Shown here piece after piece: positions 1 through 64,000 of a DNA stretch of 64,000 bases (position 1 is its first letter; each line of letters starts with the position of its first letter). Origin of the DNA: Lewinellaceae bacterium SD302 (lineage in GTDB: Bacteria; Bacteroidota; Bacteroidia; Chitinophagales; Saprospiraceae); the NCBI GenBank assembly GCA_002591745.1, contig PDLQ01000014.1, positions 1 to 64,000 on the forward strand, given 5' to 3'. The notes under the pieces were generated by a model. That model was not told where the DNA came from, did no database searches, and worked only from the letters and a program-made list of their open reading frames with translations. Position numbers and translations under genes: made by a program.

Positions 1-387
1 ATCGGACACGCCCTGCTCGCCAGTACCGATAAGCAACTTAGTGGCGGGGAGGTGAAGCTGAGATTCGAGAGCCGTTTTCAACAAGAATTTCTCTATCGCG
101 ACGCCAAGCAGGAATTGGGTCTGGAAGAAGGACAGGCCTACTCGTGGCAAAAAATTGATTATCATCTCAACTGCTCCCTTACGGTTGGCTCGCTGGCCAA
201 AGCAGCACATCATCTGAGTGCCGGAAAGCATAACGATGAGCCCTTCAGTATCGCGGACATCAAGACCATGTACGTCAATGAAAACATAGCGTTGAGAATA
301 ATTCGCGGGTGCGGAATCGACGCAGACTCACCAATAATTCGCAAACTGCTACCAAAAATCAGGAAAATAGGTCAGCGAAGGGCTTAA
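1..387 (+). CDS. DDE-type transposase, C-terminal part (5' end outside window)
   Basis: The reading frame is open from base 1 and ends with TAA at 385-387, so only the last ~128 residues are seen. The segment carrying RFQQEFLYRDAKQ, then a GL..GQA stretch and a DYHLNCSLTVGSLAK-like stretch, matches the end of the catalytic domain of IS4-like DDE transposases common in Bacteroidota, where the glutamate of such an EFL-RDAKQ motif is the last acidic catalytic residue. The enzyme would cut and paste its own insertion sequence. An ATG at 52 is internal to this domain and not a likely start. Whether the transposase is intact cannot be judged, and no terminal inverted repeat could be defined just after the stop. 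The DNA immediately downstream is AT-rich and looks disrupted. Confidence 0.75.
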   Translation: MGHALLASTDKQLSGGEVKLRFESRFQQEFLYRDAKQELGLEEGQAYSWQKIDYHLNCSLTVGSLAKAAHHLSAGKHNDEPFSIADIKTMYVNENIALRIIRGCGIDADSPIIRKLLPKIRKIGQRRA

Positions 388-629
388 ATTCGCAACGCAC
401 CATTGATAAAAGGGACGTGTCGGTAAATGGAAATCCTATATCTATTACATTTGCTATTCCGGATGGAGATAAACTTGCATTGACAAAGAGCTTTGGCTCA
501 GATGCGATTGCCACTTTCGGCATGTTGAATACAAATGGTAGAAGTTCTAGAAATATTACAGTCTCATTTAATGGGAATCAAAGCCTCAGAGACGATTTCT
601 TGAATTATATACACAACAATAAGGAATGA
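388..629 (+). pseudogene. Possible 3' remnant of a gene cut off by the transposase
   Basis: An open frame begins inside the transposase (first ATG 309, a different frame) and continues to TGA at 627-629. Only the part after the transposase stop looks protein-like, from about base 418 (DVSVNGNPISITFAIPDG and onward, ~70 residues). It ends in an ATGA overlap with the next gene, a typical sign of translational coupling, which argues that this was once the 3' end of a real gene. Base composition is clearly more AT-rich than the housekeeping genes downstream. The likely story is insertion of the transposon into, or deletion next to, a larger gene. I do not recognise the protein family. Confidence 0.35.
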
Positions 630-1024
630 TGAACGTAAAAATCTTCTTTATTTTTTTGTTGACTTGGGTGCAATCCTGTGATCAAACCAATTTAGAATCC
701 TTCAGCTATCCTAAAATAGCTGGGTTTTGGAAATGTCAGTATTCTGACGATCTCAAATATGGCCCACCATTCTGCGAAGTCACAGATTCTACATTCAATT
801 ATTGGAATGATGATGCTGGCTTTTTACCTAGCTACAACTACATAGTGTCAAATGATAGCCTTTTTTTCAATGGGGTAAATAATGTAGATCGGAAACCCGA
901 TTTCATTGGCAAAATTCACTCTAGTAGTGAGTCTAGTTTTCAGTTAATTAGAAGTACTGATACGATAGTATTTGAGAAGAGTTCTAAAGAATATTTCTTC
1001 AATGAAACTGGAGAGAGCTGGTAG
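626..1024 (+). CDS. Small predicted lipoprotein, unknown function
   Basis: A 132-residue product begins with a hydrophobic stretch (FFIFLLTWVQSC) whose Cys at residue ~18 fits a lipobox, so it is probably lipid-anchored in the cell envelope. The rest is rich in Ser, Asp and aromatic residues with short strand-like segments, such as GFWKCQYSDD. Its ATG overlaps the stop of the upstream remnant (ATGA), suggesting a coupled pair. The region is AT-rich compared with flanking genes and sits next to a transposase, which suggests acquired DNA. A small envelope lipoprotein directly behind a truncated ORF could be an immunity protein of a lost toxin, but nothing in the sequence proves this. Confidence 0.55.
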   Translation: MMNVKIFFIFLLTWVQSCDQTNLESFSYPKIAGFWKCQYSDDLKYGPPFCEVTDSTFNYWNDDAGFLPSYNYIVSNDSLFFNGVNNVDRKPDFIGKIHSSSESSFQLIRSTDTIVFEKSSKEYFFNETGESW

Positions 1025-1141
1025 GACCTAGCCTCCGCCCAATGATTAGAGCCAACGCAGCCCGACGTTAAGGAGGGTTGTCGATGGCGCTCCCTATTGG
1101 GCCGGTCATCAACCATATCTCCACCCCTTTGTTAACCTAAC

Positions 1142-2242
1142 ATGATCGGATGGAGATTCAAAGACTATATACCAGGAGAGGGAGAAGAGACCGGCTTCGA
1201 CAAAATGCTGAAGCTGTTTCAGGAACTGCTAATCCATACCTCGGGCAACGTGGCCGAGGCTTTGCAGTGGCTCAATGAGATCGACCGCCAGTACGAGTTG
1301 ACGACGCCGGACTACTCCATGGCCGACTTCATCCGTGACCTCATTGACAAAGGTTACATCGAGTCCAGTGGCGATCCGGACGATCCCGGTTTTACGCCCA
1401 CGGCCAAAACGGAAGGCGACCTGCGTAAAAAGGCCCTCAAGGACTTATTCGGCGACATCAAGAAAAGTAAACGCGGTAACCACAGTACCCGTCAGAGCGG
1501 CCGGGGCGACGAACACACCAGCGAAATCCGCCCCTATGAATTCGGCGACCCGCTGGACCGTATGGCCGTTTCCGAAAGCCTGAAGAACGCTCAGATCAAC
1601 CACGGCATCGATAATTTTCAGCTCACTACCGGCGATCTGGAAGTCTACGAAACCCACTACCAGGCCCAGACCAGCACCGTGCTGATGATCGACATCAGCC
1701 ACTCCATGATCCTCTACGGCGAAGACCGCATCACCCCGGCCAAAAAAACCGCCATGGCCCTGAGCGAGTACATCACCACCCGCTTCCCCAAAGACACCCT
1801 GGACGTGATCGTCTTCGGCAACGACGCCTGGCCGGTGGAGATCAAGGATTTGCCCTACCTCCAGGTCGGTCCCTACCACACTAACACCATCGCCGGACTG
1901 GAACTGGCCATGGATATCCTGCGCCGCCGCCGCAACCCCAACAAGCAGATCTTTATGATCACCGACGGCAAGCCCACTTGCATGAAACGGGGCAATAAAT
2001 ACATTAAGAACAGTTTCGGGCTGGATCGCCAGATCGTCAATCGCACCCTCAATCTGGCCGCCCGTTGCCGTAAGATCAATATTCCGGTCACCACCTTTAT
2101 GATCGCCCAGGACCCCTACCTGGTCCAGTTCGTAGAGAGCTTCACCCAGACGAATCAGGGCAAAGCTTACTACAGTGGCCTCGGCGGCCTCGGCGATTTT
2201 GTCTTCCGTGATTATAAGGACAATAAGAAGCGGGGGAGGTAG
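1142..2242 (+). CDS. VWA domain protein with MIDAS motif
   Basis: 366 residues. The N-terminal ~170 residues are mostly helical and charged, and the C-terminal half is a von Willebrand factor A domain. The metal-ion-dependent adhesion site is visible as DISHS at 184-188, followed by core strands (DVIVFGNDAW at ~221-230, FMITDGKPT at ~271-279). No signal peptide is seen, so the protein is probably cytoplasmic. Bacterial VWA proteins of this shape usually work with a MoxR-type AAA+ ATPase encoded just upstream as a chaperone or metal-insertion pair. Here the upstream DNA is an AT-rich transposon-scarred segment, so the partner is not adjacent. ATG at 1142 follows a 117-nt gap. Confidence 0.8.
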   Translation: MIGWRFKDYIPGEGEETGFDKMLKLFQELLIHTSGNVAEALQWLNEIDRQYELTTPDYSMADFIRDLIDKGYIESSGDPDDPGFTPTAKTEGDLRKKALKDLFGDIKKSKRGNHSTRQSGRGDEHTSEIRPYEFGDPLDRMAVSESLKNAQINHGIDNFQLTTGDLEVYETHYQAQTSTVLMIDISHSMILYGEDRITPAKKTAMALSEYITTRFPKDTLDVIVFGNDAWPVEIKDLPYLQVGPYHTNTIAGLELAMDILRRRRNPNKQIFMITDGKPTCMKRGNKYIKNSFGLDRQIVNRTLNLAARCRKINIPVTTFMIAQDPYLVQFVESFTQTNQGKAYYSGLGGLGDFVFRDYKDNKKRGR

Positions 2243-2245
2243 GGG

Positions 2246-2329
2246 AGTCGGGAGTATTTAAGTCAGAAGTCTGCCAAGAAATGTTAGAGTTACTTCACTG
2301 CTATCCTCCCAACTAGAATACTCCCGACT
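2246..2329. terminator. Inverted repeat between convergent genes, probable bidirectional terminator
   Basis: Perfect 13-bp arms AGTCGGGAGTATT (2246-2258) and AATACTCCCGACT (2317-2329) lie between the ends of the VWA gene (+) and the small secreted protein gene (-). The loop is long (58 nt) and there is no strong T-run, so the terminator role is inferred from position. Confidence 0.45.
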
Positions 2330-2693
2330 AGTAATTCCTCCTCTTCCCCTCCAGGTAATCCACGTAGTCCACGCTGCCCAGTCGGAAACGGAAAGGGGTG
2401 CCTACGGCTTCGTCGATCTTCACTTCCACTCGGCAGAAGAATGCGAGGTGAGGGCGGTACATCAGGGAAGTACCTGGCTTTTGTCGCACGGCTACTTTGA
2501 AGTCCCCCGGCTGTAGCATCAGCGTCTTCAAATCTCCGGGTGGAGTCTTATCATTTTGACTGACAAAGTAGCTATGCTGGAAGGAAACAGGAAGTAAAAA
2601 CTGCGGTGCATGAGCAACGGACAATTGAGCATTCAGCTGGTTCACGGTAAGTGAAAGCAACAACAAAGCAAAAGTTTTTATCAGATCAGCCAT
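2328..2693 (-). CDS. Small secreted protein, unknown function
   Basis: 121 residues with a clear Sec signal peptide (LIKTFALLLLSLTVNQLNAQ) ending near residue 22, so exported to the periplasm or beyond. The mature part has no recognised domain and ends in basic and aromatic residues. Two copies of the window-wide GCTACTTTG repeat lie inside this coding region in inverted orientation (2491-2499 and 2564-2572), encoding DFKVA and YFVSQ. That is odd for a protein-coding segment and suggests the DNA was partly built from, or interrupted by, the repeat. The gene converges with the VWA gene. Family unknown. Confidence 0.6.
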   Translation of the reverse strand: MADLIKTFALLLLSLTVNQLNAQLSVAHAPQFLLPVSFQHSYFVSQNDKTPPGDLKTLMLQPGDFKVAVRQKPGTSLMYRPHLAFFCRVEVKIDEAVGTPFRFRLGSVDYVDYLEGKRRNY

Positions 2694-2849
2694 CAGTAGT
2701 TCAAACGATCAAGTGGCCTATAAGTTGCCGGTAAAATTTCCGGGAGCAAAGTTGAGGTAAATAATCAATCGTAGTAAACCAGATGCATCGTTTGAGGTTG
2801 TAGACGGGTATAGCAAATCGCTACTCGGGCACGTAACTAAAACCAACGA

Positions 2850-3737
2850 ATGCCATTCTTTCTTAAAAATCTTAGTTACTCACCTATTTCTGCCAGGTTG
2901 ATCCAGGGAGATGAATCAAAATTACTCTATAAAGTAGAGTTACAAGATTACGTCAGAGCATTTTGCGGGGCCCTCTTTTTTGCCGTTCCACTGCACTATA
3001 CCATGGAAATGTGGGAAAGAGCGCGGGTAATGGCCGACGTGGACCTGATTATCGTCACGGTTTTGGCGTATTTGGCTAATGTCGGCTACAGCGTTTTTTC
3101 CGGTCACAAGGATGCAGAATCGAGAAAAGCACCCTGGTGGGATGCAGCGGTTTCCCTCAGCGTCGGTATGATTGCGAGCGCGATCACCCTTTTACTGATG
3201 GACCAGATCACCCACCAGATCAGTTTTGAAATCACCGTAAAAATGATTGCCCTGGAAGCCTTACCCACCAGTTTCGGTGCAAGCCTGGCCCGTAACCAGT
3301 TGGGGGGTGGTGATCCGGCCAACAAGCCTCACCTGGAAGATCAGTTTTCAGTGGATGTACGCAAACTCATGGGCACTACTCTAGGCTCCCTGATGTTTGC
3401 GTTCAATATTGCCCCTACCGCAGAGCCCATCATCATCGCCAACTCCCTGGGCTGGCACCAGGTGATTATGATCATGATCTTTTCCGTCATCGTTTCTTAC
3501 GCAATGAATTTCATGGCCAATTTTGTGCAGGAAGACGATGACGGTGCCGTGATGCTGAGCAACGACTGGGTAGAAACCTTTGTCTCCTACGCCATCGCCC
3601 TTATTGTAAGTGCTGCCTTACTCTGGACCTTCGGCTACCTGACCATTGACACTCCGCTGGATTTTGCTCTTCCCTGGATCATTGTTTTGGGTTATGTAAC
3701 AAATCTGGGCGGCTCGGCCGGGCGGCTTGTCCTATAA
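2850..3737 (+). CDS. TIGR02587-like integral membrane protein (DUF2391)
   Basis: 295 residues with about seven hydrophobic segments, starting near residues 35, 65, 105 and 125 with several more in the C-terminal half. The N-terminal part (YVRAFCGALFFAVPLHYTME), the GASLARNQLGGG segment and the final TNLGGSAGRL stretch fit the TIGR02587/DUF2391 family of inner-membrane proteins of unknown function. In other genomes this family is encoded next to a TIGR02588 protein, and that is the case here: the next gene starts 18 nt downstream and fits that family, so the two are an operon and probably one membrane complex. No biochemical role is known to me. Confidence 0.75.
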   Translation: MPFFLKNLSYSPISARLIQGDESKLLYKVELQDYVRAFCGALFFAVPLHYTMEMWERARVMADVDLIIVTVLAYLANVGYSVFSGHKDAESRKAPWWDAAVSLSVGMIASAITLLLMDQITHQISFEITVKMIALEALPTSFGASLARNQLGGGDPANKPHLEDQFSVDVRKLMGTTLGSLMFAFNIAPTAEPIIIANSLGWHQVIMIMIFSVIVSYAMNFMANFVQEDDDGAVMLSNDWVETFVSYAIALIVSAALLWTFGYLTIDTPLDFALPWIIVLGYVTNLGGSAGRLVL

Positions 3738-3755
3738 ATCTCAAAGAAAACGACT

Positions 3756-4190
3756 ATGTCACCATCCGAAGAACTGAAAAAAGGGGGAAACGGCGCCGAG
3801 CGTTCTATTTACCAACAAGACCCACCACCCACGCTGGTGAGCTGGAGTATTCGACTGACGAGTATCTTGCTGGTCGCCACTTTGTTGATCTACTTTATCT
3901 GGTCAATGTTACAACCCGTAGAGCGGCCATCGTTTGATTTTGCGGTTCAGAACGATCAGATTGAACAGCGCAATGGCAATTGGGTCGTGCCCGTCAGCGT
4001 CACCAACCGGGGTGACGTAAGCGTACTGAACCTGGCGATTGAAGCAACCCTGAAAACCTCCACCGAAAGTCGGGAAACCAATATCCGTTTGCTGGGTCCC
4101 GGAGAGTCAATTTCCGTAGAATTCACCTTCTCCGAACAACTCAGCGAAGCGGATCTCAAGTACGAAGCCATTAGTTACATTCTGCCCTGA
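3756..4190 (+). CDS. TIGR02588-like single-pass membrane protein
   Basis: 144 residues. A ~40-residue polar N-terminus is followed by one transmembrane helix (ILLVATLLIYFIWSML) and a C-terminal extracytoplasmic domain of beta strands with a PVSVTNRGD-like segment, resembling a small Ig-like fold. This shape and its position 18 nt after the TIGR02587-like gene match the TIGR02588 partner family. Probable function: accessory subunit of the membrane protein encoded upstream (inference from co-occurrence). The stop codon lies inside a hairpin that probably terminates the operon. Confidence 0.7.
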   Translation: MSPSEELKKGGNGAERSIYQQDPPPTLVSWSIRLTSILLVATLLIYFIWSMLQPVERPSFDFAVQNDQIEQRNGNWVVPVSVTNRGDVSVLNLAIEATLKTSTESRETNIRLLGPGESISVEFTFSEQLSEADLKYEAISYILP

Positions 4191-4216
4191 CCCATCACTA
4201 TTGATGGTTAGGGGGG
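4185..4216. terminator. Hairpin over the stop codon of the TIGR02588-like gene
   Basis: CCCTGACCCATCA (4185-4197) pairs with TGATGGTTAGGG (from 4202), with one bulge and a 4-nt loop, followed by a G-run rather than a T-run. It lies between convergent genes, so it may act in both directions. Confidence 0.45.
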
Positions 4217-4289
4217 TATCGGCATCACCCCGTAATCCCATTCGACTCAAAGGCGGACCGGGTTTAGAATTAATTGGAAATTGCTGATT

Positions 4290-5549
4290 TCAACGACGGT
4301 TTATCTTGATCGCTTGCATCGCATCATCACTCCGCAAGACCAGGAAAAAGGTGCCATCGGGGAAATTCGCGGGCAAACGATAGCTTTCCGTGTAGCTGCC
4401 CGGAGCTATACGCCCCGTGGCCAGATTGCTGAGGTGGCGGCCATCCGCACTGAAGAGGTCGATCCGGTGGTTGGTGGGTCGAGTAGCTTCCAGGCGATAA
4501 TTTAACTGCTCATGCACGGGGTTAGGGAAGGCCGTCAAAATCGTGTTACGGTGTACGGGCAACTGGGCGGTAGAACTCACGACCGTAGTGTCTGACTGAT
4601 AATAATGTATCGCGCTCCCCCCGGCAAACAGTGTCCCGTCGGGGCGGCTGTAAAAGCGATTGATATTACTGGGGATGCCGGCCATGCGCGTCCAGTTATC
4701 ACCACCGTCCTGGGTAAGGTAGCCGGGGGAATTACGGGGACTCACCCAGCCGGTCTGCCCATCGAGAAAGCCAATGCCCTGAATGTCGTTGAAGGTCATC
4801 TCCACCACTTCTTCCGTCCAGTTCTCACCGCCGTCGTAGGAGCGGGCGATGGTCGTACTGGGGCTGAAAAGACTCTCGATGGAGGCGTAAAGCGTATCGG
4901 GGCCGACGGGAAATATCTTCCAGACATAATCAGCGGGTATGGCCGAGGTAAAGACGTTGCGCCAATTGTCACCACCGTCGTCAGTACGGAGAATTACAGC
5001 CCCTTCCGCCTCGCTGATGCCTCCGATGAATCCTGTCTGTTCGTTCCGGAAATAGACCTCAACCAGCCCGTCAGCCAGGCTGTCCAGGCTGGAGATCGTC
5101 CAATTTTCACCCCGGTCGGTACTTTTGATCAGCACGGCGGGGTAGGCGAAGATACCGACGCCCCAGACCACATCGTCCTTGTGTTCGAAACCACAGATGC
5201 CGGCTCCGGGAGACAATTCCAGATCCACCTGCGTCCAGTTAAAACCGCTGTCTTCAGTTTTGAAGATTCGTCCACTCAGGCTACTGGTGAACCCCAGGGA
5301 ATCGTCCAGGAACTCCACCGCTCTCAGGTATTCTTCCGGGGGGAATATTTCCGTGATCACCCAGCTTAAACCGCCGTCGGTAGTGCGCAGCACGGGGCCG
5401 TCGCTGGAAACGGCGAAGCCGAGGCTATCGTTGACAAAGGTGAGGTCTTCATAACGCTGAGGACCAAAGGTGCCCGGGACAGTCACCCAACTTTGACCGG
5501 CTAACAAAGTAGCAAGGCTGGTAAAGAGAAATAGTATCGCACAGCGCAT
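4290..5549 (-). CDS. Type IX-secreted YCF48/BNR-like beta-propeller protein
   Basis: 419 residues. Signal peptide at 1-18 (AILFLFTSLATLLAGQ). The body holds repeated units with TxDGGxxW motifs (TTDGGLSW, TEDSGFNW, STDRGENW, RTDDGGDNW, SYDGGENW, TQDGGDNW), typical of YCF48/photosystem II assembly-factor-like or BNR propellers, with blade repeats of ~45-60 residues. The last ~80 residues (AFPNPVHEQLNYRL, then LFSADGRHL and FFLVLRSDD) form a type A Por secretion-system sorting domain, which directs export across the outer membrane and attachment to the cell surface. A GCTACTTTG repeat copy (5505-5513, minus strand) lies inside the signal-peptide codons. The propeller's ligand is unknown. Confidence 0.85.
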   Translation of the reverse strand: MRCAILFLFTSLATLLAGQSWVTVPGTFGPQRYEDLTFVNDSLGFAVSSDGPVLRTTDGGLSWVITEIFPPEEYLRAVEFLDDSLGFTSSLSGRIFKTEDSGFNWTQVDLELSPGAGICGFEHKDDVVWGVGIFAYPAVLIKSTDRGENWTISSLDSLADGLVEVYFRNEQTGFIGGISEAEGAVILRTDDGGDNWRNVFTSAIPADYVWKIFPVGPDTLYASIESLFSPSTTIARSYDGGENWTEEVVEMTFNDIQGIGFLDGQTGWVSPRNSPGYLTQDGGDNWTRMAGIPSNINRFYSRPDGTLFAGGSAIHYYQSDTTVVSSTAQLPVHRNTILTAFPNPVHEQLNYRLEATRPTNHRIDLFSADGRHLSNLATGRIAPGSYTESYRLPANFPDGTFFLVLRSDDAMQAIKINRR

Positions 5550-5726
5550 GAACAGGTAGTTTGAGAAACTGAAAATTTTTCTGTCAGTAAATTATGTCAT
5601 TGCCGTAGATCACAAGTGGGGGCGCAACTTTTTCTCGGTCATCTGGCAGACAGATGCTGGTTTACGCTTTATTCGCGGATTCGCGGCTTTGTGCCAATTA
5701 ATCTCCGCGCAGTTACCATCTTTCGC

Positions 5727-5734
5727 TATTTTTG
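5727..5734 (+). promoter_or_regulatory. TAnnTTTG -7 box of the giant surface protein gene
   Basis: TATTTTTG fits the Bacteroidota -7 consensus TAnnTTTG and lies 28 nt before the ATG chosen for the next gene. No convincing -33 TTG was found at the expected distance. Confidence 0.4.
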
Positions 5735-5762
5735 CCTGCATAGGACAGAAAACGAGGGATTA

Positions 5763-8700
5763 ATGTTGAACGACTACACGAGATGCACACTTATATTTTT
5801 AGGACTGTTATTCATTGGCGCACTTACAGCGCAGAGTAATAATGACTGCGTTAACGCCGAAGTCATTTGTAGTGACGATAATATTTCACTGAATCCTACG
5901 GGGGCAGGGATGAATGATTTTGCCAGTGGTGCCAACAGCGATGGCTGTCTTAGTGGCGAGCATCAGTCGAGTTGGTACTACTTTGAAATTCAGGATAACG
6001 CACCCCCGGGTTTATTGTTGGGGTTTACGCTTACGCCGGACGCCGGTTCCGGCGAAGATTATGATTTCGCCGTTTTTGGCCCCGATGTAGGTTGTGGTAA
6101 CCTGGGAAGTCCCATTCGTTGCTCTTTCGCAGGTGATAACTGCGCCTTCTGTCCACAAACCGGAATGGGAATGGGGGCAACTGATGTTTCGGAAACGCCT
6201 GCTGGTGATGGCTTCGTATCCATGATATCGGTCAATCCCGGCGAGGGATACTACTTGTTGATCGACAATTACGAGAGCAGTTCCTCCGGTTTTTCCATGG
6301 AATGGACCGGACCGGCGGCACCTTTCCTGAATTGTATCGACTGTGACGCGGACGCCGGCGATCTGACGGCAAATCCCAATCCCACTTGCCCCGGAAATAC
6401 CATTAATTTCAGTGTCAGTGGCTTCCACAATGACCCCGACTACACCCAGGTGTTATTGGTGACCGATGCCTCCGGTACGGTTACTCAAATCATCAATGGC
6501 AACACTGGGTCCTTGTTCTCAGATGTTTGCGCCACTTTTATCATTTACAGTTACAACTACGAAACGGCCGGTGGCTCGGTTGTTCCTTTCGTGGGCATGA
6601 ACATCGGCACCATCGACTGTACCGACGAGTGTTGTGACTTGGCCAATATCGATATCAGTTTTGAGGACAACGAGCCTCCCGTCTTCCCAAACCCACCTCC
6701 AAACCTGAGTCTGAGTTGCGTGGACGACATTCCGCCCTTCATGGACTTGGGCTGGACCGACAATTGCGATGGGTCGGGCAGCGTAGCCGGTACCGAATCT
6801 GGCTCTGCCGATCTTTGTAACGGCGGTACCATTACCCGTATGTGGACCTACACCGACCAATGCAACAACACTGGTACCCATACGCAGACCATTACCGTAG
6901 ATCCGCCGCCACCACCGACTTTCATGAATCCTCCGGCCAGTATGACCGTCAGTTGTGCTAATGCTCCTACCGGTACGCCGCCCAGCCTTTCTTACTCGAA
7001 CGGTGGCTTGGGCAGTTGCGATTTTTCGGGTATGGTACCGGCCGTACAGTCGGGCAGTTCCGACATCTGCGGTGGTACGATCACCAATACCTGGGAGGTC
7101 ACCGACCCTTGTGGCAACACGATCACCCACGTACAAACCATTACCGTAGAACCTGCGCCAGTAGCCGCTTTCGTCAATCCACCGGCTAATATGACCGTCA
7201 CTTGCGCCAATGCCCCAACCGGCCCGGCGGCGGCTCTGAGTTATACCAATGGAGAAAGTGGGAGTTGTGCGATCAGCGGTTCGGTTCCAGCCGTCCAATC
7301 GGGCAGTGCAGATATCTGTGGCGGTACGATCACCTATACCTGGCAGTTTACCGATGTTTGTGGTCGGCCCATCCAGCACGTACAAACGATTACCGTAGAT
7401 CCGGCTCCGATCGCCGCCTTCGTTAATCCACCAGCCAATATGACCGTGAGCTGTGCGAATGCCCCTACCGGTCCGGCGGCCCCGCTTAGCTACACAAATG
7501 GAGAATCCGGGAGTTGCGCGATCAGTGGAAGCGTAGCGACTGTGCAATCTGGCAGCAGCGATATTTGCGGAGGTACCATCACCAATACCTGGAATTTTAC
7601 CGATGAATGTGGTCGCCCCATCACCCACGTACAGACAATAACGGTTGATCCCGCGCCCGTAGCGGCTTTCATTAATCCTCCCGCTAACCAAACCGTTAGT
7701 TGTGCTAATATTCCCACGGCTCCGCCACCGGCTCTGAGCTACACCAATGGTGCGACCGGAAGTTGTGAGATCGCCGGCTCGGTACCTGCCGTGGAATCGG
7801 GAGGAGCGGATGCCTGTGGTGGCACCATCACTTATACCTGGGAATACGTCGATAATTGTGGCAGACCCATTACCCACGTCCAAACCATTACCGTTGAACC
7901 TGCTCCGGTGGCGGCTTTCATCAATCCTCCGCCCAACCAGACCGTCAGTTGTGTAAACGCACCCAGCGGACCGGCAGCACCCTTGAGTTATACCAACGGA
8001 GCCAGCGGCGATTGCCTGATCTCCGGAAGTGTCTCACCGGTAACCACCGGCGTTTTCGGCATCTGCGGAAACACGATTACCAACACCTGGACCTTCACCG
8101 ACGATTGCGGCCGCCCCATCACTCATGTACAGGTCATTACGATCCAACCTGCTCCCCAAGCCGCTTTTACGAATCTGCCGGCCAGTTATACGGCCAGTTG
8201 TGCAGATATTCCGACCGGGCCGGCTCCGGCACTGAGTTATACGAACGGATCATCGGGTAATTGCCTCATTGCGGGCTCTGTCAACGCCGTTATCACGGAC
8301 AACACCAGCGTATGTGGCGGAGAACTGGTTTATACCTGGACCTTTACCGATGATTGTGGATTTACGATCCAACACGTACAGACCATTACTGCTCAGCAGG
8401 TGCCACCGGCCACCTTTACCTCTTTGCCGGCCAGCGGAACCTTTACTTGTGACAATATACCCTCCGGCTCGGCCAATGCCTTGAATTATACGAACGGTGA
8501 GTCGGGGAGTTGTGCCATTCAGGGCAGCGTTGATCCCGTGCAGACCGGATCATTGGATGCCTGTGGCGGGACCTTAACAAATGACTGGTCCTTTACGGAT
8601 GCGTGTAACCGTACCATTACTCACCAGCAGAACCTGGTCGTTAACCCCGGCGCACTTCCTGCTTTCATAAATCCACCGCCCAACGTTACCGTGAACTGCG

Positions 8701-11700
8701 GTGAGATACCGGCAGATATCCTGACGCCGCTTTCCTATACCAATGGATTAAATAATGACTGTGCCCTTTCCGGCCAGGTCAATCCGTTCATTGTCAGTGG
8801 TGTTGATGAATGTGGCGGTGATCTGGTGGTTCGCTGGGAATACATTTCACCCTGTGGAGATGTAATAACCAATGATCGCATCATCACCGTGCTGCCCGTG
8901 CCGGACCCGATCTTTATCGATCCGCCCGCCGACTTGGTGTTAGGCTGTAACGAAGATTTTCCGATCAATCCACCCCTGGCCTACGACAATGGTGGACAGG
9001 GCGATTGCCAGATATCCGGTACGGTGACGCCACAAACGATCGTGGTCAGTGACGTGGAACAGGTTTATCGCTGGGTCTATACCAGTAATTGTACCGGTGC
9101 GACGCTGGTCCATCTACAAAATGTGACACTTCAGGAGGGGCTGGAAATAACGGTGACGCCCACCGAAGTGACGATCTGTGAAGGCGGAGCTTTCGACCTC
9201 GACAGCGTAAATGTAATGGCCACTAACGGAGAAATGCTGACGATCACCTTTCACTCCGCCACCCCGGCCGATACCGGTAATGAACTGCCATCGTCAATGG
9301 TGAGCCCTACGGATACGACGACCTATCACATCCTGGCCGATGATGGCAACGGCTGTACGGTAGAAGCCACTTTCGTGATAAACATTGAAGCTGCTCCCGA
9401 TGCCGGTGAGGACGGAAGCGATCAGATATGTGCAGCCGATGCCGCCAGTGTAGACATTGCTACTTTGCTAGGCGGAAATCCCCAACCTGGAGGCAGCTGG
9501 CTGGACCCGGACGCCACAAATGTTAACCTGATCGACCCCGAAGACGTGGATATGTCCGGCCTCATGGCGGGCAGCTATACTTTCCAATATGTGACGGCGG
9601 CCGGCGGCGAATGTACCCCGGATACGGCCAACGTGGAAATTGAGCTTTTGCCTCCGGTAGAATTCGAAATTCTCAGCCTGAACTGCTCCGCCGACCTGAT
9701 GTTTTATGATGTTTTTATCGATGCAGGCAATCTGACGATCACCAACAGCGGTGGCGGTACCCTTAATGACCTGGGCGGTGGTCAATTCAGCGTCACCGGT
9801 ATCCCGATCGCCAACTCCATCGATGTGACGGGTACTAACCCGGATAATCTGGACTGTTCAACGACGGTGACGGTGAGCCCGCCGGATTGTAATTGCCCGA
9901 ATGTAGCACCCCCGGTAGCCGGTGGCCCCTTCGTGATCTGTGCAGGTGAAGTTAATCCGGCACTGACGGTAACGGTCATGGCCGGACAAACGGCCAATTG
10001 GTACGATACGCCCACGGGTGGCACACCTTTTCTGAGTGCCGCCCTTAGCTTTACGCCCACGGAAACGGCGGTTGGTGTTTACGAATATTACGTGGAAGCC
10101 GAAGAACTCGTCGACGGTTGCGTCAGTTCTCTGCGGACGCTGGTCAGTCTGGAAATCAACGCCAATCCAGCAGGTAATAACGCAACGCTTACGCTCTGTG
10201 ATACGGATCAGGATGGACTGGCATTATTTGATCTTACCGATGCCCAGCCTCAGATCAGTAACGTGCCGGGACTGGCCTTTACTTATTACGCCTCATTTGA
10301 GGACGCGGAAATGGGGGAGGACGCGTTGGGGACTGACTATATAAATACAACGCCATTCGCCCAGCTTGTTTTCGTAGTAGTGGAAAACGGAGACGGTTGT
10401 ACGTCGATCGTGGAACTGGAATTGATCGTCAACTTGCCACCCGTTTTAGCGTTCGATGTTACGAATGAAACCTGTCTGGGAGATAGCGACGGAACCCTGA
10501 TGGTGACCACCCCCCCTGGCGAGAGTTACAGCATCAACGGTACTGATTTTACGAGCGATCCTTTCTTTCCTGATCTGGCTGCCGGTGACTACGTACTGTA
10601 CGTGGAAAATACCGCCGGTTGTGTGGATTCGGCTGACTTCAACGTAGCAGTGGGATTGGAGCTGACATTGTCGATCTTCAACTTCAGCTGCGATAATAAC
10701 GGGACAAGCAGTGACCCCGATGACGATTTCTACACTTTTAACTTTACGGTAGATAACAACCAGGGTAACGCAGGGACTTACACCGCCTTTGACGGAACGA
10801 CGAACTGGGGAAGTTTCACTTACGGAGACCTGAATTCCTGGACACTGCCCGCCGGCACTCCCGCCTTTACGGTGACTTTTACTGATGATTCGACGGGCTG
10901 CTCCACCGAAGAGAGTGTTCCCGATCTGACACCCTGTTCCTCGGATTGCCAGCTTACGGCCGACACCTTTGAGTCAGTTTGCTCCGACAACGGTACCGAC
11001 GAGGACCCCTCTGATGACTTCTACACGTTTACCGTGAATGTTTCTGCCCAGAATGGTTCGGTGGCCAACACCTACGATATCCTGGTGGGGGCCGGCCTGA
11101 TCGGTACTTACAATTACGGAGAAACGATCACTTTTACCCTGCCCGCCGACGGTAGTAGCCCGAATGTACGCTTTGCGGATACGGAGAGCCCTTTCTGTTT
11201 GCTGGATCAGTCGGTAGGCCCGCTTGTTCCCTGTTCCGGAGGTTGTACCTTATTGGAAACCGTCGCTAATATTCTTTGCGACGATAACGGCACTGGTCTG
11301 GACCCTACGGACGATACCTTCACCTTCGAATTGACCATTAGTGGTGTTAACCTGAATGGATCGACCAGCTGGAGTGCCGAGCCCGGTGGCTGGAGTGGCA
11401 CTTACGGGACCACGACCATAATCGGGCCATTCCCGATCGGCGACGGCCCGCAAAACCTGACGATCACCGACGACGCGAATATGGAATGCCCCGTCACCAT
11501 CGACGTGATGCCACCAACCGCCTGCTCGGACGATTGCGCCCTGGAGATCGTAGATCTTACGGTAAGCTGCAACGACAATGGCACCATCGCTGATGATACG
11601 GATGATTTCTACGATATCACCGTAGATGCCACGGCCATCAATATCACTCCGGCGGACAGCTTTAACGTGTTGGTCGACGGAAATCTCCAGAGCGTTTTCG

Positions 11701-14552
11701 CTTACGGAGAAGGTGGCTCCTTCACCCTGCCCGCCGACGGTAGCAGCCCGCTGATCGAGTTTATGGACGTTGGCCAGGATACTTGTCTGATCGGCCAGGA
11801 AATTGGCCCGCTGGTTCCCTGTAACGGTGCTTGTGAACTAATAGTTATTCCCGGCGAGATAATATGCGACGATAACGGCACGAATGACCCCGGAGACGAT
11901 GTGTTTTTCTTCGAGATCACCATCACCGGAGAAAATACTTCGGGCACCTGGAATTTACTGGACAGTACCGAGGTGCATCCTTACGACGTAGTAGTCGTGT
12001 TTGGCCCGTTCCCGATAGATAGCGGGGCTGTAACGCTGGGCATTGTCGACACGGAAAATGAGAACTGTGCTATTGGAGTTGCCGTGGACCCTCCGCCCAC
12101 TTGCTCGCCGGTTTGTAGTATTAGCGCCGTTGCCACCGAGCCGGTTTGTGACGACAATGGTACGAACGACCCGAGTGACGATACCTACACTTTCCAACTG
12201 ACCGTTACCGGAGAGAATACCTCGGGTGGCTGGCTGGCCGCTGACAGTAATGAGGTGCATCCCTACGGAACGGCCGTTACCTTCGGGCCTTATCTGATTG
12301 CTAATGGCCCCGTCAGTATCACCGTTCTGGATACCCTGGAGAATAATTGTACGGCGGAAGTAATGATCGTGCCTCCGGCCACTTGCTCCCCGGTTTGCAG
12401 CATCAGCGCCACGACAACTAATTTGATCTGTGACGATAACGGTACCAATGACCCCGGTGACGATACCTTCACCTTTGAAGTGCTGGTCACTGGTGAGAAT
12501 GCTTCCGGAAACTGGCTGGTCGCGGGATCTGCCGATCCCCAACCCTACGGCGTGGCGATAACCTTCGGTCCGTACCCGGTTGCTGGTGGAACGGTAAACC
12601 TGGACATCCTGGATGAGCTGGAAGCGGATTGTACCACTGGCGTTTCGGTAGATGCGCCAACCACCTGTTCCCCGGTTTGTAGCATCACTGCCACGGCCAC
12701 CGATCCGATTTGCGACGATAACGGTACGAACGATCCCGGTGATGACACTTTCACCTTCGAAGTAATGGTTACCGGCGAAAACACTTCTGGTAACTGGCAG
12801 ATTGCAGGATCTGCCGATCCCCAGCCCTACGGCGTAGCGGTCACTTTCGGTCCTTACCCGGTTGCTGGTGGAACGGTAAGCCTAGACATCGTAGATGCTC
12901 TGGAGGGAACCTGTATGACTGGCGTTTCAGTAGATGCTCCGGCTACTTGCTCGCCGGTTTGTGATCTGAACATCGTCATGTTTAACCTCGAGTGTAATAA
13001 TAACGGAACCATCACCGACCCCGATGATGACTTCTATGTATTCAGCGTCGAGGTAACGGTAGAGAATCCCGGTCCGGCCGGACAGTTTGAGGTCCTGGCG
13101 GCTGGCAACTCGGTTGGTACTTTTACCTACGGAACAGTAGCTACCTTTGAACTGCCCGCCGATGGTTCTACCCCCTTGATTGAGGTGAGAGACGTCTCTG
13201 AGAACGGCTGTGCTGATGATCAGCTGAGCCCTGAACTTATTCCCTGTGCGGAAAACTGCCTGCTGCAATCCAGCGTCACGGCCATCAGTTGCAACGATTT
13301 GGGTACGAATATGGACCCTAGTGACGATACCTTCACCTTCGAACTGATCATCAATGGTCAGAACACCTCCGGCCAATGGCAAACGGCCGACGGCAGCCTT
13401 TCCGGCTCTTACGGTATGGTGGTCACGGCCGGGCCTTACCCGATTGCCGGTGGAAATGTTGAGTTGATTATCCAGGACTCGGAAAATCCGGATTGCCAAA
13501 CGGTCGCTTTGTTGGTCCCTCCGCCGCCCTGTTCCTTCTGCCCGCAGGAGGTCAACGCTGGATCCGACGGTGAACTTAATTGTACGGTCACCTCAACGGT
13601 CCTGCAGGGAAGTTCATCGGAAGAAGGCGTATTCCAGTGGTGGCTGGGTGAGCAATTGATTTCTACGGGGCTCGACGCAGTCGTTGATCAAGCCGGCTTG
13701 TACACGCTTATCGGCTCCTATGAAGGTGGTTGTATCGCCACGGATGCGGCCTTGGTCACCAGCGCTTTCGAGCCGCCGGCCGTATCCTCTCTGGAGGTAT
13801 TCCCAGAACTGTGTGACGGACTGAATAACGGCAATATCGTCATGCAACCCATTACCGGAGGTACGCCGCCTTATGATGTATTTCTCGATGGCCAAGCGGT
13901 GGGCAGCAGTGGCCTCTACGGTGGCTTATCACCCGGCGAATATTTTCTGGAGATCATTGACGATAACGGCTGTCGCATGGATACGGTACTGACCGTAGAT
14001 GCGGGGCCCGGGCTCACACTGGATCTGATTCCCTTTTTGGAGCTTGAAATTGGTGAAACCCAGCAGGTGAGGGGTGTAGTCAACGTTCCGGTAGAGGAAC
14101 TGGCCATTGTACAGTGGTCACCACCGGAAAACCTCTCCTGCGATACCTGCCTGGTGACCAATATCACCGGCGAAAATTCCCTGACCTATATCCTGGACGT
14201 CGTTCACCAGAATGGTTGCCGGGCTTCGGCTCCCTTACAGGTGCTGGCTCCGGACGAATTGGGTGTTTACATCCCCTCTGCCTTCTCACCCAATGGCGAT
14301 GGTACCAACGACATTTTCCTTCTCTTTGCCGAAGAGCGGGTGGAAGAGGTTTTGTCCGTCAATATCTTCGACCGCTGGGGCAATATGGTGTTCCAGAATT
14401 ACGACTTCCAACCCAATACGCCCGCCCAGGGCTGGGATGGCACGCTGAACGGTGAGCCAATGAACCCTGCCGTCTTCGTTTATATGTACAAGCTCAGGCT
14501 CGAAGACGGAAGTGAGGTTGTTTACAGTGGAGACATTACGTTGATTCGGTAA
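5763..14552 (+). CDS. Giant modular type IX-secreted surface protein (gliding motility-associated C-terminal domain)
   Basis: The ATG at 5763 is chosen because it starts a normal signal peptide (LIFLGLLFIGALTAQS) behind a -7 box; the frame is open upstream to 5616. This gives ~2,929 residues. Order: a Cys-rich N-terminal domain (to ~base 6660); ten ~83-residue HYR-like repeats (starting near 6670, 6915, 7165, 7411, 7660, 7910, 8158, 8405, 8657, 8905) carrying NPPANMTVSCANAPTG and CGGTITxTW; Ig-like spacers; ten ~95-residue units (starting near 10660 to 13255) with a CxDDNGTxDPxDDTFTF acidic loop; an Ig-like and a SprB-like unit; and a CHU_C/type B sorting domain from ~14260 (PSAFSPNGDGTND, IFDRWGNMVF). 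Such proteins are exported by type IX secretion and serve as surface adhesins. The acidic loops suggest calcium binding (inference). Confidence 0.9.
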   Translation: MLNDYTRCTLIFLGLLFIGALTAQSNNDCVNAEVICSDDNISLNPTGAGMNDFASGANSDGCLSGEHQSSWYYFEIQDNAPPGLLLGFTLTPDAGSGEDYDFAVFGPDVGCGNLGSPIRCSFAGDNCAFCPQTGMGMGATDVSETPAGDGFVSMISVNPGEGYYLLIDNYESSSSGFSMEWTGPAAPFLNCIDCDADAGDLTANPNPTCPGNTINFSVSGFHNDPDYTQVLLVTDASGTVTQIINGNTGSLFSDVCATFIIYSYNYETAGGSVVPFVGMNIGTIDCTDECCDLANIDISFEDNEPPVFPNPPPNLSLSCVDDIPPFMDLGWTDNCDGSGSVAGTESGSADLCNGGTITRMWTYTDQCNNTGTHTQTITVDPPPPPTFMNPPASMTVSCANAPTGTPPSLSYSNGGLGSCDFSGMVPAVQSGSSDICGGTITNTWEVTDPCGNTITHVQTITVEPAPVAAFVNPPANMTVTCANAPTGPAAALSYTNGESGSCAISGSVPAVQSGSADICGGTITYTWQFTDVCGRPIQHVQTITVDPAPIAAFVNPPANMTVSCANAPTGPAAPLSYTNGESGSCAISGSVATVQSGSSDICGGTITNTWNFTDECGRPITHVQTITVDPAPVAAFINPPANQTVSCANIPTAPPPALSYTNGATGSCEIAGSVPAVESGGADACGGTITYTWEYVDNCGRPITHVQTITVEPAPVAAFINPPPNQTVSCVNAPSGPAAPLSYTNGASGDCLISGSVSPVTTGVFGICGNTITNTWTFTDDCGRPITHVQVITIQPAPQAAFTNLPASYTASCADIPTGPAPALSYTNGSSGNCLIAGSVNAVITDNTSVCGGELVYTWTFTDDCGFTIQHVQTITAQQVPPATFTSLPASGTFTCDNIPSGSANALNYTNGESGSCAIQGSVDPVQTGSLDACGGTLTNDWSFTDACNRTITHQQNLVVNPGALPAFINPPPNVTVNCGEIPADILTPLSYTNGLNNDCALSGQVNPFIVSGVDECGGDLVVRWEYISPCGDVITNDRIITVLPVPDPIFIDPPADLVLGCNEDFPINPPLAYDNGGQGDCQISGTVTPQTIVVSDVEQVYRWVYTSNCTGATLVHLQNVTLQEGLEITVTPTEVTICEGGAFDLDSVNVMATNGEMLTITFHSATPADTGNELPSSMVSPTDTTTYHILADDGNGCTVEATFVINIEAAPDAGEDGSDQICAADAASVDIATLLGGNPQPGGSWLDPDATNVNLIDPEDVDMSGLMAGSYTFQYVTAAGGECTPDTANVEIELLPPVEFEILSLNCSADLMFYDVFIDAGNLTITNSGGGTLNDLGGGQFSVTGIPIANSIDVTGTNPDNLDCSTTVTVSPPDCNCPNVAPPVAGGPFVICAGEVNPALTVTVMAGQTANWYDTPTGGTPFLSAALSFTPTETAVGVYEYYVEAEELVDGCVSSLRTLVSLEINANPAGNNATLTLCDTDQDGLALFDLTDAQPQISNVPGLAFTYYASFEDAEMGEDALGTDYINTTPFAQLVFVVVENGDGCTSIVELELIVNLPPVLAFDVTNETCLGDSDGTLMVTTPPGESYSINGTDFTSDPFFPDLAAGDYVLYVENTAGCVDSADFNVAVGLELTLSIFNFSCDNNGTSSDPDDDFYTFNFTVDNNQGNAGTYTAFDGTTNWGSFTYGDLNSWTLPAGTPAFTVTFTDDSTGCSTEESVPDLTPCSSDCQLTADTFESVCSDNGTDEDPSDDFYTFTVNVSAQNGSVANTYDILVGAGLIGTYNYGETITFTLPADGSSPNVRFADTESPFCLLDQSVGPLVPCSGGCTLLETVANILCDDNGTGLDPTDDTFTFELTISGVNLNGSTSWSAEPGGWSGTYGTTTIIGPFPIGDGPQNLTITDDANMECPVTIDVMPPTACSDDCALEIVDLTVSCNDNGTIADDTDDFYDITVDATAINITPADSFNVLVDGNLQSVFAYGEGGSFTLPADGSSPLIEFMDVGQDTCLIGQEIGPLVPCNGACELIVIPGEIICDDNGTNDPGDDVFFFEITITGENTSGTWNLLDSTEVHPYDVVVVFGPFPIDSGAVTLGIVDTENENCAIGVAVDPPPTCSPVCSISAVATEPVCDDNGTNDPSDDTYTFQLTVTGENTSGGWLAADSNEVHPYGTAVTFGPYLIANGPVSITVLDTLENNCTAEVMIVPPATCSPVCSISATTTNLICDDNGTNDPGDDTFTFEVLVTGENASGNWLVAGSADPQPYGVAITFGPYPVAGGTVNLDILDELEADCTTGVSVDAPTTCSPVCSITATATDPICDDNGTNDPGDDTFTFEVMVTGENTSGNWQIAGSADPQPYGVAVTFGPYPVAGGTVSLDIVDALEGTCMTGVSVDAPATCSPVCDLNIVMFNLECNNNGTITDPDDDFYVFSVEVTVENPGPAGQFEVLAAGNSVGTFTYGTVATFELPADGSTPLIEVRDVSENGCADDQLSPELIPCAENCLLQSSVTAISCNDLGTNMDPSDDTFTFELIINGQNTSGQWQTADGSLSGSYGMVVTAGPYPIAGGNVELIIQDSENPDCQTVALLVPPPPCSFCPQEVNAGSDGELNCTVTSTVLQGSSSEEGVFQWWLGEQLISTGLDAVVDQAGLYTLIGSYEGGCIATDAALVTSAFEPPAVSSLEVFPELCDGLNNGNIVMQPITGGTPPYDVFLDGQAVGSSGLYGGLSPGEYFLEIIDDNGCRMDTVLTVDAGPGLTLDLIPFLELEIGETQQVRGVVNVPVEELAIVQWSPPENLSCDTCLVTNITGENSLTYILDVVHQNGCRASAPLQVLAPDELGVYIPSAFSPNGDGTNDIFLLFAEERVEEVLSVNIFDRWGNMVFQNYDFQPNTPAQGWDGTLNGEPMNPAVFVYMYKLRLEDGSEVVYSGDITLIR

Positions 14553-14562
14553 TGAAAGCATT

Positions 14563-14726
14563 GCTACTTTGAAGACAAAAAAGAACTTAGAAACCAGAGT
14601 ATAGAAAATAGACTGCAGTTCTATAGTGCTGACTACACTTTCGCGTTGAAGTGATAGCTAAAAGCACAGCGGTCTATTATCTATGCTCTTGCAGCGCAGC
14701 TGTCTTCTTTAAACTAGCAAAGTAGC
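14563..14726. repeat. Imperfect palindrome bounded by converging GCTACTTTG copies
   Basis: The 308-nt gap 14553-14860 starts with GCATTGCTACTTTG at 14558-14571 and contains its inverse at 14718-14731. Between them, AAGACA and a TATAGAAAATAGAC-like segment have imperfect inverse matches, so the whole ~165 bp can fold back on itself. No ORF is present. It could act as a terminator for the giant gene, but its ends belong to the window-wide repeat family. Confidence 0.55.
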
Positions 14727-14835
14727 AATGCTCATTTTAAATCCGTGGCCACACAACAAGTGGCGAGCGCCTGGCAAACCGTAATTACTTTGAAATTAAG
14801 TTTGCAGCGGTGTAACACTTAATTGGGCTACGCCT

Positions 14836-14843
14836 TAGCTTTG
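14836..14843 (+). promoter_or_regulatory. TAnnTTTG -7 box of the aminotransferase gene
   Basis: TAGCTTTG fits TAnnTTTG, 17 nt before the ATG at 14861. A transcription start just downstream would give a very short leader. Confidence 0.45.
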
Positions 14844-14860
14844 CGGAAAATTAAATCCCC

Positions 14861-16063
14861 ATGGCCAAGAATCCACTATCCACCCGTGTTCAGAACATGT
14901 CTGAGTCTGCCACTATCCGCATGGCCGCGCTAGGCCGTGAGGTGAGGGACCAGGGACATGACGTGATCAGTCTCAGCCTCGGCGAGCCGGATTTTGATAC
15001 TCCGGAGCACATTAAAAATGCTGCTAAGCAAGCCCTGGATGAAGGCAAGACCAAGTACACTCCCGTACCGGGTATTCCCGAATTGCGGCAAGCTATTTCC
15101 GATAAATTCAAGCGGGAAAACGGTTTGGACTACGCTCCGGAGCAGATCGTGGTTTCTACCGGTGCCAAGCAGAGTATCGCCAACTTGGCCTGGGCTTTGC
15201 TGGACGAAGGTGATGAGGTGATCATTTTGGCCCCTTATTGGGTCAGTTATTCCGACATCGTAAGTGTATCCGGCGGCGTACCCGTGCCCGTGGGTGCTGG
15301 CATTGAAGAAGATTATAAAGTAAGCGCCGCAACCATCGAAGCCGCTATCACGGAGCGGACTAAATTTATGTTGTTCAGCTCACCCTGTAACCCTACCGGC
15401 TCGGTCTATACCTACGAAGAGTTGAGCGCCATCGCGCAAATGCTGAGTAAGTATCCCGACGTACTGGTGGTATCCGACGAGATTTACGAACACATCAACT
15501 TCACCGGCAAGCACGTTTCCATCGGTACCTTTCCCGAGTTAAAGGGGCGGGTGATCACGGTCAACGGATTCAGCAAAGGATTTGCCATGACCGGCTGGCG
15601 GTTGGGCTATATCGGAGCTCCATTGGCAATTGCCAAAGCTGTATCGAAGATGCAGGGCCAGAGTACCAGTGGCACCAACAGCATCGCCCAGTCTGCGGGT
15701 GTTGTTGCTTTGAATTCAAGTTTGGCCCCAACTCATGAAATGAAGGCGGCCTTTGAACGTCGCCGTGAGTTGATGATTGAAGGTCTGGGTAAGGTGCCGG
15801 GCTTCCGCGTCAACCGGCCTCAGGGTGCTTTTTATATTTTCCCCGATGTCAGCGAACTTTACGGTAAGACCGACGGCGGTGACTACACCATCAACAACAG
15901 CGACGATCTGGCCGAGTACTTACTGATGAAAGCCCACGTCGCCACGGTAACCGGTGCCGCTTTCGGAGCGCCGGACTGTCTGCGGATCAGCTACGCCGCC
16001 AGTGAGGCAGAACTGAAAGAAGCGATCGAACGTATTGCCAGGGTAATTGGTGAGTTGAAGTAA
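14861..16063 (+). CDS. aspC: Class I/II pyridoxal-phosphate aminotransferase (aspartate aminotransferase type)
   Basis: 400 residues, the normal length for the Ib subgroup of aspartate aminotransferases. Visible landmarks: SLGEPDFDTP (38-48), SPCNPTG (174-180) that contacts the cofactor, SDEIYEH (205-211) with the Asp and Tyr that hold the pyridine ring, and SKGFAMTGWRLGY (238-250) where Lys239 should form the Schiff base with PLP. The enzyme would transfer the amino group between aspartate (or related amino acids) and 2-oxoglutarate in the cytoplasm. Substrate may also include prephenate or aromatic amino acids, which sequence alone cannot settle. It is monocistronic, with a -7 box upstream and an inverted repeat downstream. 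Confidence 0.9.
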   Translation: MAKNPLSTRVQNMSESATIRMAALGREVRDQGHDVISLSLGEPDFDTPEHIKNAAKQALDEGKTKYTPVPGIPELRQAISDKFKRENGLDYAPEQIVVSTGAKQSIANLAWALLDEGDEVIILAPYWVSYSDIVSVSGGVPVPVGAGIEEDYKVSAATIEAAITERTKFMLFSSPCNPTGSVYTYEELSAIAQMLSKYPDVLVVSDEIYEHINFTGKHVSIGTFPELKGRVITVNGFSKGFAMTGWRLGYIGAPLAIAKAVSKMQGQSTSGTNSIAQSAGVVALNSSLAPTHEMKAAFERRRELMIEGLGKVPGFRVNRPQGAFYIFPDVSELYGKTDGGDYTINNSDDLAEYLLMKAHVATVTGAAFGAPDCLRISYAASEAELKEAIERIARVIGELK

Positions 16064-16098
16064 ACGTGAGCTCGCCCGTCACGGCGCGATGCCAGGAG

Positions 16099-16155
16099 CT
16101 GACTCGTCCGTTGAGCGGATATTGTTAATTTACCTCTGCTTGTCGGACGAGTCAG
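16099..16155. terminator. Inverted repeat between convergent aspC and rtcB
   Basis: Perfect 12-bp arms CTGACTCGTCCG (16099-16110) and CGGACGAGTCAG (16144-16155) with a 33-nt spacer lie between the two gene ends. There is no T-run; the role as transcription boundary is inferred. Confidence 0.45.
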
Positions 16156-16189
16156 ACCGTAAACGTCCGCCTCGGCCGACGAGCTGGAA

Positions 16190-17593
16190 TCAAGCCATCC
16201 GAACTACCTTCGGTGTAAAGGTCCCTAAAACATCCACTAAGTCTGCCTGGTCACGCATGACGGCCCGGATATCTTTATAGGCGCCGGGCGCTTCGTCGAG
16301 TCCGCCACCGATAAGGGTGACCTTGTGCGCGTCCAAAAGTTTTTTGAGGGCACTGCGGGTAGTGCTGTTTTTGGCAACGGTGCGGGAGAGCAACCGTCCC
16401 GCTCCGTGACTGGCGGATTGCAATGAATCTGCGTTCCCTCGTCCGGCGACGATGAAGCCCGGGGCCGTCATGGAGCCGGGGATAATACCCAACTCGCCTC
16501 GTTTGGCAGGAGTGGCTCCTTTTCGATGGACGACTACTTCACGACCGTCTTTTAGCTTTTCTTTCCAGGCGAAGTTGTGGTGGTTCTCTACTTTGAATAT
16601 AGGGCGTATGCCCAGCGATTTAGCCATTCGTCTATGGATATGGTCGTGGCAGGCCGTAGCGTAATCACCAGCCAGTTGCATGGCGGCCCAGTAGGCGCGC
16701 CCAGCGTCGGAATCCAATCTGAGCCAGGCCAGGTTCTTTTGTGCTTTAGGTAATCGGGTTTCCTGCATGGCCACCTTAGTAAAGTGCATGGCCAGGGCCG
16801 CGCCCATCCCCCGGGAACCGCTGTGCGATAAGACAGCCAGGTAACGATTGCCAGGAATTCTCCAGTGATTTTTATTCGGAATATCCGCAATGCCGAACTC
16901 CACGAAATGGTTGCCACCTCCGCTGGAACCGATCTGTAGGGCGGCTTTGTCGCGCAGTCGTTTGGCTTCGGGCAAGAGACGGAAAGTTTCGTGTTCCAGG
17001 ATGGCATCGTCAAAAGGATGGTCCAGTTTTCCCTCGCCGAAAGCGGTGTTTTTACGTAAGTAGCCAGCCAATCTGGATTGATCATTTACCGCCAGTTCGC
17101 CGGGTAGATCGTAAACGGTAAGGCACATCCGGCAGCCGATGTCTACACCAACCCCGTAGGGGATGACGGCACCTTCCGTAGCCAGTACACCGCCGATGGG
17201 TAACCCGTAGCCATGGTGAGCATCAGGCATCAATGCACCGGCGACGGACACTGGGAGTCGCAGGGCATCGTAGAGCTGTTGTTTGGCACTAGGGGCAATG
17301 ATGGCTTCGTTACCGAACTCGGTAAACGGAGCTCTCTCCTTTCGTAGTTCGGGGCTTTCGAAGTTTGCCGCTTCGGCAAACTCGGCTCCGAGCTTAATGG
17401 CCAGCGGAGACCAATGCTCATCATCCAAAAAACTTTCTGGTCTTTCCAGTAAGTTTTTCAAACTGGCCAGTTGCCATTCCCGCGATCGCTTACGAAAAGG
17501 CCCACGTAAGATATTTACCGCCAAGGCCGCAATCTTGCCTTTGGGGTATCCGAGGTTCTCCACGTCTTTCTGGCGTATTTTCTTGTTGGCCAT
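16190..17593 (-). CDS. rtcB: RtcB-family RNA ligase
   Basis: 467 residues. It joins RNA 2',3'-cyclic phosphate or 3'-phosphate ends to 5'-OH ends using GTP and Mn2+, in RNA repair or tRNA healing. All hallmark motifs are present: MPDAHHG (122-128), GVGVDIGCRM (147-156) with the metal-binding Cys, GGGNHF (225-230), SHSGSRG (256-262), HRKGAT (356-361) and SASHGAGR (393-400), whose His is the guanylylated residue by family analogy. The C-terminus EAPGAYKDI is also typical. No rtcA or archease gene lies next to it. The gene is convergent with aspC. ATG at 17593 gives a full-length product. Confidence 0.95.
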   Translation of the reverse strand: MANKKIRQKDVENLGYPKGKIAALAVNILRGPFRKRSREWQLASLKNLLERPESFLDDEHWSPLAIKLGAEFAEAANFESPELRKERAPFTEFGNEAIIAPSAKQQLYDALRLPVSVAGALMPDAHHGYGLPIGGVLATEGAVIPYGVGVDIGCRMCLTVYDLPGELAVNDQSRLAGYLRKNTAFGEGKLDHPFDDAILEHETFRLLPEAKRLRDKAALQIGSSGGGNHFVEFGIADIPNKNHWRIPGNRYLAVLSHSGSRGMGAALAMHFTKVAMQETRLPKAQKNLAWLRLDSDAGRAYWAAMQLAGDYATACHDHIHRRMAKSLGIRPIFKVENHHNFAWKEKLKDGREVVVHRKGATPAKRGELGIIPGSMTAPGFIVAGRGNADSLQSASHGAGRLLSRTVAKNSTTRSALKKLLDAHKVTLIGGGLDEAPGAYKDIRAVMRDQADLVDVLGTFTPKVVRMA

Positions 17594-17662
17594 CGTCGGT
17601 TGGTCGTTGTTGACGAGGGAAGAACGGGTTCCAGGGTGTGGGAAGTTCCGGGATCAGGTGTC

Positions 17663-17742
17663 TAATGAGGTAATGATCTAATGAAGCAATGATTTAATGA
17701 GGTAATGATTTGATGAAGCAATGATCTAATGATAGCATCATC
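17663..17742. repeat. Degenerate 8-nt-period tandem repeat (TAATGANN)
   Basis: Four 16-nt units in a row (17663, 17679, 17695, 17711) alternate TAATGAGG-TAATGATC with TAATGAAG-CAATGATT, so the basic period is 8 nt, followed by a decayed fifth unit. The array fills the 163-nt gap between the rtcB start and the end of the macroglobulin gene. No function is evident. Confidence 0.75.
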
Positions 17743-17756
17743 GATATAATAAATCA

Positions 17757-20700
17757 TTACTCCACGGTAACCCACTGTCCTTTAGTTCTGGCCATCACCT
17801 CCGGATCGTACATTGCTTCGGCCAACTGACTGGGTAGGTAATAGCGGCCGGGATAGGCGGCGGTCATCCGAATCCGGTATTCCTTACGGCGATTGTAACG
17901 GACGTTGAAGAACGTATTGACCTGGGCGTCGCGATAATCCTGGTATCGGTAACTGTTGTCGGTGCGGTCGCTATAGTCGCCATCCTCGTAGAGACGGTCG
18001 TCTTCGGATTGAATGAAGCCCATGCGTTCGTTGTTGATTTCCCAGCCACTGGCGGCGATCTGTTGCAGGGCCATGTTCTGGTAGTAGCGGTATCGATCGG
18101 TCTTGGGGGCAACATTGTAGACTGCTATGAAATCAGTACCGCTGGTGAGGTTGCTAACATCCAGTGGATTACCGTCCAGATCTTCGTAGCTGACACCTAG
18201 TTCAATACCATTAGAGCGTTCCACTTCCTCACCTGGCAGTGGCTTACCGCTGAGGATGGTCGTGGCGTAAACGGTTGTGTTGCCATTGTTGCGTAGGGTG
18301 AAGTTGCCGTCACTCGCCGTGGGTAATTCGATTTGAAGTAACCCGCTATTAGCCGCCAGTTGATTACTGCCACCATCGGGGGCTACGTAATCAACGTTGA
18401 CCACTTTGCTGCCCTGGGCGCTGATCTCAGCGTACTTAGTGAAAGCGGTAATGACGAAGGCAGCTTCCTGGGTGTTCAGGTAACGGCGGTCACCGACGTC
18501 CCTGGCCAGACGTAGAGCGAGTTGACCGGCGCGATCATTCATACCCAAACGCCCATAAACGGATAATAGGATAGCGCGATCACGGACACTGCTACCGAAA
18601 GTATAGCCCAATTCTCGGTAGTCTTCAATGACAACATTATTTGAAGTGAGTAAATCACCGGCAATGGAAGCTTTGCCGGTCAGGGCATAGGCGGCGGCCA
18701 GGAAAGAACGGGTATTGGTATTCAGCGATTTACCGGAACGGAGTCGGTTCATGGCACCCAAATCCGCCTTGTTGGCCAGAGCCAGGGTGAAAAGACGGTA
18801 AGCGTGGTCGAATTGTCGCTGCTGCGTGCTGCTGTAGTAATCGTAAGCCGAAGAGCTGCGCCAGTTGGCCACCGCATTTTGCTGGTACTTGATCAGCCGG
18901 TCCTTGGTACTGATGGGGATGGTGTAACCGGCGGCTTCTGCCTCCAGGAAGAAATGGAGGATGTAATTACTCGCCCAGGGGTGGGCTTTTGAGGCTCCGG
19001 GCCAGTAGCCCATACCACCGTCGGAAGTCTGGAAATTAACGAGCCGGTCGATGCCGCCCCGGACGTTGTTCTGCACTTCCTTTTTACGCTCGTCGGTCAG
19101 TTCCACCATCTTGTCCAGATTGACCTGGGCGAAAGCGGGGCCGGTGGTCTGTTCGGCGCAGCCGTAAGGATAGCGGATCAGGTAGCGGAGATGACGGTCC
19201 AGGTTCAGCGGCGGGAGCGTACTGACTTCCAGCGTAGCTTCCCGGCTATCCATATCCCCGAAAGGATTGTAATCGAAAGTTTTGCTCTCGCCGGCAGCCA
19301 GAACAAGATCTGTTGACCTCGATTCCAGGGGGTTGGGGTTTCGGACGTCGATCTCAATTTCCTGGGTAGTTTGAATGCCGTTACCTTCTGCCTTGACCAC
19401 GAAGCGGGCCACTCCGGTTCTCTGGCCGACCTGGAAGGGGAAACGAACCAATTGATCTCCGGGAGCAGAGAACGATACGGCCCGCGTCTTTGCTACTTTG
19501 AAGTCAACCAAACCACTTTCCTCCGTCACTGAAATGTTGGCATTTTTTACTTTACCGGTCATGGCGAATACATTAACGGGTAGTTCCATCGTCTCGCCCG
19601 GACCAATGACGCGGGGGAGGGTAGGGAGGATCATAAGGTCTTTGCGCACCGGAATGCTTTCACTGGCCTTTCCGTAGTTGCGGCCGCCTTCGGCGACGAC
19701 CATAACCCGGACGGCCCCAACGTAGTTGGGCATCGTGAAATCATGGGTAGCCTGGGCACCTGCAGCCAGAGAGAATGGCCCCAGGTGCATGACCACCGGC
19801 TCGAAGCGATTGGCCTTCTTTTTTTCGCCATCTCCATCCGCATCGCCGCCACCTACTGCCAGGATGCGGTTGAACTTGCCGTCCATACTACTGATGACTT
19901 GGTTGTAAAGATCGTAAGTGCGTACGGGCAAGGCCTCTTTGGCGAAAAAATCGTTCCAAAGGTCGGGCGTTTTAAAACGGGTGAGGCCCAACAGCCCCTC
20001 GTCTACAATGGCCAGAGTGTAATTCATGGATTGCCCATCGGCTTCGGCGACGGTGACGGAGAAGTTCTGCTCCGGCTCGTATTCGGTAGCGGTGGCTATG
20101 GTTGGCTCCAGTCTTGTTTCAGGATCGACCACCCGGATCGGGATAATGCCGTACTGTCGGATCGGTCGCTTGTTGATTGTTTCAGCGTGGGGCTGGATGA
20201 GCATGACCGAGGCATAAACGTTGGGTACCATCCGCTCGTCGAGTTGGATTGGGATTACCGACTCGCCGGGGGCTGCTTCAATCCAGCGGGTATCGATTAC
20301 GCCTTCTCCATTTTCCAGGGTGAGCAGGACCATACCACCGGATTCGCTGGAAAGGGTAATGCTGGTACTTTCGCCCGGAGCGTACTCCCGATCTTCCATA
20401 CGGAGGGGTAGCATGGCGGCGGCGTCCTTGTCGGTCTCGGTCCAGCGGGGGGAGCCTGCGTAGAAATAATCGCCGGAACAGTGGCCGCTTTCGGTATCAC
20501 AGACGCGCAGCAAGTAACGTCCCCAACGAGGTACGGTTACACTGACTTGCCCCCGGCCGTCGACGCTGGTAGTGACATCGTAGGTTTCGATGGCATCTTC
20601 GTGGCTACTGCTGTTGAAGCGGCTGACGTTATCATTATCGTCTTGCCACCAATAGCGCCACGTGACCCGGTAGAGACCAACGCTTAGATTACGGCCGTCC

Positions 20701-23405
20701 AAACCTTTGCCGTCTGGGTCAATGGCCGCTACGGACACGGGAGAAGCCTCACCGATGGGTAGTCTTTTGGAACCCCATTTAGTAGTAGGTACGCTAAGTC
20801 CAGCCATTGCATCGTAAGCCGAGACTTCCAGGCGAACGTTGTCAGAACTGAAGTTGCCACCCGGTTCATAAACTCGGGTATTGAAAGCCATTCGCAGAGG
20901 GCCCGGCAGTTCACTTCCGAGGGAGGAAAGGCTGAAAGAGGCTTTGCCGGCCGCATCCAGTCCATCTTCGAACAGTAGTTCTTCTTCTACATAATTCAGG
21001 GCACGGGCAGGATCGGAAAAATCGTAGTTAGGCCATTTTTCCTCGTATAGATTGGGTGCTTCCTGTAACTGACCACGAACTTCTGCGGTCAAGCCAGCGG
21101 CCGGGGCGCCGTGGAGCCAGGCGGCTTCTACCAGGACCCGATCGTTGGCAGGGCTGATCGGTCCGTCCTGAGCCGCCCGCAGATCGATCTTCAGACGATT
21201 GGGTTTGATCGTTTCGATCTTGAGGGATTTTCGGTAGGTCTGTCCGCCCACTTTCACGGTAGCGGTCCAGTTGCCGGTAGGGTCTTCGTCTGCGGTGGCG
21301 AAGTACAGGGGGTAGATCTGGCCGGCGGCGGGAGTGACGGTGCGGCGATCACGTACGTTGCCACGTACATCCGTGAGGGTGAAGTTGATCGGATAGCGGC
21401 TGGGAAGTTTGAGCAAGCGGTTTTCCAGTACAAAATTGAGGTAAACCGAATCGCCCGGCCGCCAGACACCACGCTCCGTGTAGAAGGTACCTTTTACCCC
21501 ACCGGCTACGGAACGGCCACCGGTATTGAAGCGGCTGGTGTTCAGGGCATTATTTTCGTTGAGGCGCAAATAGGCAACGTCCTTGTCCTGTTCGGCTACG
21601 ACGAAGATCGGCTTACGATCCGTTTCCAATAACCAGCGGCCGTCGACGTCGGTCGTGCCTTTCTCCAGTAATTGTTGCTGCTGGTCATAGAGGGTAACTT
21701 TGACGTTACTGGCGGGGCCTCCCGAAATCAGATCGGTGGTCAGCACTACGGTTTGTCGGTCATTATTCTGTTTGACGATAAGGCCGAGGTTGGAGGAAAT
21801 AATATTGCGGGTTAGGAAACGATCGGAGTTATAGTAGGCCGGTTTGCAGGGATCGTCACGATCTTCCCAGTCGAAGCCGTCGTACATCATTCTGTAGATG
21901 CCGTAATAATTACCGAGGATGGAGGGAGGTCCCTGGTCGAAGCCGATATATTTGGGTTTACGATCACCGTTGGCCGGGTCACGGCTGATGCCGAAATCAG
22001 CGGCAGTAACGCCACAGTCCTTGCGAGCATCGTCCAGAGCGTAGCCGATGCGGACCTGATAAATAGACTGGTCGTCCTGGTCGATGAAGCGGCTCAGGTC
22101 AACGGCAAAGTGGTTCCAGTCGTCCATGGCGTAGCCCGTTTCACTTAGTTCCTTGAGCGGAATGCGTTCCTGGTGAATAATGCGACCCACGCTGCTCATG
22201 CCGTAATTGTATTTCTGCCCGTCCAGGCTGTTGTTCATCAGGTATTGCTGAACGTTCTTAGCATAGATGCGGAAAACTTCCACCCTGACCGCTTCCAGTC
22301 CGATGGCTTCAAACGGAAATAACCGCTGCCCGCTGTGGGGCATGATGGCTCCATCGGCTGCGGCACGTAATTGGGGGGCGGGGCGGCTGAAATTGACCTG
22401 CCAACTGATGTCTTCTCCGAGCTCATTGCCTCGACTGTTCTTCAGCCCACCCGAGACTTGCAGGTTCTGGCTGCCACTGAGTTCGCTGCGCAGGTAGAGG
22501 CGAATGATGTTTACGTCTCTGCGGATATCTACGCGGTTGTTGTTGCCCAACCGGATCAGCCCGGTAAGGTCCTGGCTATCGCTGACCGGATCACTGAAAC
22601 GGAGTTCTACGTGAGGGTCACCGTCGGCCTTGTACTCTACGGTGAGTAGCTGGAAGTTGTTGCTGGCGGTTACCGGCAGGCTGCGTTCGCCCTTTGCGTC
22701 GCCGATTCCCTTACTTTTCGTGGCGTCCCAGCTGATCTTGACTTCCGAGGCTTTTTCGCCCCGCTTTACACCGTCTACGGTGAAGGAAAAGAGACGGTCA
22801 TCACCCGGTTCGGCGGCATAGCTGACGGGCAGTTTACGGTTGTTTTGAGTAACGGTGATAAAGTCGGTGAGCGCAGCCTGATCAACTCCATCGCTGGCAA
22901 TCACCGTGCCATTTAATCGCTGGGCTTCGGGTTGGTTGGGGTCGGGGGTGTAAAGTCCTTCAACGTTTACCGAGAGTTGGGTCTGGCGGACAGTAAAAGA
23001 AGTCGTGAAATTACGCACACCTTCCGCATCCGGGTATAGCTCTGTCAGGTCAATTGTAAGCAAATATTCCGATCCTTGCTCCCAGCCTGCTTCGTCGGGG
23101 ATAAGGACCAGCGTGCGGGCGTTTTCCCACACGGCACTTCCGTTAAAGGACGGAGAGATGGAGTAAATTTTATTATCTACTTCCTGACCGATCTGGTCGG
23201 ATTTGGCGAGGGCATCGGGGAATTGAATCTTAACGGTTTCCGATCGGCCGATCACGCCACTGGTATAACCGCTGATGAAACTGGAAAGGGTTTCCGGGGG
23301 CAAGTTCTCCGCCGGTTCGGCCTGGCGATCCTTACAAGCGGATAAAGCGAACAGAAAAATGAGGAACGGGAGTATGAAAACAGGTGTAAAACGGGTCTTT
23401 GGCAT
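17757..23405 (-). CDS. Alpha-2-macroglobulin family lipoprotein
   Basis: 1,882 residues, within the usual size of bacterial alpha-2-macroglobulins. The N-terminus (FLIFLFALSAC, Cys24) is a lipoprotein signal, so the protein is anchored in the envelope. The large N-terminal half contains MG-type beta domains (GTFYTERGVWRPGDSVYLNF), and the C-terminal half carries the complement-like thioester region with GCAEQ (Cys at ~1416), where Cys and Gln should form the internal thioester, then alpha-helical toroid repeats (SDGGMGYWPG). The family traps attacking proteases by covalent binding. The usual neighbour pbpC (PBP1C) is not present. One GCTACTTTG copy (19492-19500) lies in the gene and encodes DFKVAK on the coding strand. 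Confidence 0.9.
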   Translation of the reverse strand: MPKTRFTPVFILPFLIFLFALSACKDRQAEPAENLPPETLSSFISGYTSGVIGRSETVKIQFPDALAKSDQIGQEVDNKIYSISPSFNGSAVWENARTLVLIPDEAGWEQGSEYLLTIDLTELYPDAEGVRNFTTSFTVRQTQLSVNVEGLYTPDPNQPEAQRLNGTVIASDGVDQAALTDFITVTQNNRKLPVSYAAEPGDDRLFSFTVDGVKRGEKASEVKISWDATKSKGIGDAKGERSLPVTASNNFQLLTVEYKADGDPHVELRFSDPVSDSQDLTGLIRLGNNNRVDIRRDVNIIRLYLRSELSGSQNLQVSGGLKNSRGNELGEDISWQVNFSRPAPQLRAAADGAIMPHSGQRLFPFEAIGLEAVRVEVFRIYAKNVQQYLMNNSLDGQKYNYGMSSVGRIIHQERIPLKELSETGYAMDDWNHFAVDLSRFIDQDDQSIYQVRIGYALDDARKDCGVTAADFGISRDPANGDRKPKYIGFDQGPPSILGNYYGIYRMMYDGFDWEDRDDPCKPAYYNSDRFLTRNIISSNLGLIVKQNNDRQTVVLTTDLISGGPASNVKVTLYDQQQQLLEKGTTDVDGRWLLETDRKPIFVVAEQDKDVAYLRLNENNALNTSRFNTGGRSVAGGVKGTFYTERGVWRPGDSVYLNFVLENRLLKLPSRYPINFTLTDVRGNVRDRRTVTPAAGQIYPLYFATADEDPTGNWTATVKVGGQTYRKSLKIETIKPNRLKIDLRAAQDGPISPANDRVLVEAAWLHGAPAAGLTAEVRGQLQEAPNLYEEKWPNYDFSDPARALNYVEEELLFEDGLDAAGKASFSLSSLGSELPGPLRMAFNTRVYEPGGNFSSDNVRLEVSAYDAMAGLSVPTTKWGSKRLPIGEASPVSVAAIDPDGKGLDGRNLSVGLYRVTWRYWWQDDNDNVSRFNSSSHEDAIETYDVTTSVDGRGQVSVTVPRWGRYLLRVCDTESGHCSGDYFYAGSPRWTETDKDAAAMLPLRMEDREYAPGESTSITLSSESGGMVLLTLENGEGVIDTRWIEAAPGESVIPIQLDERMVPNVYASVMLIQPHAETINKRPIRQYGIIPIRVVDPETRLEPTIATATEYEPEQNFSVTVAEADGQSMNYTLAIVDEGLLGLTRFKTPDLWNDFFAKEALPVRTYDLYNQVISSMDGKFNRILAVGGGDADGDGEKKKANRFEPVVMHLGPFSLAAGAQATHDFTMPNYVGAVRVMVVAEGGRNYGKASESIPVRKDLMILPTLPRVIGPGETMELPVNVFAMTGKVKNANISVTEESGLVDFKVAKTRAVSFSAPGDQLVRFPFQVGQRTGVARFVVKAEGNGIQTTQEIEIDVRNPNPLESRSTDLVLAAGESKTFDYNPFGDMDSREATLEVSTLPPLNLDRHLRYLIRYPYGCAEQTTGPAFAQVNLDKMVELTDERKKEVQNNVRGGIDRLVNFQTSDGGMGYWPGASKAHPWASNYILHFFLEAEAAGYTIPISTKDRLIKYQQNAVANWRSSSAYDYYSSTQQRQFDHAYRLFTLALANKADLGAMNRLRSGKSLNTNTRSFLAAAYALTGKASIAGDLLTSNNVVIEDYRELGYTFGSSVRDRAILLSVYGRLGMNDRAGQLALRLARDVGDRRYLNTQEAAFVITAFTKYAEISAQGSKVVNVDYVAPDGGSNQLAANSGLLQIELPTASDGNFTLRNNGNTTVYATTILSGKPLPGEEVERSNGIELGVSYEDLDGNPLDVSNLTSGTDFIAVYNVAPKTDRYRYYQNMALQQIAASGWEINNERMGFIQSEDDRLYEDGDYSDRTDNSYRYQDYRDAQVNTFFNVRYNRRKEYRIRMTAAYPGRYYLPSQLAEAMYDPEVMARTKGQWVTVE

Positions 23406-23512
23406 GAATTCAGGAATTTAGGGATGGACTTTACCGACTAATCATCTTTATCGGCGGCGTGGATGAACAATATACCGCCAGTCTACTTATCTAGTCCAAC
23501 AAAGTCCAACAA

Positions 23513-24154
23513 ATGCACGAAAAACTAGCGTTTTTCCCACTTCAACTCGTCGTTTACCCCGGGGAAGCGCTGAACTTGCATGTTTTCGAACCCCGATACC
23601 GCCAGCTGATTCGCGACGCCGAGTCGGAAGGGATCACTTTTGGCGTTCCCACGGTGATCAAGGGTGAAATGCTGCCCATTGCCACCGAAGTGGAGTTGGT
23701 AGAAGTCAGCAAACGCTACGCCAGTGGCGAGAGCGACATCCGGACCATCGGGAGGAGAGTGTTTCAGATCAAAAAATTTCACCCCACCCTGGGGCGTAAA
23801 CTCTACGCCGGCGGTGATGTGCAATACCTCTACGTAGAAGAAGAGGAGGACTATTTGATCAACGAAGAGATCGTGGTGCTCATCCGGGAGATTTACCGGG
23901 CGATGAAAGTGGACAAATTCGTCAAGCACGCCCATCAGGGGTTTCGGACCTATGACGTCGCTCACTACTGTGGTTTCGATTTAAAGCAGGAATATAAATT
24001 CCTCACCTTATTCAACGCCGTCGAGCGGCAGCAATATATGCTCGATCATCTGCGAACGATTCGGCCGGAACGAGACAGCTCCCAGAACGATATGCTGCGC
24101 AACCGAGCGGAACTGAACGGTCACTTCAAACACCTGAATCCGCCGAAATTTTAA
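23513..24154 (+). CDS. Lon substrate-binding (LON-N) domain protein
   Basis: 213 residues. The first ~190 residues are a stand-alone Lon N-terminal domain: FFPLQLVVYPGEALNLHVFEP at the start, RYRQLIRDA, then FGVP. In Lon protease this domain binds substrates. Here neither the AAA+ nor the protease domain follows. Free LON-N proteins are widespread and of unsettled function, perhaps in protein quality control (inference). The gene starts 107 nt downstream of the divergent macroglobulin gene and ends just before a repeat element. The start ATG sits behind a short direct repeat of AGTCCAACAA. Confidence 0.8.
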   Translation: MHEKLAFFPLQLVVYPGEALNLHVFEPRYRQLIRDAESEGITFGVPTVIKGEMLPIATEVELVEVSKRYASGESDIRTIGRRVFQIKKFHPTLGRKLYAGGDVQYLYVEEEEDYLINEEIVVLIREIYRAMKVDKFVKHAHQGFRTYDVAHYCGFDLKQEYKFLTLFNAVERQQYMLDHLRTIRPERDSSQNDMLRNRAELNGHFKHLNPPKF

Positions 24155-24160
24155 GGCAGG

Positions 24161-24340
24161 GCGACTTCAAAGTAGCAAAGCTTCTGGGAATCCAGCACTT
24201 TTCGCTGTCCAACCAGAGCAAGACGGGAACGGGGTACGGACGAGCCCGGGATAATCAGGGGGGCGATTCCCGACTAAGCACGTTGGTTCGAGGTATTCGT
24301 ATGAGATACAATTTCCCGGAAACCCTGCTACGTTGAAGCC
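24161..24340. repeat. Inverted-repeat element carrying GCTACTTTG-type ends
   Basis: Left arm 24161-24191 (GACTTCAAAGTAGCA, then TTCTGGGAA) is matched in inverse by 24311-24340 (TTTCCCGGAAACC, then TGCTACGTTGAAGCC), about 25 of 30 positions. The ~120-bp interior has no ORF. It lies between the Lon-N gene and lepA, and the arms are one exact and one diverged copy of the window-wide repeat. Confidence 0.6.
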
Positions 24341-24396
24341 ATAAAAACCAATCGACAGTAATACACGTTTTTACACTATACAAACGGACTAAATAG

Positions 24397-24404
24397 TATC
24401 TTTG
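24397..24404 (+). promoter_or_regulatory. TAnnTTTG -7 box directly before lepA
   Basis: TATCTTTG fits TAnnTTTG and ends six nt before the ATG at 24411. A normal start-site distance would place transcription initiation at or next to the ATG, implying a leaderless or near-leaderless mRNA. Confidence 0.5.
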
Positions 24405-24410
24405 CAGGCT

Positions 24411-26198
24411 ATGAAGCAGATTCGTAACTTTTGCGTGATTGCGCACATCGACCACGGTAAGTCAACTCTTTCCGATCGCTTGCTGGATTATACCCAATCC
24501 GTGACCGAGCGGCAGAAAAAGGACCAGTTGCTGGACGATATGGACCTGGAACGGGAGCGCGGTATCACGATCAAGAGCCACGCCATCCAGATGAACTATC
24601 TCCACACGGATGGAGTAGAGTACGTCTTTAACCTGATCGACACTCCGGGTCACGTGGATTTCAGTTATGAAGTGAGTCGTTCCATTGCGGCCTGCGAGGG
24701 CGCTTTGCTGCTGGTGGATGCCACTCAGGGCATTCAGGCTCAGACGATCTCGAACCTGTTCTTGGCCCTGGAGCACGATCTGGAGATTATTCCCGTGCTG
24801 AACAAGGTGGACATGCCCACCGCTATGATCGAAGAGATGGCCGACCAGGTGATCGATCTGCTGGGCTGTGAGCGAGAAGACATCATTGAGGCCTCCGGGA
24901 AGACCGGGATCGGCGTACCCGAAATCATGGCCGCGGTGGTAGACCGTATCCCACCACCCGTGGGCGACCCCGAAGCACCGCTGCAGGCGATGATCTTCGA
25001 CAGTATGTTCAACCCGTTTCGGGGCATCATCGCTTACGTACGGATCAAGAATGGTACCCTGCGTAAGGGGGATAAGGTCCGATTTATTAATACCGAAGGG
25101 GAGTACACCGCGGATGAGATCGGTGTGATGAAACTGGAAAACGAACCGCAAAAGGCCATCAGCGCCGGTAACGTGGGCTACGTGATCACGGGCGTAAAAG
25201 TCAGCTCCGAGATCAAAGTGGGGGATACCATCACCCTGGCCGATGAGCCCGCCGAAGCTTTGGATGGGTTCGAGGAAGTGAAGCCAATGGTTTTCGCCGG
25301 CATCTTCCCGTTGGATAACGACGATTACGAGCCGCTACGCGACAGCCTCGAAAAACTACAACTCAACGACGCCAGTCTGGTCTTCGAACCGGAGACATCC
25401 GTGGCCCTGGGCTTCGGCTTCCGCTGTGGCTTCCTGGGTATGCTGCACCTGGAGATCGTTCAGGAACGCCTATTCCGTGAGTTTAACATGGACGTGATCA
25501 CCACTATTCCCAACGTGAGCTATCAGGTACGGACTACCGGCGGCGATGAAAAATGGGTGCGTAACCCGACGGACCTGCCCGACAGCAACCACCTGGATTT
25601 CGTAAAAGAGCCGTTCATCAGCGCTCAGGTGATCACCACTACCGACTACATCGGTGCCATCATGAACCTCTGCATCGATAAGCGGGGTATCCTGAAAAAA
25701 CAGAATTACCTGAGCCCCGAGCGGGTAGAGTTGCAATTCGACCTACCGCTGGCCGAGATCGTCTTCGATTTTTACGACCGCCTCAAGTCGATCACCCGCG
25801 GCTACGCCAGTTTCGATTACCAGCCCCTTGACTACCGTGAAAGCGCCCTGGTCAAACTGGACATCAAGCTCAACGGCGAAAACGTGGATGCGCTCAGTGC
25901 TTTGGTCCACCGGGATAAGGCCCAGGCCTTCGGTCGCCAAATCTGTAAAAAGCTCAAGGAACTTCTGCCCCGTCAGCAGTTCGTGATTGCCATTCAGGCC
26001 GCCGTGGGTGCTAAGATCATCGCCCGCGAGACCATCAGTGCCATGCGTAAGGACGTGACCGCCAAATGTTACGGTGGTGACATCAGCCGGAAGCGGAAAC
26101 TACTCGAAAAGCAGAAAGCCGGTAAGCGGAAGATGCGTCAATTCGGTAAGGTAGAGGTGCCGCAAAAGGCGTTTTTGGATGTGTTGAAACTGGATTAA
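24411..26198 (+). CDS. lepA: Elongation factor 4 (LepA), ribosome back-translocating GTPase
   Basis: 595 residues from ATG 24411; an in-frame TTG at 24402 lies inside the -7 box and is not a credible start. The G1 motif AHIDHGKST (11-19), the switch region [21 protein letters not shown] and NKVDMP form the GTPase domain. Domain II, two alpha-beta domains ([12 protein letters not shown] is typical in form) and the LepA-specific C-terminal domain follow ([20 protein letters not shown]). It acts on ribosomes in the cytoplasm during initiation, assembly or stress. Length and motifs are complete. The gene is monocistronic and converges with the 26415-27917 gene. Confidence 0.97.
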
Positions 26199-26232
26199 AT
26201 GAGCGTCTGAAGCTTTTTTAGGTGCTAATTAA

Positions 26233-26295
26233 AGCCTCGTACTATGCTCGCTATTAATGAGTGTAGTTCCACGGAGTACAGATAGTACGCAGGCT
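26233..26295. terminator. Long hairpin between convergent lepA and the helical-repeat gene
   Basis: AGCCTCGTACTAT (26233-26245) pairs with ATAGTACGCAGGCT (26282-26295) apart from one bulge. The 216-nt gap has no other structure I recognise. There is no T-run, so this may be a repeat relic rather than a canonical terminator. Confidence 0.4.
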
Positions 26296-26414
26296 ATTTC
26301 GTGCGTATGTAGCTTAATGTCTGGTTGGTATTTGATTCGCTTTGCTCCGCTGAAGTATTAGTCATGTAAGGTGCCAGGGCTTAATAGCTGACTAAAATAT
26401 GAGTATCCACAAGC

Positions 26415-27917
26415 CTACCTCCCTTCCAACCAGTAAATCACTTCAAAAAACCGCAAGCATTTTTCCTCGTAAGGCTCATGCTTGATGGTTGCCAGCTGGC
26501 TTTTGAGTTCTTCCAGTAACGGCGGCCAGTCAGCCGGTTTTTCCTTTACTAATTTTCGCAAGGTCGCCAGCGTCAGTGTATGTACTTTTCCGGCGTAATG
26601 GTTGCGGCGTACGGTGCGGCTCAGATTGTCGATGGCGTAATCAGCCAAGTAGAAATCGCCGCTTTCCAGGTAGCCGATGGCCTGCATGAGGCGGGTGTTA
26701 ATGATCAGATCGTCGCGCAGAGTAGCGGTAGAAGAATTCTGGATGTCTTGTAATTGCTGGTCGGCGGCGGCATAATCTCCCAGGGCGAAGTAGACGGCAG
26801 CAAATTTATAGCGGATCAGATTGCGGCGGTGGGCGGGGAGATTGCCCGGTTCAAAAACCTGGTCGTTAAGCATCTCGTTGATTACTTCCAGGGCCACGGA
26901 CCAGTCGCGGCGGGTCAGGTGAACGTTCAGGCGGCATATCTGCCGGTAAACCAAAGCGGTGGACTGGCTATTGCGGTTCAGGCTCTCCCAGCGGGCGGCG
27001 TAGAATTCATTGAGGCGATCGGCGTAATTATTGGCGCGGCGCTCATCTCCGACGAGGAAGGAAAAAGCGTTGGCGTAATAAATGGAACGAACGAAAAAAT
27101 CCGGATCCCTCACCTTCATTTTCTGGTCCAGATTAAAGCGGTTGTAGCAATTTTCGGCATCTTCCAGAGCGGCACTGAAATCAAGCAGGATATAGTTGCG
27201 CCACATACTGGCCAGGGAGGCGTTGGCCAATTCAAAAAAGGTAGGCGGCGAATTGGGGTAGCCGACGAAACGCTCGCGGTTCACCTTCCAGAACTCCAGG
27301 AATTTTTCGCGTTGCACCTGGTTACGGGCGTGGCCATTCAGAATGTAGTACCCCTGGATCTGAATGTTGATATTGCTCTGAAAGCTGGTGCGCAAATTTC
27401 GTTCGGCCCGCTCCTGGCTTTCCTCCACTAATCGGTCCATTTTGTTTTTTACTTGCCGGGAGCGGGTGACGTGGCGGGCTTCGATCAGCTTCTGAAACTC
27501 CAGAATTTCGCTGAGCAGGTAGTCGAAATTATAGCGATCGGCCAGGTCCCGCGCCTTTTCTAAAGTTCGTAAAGCATCCAGGACCAGGCCTTTGGAATAA
27601 AGGATCCTGGCAAAGTCTACCCGTCGTCGTACGTCGAGATCTTCCTCTTTTTGCAGGTGGATCAGCCGCAGACTCACGAGTAATTGCTGGTAAAGATGCC
27701 GCTTCAGGTTGGCGAGCTTGGTGGCATTGCCTTGGGCGATTTCCCGGAGTAGTGCCTCTTCGTCGGGCTCTTTTTGGGCGGCCATGGCGTCGAATAGGCG
27801 AACGAATAGAGGTGATTCTTCTCCCTGGCGACCAGCAAAAAGTTTAAAGTTGCGTTTTTCGCTTTTACTCATCTGTTTGATGAGGCGGTGGCAGCGGGTT
27901 TTTATGGAATATTCCAT
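26415..27917 (-). CDS. Conserved helical-repeat (TPR-like) protein, unknown function
   Basis: 500 residues with no signal peptide or membrane segment. Almost the whole chain is predicted alpha-helical, with A-A-x-x-Y patterns (ALRTLEKARDLADRYN, YFALGDYAAADQQLQDIQ, YLESGDFYLADYAIDNL) that resemble TPR-like solenoid helices. The N-terminus LIKQMSKSEKRNFKLFAGR resembles a group of uncharacterised Bacteroidota proteins that I know only as hypothetical. Met15 (ATG at 27875) is an alternative start in front of this motif. Probable role: protein-protein interaction scaffold (inference). It is convergent with lepA and divergent from the PII gene, with no operon partner. Confidence 0.7.
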   Translation of the reverse strand: MEYSIKTRCHRLIKQMSKSEKRNFKLFAGRQGEESPLFVRLFDAMAAQKEPDEEALLREIAQGNATKLANLKRHLYQQLLVSLRLIHLQKEEDLDVRRRVDFARILYSKGLVLDALRTLEKARDLADRYNFDYLLSEILEFQKLIEARHVTRSRQVKNKMDRLVEESQERAERNLRTSFQSNINIQIQGYYILNGHARNQVQREKFLEFWKVNRERFVGYPNSPPTFFELANASLASMWRNYILLDFSAALEDAENCYNRFNLDQKMKVRDPDFFVRSIYYANAFSFLVGDERRANNYADRLNEFYAARWESLNRNSQSTALVYRQICRLNVHLTRRDWSVALEVINEMLNDQVFEPGNLPAHRRNLIRYKFAAVYFALGDYAAADQQLQDIQNSSTATLRDDLIINTRLMQAIGYLESGDFYLADYAIDNLSRTVRRNHYAGKVHTLTLATLRKLVKEKPADWPPLLEELKSQLATIKHEPYEEKCLRFFEVIYWLEGR

Positions 27918-28105
27918 GGGGCGAGGGAGAAGACTGTATCGTTTTTGGAATTCACATTTATAAACTCAAAAATAGTCATTAAAAGCTAAGTATAGGTAAT
28001 TGTTAATCTTGATTTAATATTTTGGACATTACAAGTTGTGCGGACTAATGACTATGCCACCAAAACAACTCCCTTCATCTTTGTGCGCATAATCGCCACC
28101 GCGTT

Positions 28106-28444
28106 ATGAAAAAAATCGACGCCATCATTCGGCTGTCCCGTTTTGAAGTCATCCGAGATGCCCTCGCTGAGATCGACGTTCGCTTCTTTACCCTCGCCGA
28201 GGTCAAAGGATTTGGATTGCAAAGGGGCGAAAAACTGACTTACCGAGGTAGTGTGTATGATGCTGACTACATCGCCCGCTTACAACTCACTATTCTCTGC
28301 AACGACGAGAAGGTTGACGACATCGTAGAAGTTATCTGCGCTTCGGGGCGTACCGGAAAGGTGGGCGACGGCAAGATTACCGTTACCAGTCTGGACCGGG
28401 TGGTTCGCATCCGCACCGGAGAGGAAAACGAAAGCGCCATTTGA
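28106..28444 (+). CDS. glnB: PII nitrogen-regulatory protein (GlnB/GlnK family)
   Basis: 112 residues, the normal PII length. The N-terminus MKKIDAIIR, the T-loop region with Tyr51 in RGSVYDADY (the position uridylylated in enteric PII), the B-loop ASGRTGKVGDGKI and the C-loop VVRIRTGE are all in place, so ATP/ADP and 2-oxoglutarate binding are expected. It senses nitrogen and energy status and binds its targets through the T-loop. Glutamine synthetase follows 197 nt downstream on the same strand, and no amtB is adjacent. A CATCTTTG box at 28076-28083 is a likely -7 element. GlnB or GlnK naming cannot be decided from sequence. Confidence 0.9.
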   Translation: MKKIDAIIRLSRFEVIRDALAEIDVRFFTLAEVKGFGLQRGEKLTYRGSVYDADYIARLQLTILCNDEKVDDIVEVICASGRTGKVGDGKITVTSLDRVVRIRTGEENESAI

Positions 28445-28641
28445 TTTCGTCAGTACGGTCGAGGAGGTGCGACGGTTCGGCCCGGCGAATTTCTTTCAAG
28501 ATAGTTTCACCCCAGATGATTGTTCAGAATGCCTCCCGCGTCGACCGATCGATCAAGGTTAATCGGCTCAAGCCAACACTGCTACTTTGAAGCCCGGAAA
28601 AACGATTAACTGAATAACTAATAATTTTCAACTACCTAACC

Positions 28642-29655
28642 ATGGCTACTAAAACAAAATTAGAATACATCTGGCTGGACGGCAACCCTGAAATGCAGGG
28701 ATTGCGCTCTAAAACCAGAATTGAAACTGACTTCAGCGGCAAGCTGGAAGACTGTCCTATGTGGTCTTTTGACGGCTCCAGTACCGGACAGGCAAAAGGT
28801 TTTAGCTCCGACTGTCTGGTAAAACCGGTAGCTATCTTTCCGGACCCACAGCGTCGTAACGCTTTTTTGGTGATGACCGAGGTGCTGAATTCTGACGGTA
28901 CAGCCCACGAAAGTAACGGCCGCGCCCAAATCGATGATGAGGACAGTGATTTCTGGTTCGGTTTTGAGCAAGAGTACTTTCTCTGGGATCCAGTGACTGA
29001 CAAGCCCCTGGGCTTCCCCGAGCACGGCTACCCTGAGCCACAGGGCAATTACTACTGTAGCGTAGGCGCCAAGAATGCTTTCGGTCGTGAGATCGTAGAA
29101 GAGCACATGGACGCTTGTATCGACGCCGGCCTCAACATCGAGGGTGTCAACGCAGAAGTGGCGGCCGGACAGTGGGAGTTCCAGTGTTTCGCAAAAGGCG
29201 CCGCCCGCGCCGGAGACGAGATCTGGGTAGCTCGCTACCTGCTGGAACGTACGGCCGAGGCCCATGGAGTAAGCATTAACTACCACTGTAAGCCGGTAAG
29301 GGGCGACTGGAATGGCTCCGGAATGCACGCCAATTTCAGTAACAGCCTACTGCGCAACAGTGGTAAGCAGGAAGACTATAACCGGGTTTGCGAGGCCTTC
29401 GGTACGCCGGAAGCCATTAAGGCCCACATCGACGTATACGGCCCCCACAACGAACTGCGACTGACCGGTCTGCACGAGACCCAGGCGATCGACGAATTCA
29501 GCTACGGGGTTTCCGATCGCGGTGCGTCTATCCGCATTCCGATCATTACCGTAGAACAGGGATGGAAAGGCTGGTTGGAAGATCGCCGGCCCAACAGTGC
29601 AGCCGATCCTTACAAGGTAGCTGCTCAGATCATTCGCACGGTTAAGAATGCTTAA
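28642..29655 (+). CDS. glnII: Glutamine synthetase, type II (eukaryote-like GSII)
   Basis: 337 residues, far shorter than GSI (~470) or GSIII (~700). It has the GSII signature MWSFDGSSTGQA (~38-49), the FGFEQEYF motif carrying metal-binding glutamates, NYHCKPVRGDWNGSGMH with the substrate loop, and SDRGASIRIP near the C-terminus. It makes glutamine from glutamate, ammonia and ATP in the cytoplasm. The PII gene upstream suggests shared nitrogen control, though the 197-nt gap with a GCTACTTTGAAGCC repeat at 28581-28594 suggests its own promoter. The adenylylation Tyr of GSI does not apply to this type. Confidence 0.95.
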   Translation: MATKTKLEYIWLDGNPEMQGLRSKTRIETDFSGKLEDCPMWSFDGSSTGQAKGFSSDCLVKPVAIFPDPQRRNAFLVMTEVLNSDGTAHESNGRAQIDDEDSDFWFGFEQEYFLWDPVTDKPLGFPEHGYPEPQGNYYCSVGAKNAFGREIVEEHMDACIDAGLNIEGVNAEVAAGQWEFQCFAKGAARAGDEIWVARYLLERTAEAHGVSINYHCKPVRGDWNGSGMHANFSNSLLRNSGKQEDYNRVCEAFGTPEAIKAHIDVYGPHNELRLTGLHETQAIDEFSYGVSDRGASIRIPIITVEQGWKGWLEDRRPNSAADPYKVAAQIIRTVKNA

Positions 29656-29683
29656 CTGAGACAGACGAATTAAGGTTGAAACA

Positions 29684-29715
29684 GAACCCCAGCTCCTTTT
29701 CGGAGCCGGGGTTCC
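29684..29715 (+). terminator. Hairpin terminator after glutamine synthetase
   Basis: GAACCCCAGCTCC (29684-29696) pairs with GGAGCCGGGGTTC (29702-29714) around a TTTTC loop, with one mismatch. A short T-rich tail (GGTTTT) follows 5 nt later. Confidence 0.65.
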
Positions 29716-29911
29716 GTGGTTTTAGAGTACTTGTAGCGGCTCGAGAACGGGAGAATAGCGTCTTTTAACGGTCATTGAGGCTGGAACTCTGGTAGAAAGG
29801 TGTATTTTGTGGCGTTCCATTTCCCGTCTTGGGGAAGGGGTCGCTTTGTATTGAGCTTATATTCTACCTATATTACCACTGAATAACTACAGTCTTAACA
29901 TTTAATATCTC

Positions 29912-32900
29912 GTGATGACCTCACCTTTACACCATTTAAAACGAGCCTGCTTATGGTTCGCCGCCATTGCAATTATGGCGGTTTTCGGTCCCGGCAACCT
30001 TTCCGCTCAGGAATTCCGAATCGATCAATTTAACGCAATCGACCTCTGTAGCGGTATTTTGACCGACGAAGGTGGCTCCGCTGGCAATACAACCGCCGGA
30101 ACGACCAATCAGATTACGATCTGCTCGAATAGTGGAGCGCCCAGCGAAACACACGTCAGCCTGGTGTTTAACCCTATTTCCATAGATGGATTCATTACCG
30201 TTTACGACAGTGATATGGTAGACCCCACCGCCCAGATCGGTAACCCACTGGACGCTTCGGCCAACGGCACCCTGATCGCCTTTGAGGCTACGGCCCTCAA
30301 TGCTACCGGTTGTCTTACGGTGGTATTCGAAAGCAATGGTGTGACGCCAGGTTTCGAAGCCGCCATCAGTTGTATCCGGGCCTGCCAGCCGGTGATCGCT
30401 AATCTCGCTTCTTCCGATCCTATGGTCATGCCGGCGGATACTGGCTACATCGATGTATGTATCGGCCAGGAAATCACTTTTAACGGTGAGGGCATATTCC
30501 CCCAGAACGGAGCGATCTACAACCAAAGTAACGAGACTTCTTTATTCGAATGGAATTTTGATAATGGTGAAACTTCTACCGATCAAAATGCCACGACTTC
30601 TTACGATGAGCCGGGTGGCTACACGGTACAGTTGTTCATTACCGACGCTATCGGTTGTACCAGCAGCAACCTGATCAGCCAGCGTGTACGGGTAAGCCCC
30701 ATGCCGGTTTTTAATCTTCAGAATGACTTCGATCCCGTCTACTGTGCCGACGATACCATTACGCTATCTGCCTCCACCCAATTCGGGCCGAATGGAGAAT
30801 CGAACATCTTCGTCACTACGAATCAGGAATCTTTCGGTGCCAGTCAGCAATTAGCGGATACTACCTTCCTGCCCGATGGTGATGGTGTTTCTTACGAGAC
30901 TTCCCTGACCTTTAACAATTTCGAACCCGGTCAGGTACTGACCAACATCGAGGACATTGAGAGCATCTGTATGAATATGGAGCACTCATACGCCGGTGAC
31001 CTGGATCTTTCCATCACCTGTCCGAACGGCTCCGAAGTGATCTTCATTGACCAATCTGCTCCTGGATTGTTTAGCCAGTATTTTGGTATTCCGGTCGACG
31101 TTGACTCGGATCTTTCCCCAGGTATTGGATTTGACTACTGTTTCGTACCCGGTGATCCCTCCTTGCTGACCATAGCCGAGACGGCCATGACCGTTCCGAT
31201 CGGTGGGGCTGAGTCCTTCCCCCCTGGTGATTACGGTGCAGTCACTGACTGGAGTGCGCTGATCGGTTGCCCACTGAACGGCGATTGGACGTTGAATATC
31301 ACCGACCAGCTAGCCTCTGATAATGGATACATTTTTAGTTGGGGCATCACCTTCAATGATGATCTATTTGCCGATCTGGAAACCTTCACCGTTGAATTCG
31401 ATGAAGCAGGTTTCCTGGAAACAGATGATCTGATCTCTTACGAACCAAACAATATTGTTGCTTTAGTCAACGCCGGTGGTATCCAAGAGTACACCTACCA
31501 GGTAACTGATGCCTTCGGTTGTGTTTTCGATACTACGCTTACTGTAGAAACGCTGCCAATCAGCGATCCTGACTGTTATGACTGTCAGCCACTGCTAATC
31601 AGTAATTTCCAATTGGAGAATGCTGGTATCGGCCAGGAAGTGCAAACGGAACTTGCTGAAGATGAGGCTTTATTTCAGGACGTTGCGTTCCGTACCGCTC
31701 CCGTAGATGAATTCAGTTCTGCGCTGTACCCATCCATGATGGAAGCCTACATGACTTCTCTTGACGTGAACTCTGTTAGCCCAGCGACTATTTCCGATGC
31801 AAATAGCCAAGTGGCCAGCGTTTGTGTAACCCTGGAAGCGGCCAGCACTGCTGGTATTTCACTTTTCCTGCGCGCTCCTGACGGTAACCTGCTGGAACTA
31901 AGTTCTAACAATGGCGCCGGAAGTAACTATACCCAAACCTGCTTCACCCCGGATGCAGCGACGGCTATTACGGCCGGTACATCGCCATTCACCGGTGAGT
32001 TCCTGCCAGAAGGTGACTTCACCAGTCTCAACGGTGTTTCTACGGTGGGCAGTTGGACCTTACTGGCCTGGGATGATTCCGGTAGTGACGTGAGTGGCAC
32101 TTTCGTAAGCTGGAGCATCACATTGGTCAATGAAAATGAGATCACTTACGTATGGGCTCCGGACAATGGTACCCTTAGCTGTACCGACTGTCCTGATCCG
32201 ATCATCACCGTAGACGGTGTGACCGATACTTACTCCGTCACCGCCACGGACAGCTACGGATGTTCTGAAACCGGTGAGGTCATGATCAACTCCACGGTCG
32301 AGTTGGTACTGGAAGTTGGTGGAACCGACGTTACCTGTAACGGTGACGCTGATGGTACGGCCTTCGTAACTATTTCCGGAGGTCTGGAACCATACTCCAT
32401 TCTGTGGAGCAATGAAGAAACGACTGAAACCATCACTAACCTCGGCCCCGGTGAATATACCGTAACGGTAACCGACGTGAACGATAGCATGGCCGTCGCC
32501 ACGGTAACGATCACCGAGCCTGATTTACTGGAGTTCGTAGACGTTGATGTAACGGACGTAGACTGTAACGGTAACGCCAACGGTAGCATCGCATTTGTAG
32601 TAGTCGGTGGAACGCCTCCTTACACTATTGACGGCGGTCCTCAGGATATGCTGGCTGGTGGCACTTATGAATTTACGGTTATTGACAGCAATATGTGTGT
32701 GGCCACCATCGCTATCGATGTTGATGAACCGGATGCCATCGTCATTGAAGGCGAGGTAACCGACGTAACCTGTGGTGGAGACGAAGACGGTGCCATTGAT
32801 ATCACCGTAACCGGTGGAACTGGCGATTACACCTACGAATGGAGTAATGAAGCTGAAACCGAGGACCTGGAAGGTCTGGACGGTGGTGAGTACACGGTGA

Positions 32901-34651
32901 CCGTTACCGACGAAAATGGCTGTACGGCGGAAGCTACTTACAACGTTGACGAAGCATCTGACCTGGAAGCTTCCTTGCTGTTGAACGATGTAGCTTGTTT
33001 CGGTGACAGCACTGGTTCGATCGATCTGACCGTAGAAGGTGGTGTGCCTCCGTACACTTACGAATGGAGTAACGGAGCAACTACCGAAGACCTGATCAAT
33101 ATCCCCGCCGGCACCTACACGGGTACGGCTACGGATGCTGCCGGTTGTACCATTTCAACCCCGGAAATCATTATCGGTGAGCCGGAAGAACTAACCTGTG
33201 AAGTAGAAGTGATCCAGGAACCCGATATGGGAGACAACGGAGCCCTGATGGCGAATGCCGAAGGTGGAACCGGAGATTATAGCTACGAATGGAGCAATGG
33301 TGAAACGGCTCAATCGATTGACGGATTGACTCCTGGTGACTACTGCGTAACCATCACGGATGAGAATGGCTGTACGACCGAATGTTGTGCAACCCTCGAA
33401 GCATTCGCTATCGTGGGCGACTTTGTATTCTTCGATGAAGACCGTGATGGTATTCAGGACCTCGAAGATGACGGTATTGCTAACGCTACCGTAATCATCA
33501 ACAGTGTTGACGGAACGTTCTCTGAGACTACGACAACCGACGCCGATGGATTCTACAGCTTCCTGGTTGCCCCAGGTGACTACACCCTTACCTTCGCCAA
33601 CCCCGGTGGCTTGTCCGCTTCTCCCGCCAATCAGGGAGGAGACGACGAATTGGACAGTGACATCAGCCAGATCACCCTTACTACCGGTACTATAACCCTG
33701 GACTTCGACGAGGTGAACAATTCCATCGACGCCGGCTTCTTCGATCCCTGTGATCCAGGCCTGACCAGCGCCGGCACCATCGCCGACGATCAGGAACTAT
33801 GCGGTCCAGGTAACGCACCCGCACAATTGGTACAGGTAACCCCTGCAACGGGTGGAACCGGTGTGCTCAACTACATCTGGATGATGACTACCGGTGACCC
33901 AATGGCTCCGATCCAGAACTGGACGCCTATCCAGAACACCAACTCCATCAATTACCAGCCCGGTGTACTGTACGAGACTACTTACTTCACTCGCTGTGTC
34001 CGCCAGGACGAATGCCCTTACATTGAATCCAACATCGTGATGATCGAAGTGGGTGATGACGCTCCGGCGGAGGTTTCCGGACCACAACTGGTGTGTGAAG
34101 GTGAAACCGTGACCTATGCTGCCGTAGGTGCAACCGCTGCTTCCAACATCAATTGGTCCGTTAATGGTTCGGCCCAGGTCATCGTCAATGCCAATAATAC
34201 CATTACCGTATCCTGGCCATCCTTCGGTAACTTTACCGTAACGCTGACCAACACGGAGAATGGCTGTACGGCCAGCAACTTCCTGAACGTTAGCGTTAGC
34301 TCGAACCCAGCTAACTGCGTTAACAGCTTGAATGCACCGAGCACTAATGTGAACACAATTAGTAATAGTGGAGTAGTTGCCCTGGCTGCCGGTCCGCTAT
34401 CTCGCGTATTCCCTAATCCTGCCGTAGCATCCGAAGTGCAACTGCAACTGCTGCGTGAGGCTACCGTAAATGGCCAGACCGTACAGGTAGAAATGTTCAA
34501 CGCCACGGGTAGCCGGGTAGCCAGCCAGTTGCTGGAAGCCGGACCTCAGCAAATCAAACTGACCGCCTTTGCCCAACAGCCCGCCGGTCTTTACCTGGTG
34601 CGCGTAACTCAGGACGGACAGAGTGAAACCCACCGGGTGGTTATCCGCTAG
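29912..34651 (+). CDS. Large modular type IX-secreted surface protein
   Basis: 1,579 residues. Signal peptide (ACLWFAAIAIMAVF, then SAQ near residue 33). Domains in order: CUB-like N-terminal region; PKD domain (~FEWNFDNGETSTDQNATTSY); proprotein-convertase P domain (around bases 30905-31360), interleaved strands, then a second P domain (31770-32130); five SprB-type repeats (starting near 32315, 32545, 32747, 32960 and 33195) with YxWSNGxTTE and GEYTVTVTD motifs; an SdrD B-like unit (VGDFVFFDEDRDGIQD, 33415-33740); a PKD/Ig-like domain; and a type A sorting domain (VFPNPAVASEVQ to the end). It is exported through the type IX system and exposed on the surface. Probable adhesin or matrix protein; no catalytic domain is seen. 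Confidence 0.88.
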   Translation: MMTSPLHHLKRACLWFAAIAIMAVFGPGNLSAQEFRIDQFNAIDLCSGILTDEGGSAGNTTAGTTNQITICSNSGAPSETHVSLVFNPISIDGFITVYDSDMVDPTAQIGNPLDASANGTLIAFEATALNATGCLTVVFESNGVTPGFEAAISCIRACQPVIANLASSDPMVMPADTGYIDVCIGQEITFNGEGIFPQNGAIYNQSNETSLFEWNFDNGETSTDQNATTSYDEPGGYTVQLFITDAIGCTSSNLISQRVRVSPMPVFNLQNDFDPVYCADDTITLSASTQFGPNGESNIFVTTNQESFGASQQLADTTFLPDGDGVSYETSLTFNNFEPGQVLTNIEDIESICMNMEHSYAGDLDLSITCPNGSEVIFIDQSAPGLFSQYFGIPVDVDSDLSPGIGFDYCFVPGDPSLLTIAETAMTVPIGGAESFPPGDYGAVTDWSALIGCPLNGDWTLNITDQLASDNGYIFSWGITFNDDLFADLETFTVEFDEAGFLETDDLISYEPNNIVALVNAGGIQEYTYQVTDAFGCVFDTTLTVETLPISDPDCYDCQPLLISNFQLENAGIGQEVQTELAEDEALFQDVAFRTAPVDEFSSALYPSMMEAYMTSLDVNSVSPATISDANSQVASVCVTLEAASTAGISLFLRAPDGNLLELSSNNGAGSNYTQTCFTPDAATAITAGTSPFTGEFLPEGDFTSLNGVSTVGSWTLLAWDDSGSDVSGTFVSWSITLVNENEITYVWAPDNGTLSCTDCPDPIITVDGVTDTYSVTATDSYGCSETGEVMINSTVELVLEVGGTDVTCNGDADGTAFVTISGGLEPYSILWSNEETTETITNLGPGEYTVTVTDVNDSMAVATVTITEPDLLEFVDVDVTDVDCNGNANGSIAFVVVGGTPPYTIDGGPQDMLAGGTYEFTVIDSNMCVATIAIDVDEPDAIVIEGEVTDVTCGGDEDGAIDITVTGGTGDYTYEWSNEAETEDLEGLDGGEYTVTVTDENGCTAEATYNVDEASDLEASLLLNDVACFGDSTGSIDLTVEGGVPPYTYEWSNGATTEDLINIPAGTYTGTATDAAGCTISTPEIIIGEPEELTCEVEVIQEPDMGDNGALMANAEGGTGDYSYEWSNGETAQSIDGLTPGDYCVTITDENGCTTECCATLEAFAIVGDFVFFDEDRDGIQDLEDDGIANATVIINSVDGTFSETTTTDADGFYSFLVAPGDYTLTFANPGGLSASPANQGGDDELDSDISQITLTTGTITLDFDEVNNSIDAGFFDPCDPGLTSAGTIADDQELCGPGNAPAQLVQVTPATGGTGVLNYIWMMTTGDPMAPIQNWTPIQNTNSINYQPGVLYETTYFTRCVRQDECPYIESNIVMIEVGDDAPAEVSGPQLVCEGETVTYAAVGATAASNINWSVNGSAQVIVNANNTITVSWPSFGNFTVTLTNTENGCTASNFLNVSVSSNPANCVNSLNAPSTNVNTISNSGVVALAAGPLSRVFPNPAVASEVQLQLLREATVNGQTVQVEMFNATGSRVASQLLEAGPQQIKLTAFAQQPAGLYLVRVTQDGQSETHRVVIR

Positions 34652-34680
34652 TCGGATACACGGCCCTGAGGGAAATTGAA

Positions 34681-34718
34681 AATCCCCATTCGTCAACTGA
34701 CGGATGGGGATTTTTTAT
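34681..34718. terminator. Strong intrinsic terminator, probably bidirectional
   Basis: AATCCCCATTCGTC (34681-34694) pairs perfectly with GACGGATGGGGATT (34699-34712) around a 4-nt loop and is followed by a T-run. An A-run precedes it, so it can also stop transcription of iscX from the other strand. Confidence 0.85.
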
Positions 34719-34826
34719 GCGGGAGAAATTCTGTAAAAACGTATATATACGTTTTTGTGCGAAAGCAAGAGCCAAAAGCGGAAGGATCAGCCAAAAGAAT
34801 ATATCCATTTGCTGATATTGCAAAAA

Positions 34827-35072
34827 CTACTGATTATCCCGCCACTCATAAACCCACTTGGCCTGAATTTGCTCCAGGTGCTCTTCGGACGAGCCTTCAC
34901 GCTTACCTTCGAAATTGGGTATTTCTAAAATCCAGTCCAGCAGGTCCGTAAAACGAATACGGTAGATTTTACCTTCTACGAATTCGTCACCAAAGCGGTC
35001 GTACAGTGCCATGGCGATGTCCTCATGGTCATTCCAGTTAATCGGGAAGTTGTCGTAATCTTTGAAACTCAT
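34827..35072 (-). CDS. iscX: Fe-S cluster assembly protein IscX
   Basis: 81 residues, small and acidic, with the IscX pattern: DHEDIAMALYDRFGDE, then IRFTDLLDWILEIPNFEG and QAKWVYEW. In other bacteria IscX binds the cysteine desulfurase IscS and iron and tunes Fe-S assembly. It lies 126 nt downstream of the ferredoxin gene on the same strand, a pairing also seen in isc operons, but no iscS, iscU or hscAB is nearby. A GCTACTTTGTTAGCC repeat and an 8-nt-period array occupy the gap just upstream, with 19 nt between the core repeat and the start codon. Confidence 0.88.
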   Translation of the reverse strand: MSFKDYDNFPINWNDHEDIAMALYDRFGDEFVEGKIYRIRFTDLLDWILEIPNFEGKREGSSEEHLEQIQAKWVYEWRDNQ

Positions 35073-35091
35073 GGTTTATTTTTTTGGCTAA

Positions 35092-35152
35092 CAAAGTAGC
35101 AGTGTTGGTTGAGGAAATGATAGGATGATGAGATGATCTGATGATTGAATAG
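35092..35152. repeat. GCTACTTTGTTAGCC copy plus an 8-nt-period array
   Basis: The repeat core on the minus strand is 35092-35100. Adjacent to it, five octamers (35113-35152) run as GGAAATGA, TAGGATGA, TGAGATGA, TCTGATGA, TTGAATAG. The array is related to those at 17663 and 50916. The gap lies between ferredoxin and iscX. Confidence 0.65.
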
Positions 35153-35198
35153 CCAGCTCATTAGATTATTCAAACATTTTTCCATCGGATCATTGCAA

Positions 35199-35540
35199 CT
35201 AGTGCTCGTGACCGATGATCCGCTTTTGATCCGGAATATGGACTTCCAGGACGGCATTCTCATCCTCGATCAGGCACTGACAGGCCAGGCGACTTTCGAT
35301 ACGGGGATTAATGGCGCGGTCGATGAAATCTTCTTCACGGTCGGATATTTCCGGTAAGAACTCTTCTCCTTTTTCGATGTAGACGTGGCAGGTACTACAG
35401 GCGCAGACCTCCCCACAGTTATGGTTGAGGTGGATGTCTGCTTCTTCGGTGACTTCGACGATCTGTAGACCGGGCAAGACGTTCTTTACGGTCTTGGTCG
35501 GGATGTCGGGGTCTTCGAAGGTAAATTTAACGGTGGCCAT
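35199..35540 (-). CDS. fdx: 2Fe-2S ferredoxin, adrenodoxin/ISC type
   Basis: 113 residues. Four cluster ligands are visible in adrenodoxin spacing: Cys42, Cys48, Cys51 (CGEVCACSTC segment) and Cys87, with extra Cys46 and Cys89. The sequence HLNHNCGEVCACSTCHVYIEKG and ACQCLIEDE match ISC-type ferredoxins rather than plant-type ones. It is a cytoplasmic electron carrier, in ISC systems donating electrons for Fe-S cluster assembly. The downstream iscX supports that role. The start at 35540 gives a normal N-terminus (MATVKFTFED). Confidence 0.92.
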   Translation of the reverse strand: MATVKFTFEDPDIPTKTVKNVLPGLQIVEVTEEADIHLNHNCGEVCACSTCHVYIEKGEEFLPEISDREEDFIDRAINPRIESRLACQCLIEDENAVLEVHIPDQKRIIGHEH

Positions 35541-35726
35541 TCAGTTTTTTGATTTAGCGGCAAAGGTAACGTATAAGAGTTTGGCAGGGTTAACCCCCCT
35601 TAAGAAGAACGATTACCATTGCCGCTAGTTTAGCTGATCGCAGGATTGTTGCCAAGCAAGACCATCACCACTCCATACAATGTAATCAGACGACGGACAA
35701 AAGCTTAAAGATCTCAAAAAGAAGGG

Positions 35727-35734
35727 CATCTTTG
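35727..35734 (+). promoter_or_regulatory. Possible -7 box (CATCTTTG) of the PhnA-like gene
   Basis: CATCTTTG differs from TAnnTTTG at its first base only and lies 17 nt before the ATG at 35752. Confidence 0.35.
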
Positions 35735-35751
35735 CGGGAAAGGAATCAGTA

Positions 35752-36327
35752 ATGAAAATTGAAAAATCTCTCCGTGCCCGAGCTGGAAACCAATGTGAAC
35801 TCAGCGGAGCCGTGGATGATCTGGTTATCCACCAGGTCGCTCCCTTCGAAGATGAAGCCTTGGATCACGTTATCCTGATCACTGCTACTTTGAAGTCACA
35901 AATAGATAACGACGGTACGGAGAAAGCTAACGACTGGCGCTGCCTGAACGAAGCCATCTGGAGCGAAACCGAAGCCGTTAAAGTGGTTGCTTACCGAATG
36001 TTGCACCGACTAAAAAGCGAAGGATGGCCGGCCGACCTGCTGGACATGATGTACCTGGACGAAAATACACTGGCCTGGGCAAAACAAGGGATGCCCGACG
36101 AGAACGCCGTAGTACACCTGGATAGTAACGGCAACGTCCTGCAAGCCGGAGACTCCGTGGTGCTGATCAAAGACCTGAAGGTGAAGGGGGCCAATTTTAC
36201 CGCAAAACGTGGCACCGCAGTTCGCCGCATATCATTGGTACACGACAATGCTGGCCAGATCGAAGGAAAAGTGGAAGGACAGCACATCGTAATTCTGACG
36301 GAATTCGTAAAGAAGCAGCTAAAGTGA
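35752..36327 (+). CDS. PhnA/YjdM-like protein
   Basis: 191 residues. The C-terminal ~70 residues (LDSNGNVLQAGDSVVLIKDLKVKG, then KRGTAVRRISLV and EGQHIVILTEFVKK) are a typical PhnA domain. The N-terminal part (RARAGNQCELSG) sits where related proteins have a CELCG half of a zinc-binding pair; here the second Cys is Ser, so zinc binding at this site is doubtful. PhnA proteins were named for phosphonate genes, but their biochemical role is not established. A repeat copy (GCTACTTTGAAGTC, 35884-35897) lies inside the reading frame and encodes ATLKS. Confidence 0.8.
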   Translation: MKIEKSLRARAGNQCELSGAVDDLVIHQVAPFEDEALDHVILITATLKSQIDNDGTEKANDWRCLNEAIWSETEAVKVVAYRMLHRLKSEGWPADLLDMMYLDENTLAWAKQGMPDENAVVHLDSNGNVLQAGDSVVLIKDLKVKGANFTAKRGTAVRRISLVHDNAGQIEGKVEGQHIVILTEFVKKQLK

Positions 36328-36330
36328 TGA

Positions 36331-36873
36331 TTATCTAAATCGTCGATATTCGGGCAGAAACATGTCCCGGGCAAATCGTTCCAGCACAACCTGAGTGCGC
36401 GGGTACATCTTGGTCCTGGAGCTATAGCTGAATGAGGAAACAATGGCTCCGCTCCTTTGATTGATCAGACTGGCATGAAACGCGGAAAGTGTCCGGGTAT
36501 CTCCGGTATATCGATAACGCAGAACGTAATCCGCGGATTTCGCCGAATGAAGTTTACGTACTACTGGCTCCAGTACCGTAGAGTTGATGATTGTATCGGC
36601 GGTAACTCGTCTGGTGCTCATTACTGGAGTCTGAAGTTGAATTTCCGGGTCTGCGATGAGCTGGACTTGCTGCTGTAAAAGAACTTGCTCGACCATCAAC
36701 ACGATCGAATTACTGTTCTGTAACCCTACGACCATCACGGAAGAAGAGTCTTTTCGGAAGCCAGAAGAATCCTGAATGGGCGAAAAGGAGATGTCGCCAG
36801 GATTCATATAAGCTGGCGCGGCGCAGCTGGTAAACAGGAAAGAAAGGATGAGGCAAAGCGGTAAGTATTTCAT
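36331..36873 (-). CDS. Predicted lipoprotein, unknown function
   Basis: 180 residues from the ATG at 36873, chosen because it begins a lipoprotein signal (YLPLCLILSFLFTSCAAP, Cys at residue 17); the open frame extends upstream to 36939 without a plausible signal. The mature part alternates strands and helices and is rich in Ser and Val (SSSVMVVGLQNSNSIVLMVEQ), resembling small envelope proteins that contain a GNA1162/CsgG-like fold, but I cannot assign a family. It is convergent with the PhnA-like gene, their stop codons only 3 nt apart. Confidence 0.65.
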   Translation of the reverse strand: MKYLPLCLILSFLFTSCAAPAYMNPGDISFSPIQDSSGFRKDSSSVMVVGLQNSNSIVLMVEQVLLQQQVQLIADPEIQLQTPVMSTRRVTADTIINSTVLEPVVRKLHSAKSADYVLRYRYTGDTRTLSAFHASLINQRSGAIVSSFSYSSRTKMYPRTQVVLERFARDMFLPEYRRFR

Positions 36874-36940
36874 GTGGGCTTTTCTATCATAATTGATCCA
36901 CGGCCCTAAGGTTTGCGCCTTTGCTGTTAAGAAATACATA

Positions 36941-36976
36941 AAAAAAGCCAGTTTTCCCGAGGGGAAAACTGGCTTT
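36941..36976 (-). terminator. Intrinsic terminator of dnaK
   Basis: AAAGCCAGTTTTCCC (36944-36958) and GGGAAAACTGGCTTT (36962-36976) form a perfect 15-bp stem with a 3-nt loop. Read on the minus strand, the stem ends in a T-run just after the dnaK stop. Confidence 0.88.
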
Positions 36977-36996
36977 ATATGAAAAGGAGCGAACTT

Positions 36997-38913
36997 TTAG
37001 TTCTTCTCTACTTCTTCGAATTCTACGTCCTGCACGTCGTCAGCATCACTGCTTCCGGCGTCACCGGCATTGGCCGTAGCGTCGGCTCCGGCAGCGTCAC
37101 CGCCGGCTTCCTGCTGGGCCTGGTAGATATCCTGACTGGCAGCGTTCCAGGCTTCGGTCAGGGTAGTAGTGGCGGACTCGATCTTATCGAGATCCTGGGC
37201 GGCGTGAGCAGCTTTAAGCTCCGTCAAAGCAGCGTCGATGTTGCTGCGCTTATCTTCGGGGATCTTGTCTCCGAACTCCTTGAGTTGCTTTTCCGTCTGG
37301 AAGACCAACTGGTCGGCGGCGTTCACTTTTTCAACGCGGTCACGCTCCTTCTGGTCGGCCTCGGCGTTGGCTTCGGCTTCGGCCTTCATGCGGGCGATGT
37401 CCTCTTTGCTCAGACCGGTACCGGCTTCGATGCGGATGGATTGCTCTTTACCCGTACCCTTATCCTTGGCGGAAACACTCAGGATACCGTTGGCGTCCAT
37501 ATCGAAGGTCACCTCAATCTGAGGGACGCCACGGGGAGCGGGCGGAATATCACCGAGTTGGAACTTACCAACGGGGCGGTTGTCCTTGGCCATCTTGCGC
37601 TCACCTTGCAATACGTGGATTTCCACGGAAGGCTGGTTGTCGGAGGCGGTAGAGTAGGTCTTGGTCTTCTTCACCGGAATGGTGGAGTTGGCCTCGATGA
37701 CTACGTCGAATACACCACCCATGGTCTCGATACCCAGGCTCAGCGGGGTAACGTCAAGCAGCAGTACATCCTGAACGTCGCCGCTCAGTACACCACCCTG
37801 AATAGCAGCACCGATAGCGACTACCTCATCGGGGTTAACACCCTTGTTGGGCTTCTTGCCGAAGAATTTCTCTACGGCTTCCTGGATAGCGGGGATCCGG
37901 GTGGAACCACCGACCAGGATTACCTCGTCGATCTCGGATTTGTCCAGTCCGGCATCTTTCAGGGCCTCGGCGCAGGGCTTTAGCGTACGCTGTACCAAGT
38001 CGTCGGCCAGTTGTTCGAATTTGGCACGGCTGATCTTGAGGACCAAGTGCTTGGGCACACCGTCTACGGCCGTGATGTACGGGAGATTAACTTCCGTTTC
38101 CTGGCTGCTGGACAGTTCGATCTTAGCTTTCTCGGCGGCTTCTTTGAGACGCTGGAGGGCCATGGGGTCCTTACGCAGGTCCATGTTCTCCTGATTCTTA
38201 AACTCATCAGCGAGGAAGTCGATCAGTACACGGTCGAAGTCATCACCACCCAGGTGAGTGTCACCATTGGTAGACTTTACTTCAAATACACCGTCACCCA
38301 GATCGAGGATGGAGATATCGAAAGTACCACCACCGAGGTCATATACCGCGATGGTCATATCCTGGGTGCGCTTGTCCATACCGTAAGCCAGGGCAGCTGC
38401 CGTCGGCTCGTTGATGATCCGGCGCACGTTTAGTCCGGCAATCTCACCGGCTTCTTTAGTGGCCTGGCGCTGACTGTCGTTGAAGTAAGCGGGTACCGTA
38501 ACCACGGCTTCGGTTACTTCGGAGCCCAGGAAATCCTCGGCGGTCTTTTTCATTTTTTGCAGGACCATGGCGCTGATCTCCTGGGGCGTGTACATGCGGC
38601 CGTCGATCTCGACGCGTGCGGTACCGTTGTCACCCTTCACCACTTTATAGGCGGAGCGGGAAACTTCCTCGGAGATTTCGTCAAAGCGGGAACCCATAAA
38701 GCGTTTGATACTGGCCACCGTCCGGGTCGGGTTGGTGATGGCCTGTCGCTTGGCGGGGTCGCCGATCTTGCGTTCACCGCCGTCCAGAAAAGCGACGACG
38801 GAAGGGGTGGTATTACGTCCCTCCTCATTGTAAATAACGGTGGGTTCGTTACCCTCCATTACGGCTACACAGGAGTTGGTCGTACCTAAGTCGATTCCAA
38901 TAATCTTACTCAT
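36997..38913 (-). CDS. dnaK: Molecular chaperone DnaK (Hsp70)
   Basis: 638 residues from the ATG at 38913 ([15 protein letters not shown]); nine more codons are open upstream but lie outside the family start. The nucleotide-binding domain shows [12 protein letters not shown], the [17 protein letters not shown] segment, [12 protein letters not shown]-like phosphate loop and [11 protein letters not shown]. The substrate-binding domain and a Gly/Ala-rich C-terminus ending in EFEEVEKN follow. It folds and protects client proteins with DnaJ and GrpE, neither of which is adjacent. A repeat copy lies 227 nt upstream (39140-39148). Confidence 0.97.
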
Positions 38914-39198
38914 AGCGTAGATAAATTTTAGTTCGTGCAAATAGCTTGCGCACTATCTAATGCAAGGGACGTGCCATGTACAGGTGTTGCGGGTAGTGAC
39001 TGACGGAATGGCGGTAAGATTGGTAAGGAGTTGAAAATGTGTCAGTTGGGGTGTTGGTTTTTGAGGGCAAAGTGGCAGATAGTAATGCTTGCACCCAACC
39101 ATATCGCTGTTTTTAGACTCGGTATTTGGAGGAGGACTTCAAAGTAGCAATGCTAACTTTTAGAATCTGAGCCGTTAATTCTGATTAATTGACATACC
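38914..39198. other. Divergent intergenic region between dnaK and a small secreted protein
   Basis: 285 nt with no ORF. It holds a GCTACTTTGAAGTC copy on the minus strand (core 39140-39148) and a near copy CAAAGTGGC (39068-39076). No CIRCE-like inverted repeat and no clear -7 box for dnaK was recognised. Confidence 0.5.
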
Positions 39199-39777
39199 AT
39201 GAAAATCATTACTGTACTTCTAGTCTTGTTTTACTCGATTATACAAGGCCATGCTCAGGGCACCCCAGAGAACACGAGATATTACTTGGATATGGAATCC
39301 TGTGATGATGGGATTCGTCAAATGCTTTTGATAAAGGATTCTTTGTCTAGCCGAGTGGTTGACTCAATCATAATTTTTGGTGCGCAAGTAGAGTTGTTGG
39401 ATAGCTATGTTTCCGGTAGAGATTCAATCTCACTGGTGTACGTGTTGAGTAATATCATGTACATTTTTATTTATCACGACTTGTATGTCTACGATAAAGT
39501 AGCGGAAGAATATAAAATGAAACGCACCAGCATCAATAGCTATAGTAACTTTATCATGTCTCGGGGAGACATTATGAATAAGCCTGGGGTTAGTGCCAGA
39601 GGAGAAGATTTTATAAAATCTATCACTTTAAAAAGCCATAGTATTATCGAAGTATTTCAAAAGGAAAACAGATTCAAGAATAAGTACATCACTCGATTAT
39701 ACGATTTAAATACTGACGCGATAGAGAGCGAAATTGTCGGTCGACGTTTGCGGTTATACGAATTACCTTTTGAGTGA
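39199..39777 (+). CDS. Secreted protein, unknown function
   Basis: 192 residues with a signal peptide (IITVLLVLFYSIIQGHAQ) cleaved near residue 20. The mature part is rich in Ser, Ile and Tyr and has no recognised domain. Codon use is markedly AT-rich compared with neighbouring dnaK and queG, a sign that it may have been acquired. It stands alone, divergent from dnaK and convergent with queG. Probably periplasmic or surface located. The function is not recognisable. Confidence 0.6.
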   Translation: MKIITVLLVLFYSIIQGHAQGTPENTRYYLDMESCDDGIRQMLLIKDSLSSRVVDSIIIFGAQVELLDSYVSGRDSISLVYVLSNIMYIFIYHDLYVYDKVAEEYKMKRTSINSYSNFIMSRGDIMNKPGVSARGEDFIKSITLKSHSIIEVFQKENRFKNKYITRLYDLNTDAIESEIVGRRLRLYELPFE

Positions 39778-39792
39778 TAACGGAATCTAGAG

Positions 39793-40713
39793 CTAAGTTT
39801 CCCCTAAAAAATCAATATTCCTCCTCAAGCCCACAAACTTTGCCCGCTTGACCGCCGATTTTCGAAATACCCGCCGAAAGACCTCCTCGGTCATCTCCTT
39901 ACGTTCCGCCGGGCTCATGGCGGGCAGGTCGGGGTGGGGGAGGAAAGCCGGTTCGGAGTGGGCCTTGCTGAAACGGTTCCAGGGGCAGACTTCCTGGCAG
40001 ATGTCGCAGCCGAAGGCCCAACCTTCCATCCGGTCTTTAAATTCTTCGGGGATGGCTTCTTTGAGCTCGATGGTCAGATAGCTGATGCACTTACTGCCGT
40101 CTAGCAGATAGCCTTGGGGGCTAATGGCCTCGGTGGGGCAGGCATCGATGCAGCGGGTGCAGCTGCCACAGTGGTCGGTGACGGGGCCGTCGGGGTCTAC
40201 TTCCAGGTCAACGATCAGTTCGGCGAGGAAAAAATAGGAACCTACACCCTGTCGTAATAATAAGGTGTTCTTGCCTACCCAGCCGCTGCCGGAACGTTTG
40301 GCCCAATCCCTTTCCAGTACGGGAGCCGAGTCGACGAACGCCCGGCCGTCAATCTCTCCGTATTCTTCCCGCACGGCTTCTATGATAGTCCTGAGTTTCC
40401 CTTTGATCACGTGATGGTAATCCTGACCGTAAGCATAACGCGCGATCTTTGGGGCCTCCTGGCTCGGGGTATCGTCTTCCGGAAAGTAGTTGTATAAAAA
40501 GGTGATCACCGTCTTGGCTCCCGGCACCAGTTTGGTGGGGTCTACGCGCTTGTCGAAGTAATTTTCCATCCAGCTCATCTTACCGTGGCGACCCTGGTTG
40601 AGCCAGCTTTCCAGTTGGCGGGCTTCCGGCTCCATGAACTCGGCCCTGGCGAAGCCGACGTGAAGGAAACCTTGTTCAGTGGCGAGTTGCTGGATAAATG
40701 CTTTCGGCGACAA
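39793..40713 (-). CDS. queG: Epoxyqueuosine reductase QueG
   Basis: 306 residues. It reduces epoxyqueuosine to queuosine in the tRNA wobble position, using cobalamin and two 4Fe-4S clusters. The N-terminal part (GFARAEFMEPEA, then YFDKRVDPTKLVPGAKTVI) fits the cobalamin-binding half, and the middle has the AFVDSAPVLERDWA segment. The C-terminal ferredoxin-like cluster motifs are CGSCTRCIDACPTEAI and CDICQEVCPWNRF. The product is slightly short of longer homologues with a HEAT-like tail, but all ligand Cys are present. No other queuosine gene is nearby. Confidence 0.95.
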   Translation of the reverse strand: MSPKAFIQQLATEQGFLHVGFARAEFMEPEARQLESWLNQGRHGKMSWMENYFDKRVDPTKLVPGAKTVITFLYNYFPEDDTPSQEAPKIARYAYGQDYHHVIKGKLRTIIEAVREEYGEIDGRAFVDSAPVLERDWAKRSGSGWVGKNTLLLRQGVGSYFFLAELIVDLEVDPDGPVTDHCGSCTRCIDACPTEAISPQGYLLDGSKCISYLTIELKEAIPEEFKDRMEGWAFGCDICQEVCPWNRFSKAHSEPAFLPHPDLPAMSPAERKEMTEEVFRRVFRKSAVKRAKFVGLRRNIDFLGET

Positions 40714-40873
40714 ATGAGGATGATTGAAAAGAAGAGAATTAGTGAATGCTGATTTTGGTCCTTCCTTTTAGGCCTGGAAGATCGAAAAGTGATTCATTGA
40801 GGATAGTTGATTTCAAAACTAACGTTTTAGTCAGAAACTACGTCCAAGCGGGTAAGACTTAAATAGTTTACCC

Positions 40874-41284
40874 ATGAAATTCCAAATCCTTTTTATGTGC
40901 CTGCTCTCGTCCGTTTTTTTAATCGCCGGCTGTGACGATGACGGCGTCGCTGCCTTGCCCATCCAGATCCGTATCCTCAATAATACGGGGGAGGACCTGT
41001 CGAACGTAGATTTACGCTTCAACCTGGATGGTGCGGCCGGAGATTACGAAATGTATGGCAGTCTGGCCGACGGCGAAATTTCCGCCCCGATGGGCTTCGA
41101 AGCAGGCGGTAGCTGCGATAGCGACTTGTTTTTCTGTATGACCGATAACGACCAGTGCGAAAGCGTGGTAGCTCTGTGCGAGTGCATCTGCCCACTTTCG
41201 GAGGGTAGTTATACCGGGACAATTGATCTGATTGAGACGCCAGATGACGCGGTCTATACTTTCGACCTGAGTTTGGATGAATAG
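40874..41284 (+). CDS. Small Cys-rich lipoprotein, unknown function
   Basis: 136 residues. The signal sequence ends in a clear lipobox (FLIAGC, Cys20), so it is lipid-anchored. The mature part is acidic (DDDGVAALPI and further Asp/Glu-rich segments), with a cluster of Cys near the centre (CDSDLFFC, CESVVALCECIC) that may form disulphides in the periplasm or on the surface. No known family was recognised. It is monocistronic and 74 nt upstream of crtZ on the same strand. Confidence 0.6.
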   Translation: MKFQILFMCLLSSVFLIAGCDDDGVAALPIQIRILNNTGEDLSNVDLRFNLDGAAGDYEMYGSLADGEISAPMGFEAGGSCDSDLFFCMTDNDQCESVVALCECICPLSEGSYTGTIDLIETPDDAVYTFDLSLDE

Positions 41285-41358
41285 CTGCTTTACGGCAAAA
41301 ATGTTGAACAATTCGCGGTAGCGGTTATTTTATATACCTAACTACCGTAAAGTACTGT

Positions 41359-41877
41359 ATGACCGTCCTGTTCTACATTTTCGTCACCCTGGCCACCGTA
41401 GCCGGTATGGAATTCGTCGCCTGGGCCGCCCATAAATACGTAATGCACGGTTTCCTCTGGGACTGGCACGAAGACCACCACCAACATGACCACGAAGACG
41501 ATGGATTCTTTGAAAAAAATGACCTTTTCTTCCTGGTCTTCGCCGTACCCAGTGCGGCCAGTTACATGATCGGACTTAACTCCGAATCCTGGTTTTGGCT
41601 CACTTTCGTGGGGGTGGGCATCAGCATTTACGGCATCATCTACTTTCTGATCCACGACGTTTACATTCACCGACGCTTTTCCTGGTTCAAGCAACTGGAC
41701 AGCAAATACAGCCGCGCCATCCTCCGCGCTCACGGTCATCACCACGCAGTAACGGGCAAGGAAGGCGCCCGCAGCTTCGGGCTTCTGGTGGTCGATAAAC
41801 AATATTATGGCAAACGCAGCGAGTGGGACCCCGCTCCGGCGGAGTTAAAAGAAGAGACCACTGAATCTTCCCGCTAA
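41359..41877 (+). CDS. crtZ: Beta-carotene hydroxylase / fatty acid hydroxylase superfamily protein (CrtZ-like)
   Basis: 172 residues with four hydrophobic segments. The His clusters of membrane di-iron hydroxylases are in CrtZ spacing: HKYVMHG, HEDHHQHDHE, HDVYIHRR and HGHHHAV. It would add 3-hydroxyl groups to carotenoid rings (zeaxanthin formation) in the inner membrane, consistent with orange Bacteroidota. No other carotenoid gene is adjacent, so a related sterol-desaturase activity cannot be excluded. Length equals that of known CrtZ proteins. Confidence 0.85.
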   Translation: MTVLFYIFVTLATVAGMEFVAWAAHKYVMHGFLWDWHEDHHQHDHEDDGFFEKNDLFFLVFAVPSAASYMIGLNSESWFWLTFVGVGISIYGIIYFLIHDVYIHRRFSWFKQLDSKYSRAILRAHGHHHAVTGKEGARSFGLLVVDKQYYGKRSEWDPAPAELKEETTESSR

Positions 41878-41989
41878 GAATTTCAGTGGGTCACGGTAAA
41901 ATGATGCCGTAAACGATCGTCAGTGAGTATCGCTGTCGCTTTACCGTGGCATAAGACCATTGAAATTATCAGAGACACAAAAAGGTCCG

Positions 41990-41997
41990 TATCTTAG
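41990..41997 (+). promoter_or_regulatory. Near-consensus -7 box directly before the 42004 gene
   Basis: TATCTTAG (one change from TAnnTTTG) ends six nt before ATG 42004, exactly the spacing seen before lepA. It suggests a leaderless transcript. Confidence 0.4.
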
Positions 41998-42003
41998 CAC
42001 CCT

Positions 42004-42561
42004 ATGGAAGGCCGTCTTCTCGACAAAATATCCGAACAGTTCAACATTCAGCTCCCCGAGGAGTCTGGAATCGAACCTGCGTTGAACAACGTTTTACCCG
42101 TCATTCGCAGCAGCAGTGATGGTCTTAACGACATCGAGCAGCTTTTTAATCGCCCACTTCTCGAAGTGACCGATAGCCTGGTCGATACCCGCAAAAAGCT
42201 TTGGATATTTAGAGAGTCCGGTTCCATCCTCCGCACCCTGGACGAAAAAGTAGATAGCGGTAGTTGGGACATCGTGGAAGGCAGCCAGAAAATCATGATC
42301 GGTGCCGGCTTTGGTCAGATCATGTACACCCTGGCTTTTATGGATTCCAATCACCTCATTCTGCGGCTCTACGGCAACAACCGTAACCCGGATGCCGCCC
42401 GTTACCTCATGCTGGTCAGCGAACCCATTGCCAACAAACTGGAGTGGGACGAGGTCATTGAGCGCCTGCTGGCCAAGTACAAAAACAGCAACCGCGCTTT
42501 TCTCGGTATTGCGCTGGCCATCCTGTTTATGATCCTGCTTTTCGTGGCCCTGAGCTGGTAA
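42004..42561 (+). CDS. Predicted C-terminally anchored membrane protein, unknown function
   Basis: 185 residues. A soluble region of ~160 residues is followed by one C-terminal transmembrane helix (FLGIALAILFMILLFVALSW), so it looks tail-anchored with the soluble part in the cytoplasm. No catalytic motif is visible. The body has helical charged segments (LDKISEQFNIQLPEES, SLVDTRKKLWIF) and the stretch GAGFGQIMYTLAFMDS. I do not recognise the family. The nearest downstream gene is secDF, but 420 nt of repeats separate them, so no operon is implied. Confidence 0.6.
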   Translation: MEGRLLDKISEQFNIQLPEESGIEPALNNVLPVIRSSSDGLNDIEQLFNRPLLEVTDSLVDTRKKLWIFRESGSILRTLDEKVDSGSWDIVEGSQKIMIGAGFGQIMYTLAFMDSNHLILRLYGNNRNPDAARYLMLVSEPIANKLEWDEVIERLLAKYKNSNRAFLGIALAILFMILLFVALSW

Positions 42562-42981
42562 GACTTTTATGGCTAACAAAGTAGCAGTATTGGTGAAGTT
42601 AAACGGTCTTACAGTCTAACGGTCTTACAGTCTTATGGTTTTACAGTCCGGCCGGAGCCCAGATCCGCAAGGCCGCAAGGCTGTAATACCAGTAGACCGT
42701 TAGACTGTAAGACTGTAAGACTGTAAGAACGTTAGACTGTAAGACTGTAAGACCATAAGACCGTAAAGCCGCACTAACCTTGCTACTTTGAAGTCACCTG
42801 CATAATTATTCTTCCGAAACAATTTCGAACCAACAATGAACAAAAGCGTATATTTGCGCTCGCTTTCGTCAAAACGGGTCTTGGGAGGCCCCGACCGACG
42901 TAGGCGTTTTTCATTTTTTCACCTTCTTCAAAGGTCGGGCGACCGCGTTCGTCGGACCCTGGATTCTTAAACCATTTCATT
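42562..42981. other. Repeat-filled leader region between the 42004 gene and secDF
   Basis: 420 nt without an ORF. It contains GGCTAACAAAGTAGCA (42571-42586), six octamers of GGTCTTAC/AGTCTAAC type (42605-42652), nine octamers of GACTGTAA type (42695-42766) that pair with them, and TGCTACTTTGAAGTC (42781-42795). A TATATTTG -7 box for secDF follows at 42849-42856. The ~120-nt leader after it holds overlapping complementary segments (42890-42896 with 42933-42939; 42895-42900 with 42950-42955). Confidence 0.7.
42571..42795. repeat. Long imperfect palindrome of octamer repeats bounded by GCTACTTTG copies
   Basis: The outer ends are inverted copies of the window-wide repeat facing outward. The arms consist of 8-nt units (TTACAGTC on one side, GACTGTAA on the other), so the ~225-bp block can fold into one long hairpin. 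Confidence 0.7.
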
Positions 42982-45900
42982 ATGCAAGGCAAGGGAATTA
43001 TCAAATTTTTCCTTGTAGTTATGTTGCTTGTCACTGCCGTGCAGTACCTCTTCGTGATCCCCACCAACAATGTGGAGAGCGACGCTGAGGATTTCGCGGA
43101 AAGTAAGAGTGCCCCCGTGGAAGGGGAGCGCGAGCAAGCCGAAACCTACAAGATGGCCTATTCAAACTATTTGGATAGCATGTCTAACAAGGAGATCGTC
43201 AAGATCCCGTTACTCAAGTCCTACACTTACCAAGAGTTAAAAGGACAGCAATTGGCCTACGGGCTGGACCTGAAAGGAGGCATGAGCGTTGTCCTCCAGG
43301 TGGACCTCAGAGAATTTATACGCTCATTAGGGTTAAAATCCAGTGACCCCACCTTTGAAGAAGCCTTAGACTTAGCCTCCCAAGCACAAGCCAACGCCCA
43401 GGACGATTTTGTAGCTCTTTTTGCCGACGCCTGGCAGGAAGTTAAAGGCGACAAGAACCTGGCCACCATCTTCCAGCGCAACGATGCCATGCGCTCCGAG
43501 ATCGGCTTGAACACCAGCGACGCCGAAGTCATCCGCATTCTCCGCGAGAAAGCAGATGAGGCCGTCAACCTGACCTATGAACTGTTGGGTAAGCGGATCG
43601 ACCAACTCGGGGTGGTACAACCAAACGTCAGCCTCGACGCCGATCGCGACATCATTCTCGTGGAACTGCCCGGTATCGAGAACAAGGAGCGCGCCCTGGA
43701 TATGATGCAGGCCGCCGCCAAACTGGAATTCTACGACATCTACCGCATCAACGAGGGCAACATCATCCAGAGCCTCGTGCAGGCAGATCAGTTGCTGGAC
43801 AACCGCCAGAAACTGGCCGCCGGTGAAGAGGTCGAGGACGAAACCAGCTTCCGTATCGATACCATTTACGGCATCGATAGCCTGGGCGCTACTACCGACG
43901 AGATCGTCAGCATCGACACGGTAGAAACCGCTCCGCAGGCTACCGCCGGTCCGCTCTTCAGCGTACTGCAGCCTAACAACAACAACCTCGGCCCGGCCGT
44001 GATCGGCGTTGCCGAACGCACCGAGCGTGACGAGGTGATGGCTTTCCTGAACGACGACGAAGTGGCCCGTTTGTTCCCGCGTGACCTCGGTTTCCGCTGG
44101 AGCCGCGATCCTATCCCCGGCGTAGAGGACGGTACCGAGTTCTACGAACTTTACATGATCAAGATCCCCCGCGACGGCGAAGCTCCCCTGAACGGTGAGT
44201 ACGTCGTGGAAGCCGGCGCCCAGCCCGAGCCGAACGGACAGGTAGGCGTTAGTCTGACCATGAACAGCGAAGGTGGCCGTATCTGGAGCCAGTGGACGGC
44301 CCGTGCCGCCGCCGATCAGAATCGCCAGGTCGCCATTCTGCTGGATGACCAGGTCGTAAGCGCGCCATCCGTACGCTCTCAGATCGACGGAGGCCGCACC
44401 AGCATCACCGGTAACTTCAACGTACAGGAAGCAGACGATCTGGCCAGTATCCTGCGGGTGGGTAGCCTTCCCGCTACTACTCAAGTGCTGCAGCTCAGCG
44501 AAGTCGGTCCTTCATTGGGTGCCGAGAACATCAGCCGTTCCGTTACGGCCCTGATCATCGGTTTCCTCGTACTGATGGGCTTTATGCTTTTCTACTACGG
44601 TGGTGGCGGTATCGTTTCCGTGATCGCCCTGTTGCTGAACCTCGTCTTCATCTTCGGAGCCCTGGCCAGTATGGGTACGGTACTCACCCTGCCCGGTATT
44701 GCGGGTATCCTGTTGACGATTGGTATGGCGGTTGACGCCAACGTGATCATCTTCGAGCGTATCCGTGAAGAAGTGCGGGCCGGTAAAGGTATCCACGCTG
44801 CGGTATCCGATGGTTTCCGTAACTCTTACAGTGCAATTATCGATGCCAACGTAACCACCATTCTGGTCGCGCTCGTTCTGGCTTACTTCGGTCTCGGCCC
44901 CATTAAGGGCTTCGCCGTCGTATTGATCATCGGTGTGCTTTGCTCACTCTTTACCGCCGTACTGGTAGGTCGCTTGATGATCGACTGGTGGCTTGGCCGT
45001 GGAAAAGAGATCACTTTCTGGACCGGAGGCAGTAAGAACGCCTTCGCTGACATGAATATCGACTGGCTCGGCAAGCGCCGCGTTGCTTACATCATCTCCG
45101 GTATAGCTATCGTGCTGAGCCTGGGTAGCATCTTCACCCGTGGTTTTGACCTTGGTGTAGATTTCAAAGGTGGTTACAGCTACGTAGTTGAATTCGCCAA
45201 TGATGTTGATCCGGAAACCGTGCGTACGGAACTGACCGGTCCTTTCGGCAGCACGCCTACCGTTAAATCCGTTAGCTCTGGCAACACGCTTAATATCGTT
45301 ACCGACTTCCTGGTTACCGAAACCAAGCAGGACGAAAACGGCGTTAACCCTCAGGATCGCGTAATGGAAGCCCTGTACACGGGAGTCAAAGCCGCGACCG
45401 GTAACAATAGCCTGACGCTCGACGATTTCGCCAATTCGGACCGTAGTGAAGGAACCCACGTACTGAGTGTAAGCAAGGTAGGCCCGACGATTGCCGATGA
45501 CATTTACCGCTCCAGCTTGCTGGCCGGTGGTCTGGCGCTGATCTTCATCTTCCTCTACCTCTTGCTGCGTTTCAACAAGTGGCAGTACTCCCTTGGTGCC
45601 GTTGCGGCCCTGTTCCACGATAGTATCATCGTGCTGGGTATCTTCTCCATTGCCTGGGGTTTCCTGCCCTTCAACATGGAGGTCGACCAAGCCTTTATTG
45701 CTGCTATCCTGACGGTGATCGGTTACTCCATCAACGATACGGTGGTTGTATTCGACCGTATCCGTGAGTTCCTGAACACCTACGTAAGCGGTGGCAAGAC
45801 CGAGATCATCAACCGCGCCGTCAACAGTACGGTTAGCCGGACGGTGATCACCTCATTGACTACGCTATTCGTCGTAGCCGTACTCTTGTTCTTCGGTGGA

Positions 45901-46056
45901 GACAGTATCCGGGGCTTTGCCTTCGCGCTGTTGGTGGGTATCCTGGTGGGTACTTACTCTTCCATCTTTATCGCCACCCCGATCGTACACGATCTGACCG
46001 ACGATATGGAAGCCAAGCCGGTAAGCGAAACTGCCGACAAGACCGTTACTGCCTAA
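42982..46056 (+). CDS. secDF: Protein translocase subunit SecDF (fused)
   Basis: 1,024 residues, a fusion of SecD and SecF as usual in Bacteroidota. N-terminal transmembrane helix, the large periplasmic P1 domain with ELPGIENKERA, the first transmembrane block around GMAVDANVIIFERIREE, then the SecF half with FDLGVDFKGG and GYSINDTVVVFDRIRE, and a final transmembrane block. It uses the proton gradient to pull proteins across the inner membrane with SecYEG. A repeat-rich 420-nt leader lies upstream and a strong terminator downstream, so it is monocistronic. No YajC gene is adjacent. Confidence 0.96.
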   Translation: MQGKGIIKFFLVVMLLVTAVQYLFVIPTNNVESDAEDFAESKSAPVEGEREQAETYKMAYSNYLDSMSNKEIVKIPLLKSYTYQELKGQQLAYGLDLKGGMSVVLQVDLREFIRSLGLKSSDPTFEEALDLASQAQANAQDDFVALFADAWQEVKGDKNLATIFQRNDAMRSEIGLNTSDAEVIRILREKADEAVNLTYELLGKRIDQLGVVQPNVSLDADRDIILVELPGIENKERALDMMQAAAKLEFYDIYRINEGNIIQSLVQADQLLDNRQKLAAGEEVEDETSFRIDTIYGIDSLGATTDEIVSIDTVETAPQATAGPLFSVLQPNNNNLGPAVIGVAERTERDEVMAFLNDDEVARLFPRDLGFRWSRDPIPGVEDGTEFYELYMIKIPRDGEAPLNGEYVVEAGAQPEPNGQVGVSLTMNSEGGRIWSQWTARAAADQNRQVAILLDDQVVSAPSVRSQIDGGRTSITGNFNVQEADDLASILRVGSLPATTQVLQLSEVGPSLGAENISRSVTALIIGFLVLMGFMLFYYGGGGIVSVIALLLNLVFIFGALASMGTVLTLPGIAGILLTIGMAVDANVIIFERIREEVRAGKGIHAAVSDGFRNSYSAIIDANVTTILVALVLAYFGLGPIKGFAVVLIIGVLCSLFTAVLVGRLMIDWWLGRGKEITFWTGGSKNAFADMNIDWLGKRRVAYIISGIAIVLSLGSIFTRGFDLGVDFKGGYSYVVEFANDVDPETVRTELTGPFGSTPTVKSVSSGNTLNIVTDFLVTETKQDENGVNPQDRVMEALYTGVKAATGNNSLTLDDFANSDRSEGTHVLSVSKVGPTIADDIYRSSLLAGGLALIFIFLYLLLRFNKWQYSLGAVAALFHDSIIVLGIFSIAWGFLPFNMEVDQAFIAAILTVIGYSINDTVVVFDRIREFLNTYVSGGKTEIINRAVNSTVSRTVITSLTTLFVVAVLLFFGGDSIRGFAFALLVGILVGTYSSIFIATPIVHDLTDDMEAKPVSETADKTVTA

Positions 46057-46072
46057 GTAACACCCTCCCAAT

Positions 46073-46115
46073 AAAAAGCCCCGCGTTTCTTCTGGAAGCG
46101 TGGGGCTTTTTATTT
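46073..46115 (+). terminator. Intrinsic terminator after secDF
   Basis: AAAAGCCCCGCGTTTC pairs with GGAAGCGTGGGGCTTTT through a ~15-bp stem with two G-U pairs; T-rich sequence follows. A-rich sequence in front may let it work in both directions. Confidence 0.85.
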
Positions 46116-46271
46116 TTGGGAAGTGCTTTTGACCATGACTGGTAACCCAAAAGTTTGTTGAAGGCTTTACGACTACGCCAAAAATTACCATTCAGAAGTA
46201 ATTGATCGGCTGAGAAAATGAATCGATGATCAGATAGGGATCTTGAATGAATCACAGGCCATCATTTCGTT

Positions 46272-46439
46272 TATATACTCCCTTCGGACACAAGAGGTGA
46301 AAATTTGACGAGCTGATTTTTTCGGCTGGCAAACTGGCGAGATGAAGGCATAGCCATAGCTACGGCAAGACTCGGCGGTGAAGTCAGGCGGAAAAAGCGG
46401 CTGTCAAAAATCACCTGGAGTGCCCGAGGGGAGTATAAT
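46272..46439. repeat. ~168-bp imperfect palindromic element
   Basis: TATACTCCCTTCGGACAC (46274-46291) and the following AGGTGAAAATTTGAC are matched in inverse by GTCAAAAATCACCT and GTGCCCGAGGGGAGTATA, ending at 46437. Inner segments (GCTGATTTTTTCGGCT and AGGCGGAAAAAGCGGCT) also pair. The centre is ATAGCCATAGCTA. No ORF is present. The shape is that of a non-autonomous palindromic repeat. Confidence 0.7.
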
Positions 46440-46638
46440 TAAGAGGAGTCTCGTGCGCGTAATCATATGGGGTTAGCCTTTTTATGGCAAGAGAATGACG
46501 GGTGTTTAAGCGTTAGCATGTCGTTCGCCGGATCAAGGTTGTCGTTCACAGGTTTACCGGGCTAATTCGCTAAACACAAGCCACTCGCTCACGTTGCTTC
46601 AATTGAGTTCATATTTAGGTGATAGACCCCAGCATGTT

Positions 46639-48996
46639 ATGAGAATCTTATTTTTATTGTCATTTATTTTAAGTGTTTTTTCATTGGCCGGCCAATCAAC
46701 TTTAAGAGGCAAGGTGGTCAGTGAAGACGGGCAATCCGTCATGTTCGCCACGGTTGCCGTTGCCGACCCGGATACTGACGAAATATTGGGAGCAGTAACG
46801 ACTGACATCGAGGGAGCCTTTGAAGTGGAAGTGGATGCCCGGGATGTTTATTTGGAAGTAAGCTATCTGGGATACGAAGATCGCCGGATTGATAAGGTTG
46901 AGTTATCCGAAAGTACGGTTAATCTGGGCCGGATTGAGATTAAAGAGAACGCTGAAGTACTGGAAGAAGTAGTGGTGACGGCCGAAAGGTCGAGCGTTGA
47001 AATCCAATTGGATAAACGGGTATTCAACGTGGGGAAAGATATTAGTGCCAGGGGAGGGAGTGCCCTTAGTGTGCTGGAGAATGTTCCGTCCGTCCAGGTA
47101 GACGTGGAAGGGAACGTGAGTTTGCGGGGCAACAATGGCGTACGCATCCTGATCAACGGAAGGCCCAACGGCTTGGTTGGTGAAGGAGGGCAGGGACTCA
47201 GAGCATTGACCGCGGATATGATCGAGAAGGTAGAAGTTATTACGAATCCCTCGGCGCGTTACGAAGCTGAAGGCGCTACAGGGATCATCAATATCGTGTT
47301 GAAAAAGGACCGCAGTAAAGGATTCAACGGCGCCTTTAACGTTAACGCCGGTTTACCCGAGTCTTACGGAGGGGCGGCTAATCTGAATTACCGTTCGGGT
47401 AAGCTTAACTGGTTCACAAATTATGGCCTGAATTACCGTACCCGGATCGGTGGCGGAGGCATTCACCAGGAAGTTTACGGGGCTGACGGCACCTTTATTA
47501 CCTTTCAGGACAGAGACCGGAACCGAACTGGCCTGAATCATAACTTTCGCGTTGGAGCGGATTTCTACCCCAACGATAAGACCGTATTAACACTGGCCGG
47601 GCGCTATAATCGCGGGCGTGACAACAATGATAATACTACCATCTTCCTCGACTATCTGGATGAGCAATTCCTGGAACGAACCATCCGTACCGACGATGAA
47701 TTAGAGCGCGAAGAAGAAACGGAAATCTCCCTGAAATTCAGTAAAAAATACGAGCAAAAAGGACGGGAATGGACCGCCGACATTCGCTTTCAGGATGAAA
47801 CGGAGACTGAAGGCAGTGACCTGAATAATTTTGTATTCGGTGACCTGACATCAGAAAACGGTACGTTGGATATTGTCCAGCGTTCCGATAACAAAGAAAG
47901 CAATCGGAACCTGATTTTCCAGACCGATTACATTCACCCCGTTGGTGCTGAAGGACGTGCCGAAGTTGGTGTACGAATCGGTTTGCGGGACATTGCGAAT
48001 GATTTTGGAGTAAGTGAAGTGGTTAATGGAGTGTTCGAGCCACTGGAAGGACTGACGAATGAATTCTTCTACAATGAAAACATCTACGCTGCTTACTTCA
48101 TCTACGGAAATAAGGCTGGTAATCTCAGCTATCAATTCGGGCTGCGGCCTGAATATACTGACGTAGTTACGGAGCTCAAAACGACCGAAGAGGTGAATGC
48201 GAGGGATTATATGAACTGGTTTCCCAGCGTTAACCTCGGTTACGAAATCTCTCCGGCGAGCAGTTTGCAATTCAGCTACAGCCGGCGAGTGAATCGCCCG
48301 AGATTCAGGGACCTCAACCCCTTTTTTAGCTTTTCGGATAACCGAAATTTTCGCAGTGGAAATCCTGACTTGAATCCTGAATTCAGTAGTAATTTTGAAT
48401 TTGGCTATTTGAAGACGCTTGATAAAGGAAATATTCTCGGTTCCATCTACTATCGACACACCACTGGGGTGATCGAGCGCATCCAAATCGTCAATCAAGA
48501 CGGAACGAGTGTTTCTCAGCCCGAAAATCTAGCAACACGAAATAACTATGGTCTGGAAATTAACGGTAACTACCAGCTGACCAGATGGTGGCGACTGAAT
48601 GCTGATTTCAACTTGTTTCAGGAAGAAATTAGTGGAGGCGATGAATTTCCGCAGTTCAATGCCAGTACCCTGACCTGGTTTACCCGTGGGACTTCGCAAT
48701 TTGAATTCAGTGATAAAACGGAAGGTCAGATCCGGTTCAATTACCGGGCACCGCGCAATAGTCCTCAGGGCCGCAGATTAGGTGTTTGGAGCGCCGATCT
48801 AGCCGCCAGCCAGGAGGTCTTTGCCGGTAGTGGCACGCTTACTCTGAGTGTGCGAGACGTATTCAATACCCGCCGCTGGCGTTGGACGACTTTCGGGAAT
48901 GATTTTTTCCAAGAAGGGGATTTTCAGTGGCAGGGCACCGTTGCTACCCTCACCCTCAACTACCGACTGAATCAGGAGAAGGGCCGTGGAAAGTAG
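46639..48996 (+). CDS. TonB-dependent outer membrane beta-barrel family protein
   Basis: 785 residues from ATG 46639, chosen because it starts a signal peptide (ILFLLSFILSVFSLAGQ); the frame is open further upstream. A carboxypeptidase-regulatory-like domain follows (STLRGKVVSEDGQSV, then YLGYEDRRI), next a plug domain (LENVPSVQVDVEGNVSLRGN, then LTADMIEKVEVITNPSARY), and a ~500-residue barrel rich in alternating aromatic residues ending in ATLTLNYRLN. It belongs to the outer membrane beta-barrel (OMP_b-brl_3) group related to TonB receptors. It imports or binds an unknown ligand; no SusD-like partner is adjacent. Confidence 0.85.
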   Translation: MRILFLLSFILSVFSLAGQSTLRGKVVSEDGQSVMFATVAVADPDTDEILGAVTTDIEGAFEVEVDARDVYLEVSYLGYEDRRIDKVELSESTVNLGRIEIKENAEVLEEVVVTAERSSVEIQLDKRVFNVGKDISARGGSALSVLENVPSVQVDVEGNVSLRGNNGVRILINGRPNGLVGEGGQGLRALTADMIEKVEVITNPSARYEAEGATGIINIVLKKDRSKGFNGAFNVNAGLPESYGGAANLNYRSGKLNWFTNYGLNYRTRIGGGGIHQEVYGADGTFITFQDRDRNRTGLNHNFRVGADFYPNDKTVLTLAGRYNRGRDNNDNTTIFLDYLDEQFLERTIRTDDELEREEETEISLKFSKKYEQKGREWTADIRFQDETETEGSDLNNFVFGDLTSENGTLDIVQRSDNKESNRNLIFQTDYIHPVGAEGRAEVGVRIGLRDIANDFGVSEVVNGVFEPLEGLTNEFFYNENIYAAYFIYGNKAGNLSYQFGLRPEYTDVVTELKTTEEVNARDYMNWFPSVNLGYEISPASSLQFSYSRRVNRPRFRDLNPFFSFSDNRNFRSGNPDLNPEFSSNFEFGYLKTLDKGNILGSIYYRHTTGVIERIQIVNQDGTSVSQPENLATRNNYGLEINGNYQLTRWWRLNADFNLFQEEISGGDEFPQFNASTLTWFTRGTSQFEFSDKTEGQIRFNYRAPRNSPQGRRLGVWSADLAASQEVFAGSGTLTLSVRDVFNTRRWRWTTFGNDFFQEGDFQWQGTVATLTLNYRLNQEKGRGK

Positions 48997-49016
48997 TTGA
49001 TGAGCTACACCAAAAG

Positions 49017-49052
49017 AAAAACCGCTGCAACCGGAAGGATGCAGCGGTTTTT
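49017..49052. terminator. Bidirectional terminator between the barrel gene and rpsO
   Basis: AAAAACCGCTGCA (49017-49029) and TGCAGCGGTTTTT (49040-49052) form a perfect 13-bp stem with A-run and T-run ends suited to both convergent genes. Confidence 0.9.
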
Positions 49053-49074
49053 AATTTTACCCTGGGGCGGAAAA

Positions 49075-49350
49075 TTACTTCCGGATACCCAGTTTTACGA
49101 TTAGCGCACGGTAGCCTTCCAGGTCTTTGCGCTTGAGGTAATCGAGCTTACGCTTCCGACGACCTACCAGGTGCAACAGAGCCTTACGGCTGCTGTGGTC
49201 CTTGCGGTGCATTTTGAGGTGCTCGCTGAGCTCCTTGATACGGTAGGTGAAAAGAGCGATCTGGCCCTCGGTGGAGCCGGTGTTTTTGGCAGAGCCGCCG
49301 TACTCGGCGAAGATCTCTTCCATTTTTTCTTTGGGCAAGTATACTGCCAT
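49075..49350 (-). CDS. rpsO: 30S ribosomal protein S15
   Basis: 91 residues against 89 in E. coli. Conserved segments: [49 protein letters not shown] and [12 protein letters not shown], covering the 16S rRNA-binding helices. It is a primary binder of the central domain of 16S rRNA in the small subunit. It is usually followed by pnp, which is not the case here. A terminator follows directly. Confidence 0.97.
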
Positions 49351-50053
49351 GATTAAAAGCCTTTAGGATCACGAGGATCGGTGCAAGCGAAAAATTTCGA
49401 GCTGCAAAAGTACAACATCATTTGGATATGTACAAGGCTGAAGTGTATGCCTTCTCATAAGCATTGACCATTGGTCTGACCCTGCGAAAATATATACGTC
49501 CCAGCCACAGCTTTAACAGGATTATCTGTTGTGAAAAAGGAGCGGTAGGGGAAGATGATGGAAAAAAGTGGACCTTCGAACCATCGGGAATAAAAGTGCG
49601 TCTTATCTTCGGTCCCGAAGCAGAAAGCTCCTGGCATTCGCTAAGAGCTTGTTTAGGAATTCACTCATCGTCCAAAATCGACTCTTTCTGGCCCAGACTT
49701 CACCTCGAAAATAGTCAGTTATCCCGATAGCCTCCCGTTTTCGACGATTATCTGAACCAAAAATAGCTTGATTTTGACCAGACTCGGAAATCCCAAACAA
49801 GCTCTAACATTGCTACTTTAGCTTCGCTGATCGTCGCTGGGGAATGGGGAATATAGCCCTCGCTATTTACTCAGTTTTGCTACTTTGAAGCCATAAAGAC
49901 AACTAATCGATAAGTTGCTCTTCGGAGTTGTTAGTCAAAATAGCAGAGCCGATGATGGGGTGAAAAGTATTACTTTTTTCAGCTCAAAAGCTGAGGACTC
50001 TCTTTCCTTAAACGAAGCGTTCTAACACCAAACCGACAAAAAGCCTGACAACT
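49351..50053. other. 703-nt intergenic region between rpsO and terC
   Basis: Contents: the 162-bp element with terminal inverted repeats (49644-49805), a repeat variant GCTACTTTA (49812-49820), an exact GCTACTTTGAAGCC copy (49879-49892) and a small TTTCAGCTCAAAAGCTGA hairpin near 49978. Short open frames at 49455-49800 are not convincing genes. I looked for a yybP-ykoY manganese riboswitch in front of terC and did not find one. Confidence 0.55.
49644..49805. mobile_element. 162-bp non-autonomous element with ~19-bp terminal inverted repeats (MITE-like)
   Basis: Left end AGAGCTTGTTTAGGAATTC (49644-49662) is matched in inverse by GAAATCCCAAACAAGCTCT (49787-49805) with two mismatches. No transposase is inside. 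The GAGCTTGTTT-type end resembles that of IS5-like elements, which I recall only in general. No clear target-site duplication could be read from the flanks. Confidence 0.65.
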
Positions 50054-50911
50054 ATGGAATTTATCATGCCCGATTTCACCAGCGGCGCCTTGTGGCTAAG
50101 CTTGCTGACCCTGACCTTTTTGGAGATCGTACTCGGGATCGATAACATTATTTTTATCTCGATCGCTTCGGGTAAATTACCGCCTGAGCAGCGCAAAAAA
50201 GCTACTAACGTTGGCTTGGTCCTGGCAATGGTGATGCGGATCGCGTTGTTGTTTGGCGTGAGTTGGTTGGTAGCCATGGAGGATCCGTGGTTTACATTCG
50301 ACTGGGGATGGGCCGCAGGTGGGTTTTCCGGCCAGAGCCTGATCCTGATTGCCGGTGGTATCTTCTTGTTGTACAAATCGACCAGCGAGATTGGCCACAA
50401 GCTGGAAGGCGACGAAGATGACCCCAGTGAAGGCCTGGGAGCGGGTAAAAAAGCGGTAGCGACGATGAGTTCGGTGATCACCCAAATTACGATCATCAAC
50501 ATCGTCTTCAGTTTCGATTCTATTCTGACGGCCGTGGGGATGACCAACGGGGTACAGGGCGCACTGGTGATCATGATCATCGCCGTGGTCATCTCGGTAC
50601 TCATCATGATGCTGTTTGCCGTACCGGTAGGTAACTTCGTCAACAAGCACCCGACGGTACAAATGCTGGGCCTGGCTTTCCTGATTCTTATCGGCTTCAT
50701 GCTCATCGCTGAAGGCGCCCACCTGGGCCATCTCGTTATTTTGGGTAGCGAAGTCGGTACCGTACCCAAGGGCTACCTGTACTTTGCCATCGCATTCTCT
50801 TTATTGGTGGAGTTTCTGAATATGCGCCTGCGCAAGAACAAGGTGCCCAATGCCAAGTTACAGGGTAACCTGTCTAAAGCGGAAAAGGAGGGTATCCTGG
50901 ATGCTCAGTAG
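50054..50911 (+). CDS. TerC family membrane protein
   Basis: 285 residues with about seven hydrophobic segments. The two acidic membrane motifs of the family are visible: FLEIVLGIDNIIFISIAS in the first helix and NIVFSFDSILTAVGM in the middle, whose Asp residues are thought to bind metal. TerC proteins export metals such as Mn2+ to supply exoproteins and were first named for tellurite resistance. The C-terminal ~30 residues are basic and cytoplasmic. No ter gene is adjacent. ATG 50054 gives a complete first helix; Met at residue 5 is an alternative. Confidence 0.88.
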   Translation: MEFIMPDFTSGALWLSLLTLTFLEIVLGIDNIIFISIASGKLPPEQRKKATNVGLVLAMVMRIALLFGVSWLVAMEDPWFTFDWGWAAGGFSGQSLILIAGGIFLLYKSTSEIGHKLEGDEDDPSEGLGAGKKAVATMSSVITQITIINIVFSFDSILTAVGMTNGVQGALVIMIIAVVISVLIMMLFAVPVGNFVNKHPTVQMLGLAFLILIGFMLIAEGAHLGHLVILGSEVGTVPKGYLYFAIAFSLLVEFLNMRLRKNKVPNAKLQGNLSKAEKEGILDAQ

Positions 50912-50915
50912 GGAA

Positions 50916-50972
50916 GGATGATTGAATGACTGGATGATTGAATGGGCTCCCGCCCTGCGGATCCAATCATCC
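50916..50972. repeat. 8-nt-period repeat with an inverted copy, in front of a glycosyltransferase gene
   Basis: GGATGATTGAATGACT repeats directly (50916 and 50932, 16-nt spacing, octamers GGATGATT/GAATGANN). GGATGATTG (50932-50940) is matched in inverse by CAATCATCC (50964-50972), so a hairpin can form just after terC. Confidence 0.6.
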
Positions 50973-50980
50973 CTATCCAC

Positions 50981-50988
50981 TATCTTCG
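50981..50988 (+). promoter_or_regulatory. Near-consensus -7 box directly before the 50993 gene
   Basis: TATCTTCG (one change from TAnnTTTG) ends four nt before the ATG at 50993, similar to the lepA and 42004 arrangements. Confidence 0.4.
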
Positions 50989-50992
50989 CCCC

Positions 50993-52465
50993 ATGCCCAC
51001 GCGCCCTTTATATATTTTTCTGGCCTTGCTTGCCTTTAGCACGCTTTTGCGCTGGGGGACCTTTGCCCGTTCCGTGATCAACCACGATGAGTCGACTTAC
51101 ATCGTAATAGCCGATGAAATGCTCAGGGGGGAAACCTACCTGGGGGACAACATCGATACCAAGCCGGCCGGAATTTTCTGGCTCTACGCGGCCATGGTGA
51201 CAATTACCGGCGGCAGTATCATCGGGCTGCGTTTTTTGGCGACCTGTTTCATTGCCCTCACGGCCTTTTTCCTGTTCCGGGCTGGTCGGAAGGCAACCGG
51301 CAGTAGCAGGGTAGGGTGGGCAGCCGGGCTGGCCTATCCGTTCATTCTGAGTATCTGGACTTATTACGGTATCAGCCCGAATACGGAGATCTATTTCAAC
51401 TGCTTTACCGCCGGGGCAATCATGCTGGCCATTCCTAAGTTGGCGGCTCGCTGGGAAGACGGAGCTACCGTTGACCTGAAGGTCTGGCGCTACGTACTGG
51501 TCGGGCTACTCCTTGGTAGTGCGGTGATTATCAAACCCGTGGCGGGAGCCGAGGCCTTGGCCATCGGCCTTTTTTTGCTGGCCTGGGGCTGGAAAAGCAA
51601 GCGTATGTCCGCAGCTATTCTGCGCGCCTGCTTACCGATGACCCTGGCCTTTGTCTTACCCATTCTTGTGCTGGTCGGCTTCTACGCCCAGGCGGGTATG
51701 CTGGAAGAAATGTACTTCTATAACTGGGAGGTGAGCCGGCGCTATCCGGCCGATAAGGTCTGGTATTTACGGCTGAAGTACATGGGGGATTACTTTTTGC
51801 GTTATTCCCCTCTGGTCTTGCTGGCCGCAGCTGCCTTTTGGGAAAGGGCACGTGACCGGCCCTGGCAGTGGTTTTTGCTTTTGCAGTTGGCGTTGACTTC
51901 CCTCATCGTTGTGTTGCCAGGGAAGACCTTTGGCCATTACCAGGTGCAGATGGGACCGGCACTGTGCGCTCTGGCGGCATGCTGGTGGCTACCGGAGCGG
52001 AGCGGACAGGCCTGGTTGCGTCGGATCTCATTGCGTAAGGGTATGCTGGTTTTGATCGTAGTCGCCGGACTGATCGGAATTGGTCATGCCGCGAAATATT
52101 ACTACAAATACGACCGAGCCGATACCGCAGCCAGATGGCTGGAAGAGCGACTGGGGGAAGACGAGCGCTTTTACATGTTGCTCAATAACCAGATCGTTTA
52201 TCACCTGATGGACCGACCGGCGCCTTCACCCTACGTACACGGTACCCTGCTGTTTTACGATCATCACGTTGAGAATCTGGAAGTCGACCTGGAGGTCGAG
52301 GCTGCCCGTATTGCCGATGATACCCAGCTCCGTTACGTGCTGGCCTATCCCCAGGATCTGGCCAAGGAATCGGATCATCCCATCACTCAGGCTGTACATG
52401 CGCACTACGAGCAACTGGAGATGCTGGACGAAAAACTGGCCATCTACGAACGCAAGACACCGTGA
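50993..52465 (+). CDS. Family 39-type (PMT/ArnT-like) membrane glycosyltransferase
   Basis: 490 residues from ATG 50993; an upstream in-frame ATG at 50942 lies in the repeat and hairpin region and would precede the -7 box. About a dozen hydrophobic segments. The first extracytoplasmic loop has NHDESTYIVIADEMLRG and DNIDTKPAGIFWLY, the acidic and Lys-Pro motifs of GT39/GT83 enzymes that move a sugar from a polyprenyl-phosphate donor to a lipid or protein acceptor outside the membrane. It overlaps the next glycosyltransferase by 4 nt (ATGA). Acceptor unknown; cell-surface glycan modification is likely. Confidence 0.8.
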   Translation: MPTRPLYIFLALLAFSTLLRWGTFARSVINHDESTYIVIADEMLRGETYLGDNIDTKPAGIFWLYAAMVTITGGSIIGLRFLATCFIALTAFFLFRAGRKATGSSRVGWAAGLAYPFILSIWTYYGISPNTEIYFNCFTAGAIMLAIPKLAARWEDGATVDLKVWRYVLVGLLLGSAVIIKPVAGAEALAIGLFLLAWGWKSKRMSAAILRACLPMTLAFVLPILVLVGFYAQAGMLEEMYFYNWEVSRRYPADKVWYLRLKYMGDYFLRYSPLVLLAAAAFWERARDRPWQWFLLLQLALTSLIVVLPGKTFGHYQVQMGPALCALAACWWLPERSGQAWLRRISLRKGMLVLIVVAGLIGIGHAAKYYYKYDRADTAARWLEERLGEDERFYMLLNNQIVYHLMDRPAPSPYVHGTLLFYDHHVENLEVDLEVEAARIADDTQLRYVLAYPQDLAKESDHPITQAVHAHYEQLEMLDEKLAIYERKTP

Positions 52466-53991
52466 TGAGCCGCACCAGATGGCAACGCTGGCGATTACCG
52501 TTTATATGCTTCTTACTGGCCGTTGGCTGGTTCGGGGCACTTTGGGTGATCGATCTGAGAGGGGAAGAACCGCGTCGTGCCCTGGTAGCCTGGGAAATGC
52601 TGAAAAGCGGCGATTACCTACGCCCCACTATTCAGGGAGAGCCCTACTACAACAAACCACCACTTTTCAACTGGTTGATCGCCCTTTGTTATCAGATATT
52701 CGGTACGGAAAGCTGGGTAGTACGCCTGCCTTCGCTGCTTGCCTACGTACTCTGGGGCTACGTGAACTTTCGGGTGGTACGCCGATACCTGGACGCTAAA
52801 ACGGCCCTCTGGTCCACTCTGTTTTTCTATACGGCCGCTCATTACCTGTTCTTCGGTACCGTACTGGCCGGGGAGTTGGACCTGTTGTACGGATTTATCG
52901 TTTACGGCCAGGGTGTAGTTGTTTTTCATTACTTCCTGCGGCGACAATGGTGGCAACTTTTCTTTTTTTCCTACTTCCTCCTGGGGCTGGGTTTTATGAC
53001 CAAGGGGTTGCCTTCTGTCGCTTATCAGGGCCTTACGTTCATTGGATTGGCGGCTTTCGGTCCGTGGTTGCGGGCAGCGGTGGAGGAAGATGAATTTGGA
53101 CTTCAAAGTAGCAGAGCCAGTAGTTTCAAAGAAAGATTCGGCTGGCTATTGGACTACCGGCATATTCTCGGGGCTTTAGCTGGTCTTGCTCCGGTGATCC
53201 TGTACTTCTGGTACTACGACCAAAGATACGGCAACGGTGATCTGTACCTATTTAACCTCGTGGAAGAAGCTTCCCAGAAATCCGTGACCGAAGGCGGGGG
53301 GCTGGAAATAGTGCGGCATGTTTTTGAATTGCCTTTTCAATTTTTAATCGACCATTTGCCCTGGGTGCTGCTCTTGCCCTACGGAATCTGGAAAGGCTGG
53401 CAACGGGAGGGGCTGGACCGGCCATTCCTGCGTTTTTGCATCATTTTTTTCGGAGTGAACGTGATCCTGTACTGGTTATCTCCCGGTGCCAGAATTCGTT
53501 ATTTCTATGGGTTGGTACCATTTTTCTTTACGCCATTGGCCTATTGGATGCTACGTCACCGACCGCTCAAAATGCGTTATCTGTGGATCGTGCTATTTCT
53601 ATTGGCCGGCCTGCGCATTGTTTATAATTACAGCATATTACCCTATCAGCAAAAGACCACTGGCACTATTCAGCTTTACCGTCAGATCACAAACGATGCG
53701 TTGCACTACGCTGCGGGAAAGCCACTGTACACCTGCTGCGAAGCTGACACCATTTTGGTTGACCCGTCGATTGCCGGATACACCCTTTTACGGGATACGA
53801 TTTTCATTCCGATGTACACTCCTTATCAAATTCCACTCTATCTGCAAAGGGAGCGGGACGAGTGGTTGCCATTTCAGCGTGACCTCGAGTCGCCCGGCAT
53901 TTATCTGAGTACCGATACGGTGGGCGGTAAGCTACTGGAAGAATACCAGGTCTGGGATGATAAAACCCTGCGCTTATTCAAAATAGAATAG
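52462..53991 (+). CDS. ArnT-like membrane glycosyltransferase
   Basis: 509 residues with ~11 hydrophobic segments. The first loop has DLRGEEPRRALVAWEML and YYNKPPLFNWL, the RGEEPR and KPPL motifs of ArnT-type GT83 enzymes, which transfer a polyprenyl-linked sugar to lipid A or related acceptors at the periplasmic face. The start overlaps the stop of the preceding GT39-type gene (ATGA), so the two are translationally coupled. A repeat copy (GACTTCAAAGTAGC, core 53104-53112) lies inside the gene and encodes LQSSRA, in a different frame from the other coding copies. Confidence 0.82.
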   Translation: MMSRTRWQRWRLPFICFLLAVGWFGALWVIDLRGEEPRRALVAWEMLKSGDYLRPTIQGEPYYNKPPLFNWLIALCYQIFGTESWVVRLPSLLAYVLWGYVNFRVVRRYLDAKTALWSTLFFYTAAHYLFFGTVLAGELDLLYGFIVYGQGVVVFHYFLRRQWWQLFFFSYFLLGLGFMTKGLPSVAYQGLTFIGLAAFGPWLRAAVEEDEFGLQSSRASSFKERFGWLLDYRHILGALAGLAPVILYFWYYDQRYGNGDLYLFNLVEEASQKSVTEGGGLEIVRHVFELPFQFLIDHLPWVLLLPYGIWKGWQREGLDRPFLRFCIIFFGVNVILYWLSPGARIRYFYGLVPFFFTPLAYWMLRHRPLKMRYLWIVLFLLAGLRIVYNYSILPYQQKTTGTIQLYRQITNDALHYAAGKPLYTCCEADTILVDPSIAGYTLLRDTIFIPMYTPYQIPLYLQRERDEWLPFQRDLESPGIYLSTDTVGGKLLEEYQVWDDKTLRLFKIE

Positions 53992-54051
53992 CGTAAAAAC
54001 GAATCGGCCCTAAGATCCCAGCTGCTTATCTTCACGCAAAACATTGCTACT

Positions 54052-55152
54052 TTGCCAGCCATACTCATCATTTCCTCCTACGCAGACAGCCTCAATGCGG
54101 TTCGCCCCGAAGGACGACTGTTTGTCGGTCTGGCCCGTGATCACGGCTGGGAAGTCACACTGATGACCCAGGACGGCAGCCCCTACACCGATGTGATGAA
54201 GGCAGCCGGCGTACGCATTATCGACTGGCACCCGACGGGTAAATTTCAGGCTGCCTCGGTACGTAAGATCAGGGAAGAATTAAAACGGGGGAAATACGAT
54301 ATCCTCCACCTCTACAACAACAAAGCCATTGTCAATGGCATCCGTGCGGCCCGTGGGTTGCCGGTAAAGGTGGCGACCTACCGCGGCTACACGGGAAACA
54401 TTAACTGGTGGGACCCCATCAGTTATCTTCAGCACCTCAGCCCCCGGGTTGATCTGATCACCTGCGTTTCCCCGGCCGTAAAAGAAGTTTTCGACCGGGT
54501 ACCGTTCTTTAATACCAACAAGGCGGTGGTAGTCGGAAAAGGTCACGAACCGGCCTGGTATCAGAAGGTGGAAGCCCTGGATCTTAAAAAGGAGTTTGCG
54601 ATCCCGACCGACCGAGTCACCATCGCGGTAGTCGCCAACGCCCGGCGAATGAAGGGTATGAACTACCTGACGGCGGCCATGCGTAAATTGCCCACCGGAC
54701 TGCCGCTCCATTTCCTGTTCATCGGCCGGGGGCTGGATACTAAAGCTAACCTCAACGATATCGGTAAGTCAGCTTACTCGGACAGGGTAACCTTCGCCGG
54801 CTTCCGCAAGGACGTACTGCGTTTAATAAAGGCTGCGGACGTAAGCCTGCTACCCAGCGTGAAGGGGGAGGGACTGAGCAAAGTTTTACTGGAGAGTATG
54901 TTCCTGGCCCGGCCGACCATAATGACCAGTATCGGAGGAAATCGCCACCTTGGGGTAGATGGTGAGACGGCTCTGATCGTACCACCTCGTGATGCCGCCG
55001 CCCTGGCCGATGCAATTGAAAGAGTAGCCAAAGACGAGCCGCTCCGGCAGCGGATCGGTCCGGCGGGAGAGACATACGTGACCAGGTATTTTAGTGCTGA
55101 AGTTTCTGCGGCCGAGTTGAACGATGCCTATCACTCGCTATTGAACGCATAG
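54052..55152 (+). CDS. GT4-family glycosyltransferase
   Basis: 366 residues. GT-B fold: an N-terminal acceptor domain with ILIISSYADSLNAVRPEGR, and a C-terminal donor domain with VVANARRMKGMNYL and GEGLSKVLLESMFLARP, whose second Glu fits the conserved donor-binding position. No signal or membrane helix; cytoplasmic. The start is uncertain: the only upstream start in frame is a TTG (54052) that is part of the GCTACTTTG repeat (54046-54054), and no ATG begins near residue 1. It follows the two ArnT-like genes by 60 nt, probably in one surface glycan cluster. Confidence 0.85.
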   Translation: MPAILIISSYADSLNAVRPEGRLFVGLARDHGWEVTLMTQDGSPYTDVMKAAGVRIIDWHPTGKFQAASVRKIREELKRGKYDILHLYNNKAIVNGIRAARGLPVKVATYRGYTGNINWWDPISYLQHLSPRVDLITCVSPAVKEVFDRVPFFNTNKAVVVGKGHEPAWYQKVEALDLKKEFAIPTDRVTIAVVANARRMKGMNYLTAAMRKLPTGLPLHFLFIGRGLDTKANLNDIGKSAYSDRVTFAGFRKDVLRLIKAADVSLLPSVKGEGLSKVLLESMFLARPTIMTSIGGNRHLGVDGETALIVPPRDAAALADAIERVAKDEPLRQRIGPAGETYVTRYFSAEVSAAELNDAYHSLLNA

Positions 55153-55194
55153 TGAACTCCTGTCCTCTTCAGAACGCTATATAGTAAAGAGAAC

Positions 55195-55980
55195 ATGGGA
55201 CTTTCTAAATCTACTCAACACAAATTATTCAAGGCGGGACATTACATCAAAGGCGTGATCTACCTACTCATCGGTGGTTTTGCATTGGCTACCGTCGTTG
55301 GTGCCGCCCGGGGAACCGGTGGACCCAAGGCTGTGATCGACTGGATCGGCAATAATCCATTCGGGCAACTGTTGCTGGTTTTACTGGCACTTGGGCTGTT
55401 CAGCTATTGCGCGTGGCGCTGGTATAAAGCCGTGGCTGATACCGAAAATGAAGGTCATGACAAGGAGGGGACCGTAAAACGTGTGGCCTGGGCAGTGAGC
55501 GGAACTGCTTACGGGTTTCTGGGAATCTACGCCGTCAATCTGATTGTAAGCGGCGGTGGTAGTAAAGGAGGTAAAAAGGACGTGATCGCACAGTTGCTGG
55601 AAGAAAGTTGGGGTGTTTACGCCGTAGGCCTCATTGGTCTGATCATGGCCGGGGTCGGTATCTACCAGTTTTACCGGGGTGTCAGCGAAAAATATATGGA
55701 AGACATAAATTCCGGTTCCTGGTCCGATGATAAGCAGGATGTTTACCGCACCTCGGGAAAGGTCGGCCACGTTGCCCGTTCGGTCGTTTATGGGATCATC
55801 GCTTATTTTCTCTTCCGCGCGGCCATGATGGAGGACGCTTCTCAATTCAAAGGTATCGGTGAATCGCTCAGCTACCTGCGCGATGGAAGTTTCGGTACGG
55901 CCCTGCTTGCTCTCGTGGGGATGGGACTATTTGCCTACGGATTTTTCATGTTTATCAAGGCGCGCTATAAAGCTATTTAG
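55195..55980 (+). CDS. DUF1206 membrane protein
   Basis: 261 residues with six transmembrane helices arranged as three similar two-helix repeats. Each unit starts with a K/R-G-x-x-Y/H segment (ARSVVYGIIAYFLFRA in the third) and a glycine-rich loop, a DUF1206 pattern. The family is of unknown function in the inner membrane. It ends eight nt inside the end of the oppositely oriented AraC gene, a tail-to-tail overlap. Confidence 0.8.
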   Translation: MGLSKSTQHKLFKAGHYIKGVIYLLIGGFALATVVGAARGTGGPKAVIDWIGNNPFGQLLLVLLALGLFSYCAWRWYKAVADTENEGHDKEGTVKRVAWAVSGTAYGFLGIYAVNLIVSGGGSKGGKKDVIAQLLEESWGVYAVGLIGLIMAGVGIYQFYRGVSEKYMEDINSGSWSDDKQDVYRTSGKVGHVARSVVYGIIAYFLFRAAMMEDASQFKGIGESLSYLRDGSFGTALLALVGMGLFAYGFFMFIKARYKAI

Positions 55981-56872
55981 CGTTGTACTGGGTCGGGTTC
56001 ACCCCAAGCCGACTACTAAACACTCTGGTAAAATAGCTGGCACTGCTAAAACCGCAACGCAGGGCAATGTCCTTCACACTCAATTGACCTTTCTTCAGGA
56101 AGCTTATGGACTGTTTAATGCGCTGCTCCGTTATGAACTCTACGGGAGAAACGCCAATCTCGTTTTTGAAGTCGCGGTAAAAAGCCGATGAACTCATACA
56201 GGCCAGCTTGCTCAGCTTATCTACGGTTAACTTTTCGCTCAGGTTGTTGAGGATATAGGTAACCGTAGCCGTAATGGGGTGGCTACTGGCCCGGCGACTG
56301 AGGTCGCGTACGTGATCATCGCGCGATTCTATTTCCAATAGCCTGATCAGCAATTCACTCAGGGACATATTGACGAAGATCTCCTTGGCCGGGTGGTTCT
56401 CAGCGGATAGGAATACCAGCCGTTGCAGAAGTTGGTTAATGGCCGTGTCGTTGGCCAGGTGAAAATTGCGGTTGCAGTAAGTCCATTCCTGACCATCGCT
56501 GCGCGGCCGGTTTTCGTTCATACTTCTGACCACTTTGTCGATCTCTTCGGGGTTGATCTCCAGGGCCAGGCATTTAGTGGGAGCTTCTGCCTTGGCGTCG
56601 GGAAAGTCGATGGTCATCAACTCGTTTCTGGGTAACATAACTGATTCTCCCGGCAGGAAATTAAAGCCAGGGTCTTCTTTCAGGTGCATCACTTTGCGGC
56701 CCACGATCATACTGGCCAGCACCGGGTTGTCAAACTTCAGCTTTACGGCCTCAGCCCGCTCGTGGGTCTCAAAAAGATTTATGGCCATGGTGTCCAGCGT
56801 AAAGGTCGTACGGTTCTCTACCAGGGTGTGGAGGGGGCGGGCACGCAAACCATTTATGTCAAGAGCAAGCAT
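55973..56872 (-). CDS. AraC-family transcriptional regulator
   Basis: 299 residues. The C-terminal ~100 residues hold two helix-turn-helix units: LTVDKLSKLACMSSSAFYRDFKNEIG and VKDIALRCGFSSASYFTRVFSSRLG, then the PTQY tail. The N-terminal ~190 residues are an AraC-type sensor domain (LPRNELMTIDFPDA, NRNFHLANDTAINQLLQ) with an unknown ligand. The gene is divergent from the aldehyde dehydrogenase gene 335 nt away, so control of that operon is likely (inference). It overlaps the DUF1206 gene by eight nt at the 3' end. Confidence 0.9.
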   Translation of the reverse strand: MLALDINGLRARPLHTLVENRTTFTLDTMAINLFETHERAEAVKLKFDNPVLASMIVGRKVMHLKEDPGFNFLPGESVMLPRNELMTIDFPDAKAEAPTKCLALEINPEEIDKVVRSMNENRPRSDGQEWTYCNRNFHLANDTAINQLLQRLVFLSAENHPAKEIFVNMSLSELLIRLLEIESRDDHVRDLSRRASSHPITATVTYILNNLSEKLTVDKLSKLACMSSSAFYRDFKNEIGVSPVEFITEQRIKQSISFLKKGQLSVKDIALRCGFSSASYFTRVFSSRLGVNPTQYNAK

Positions 56873-57206
56873 GATTCGAAAATTTTAAGCTAAAGGCACG
56901 GCTACTTTGAAGTCAAAAAGAATGAACGGTCAATTGCTCGGAGCCACGTCTGCCATGGAGAAAAGGGTCAGTAATCTACCGTTCAACTACTGGTATTTGT
57001 TGTGGCTGACAAAGTAGCAATGCCGGTCAAAGGCCAATTTAGCAAATTTAAATTTCGTGAAAAACGTAAAATTCAGTTAAATGGAGGATTGTGCGAATGA
57101 TTGGCGGAATAGTGCAAGGGTTCGCCGGTCACTACTCCTAATTTAGAGTATTCGAGGCGCGCAACGAACTTTCAACTGCGCCGATCATGCAAAAACCGTT
57201 CTAATT
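56873..57206. other. Divergent promoter region between araC-type gene and aldB
   Basis: 334 nt. It contains a converging repeat pair (56901-57018) with an internal GAACGGT/ACCGTTC hairpin. Closer to aldB, a direct repeat GTGC...GTGC with 21-nt spacing (57091 and 57112) is a candidate activator site. No ORF or clear -7 box was seen. Confidence 0.5.
56901..57018. repeat. Converging pair of GCTACTTTG repeats with internal inverted repeat
   Basis: GCTACTTTGAAGTC (56901-56914) and GGCTGACAAAGTAGC (57004-57018) face each other. GAACGGT and ACCGTTC inside them pair, so the ~118-bp block forms an imperfect palindrome. Confidence 0.6.
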
Positions 57207-58730
57207 ATGAGCACTACCGCAACCACCACCGCGGCTACTTACGCCAAGCCTGCCTTTAAAGACCAGTACGAAAATTACATCGGCGGCAAATGGACCCCGC
57301 CGACCCGTGGCGACTATTTCGACAACATCTCGCCCGTAGACGGGCAATCCTTCACGCGTATTCCCCGCTCCACTAAAGAGGATATCGACAAAGCCGTCGC
57401 CGCTGCCTGGGAAGCCGCAGACCACTGGAACAATACTTCGGCCACCGAGCGCAGCAACATACTCCTTAAGATCGCTGACGTGATGGAACAGAACCTCGAA
57501 GTACTGGCCCGCGCCGAAACCTGGGACAATGGTAAAGCCCTTCGCGAAACCCGCGCGGCCGATCTGCCCCTGGCCGTTGATCACTTCCGCTACTTTGCCG
57601 GAGCCATTCGCGCCGAAGAAGGTGGCGTTTCCGAACTGAACAGCTCCACCGTTTCCATGAACGTCTGGGAGCCGCTGGGGGTTGTCGGCCAGATCATCCC
57701 CTGGAACTTCCCCATCCTGATGGCCGCCTGGAAACTGGCCCCCGCGCTAGCCGCCGGCAACTGCGTGATCCTGAAACCAGCCGAGCAAACTCCCGTAGGC
57801 ATCCTGCTGCTCATGGAGATGATCGAAGATATCCTGCCCGCCGGTGTACTCAATATTGTTAATGGCTTTGGAGTAGAGGCCGGTAAGCCACTGGCCAGTC
57901 ACCCGGACATCCGCAAGATCGCCTTTACCGGAGAGACTACCACGGGTCAGCTGATCATGCAATACGCCAGCAAGAACATCATTCCCGTTACCCTGGAACT
58001 GGGCGGCAAGAGTCCTAATATCTTCATGAAGAGTGTCATGGACGCCGATGACGAATTTTTCGACAAATGTCTGGAAGGTGCCGCTATGTTTGCCCTCAAC
58101 CAGGGAGAGGTCTGTACCTGCCCGAGCCGTATCCTGGTTCACGAAGACATCGCCGACGCCTTTATCGAGCGTTTCATCGAACGGGTAAAGGCCATCAAAA
58201 TGGGGCACCCGCTGGACCCGTCGACCATGATGGGCGCCCAGGCCAGCAACGACCAGTACGAGAAGATCCTCAAGTACATCAAGATTGGTAAAGAAGAAGG
58301 CTGTGAGGTCCTCGCCGGTGGTGATGCCGCTTACGTAGACGAGCTGAAAGGCGGCTACTACATCCAGCCCACCGTGCTGAAGGGCAACAATAAAATGCGC
58401 GTCTTCCAGGAAGAGATCTTTGGCCCGGTGGTGTGTCTGACTACCTTCAAAGACGAAGCAGAGGCCATCGAGATTGCCAACGATACGCTCTACGGATTGG
58501 GTGCCGGACTGTGGACCCGCGACATGCACGAAGCCTACGGCATAGCCCGTAAAGTGGAAGCCGGCCGCGTTTGGGTAAATTGCTACCACGATTACCCCGC
58601 TCACGCACCCTTCGGTGGTTACAAAAAGTCCGGCATTGGCCGCGAGAATCACAAGATGATGCTCGACCACTATCGCCAGACCAAGAACATGCTGATCAGC
58701 TACAACAAAAGTGCCCTCGGGTTCTTCTAG
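57207..58730 (+). CDS. aldB: Aldehyde dehydrogenase, AldB/acetaldehyde dehydrogenase type
   Basis: 507 residues, the normal length. NAD(P)-binding ILKPAEQTP (188-196) and FTGETTTGQ (240-248) precede the catalytic Glu264 ([10 protein letters not shown]) and Cys303 ([11 protein letters not shown]). The C-terminus [13 protein letters not shown] is conserved. It oxidises acetaldehyde or similar aldehydes to acids. The EVCTC context and the adjacent DUF779 gene match the AldB/ExaC group. The divergent AraC regulator probably controls it. A strong hairpin separates it from the DUF779 gene, so read-through may be partial. Confidence 0.93.
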
Positions 58731-58755
58731 GAAGTTGCTGACGCAATGACCAACT

Positions 58756-58790
58756 GCGGCCGATGTGAGCGATCACGTCGGCCGCTTTGA
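58756..58790 (+). terminator. Hairpin between aldB and the DUF779 gene
   Basis: GCGGCCGA (58756-58763) and GTGA pair with TCAC and TCGGCCGC (58778-58785) in a ~13-bp stem; TTTGATAAATTT follows. It may attenuate transcription between two genes that look functionally linked. Confidence 0.6.
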
Positions 58791-58810
58791 TAAATTTATC
58801 AAGAGTAAAA

Positions 58811-59161
58811 ATGCCCGCTATGCCAAAAGTTGCCATCACCCCCGCCGCCGCCAAGATTGTTGATCAGCTCCGTGAGCAACACGGCCCGCTGATCTTTCAC
58901 CAGAGCGGGGGCTGCTGCGACGGCTCCGCTCCCATGTGCTTCCCCGAAGGAGAGTTTTACATCGACGATGACAATGACGAATTACTCGGTGAAGTCCACG
59001 GCTGCCCCTATTATATGTCCAAGTTTCAGTACGAGTACTGGAAACACACTCACCTGACACTGGACGTGACCGAAGGCCGGGGAGCCAGCTTTTCGGCGGA
59101 AATTCCGCTGGGATTACGTTTTGTAGTGGAGTCGCGCTTACTCACGGAGGCCGATCAATAA
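58811..59161 (+). CDS. DUF779 domain protein
   Basis: 116 residues from ATG 58811; a TTG 24 nt upstream lies at the foot of the terminator hairpin and ATG 58820 is another option. The segment FHQSGGCCDGSAPMC with three Cys and the HGCPYYM segment are DUF779 hallmarks and could bind a metal. The family is of unknown function but is commonly encoded beside acetaldehyde dehydrogenases, as here (81 nt after aldB). It may support the dehydrogenase or a partner enzyme (inference). Confidence 0.88.
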   Translation: MPAMPKVAITPAAAKIVDQLREQHGPLIFHQSGGCCDGSAPMCFPEGEFYIDDDNDELLGEVHGCPYYMSKFQYEYWKHTHLTLDVTEGRGASFSAEIPLGLRFVVESRLLTEADQ

Positions 59162-59772
59162 AAAGAGGGTGCTCAACGACTTATCAGACGCCGAGACCCT
59201 CACAAAAACTAACTAGAAAGGTAAATTCTTGATTAATGACAAAGTGGCCTGACCCCTCCCGCTCGAAAGCGGTAGTAGCGGAGTTAAACCAGCGAAGTAG
59301 AGGTGCTTGCCTGATCGATCAATATTAAATCAATAGGGCGGTGCAGATTTCGAGACCGACAAGCACAAAAGGCATAAGGTGTCCCCGCTGCTTGAGGGCA
59401 ACGGAACCTGTAAAATAAAAAGGCTATGGCGCAACTCGCGGGGAGCTGCGACAGTACATCTTATGACTGATCTCACTTCCAACGCGGAAGCGAAAAAAGT
59501 AAAAGACCAGCTATGACTAGTTAGTTTTTGCTTATTAAAACTGGCCGCTGCGGAGGATAAATGATATACCGGATATTAGGGTAAGGGTAGTTTGGGACAG
59601 CGACGGCAAAGGATTTCGGCGGGGTTAAAGGCAGCCGAATCGATTTTTACTATTGGGGCTAAGTAGTTTGGATGGGCTAAATTATAGATAAATTCTTATA
59701 TCTCACAACTTTCCAATGACCGAAATGACCCGAACTCAGGCGTGTATTCATATTGGAAGACCTTATGAACCC
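59162..59772. other. 611-nt non-coding region between convergent genes, possibly structured RNA
   Basis: No convincing ORF on either strand. Several pairings are visible: CCGCT-CGAA-AGCGG near 59259-59273, TCCCCGC near 59383 with GCGGGG near 59437, and CTTCC-AACGC-GGAAG near 59475 followed by an A-rich tract. A repeat-like CAAAGTGGC is at 59240-59248. Phrases such as GGAACCTGTAAAA recall domain I of group II introns, but no domain V and no intron-encoded reverse transcriptase are present. No known RNA family was recognised. Confidence 0.4.
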
Positions 59773-61761
59773 TCATAACAGAGACCATTTAATGCCTACG
59801 GAACCATTGATGCCCGCCGCCGGCTGGAAGTAACGACCCCCAAAACGCGGGTTTAGATCATTGCCGAAACTCATCCGCTCATCCAGTAAATTGCTGCCGC
59901 TGGCGTGGATGGTGAACAGCCCTACGCGGTAAGCCAGCCGCAGACGAACCAGGTGATAGGACTCCCCGAATACCGTATTGGCATCGTTCAAGGGTATGGC
60001 ATCGGTGTAATTATAATTGAGACTGGCGGAGAAGCGGCTTTCTGAACGATAATCTACGATCAGGTTGACTACGTGAGGTGCCGTGCCCGGCAGGCGTTGC
60101 CCGCTCACATCCTCTCCCTCACGCTCGTAATCCAGGTAGGTGAAATTCTGGTAGGTATAGCTGGCGTAGAAATTGAGCCAGTCCATGGCACTCCATTCAC
60201 CGGAAATTTCAATTCCCCACTGATCGGTCTCCCCCGCGTTGCGGAATAGCTGCGTGCCACGGTCATCGGAAAAAGCGGAGATGGATTCGTTCAGCCTAAA
60301 TCGATAAGCACTCAGCTCATAAGTCAGTTTTTGGGCCTGTCCTTTTAAGCCAAACTCGTAATTGGTGCCCCGCTCTGCGGCGAGATTGGTATTGATGCTG
60401 CCTTCGTTGGTACGGAATTCGTCGAGGGTGGGCGGACTGAAACCTTCGGCCAGACTGGCGTAGAGGCTGATGTTGCCCAGTTCCTTTAAAACCGAAATGC
60501 GCGGACTCATAGTAGCGGCAAAATCACTGCTGATCAGGGCGGGATCACCGGCAGCGTCGAAGGTGCGGTCTACCTGGTAGCTCAGTTTGTTCAGGCTCAG
60601 GCCGGCCGTGATTCGCCAGCCACCCGCCAGGGCGAGAATGCTTTGGCCGAACAGCAGCCATTGGCGACTGTCGATCTCATCACTGAAGTTCAGTTCGCCG
60701 GGGCTGGCGTCGGGATTTGTGAAGTTATTCGCCATCCGGTACTGCAACTGGTATTCTCCACCCGCACTGATCTTCAGGTAGCCGTTTGGCCCAGCACTCG
60801 TTTGGTAGTCAAATACACTATGCCCGCCAACGCCCAGGTTAGTTTCCCGCTTATAGTCGAAATTGAAAGGGTGGTCGAAGTAAAAACCGGTGGCATAGGC
60901 CCTGCTCTGATTGCTCAACTTACCCCAGTTGTTTTCGCGGCCCAAGCCCAGCAATAGATTGTGATAATTGATGCTGGCGTTCTTATCCGCGCTGCCGGGG
61001 CGGGCCTGGGTAGGGTCTTCCAGGTATTGCTCTTCGTTGAGTCCGCCGGGCAGATCGTAGCTTAGGTCGGTATACAAAAGGTGTAGATCGGTTGCCCGGC
61101 CCAGTCGTGAACTGTACTGAACCGTCTGGCGGAAAAGCCCGGAATGATCCCGGTAGCCATTGGTGCCCTGGGCGGCGTAGCGCAGTTCTTCTTTACCCAA
61201 TTTTACTCTCGTGGCCGTACGGAAGTAACCAAAAGAGCCGCCCGCTACTTCCAACTCAGCCTTTTGTTCCAGACTGTCGGTCTTCAGGAGCAGGGTGCCG
61301 GCATTACCCGCTCCGTAGAGGCTGCCGGCCGGTCCTTTGATCAGTTCGATCCGGTCAACGTTGGCCACGTCCAGGAAATTCAACTGGGTGTCGCCGCCGG
61401 GTTCGGTCAGTGGAAAGCCGTTCCAGTACACCTTCAGGTTCCTCACGCCGAATGGCGAACGCAGCGTACTACCGCGTACGGAAACCCGGTAACTCCCGGG
61501 TGCTCTTTGCTCGAAGCGCACGCCGGCAATCCGGTTCATGGAGGCCAGCAGATCAGCGTCCGGGTATTCGTTGATGGTGGCCTTTTCCAGCACAGCCACG
61601 CTTCCGGCGATTCTTTGGGTGGGCAGTTCGTCGCGGAAGGCACTGACGGTCACTTGGTCCAGTAATAAAGAGTCTTGAGCTTCTAGCAGGGGCGGTTGGA
61701 GGAGGCAGTTCACCAGTACAAGCATAAAAGCAAATACGAGGGTTCTTATGTTGACTAACAA
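59773..61761 (-). CDS. TonB-dependent receptor
   Basis: Up to 662 residues. A signal peptide (IRTLVFAFMLVLVNCLL, ending at QAQ-like LLEAQ) is followed by a plug domain (LLASMNRIAGVRFEQRAPGS, RVSVRGSTLRSPFGVRNL, VDRIELIKGPAGSLYGAGN) and a 22-strand-type barrel with the C-terminal GRYFQPAAG and GSVGIKWSLL. It imports a ligand such as a siderophore or metal complex with TonB-ExbBD energy. It lacks an N-terminal carboxypeptidase-like domain. The start is uncertain: TTG at 61761 falls inside the GCTACTTTG repeat, and ATG at 61725 gives a shorter signal without a basic N-terminus. Confidence 0.88.
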   Translation of the reverse strand: MLVNIRTLVFAFMLVLVNCLLQPPLLEAQDSLLLDQVTVSAFRDELPTQRIAGSVAVLEKATINEYPDADLLASMNRIAGVRFEQRAPGSYRVSVRGSTLRSPFGVRNLKVYWNGFPLTEPGGDTQLNFLDVANVDRIELIKGPAGSLYGAGNAGTLLLKTDSLEQKAELEVAGGSFGYFRTATRVKLGKEELRYAAQGTNGYRDHSGLFRQTVQYSSRLGRATDLHLLYTDLSYDLPGGLNEEQYLEDPTQARPGSADKNASINYHNLLLGLGRENNWGKLSNQSRAYATGFYFDHPFNFDYKRETNLGVGGHSVFDYQTSAGPNGYLKISAGGEYQLQYRMANNFTNPDASPGELNFSDEIDSRQWLLFGQSILALAGGWRITAGLSLNKLSYQVDRTFDAAGDPALISSDFAATMSPRISVLKELGNISLYASLAEGFSPPTLDEFRTNEGSINTNLAAERGTNYEFGLKGQAQKLTYELSAYRFRLNESISAFSDDRGTQLFRNAGETDQWGIEISGEWSAMDWLNFYASYTYQNFTYLDYEREGEDVSGQRLPGTAPHVVNLIVDYRSESRFSASLNYNYTDAIPLNDANTVFGESYHLVRLRLAYRVGLFTIHASGSNLLDERMSFGNDLNPRFGGRYFQPAAGINGSVGIKWSLL

Positions 61762-62238
61762 AGTAGCAGTGTTTGTTGAATAAGTAAGCCGGAATTTAGA
61801 CTAAATTAAAGGCGAAGATAGAGTCTTAGGGAACAATAAAGACCTTGACAAGGCAGCAGCCTAGTTTTAGGGTTGGCATTACAAGCAGATCAAATATTTC
61901 TGCCAATGGATATTTGTTTCGATTTATTAACTGGAGTATTCAAAACGCTGTGGCCTAGATTAGGCATTACCTATCTGCAATGCGTTCCGGTGTTCACTCT
62001 TGCGTACGCTTGAATTGAATCGGGACTGAAACTGCTTATAGAGTTCTTAAAAGAGTAATTCGGGTGACGCTCCGTTTTTACTCGTGCCGTTGCTAACTGT
62101 AAACTTCGGTGAAACTTTTTTTCCTGTTTTGTACTTTCAGATTAACGGGCGGTAGCCGCTGGGTCAAGCCAGTAATGATACCTTTACAAAAACATTGCTA
62201 CTTTGTTAGTCAGAAATAACAACACCCCCCGGTAACAT
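61762..62238. other. Divergent promoter region flanked by identical repeat copies
   Basis: 477 nt between the TonB receptor and the DUF3137 gene. GCTACTTTGTTAGTCA occurs at both ends, pointing outward (cores 61759-61767 on minus, 62197-62205 on plus). The matching stretch is 22 bp with one difference. CAAATAT...ATATTTG (near 61895-61920) is a small inverted repeat in between. No ORF or RNA gene was recognised. Confidence 0.6.
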
Positions 62239-63201
62239 ATGCAATTATCATTCGGAGATCCTATCGTTGCCAAGCTTGAAAAGGAAAGAAAGGTCGTTCA
62301 CCAGAAGGTGAAAAAGCTTTGGCAGCAGGCCGGTCTGTCGCTGCTTGCTTTAGTACTGCTGACCATTTACCTGTTTACCGAATACGCCGGTGGCCCAAAC
62401 AACCATTATTTTCTGATCGGAGTTGGCATCACCGTAGCCGGATTGATTGCTGCGCTGATTTTTTGGGCCGTATTGTCCGAGCGCTTTCGGAAAAAATTCC
62501 AGTTTAAGATATTGCCCATCATTGCCGAGCAAGTCTGGCCCGGCGTACGCTGGTATCCCGACGGATTGCTGCCGATGGAGGTGCTCAGGGAAGCCGAACT
62601 GGTATCCGCCCACGACAGCATCGACCGCTACGACGGGAAGCACCTTTTCGAAGGGGAATTTGCCGGGCTCCCGATCGAAATGTCGGAAGTTCACGCTCAG
62701 GAAAGGCGCACCCGGACCAAGGACGGCAAAACGGAAACTTACCACGCTACTATTTTCAATGGCATCGTGTTAAGGGCCGAACGTTACGGCCACCCCGGCG
62801 TAACCCGACTGAGTTACCGCGATCCGGGCTGGGGCCTCAACGTACAACTCCCCGGCTGGTTCAGTGGCATGGCGAGTCGCCCCGAGATTCAATTCGGCAC
62901 CAACGACCCCAACCTGGGCAAACGATTTACCCTGGAAGGTGATGAACCCGAAGCCGGGCGAGCCCTGGTGACCGAAGAACTGCTGGTCACCCTGCAAAAA
63001 TTAAAAAACTCCGGGAATGGAGTGCCGACCGTCGTATTGACACCCCTCCACCTATACATCGCCCTGCGCGGGGAGTCCTTTACCCTGGCCCCCAGTTACC
63101 GTGAGCCCATTCACCAGCAGGCTACGGTCAGTCATCAGTACCAGGAGTTGCAGCATCTGTTGCGGGTGGTGGAGTTACTGGCGCAAGAGCCAAAAGTATG
63201 A
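62239..63201 (+). CDS. DUF3137 membrane protein
   Basis: 320 residues. Two adjacent transmembrane helices near residues 30-80 are followed by a soluble domain with the DUF3137 core: HLFEGEFAGLPIEMSEVHAQ and RRTRTKDGKTETYHATIFNGIV. The function of the family is unknown; it is often called a galanin-like domain in databases. The stop overlaps the start of the next gene by 4 nt (ATGA), so it is coupled to an FGE-type lipoprotein. Upstream is the outward-facing copy of the window-wide repeat, 34 nt before the ATG. Confidence 0.85.
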   Translation: MQLSFGDPIVAKLEKERKVVHQKVKKLWQQAGLSLLALVLLTIYLFTEYAGGPNNHYFLIGVGITVAGLIAALIFWAVLSERFRKKFQFKILPIIAEQVWPGVRWYPDGLLPMEVLREAELVSAHDSIDRYDGKHLFEGEFAGLPIEMSEVHAQERRTRTKDGKTETYHATIFNGIVLRAERYGHPGVTRLSYRDPGWGLNVQLPGWFSGMASRPEIQFGTNDPNLGKRFTLEGDEPEAGRALVTEELLVTLQKLKNSGNGVPTVVLTPLHLYIALRGESFTLAPSYREPIHQQATVSHQYQELQHLLRVVELLAQEPKV

Positions 63202-64000
63202 TCAGAATTCTAAGCTTGCTGATGCTGGTTAACTTATTGGGCTGCAGCCCGGATGCCCCAAAAAGGCCCACGGAAAAACCGGCTTCCATCCATAAAAAAC
63301 GCCCCGCCAACTATCGGGAAAGTATGCAGTTTATTCCCGCCGGGATATTGAATATGGGCGGTGACAATGAGCAGGCCAGCCGCAATGAATTTCCCAAACA
63401 TCGGGTGATCCTGGATAGCTTCTGGATGGATACCTACGAGGTGACCAACGCTGCCTTCGCCGATTTTGTAAAAGCTACCGCTTACCTGACCGTTGCTGAG
63501 CGGCCCATCGACTGGGAAGAGATGGCGAAGACGCTGCCGCCGGGAACACCCCGCCCACCGGATAGTATTTTACAGCCAGGTGCACTGGTATTCCGCCAGC
63601 CCGGGCAGCGAGTGGACATGAGCAACCCCGCCAACTGGTGGGTATGGACGATCGGAGCCAACTGGCGGCAGCCGGAGGGGCCGGGCAGTTCTATTGAGGG
63701 TAAAGAAAACCATCCTGTGGTACAGGTCGCCTGGGAAGACGCCGCGGCCTACGCTGATTGGGCCGGTAAGCGACTACCTACCGAAGCCGAATGGGAATGG
63801 GCCGCCAGGGGAGGGGAGGAGAACCTGATCTACCCCTGGGGGAATAATCTGGGTGAAAACGCGGGCAAACTGGCTAATTTTTGGCAGGGACCATTTCCAT
63901 ACATCAATGAACTGGAAGACGGCTACGCGACCACGGCTCCGGTGGGTAGTTATCTGCCCAATGGTTACGGTTTATATGATATGGCGGGAAACGCTTGGGA
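63198..64000 (+). CDS. FGE/SUMF1-family lipoprotein (3' end outside window)
   Basis: The ATG at 63198 overlaps the DUF3137 stop and starts a lipoprotein signal (LLMLVNLLGCSPD, Cys at residue 16). The frame is open to the window end (~267 codons). The sulfatase-modifying-factor domain is clear: FIPAGILNMGGDNEQA near residue 45, FWMDTYEVTNAAFADFV, then VVQVAWEDAAAYADWAGKRLPTEAEWEWAARGG and YGLYDMAGN. In classical family members this domain converts Cys to formylglycine, but many lipoprotein versions in Bacteroidota (GldK/GldJ-like gliding proteins among them) lack the catalytic Cys pair, which would lie beyond the window. Function therefore unsettled. Confidence 0.88.
   Translation, partial: MIRILSLLMLVNLLGCSPDAPKRPTEKPASIHKKRPANYRESMQFIPAGILNMGGDNEQASRNEFPKHRVILDSFWMDTYEVTNAAFADFVKATAYLTVAERPIDWEEMAKTLPPGTPRPPDSILQPGALVFRQPGQRVDMSNPANWWVWTIGANWRQPEGPGSSIEGKENHPVVQVAWEDAAAYADWAGKRLPTEAEWEWAARGGEENLIYPWGNNLGENAGKLANFWQGPFPYINELEDGYATTAPVGSYLPNGYGLYDMAGNAW

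Follow-up and report, generated by a model that had tools for sequence, protein, structure and literature searches.

A word of about 1,500 copies, with sister dialects and a distance between same-facing copies, suggests a tag that may help Lewinellaceae bacterium SD302 recognise its own DNA in gene exchange

Why should a single nine-base word recur throughout a stretch of bacterial chromosome, on both strands, between genes and inside them? In the window, by which we mean the whole analysed stretch of 64,000 nucleotides from Lewinellaceae bacterium SD302 (contig PDLQ01000014.1, positions 1 to 64,000), GCTACTTTG has 22 matches, compared with a mean of 0.29 and a maximum of 2 in 100 dinucleotide shuffles. 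The initial annotation had listed 22 copies as a dispersed, over-represented word, and this observation is confirmed: each position and strand was exact on recount, and the excess over chance is real. When core position 6 is allowed to be any base, three further copies appear in the window (10640, minus; 24327, plus; 29613, minus). All of these places are given below.

2491 to 2499, plus: core copy, inverted pair with 2564
2564 to 2572, minus: core copy, inverted pair with 2491
5505 to 5513, minus: single core copy, close to the start of ORF 4290-5549
9459 to 9467, plus: core copy within a giant gene, pair with 10640
10640 to 10648, minus: GCTACNTTG variant, sixth base differs, flanks present, pair with 9459
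14563 to 14571, plus: core copy, pair with 14718
14718 to 14726, minus: core copy, pair with 14563
19492 to 19500, plus: core copy, antisense within gene 17757-23405
24168 to 24176, minus: core copy, pair with 24327
24327 to 24335, plus: GCTACNTTG variant with flanks, pair with 24168
28581 to 28589, plus: core copy, pair with 29613
29613 to 29621, minus: GCTACNTTG variant with flanks, pair with 28581
35092 to 35100, minus: core copy, pair with 35884
35884 to 35892, plus: core copy within YjdM-domain gene 35752-36327, pair with 35092
39140 to 39148, minus: core copy, single
42577 to 42585, minus: core copy upstream of the SecDF gene, pair with 42782
42782 to 42790, plus: core copy upstream of SecDF gene 42982-46056, pair with 42577
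49879 to 49887, plus: core copy upstream of a TerC-family gene
53104 to 53112, minus: core copy lying antisense within gene 52546-53991, pair with 54046
54046 to 54054, plus: core copy, pair with 53104
56901 to 56909, plus: core copy between divergent genes, pair with 57010
57010 to 57018, minus: core copy, pair with 56901
57589 to 57597, plus: chance nine-base match in aldehyde dehydrogenase coding DNA, without flanks, not a member
61759 to 61767, minus: core copy, pair with 62197
62197 to 62205, plus: core copy, pair with 61759

The match at 57589 was rejected as a family member because it has no flanks and the coding DNA around it is conserved in relatives. By a simple home-made gene caller, the 22 copies divide into 6 coding and 16 intergenic, where 8 and 14 had been proposed; the earlier remark that intergenic copies tend to face a gene start holds in number (12 of 16), but trivially so between divergent genes. 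At 35884, the aligned relative has neither the motif nor a gap at the same place. The SecDF gene has a copy in the relative's own dialect within ~600 bp upstream in five of six relatives, and the TerC-family gene has a copy 650-790 bp upstream in two of four.

Across the 5.48-Mb genome, GCTACTTTG occurs 1,533 times, and the reversed word that served as control occurs 80 times; this count and the window shuffles together led us to reject a chance origin. The two strands are used symmetrically (770 forward and 763 reverse, with 43 and 37 for the reversed word), and it is characteristic of uptake sequences that a single asymmetric word exceeds its control many-fold on either strand. The extended form first described, YT upstream and AAGYC or TYAGYC downstream, mostly holds, with its downstream side better written (A/NN)AGYC; among 191 exact copies in 644 kb, AAG comes next in 55, NNAG in 122 and neither in 14. 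In this genome and in the relative G002, the only two studied closely, the motif has a common build: YT, a core starting with GC whose sixth base is mainly free and, beyond a variable spacer, a second block. Its conservation amounts to ~30 bits, against 12.8 bits needed at the observed density, and among copies with intact flanks a core change outside the free position was seen 3 times, against 149 exact copies. These last figures are not like for like with the 764 one-mismatch words against 1,471 exact ones in H. influenzae, or with the excess of one-mismatch over exact copies given for Neisseria in an excerpted account (PMC3630211), since both of those ignore flanks; with flanks ignored, our own figures are 204 one-mismatch and 191 exact copies.

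The word itself is not abundant in related genomes. In all 20 same-genus genomes searched, GCTACTTTG is near control level (23-81 copies), and other words are abundant there. Most of these genomes carry GCACC[T/C]GCG instead, in up to 1,491 copies; GCACCTGCG reaches 1,491 copies against 64 for the reversed control, and GCACCCGCG 968 against 79. GCTCCYGCG has 863 copies in G004 (control 158) and 607 in its sister G017 (control 134), and ACCTGCGCTCC has 379 copies in G001, where its reversed control has 0. The dispersed signal is thus common to the genus, with GCTACTTTG as one of its dialects, and dialect forms in related species are a further feature of uptake sequences. No comparable dispersed word was found in five genomes of the family from other genera (G021, G023, G024, G033 and G034; 64-100 kb each); the strongest words inspected in G021, G023 and G034 formed arrays at one locus, fell in a single repetitive stretch or were short repeats at a few places. 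A transcript hairpin, with GCT pairing with AGY by eye, was also considered and rejected: it is not kept in the other dialects, and both gene strands are used.

At 11 orthologous places in relatives, of which nine fall within called genes, the surroundings align but each genome has the core of its own dialect, and therefore copies can change in place. In 43 of 93 aligned rows the other fixed core bases match, and core base 3 is there only A or T, in genomes of 59-61% GC. The motif is not shared in 41 of the 93 rows between relatives, and G009 has the GCTCC form at two of nine G004 places. Five own coding copies could be compared with an aligned relative, and in no case does the relative's motif stand at the same place; these five, like most aligned places among the relatives, differ by substitution, with no insertion.

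Copies are also ordered by orientation. Same-orientation pairs less than 2 kb apart are rare (8 observed, 82 expected) and opposite-orientation pairs are not (94 observed, 82 expected); pairs of either arrangement lie between 31 bp and 2 kb apart. This same-facing exclusion is strong to 2 kb and visible to 3-4 kb. G002 has 4 same-orientation pairs within 2 kb where 24.5 are expected; the 14 sites of G004 gave 3 same and 0 opposite pairs, and G001 gave 2 and 2. Along each strand the spacing is regular, with a mean of 7 kb and a coefficient of variation (CV) of same-strand gaps of 0.51, compared with 0.86 ± 0.05 when orientations are shuffled, a value that none of 1,000 shuffles matched or undercut. 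For all copies together the CV is 0.79, against 1.07 ± 0.08 in simulations, an evenness also typical of uptake sequences. The longest gap, of 19.5 kb, holds metal efflux genes with normal GC and looks like acquired DNA. We did not retain depletion in foreign DNA as support, as just one of six long gaps (some genes checked in each) looked acquired, and that one with normal GC.

What kind of signal could have these properties? The initial annotation offered a promoter subclass, and a sigma-factor promoter, or another signal for transcription, would draw support from the TTTG end of the motif, which we take to resemble the Bacteroidota -7 box, and from gaps between divergent genes, where the nearer gene is the one faced by 44 to 16, which hints at some connection to gene starts. 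This proposal is nevertheless very unlikely. Among 294 copies, 179 are intergenic and 115 (39%) lie inside genes, in DNA that is 82% coding; copies inside genes use both orientations without bias (50 sense, 65 antisense), as do those in tandem-gene gaps, with 57 facing a start and 51 an end. TTTG is absent from the sister-dialect cores, a housekeeping promoter would not be confined to one species, and the motif does not fit the Bacteroidota -7/-33 promoter, which has TAnnTTTG and points to gene starts at a fixed distance. Orientation relative to GC skew (154/140) gives no replication-strand bias, which together with occurrence inside genes and enrichment between them is again as in uptake sequences. 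The suggestion of a REP/REPIN-like family fares no better. A mobile repeat (REP/REPIN or MITE) that spread recently in this species would account for the high copy number in one species, the near-invariant core and the inverted pairs, yet the flanks are not copied, sister species have matching systems, and the aligned places speak for substitution rather than insertion. In addition, inspection of the dialect profiles by eye showed neither a hairpin kept across dialects nor a common palindrome, and pairs have no fixed distance, so that we find a mobile repeat exceedingly unlikely. We likewise see barely any prospect that deletion between direct repeats removes same-facing copies and leaves the spacing functionally uninformative: such deletion would spare inverted pairs, but these repeats have only ~15-20 partly conserved bases, the exclusion extends over kilobases, and the excess and the dialects would be left unexplained.

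Directional reading of DNA could arise in other ways. Like this motif, Chi sites are dispersed and differ in word between species, and they act directionally, as we propose for the motif; a recombination or repair hotspot of that kind, read by AddAB or RecBCD moving one way along DNA, would explain why a second same-facing copy is redundant; use of both strands and of coding DNA fits as well. However, known Chi words are short, of 5-8 bases, whereas this motif has ~30 bits in two blocks with a variable spacer, and the replication-strand bias of Chi is not seen here. Moreover, Chi in 300 kb of E. coli behaves in the opposite manner, clustering in the same direction, with 51 same-facing pairs within 2 kb against 23.5 expected, a gap CV of 1.2 and strand counts of 50/32, and we consider a Chi-kind site quite unlikely. 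It is similarly quite improbable that the motif is a start site for packaging or transfer, gene-transfer-agent-like or conjugation-like, from which DNA would be taken one way to the point of filling a head or tract; copies would then spread themselves and be redundant in one direction over a few kb, but known gene transfer agents package largely without choice of site. A chromosome-organising site, bound in an orientation-dependent manner by a nucleoid or loop-forming protein, would suit the regular per-strand spacing and the intergenic preference. We think this explanation unlikely, as the motif is conserved beyond the needs of binding alone and we know of no chromosome-organising site whose word has been replaced at hundreds of places from one sister species to another.

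The uptake or recombination signal that the initial annotation also named is, on the other hand, strengthened by the genome-wide excess, the dialects, the in-place evolution and the regular spacing on each strand. In our reading, the motif is probably the DNA component of a signal, of uptake type and directional, by which members of the genus recognise their own kind in DNA transfer. We infer a reader acting in trans, a putative protein that would recognise the core (GCTACNTTG in this genome; in sisters GCACCNGCG, among others), the YT flank and, across a flexible spacer, the second block. Each copy would act one way over several kb, for example by starting the import or transfer of DNA on one side; a nearby same-facing copy would be redundant and not be kept, and an opposite-facing copy would serve the other side. 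Copy-bearing fragments may enter kin more often, by which copies would spread and be kept by recombination, and as the specificity of the reader drifts, copies would change in place to a new dialect. From the length of the exclusion and the 7-kb per-strand spacing, an import tract of a few kb is predicted.

As to machinery, ComEC is present in this genome and in all 18 relatives of the genus that were searched for it, and it also occurs in genomes of bacteria without known competence. Of the cognate type IV pilus of uptake-sequence systems, the ATPase (PF00437) was sought and was not found: the same 19 genomes gave weak partial matches or, in G010, none, with a best score of 24.9 bits, at the cut-off, as against >400 bits in two order-level genomes. 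The match in SD302 is a ClpB-type AAA ATPase, and a second match in that genome scores 22.5 bits. More speculatively, and with our own judgement leaning somewhat against it, these Bacteroidota without type IV pili may use a directional, dialect-changing code for DNA transfer, in which each copy permits the import or packaging of several kb to one side of it and not the other, the copies form two interleaved, regularly spaced sets, and reader specificity has changed several times within the genus, with hundreds to >1,000 sites following by in-place substitution.

To our knowledge, uptake signals are known from Neisseriaceae and Pasteurellaceae, both of which have type IV pili. If true, the occurrence of such a system in Bacteroidota that lack a pilus ATPase would represent an independent origin and would provide a direct handle on DNA uptake in this phylum and on how self-recognition dialects split species. 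Same-facing exclusion also makes the one-direction action of such signals testable.

Among the matches listed for the open-access literature, we found neither an uptake sequence established in Bacteroidota nor a rule of same-facing exclusion, and the comparisons below draw on excerpts of the published accounts. The DUS of Neisseriaceae are alike in that ~900-6,000 copies are scattered both within genes and in the gaps separating them, and in having species dialects that follow the tree, with some genomes mixed (PMC3630211). The present motif differs from DUS in its phylum, in the lack of a detected pilus ATPase, in its two blocks with a variable spacer, in the scarcity of one-mismatch copies with intact flanks and in its same-facing exclusion; the inverted pairs of DUS are linked to terminators (PMC3630211), whereas pairs here lie up to 2 kb apart. 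The USS of Pasteurellaceae have a 9-bp core in a 29-bp consensus, occur in both orientations and often inside genes, and in H. influenzae number 1,471 copies thought to arise by point mutation (PMC1939737). Their core is unrelated in sequence to the present one, and no pilus ATPase was found here; since uptake in H. influenzae is described as indifferent to motif orientation (PMC1939737), a directional rule of this kind is not known for uptake sequences. Within Bacteroidota, the over-represented 10-mers of Riemerella columbina differ from this motif in being A-rich, and their role in uptake is left open in the excerpted account (PMC7965970). R. columbina is nonetheless alike in preferring its own DNA (PMC7965970), and transformation in Riemerella, as described for R. 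anatipestifer, needs ComEC, together with DprA, ComF, RecA and four unfamiliar proteins (PMC8459023).

All 22 window copies of the dispersed 9-mer GCTACTTTG listed in the initial annotation proved exact in position (0.29 expected), and the whole genome holds 1,533 (770 forward and 763 reverse), or one copy per 3.6 kb, against 80 of the reversed word, our count control. The consensus of the 191 exact copies in 644 kb reads R R C [A/T/C] Y T - GCTACTTTG - (A or NN) - A G Y C - A-rich. Where these flanks are intact, 149 cores are exact, 19 differ at core position 6 and only 3 carry any other single change, which defines the core as GCTACNTTG. When flanks are disregarded, one-mismatch words number 204 vs 191 exact copies in the 644 kb and are presumably mostly chance matches. 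The relaxed form occurs 294 times in 1,044 kb (19% of the genome) vs 4 times in reversed DNA. The copy at 57589 lies in a conserved gene and was rejected as a family member, the match being due to chance. The window also contains nine occurrences of AGACTGTAA, short tandem-like repeats (AGACTGTAAGACCGT...) at 42400-42800, 5' of the SecDF gene, and giant ORFs at 5616-14552 (2,978 aa) and 17757-23405 (1,882 aa).

Counts of GCTACTTTG in 59 relatives are mostly close to the control level, with 23-81 copies in the 20 same-genus genomes (G001-G020) and a mild excess over the reversed control in three genomes of other genera (G033 179/66, G056 127/27, G028 72/23). A search for over-represented words in sister genomes yielded GCACCTGCG in G002, a variant core, or dialect, of the same kind of signal.

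Genome-wide counts of GCACCTGCG following this search (copies/reversed control)
G006: 1491/64
G005: 1478/29
G014: 1374/22
G002: 1337/27
G003: 949/15
G018: 946/31
G015: 926/113
G011: 830/32
G013: 742/117
G010: 733/13
G008: 729/39
G009: 580/38
G020: 553/116
G017: 347/48
G019: 307/103
G012: 303/86
G016: 258/98
G007: 241/121
G004: 150/80
G001: 73/91
SD302: 37/38

In the same units, GCACCCGCG outnumbers GCACCTGCG in G019 (968/79), G016 (672/111), G020 (639/134) and G012 (621/85), and by a small margin in G004 and G007. The two genomes richest in GCTCCYGCG, G004 (863/158) and G017 (607/134), are sisters in a SecDF tree (support 100/99); G007 has a raised count (396/171), and the remaining 17 same-genus genomes show 0.7-3.2 times the control (maximum G018, 164/52). 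ACCTGCGCTCC is characteristic of G001 (379/0), followed at most by G015 (112/2) and G007 (95/2). Since G007 and G017 are raised for more than one dialect word, their dialects look mixed. In the SecDF tree (23 proteins), SD302 forms the sister lineage of the 19 other genus members it contains (100/99), on a branch flagged as long.

The motifs of SD302 and G002 share a common build. Copies in G002 carry C, Y and T at -4, -2 and -1 before the core GCACCNGCG. The free position of this core is, as in SD302, mainly the sixth base: among copies with flanks, 90 are exact, 14 differ at that base and 7 elsewhere. A weak distal element, about 14-20 bases upstream, is common to both genomes. The block 3' of the core is AGYC after a spacer of 1 or 2 bases in SD302; in G002 it is of the GCGCC kind, with a 3-base spacer in 61 of 101 copies and one of 2, 4, 5 or 9 bases in 20, while our pattern found none in the remaining 20.

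Aligning relatives of differing dialect across each place showed that the core can change where it stands. At L082:16230 the G012 core GCACCCGCG aligns with GCACCGGCG in G009, GCTCCCGCG in G007 and TTACCTGCG in G001, with CTCCGCCGC or CTCCGGCGC directly 3' in all four genomes; at L084:11169, GCACC in G012 and G009 is GCTCC in G004 and G007, with TCCGCGCCC as the 3' neighbor in 4/4. The dialect switches at 11 distinct places, eight of them GCACC/GCTCC and nine inside genes as called by a home-made gene caller. Among the 93 aligned rows, many of them reciprocal and so not independent, all other fixed core bases are kept in 43, and in these the third core base is A (27 rows) or T (16 rows) but never C or G, despite genomes of 59-61% GC. 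A G001-like form appears in 9/93 rows and nothing is shared in 41/93, indicating that copies are also gained and lost. The GCTCC form is present in G009 too at 2 of 9 G004 places, and none of five SD302 coding copies with an aligned relative was shared with it or was an insertion. A dialect copy lies within ~600 bp upstream of the SecDF gene in 5/6 relatives; for the TerC gene, 2/4 have one, 650-790 bp upstream. Places and orientations vary.

Copies facing the same way avoid one another. Same-orientation pairs in SD302 number 8 vs 82 expected below 2 kb, 16 vs 41 at 2-3 kb, 27 vs 40 at 3-4 kb and about the expected number beyond, while opposite pairs number 44 vs 16 expected below 400 bp and 50 vs 66 at 400-2000 bp. 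The opposite:same ratio below 2 kb is 94:8 overall, 45:5 where both copies are intergenic, 30:1 for mixed pairs and 19:2 where both are coding. Same-strand gaps average 7.0 kb with a CV of 0.51, vs 0.86 +/- 0.05 (minimum 0.73) in 1000 orientation shuffles. The rule is repeated in a second species, G002, with 4 same-facing pairs below 2 kb vs 24.5 expected (110 sites, 493 kb). Six other species, in smaller samples, pool to 16 opposite and 5 same-facing pairs (~15 each expected); all of the latter come from G004, which has three and no opposite pair, and G001, which has two of each kind. At 400-2000 bp, SD302 has half as many convergent as divergent pairs (16 and 34; 33 expected each), an imbalance not repeated in G002 (9 and 9).

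The longest interval seen without a motif copy spans 19.5 kb of normal GC on SD302 contig C71 (L139:14893 to L140:14517). Its content resembles a metal-efflux cluster: two cation efflux proteins, a P-type ATPase, efflux functions of the HlyD/AcrB type and a response regulator. Other repeats were seen in the relatives: GGAGCTCCAGCTCCAGG arrays in G001, in steps of mostly 93-186 bases (L091:15700-16600 and L095:3700-5400); short arrays of CTATAGCCGTCCAACCG and CCGTCCACCGT in G004 (L097:13078-14154, L100:10467-10508) and G034 (L108-L110); tandem repeats containing CCGATTGACC in G021 (L103:11612-11922); several further words clustered on a few contigs (L102-L105); and, in G023, ~10 kb with many degenerate repeats, all on one strand (CCCTTACGGT, GGGATAATGG; L285:1-10500), probably one giant repetitive surface protein.

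By simple home-made gene calls, 115 of the 294 copies lie in genes (50 sense, 65 antisense; coding DNA is 82%), 108 in tandem-gene gaps (57 facing a start and 51 an end), 60 in divergent and 11 in convergent gaps. Divergent-gap copies aim at the nearer gene in 44 cases vs 16 (p = 0.0004), a modest link to gene starts perhaps caused by shared A-rich context. Measured against GC skew (20 kb blocks), 154 copies are concordant and 140 discordant.

The pattern suggests a reader of the word that would act to one side over a few kb, derive no benefit from another copy facing the same way, and be able to shift its preferred word. Conservation sums to ~30 bits vs 12.8 needed, the core, Y and AG being fixed by the search form and core invariance resting on the flank-intact counts (149/19/3); such a surplus would exceed ordinary binding needs and be expected of self-spreading signals. 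ComEC is present in SD302. A PF00437 search of SD302 and 18 genus relatives gave no convincing pilus ATPase, in agreement with the dependence of Riemerella competence on unfamiliar surface proteins (PMC8459023); the best SD302 match, at cut-off, was a ClpB-type ATPase. Nine genes near the SD302 comEC gave no match to a known competence family, and four of them have no match at all.

The signal is real, genus-wide, dialect-bearing and orientation-ruled, and we class it as uptake-sequence-like in action rather than as an established uptake sequence. Chi sites, over 300 kb of E. coli K-12 DNA, show the reverse of the same-facing exclusion. Uptake sequences fit best, despite two misfits: changed cores with intact flanks are few here, and H. 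influenzae uptake is described as indifferent to orientation (PMC1939737), in contrast to the same-facing rule. For USS, the same source suggests an origin by in-place point mutation, while a Neisseria study argues that many recent DUS were inserted by recombination and reports DUS spacing that matches conversion-tract length (PMC2397512); neisserial DUS dialects are reported to track the tree (PMC3630211).
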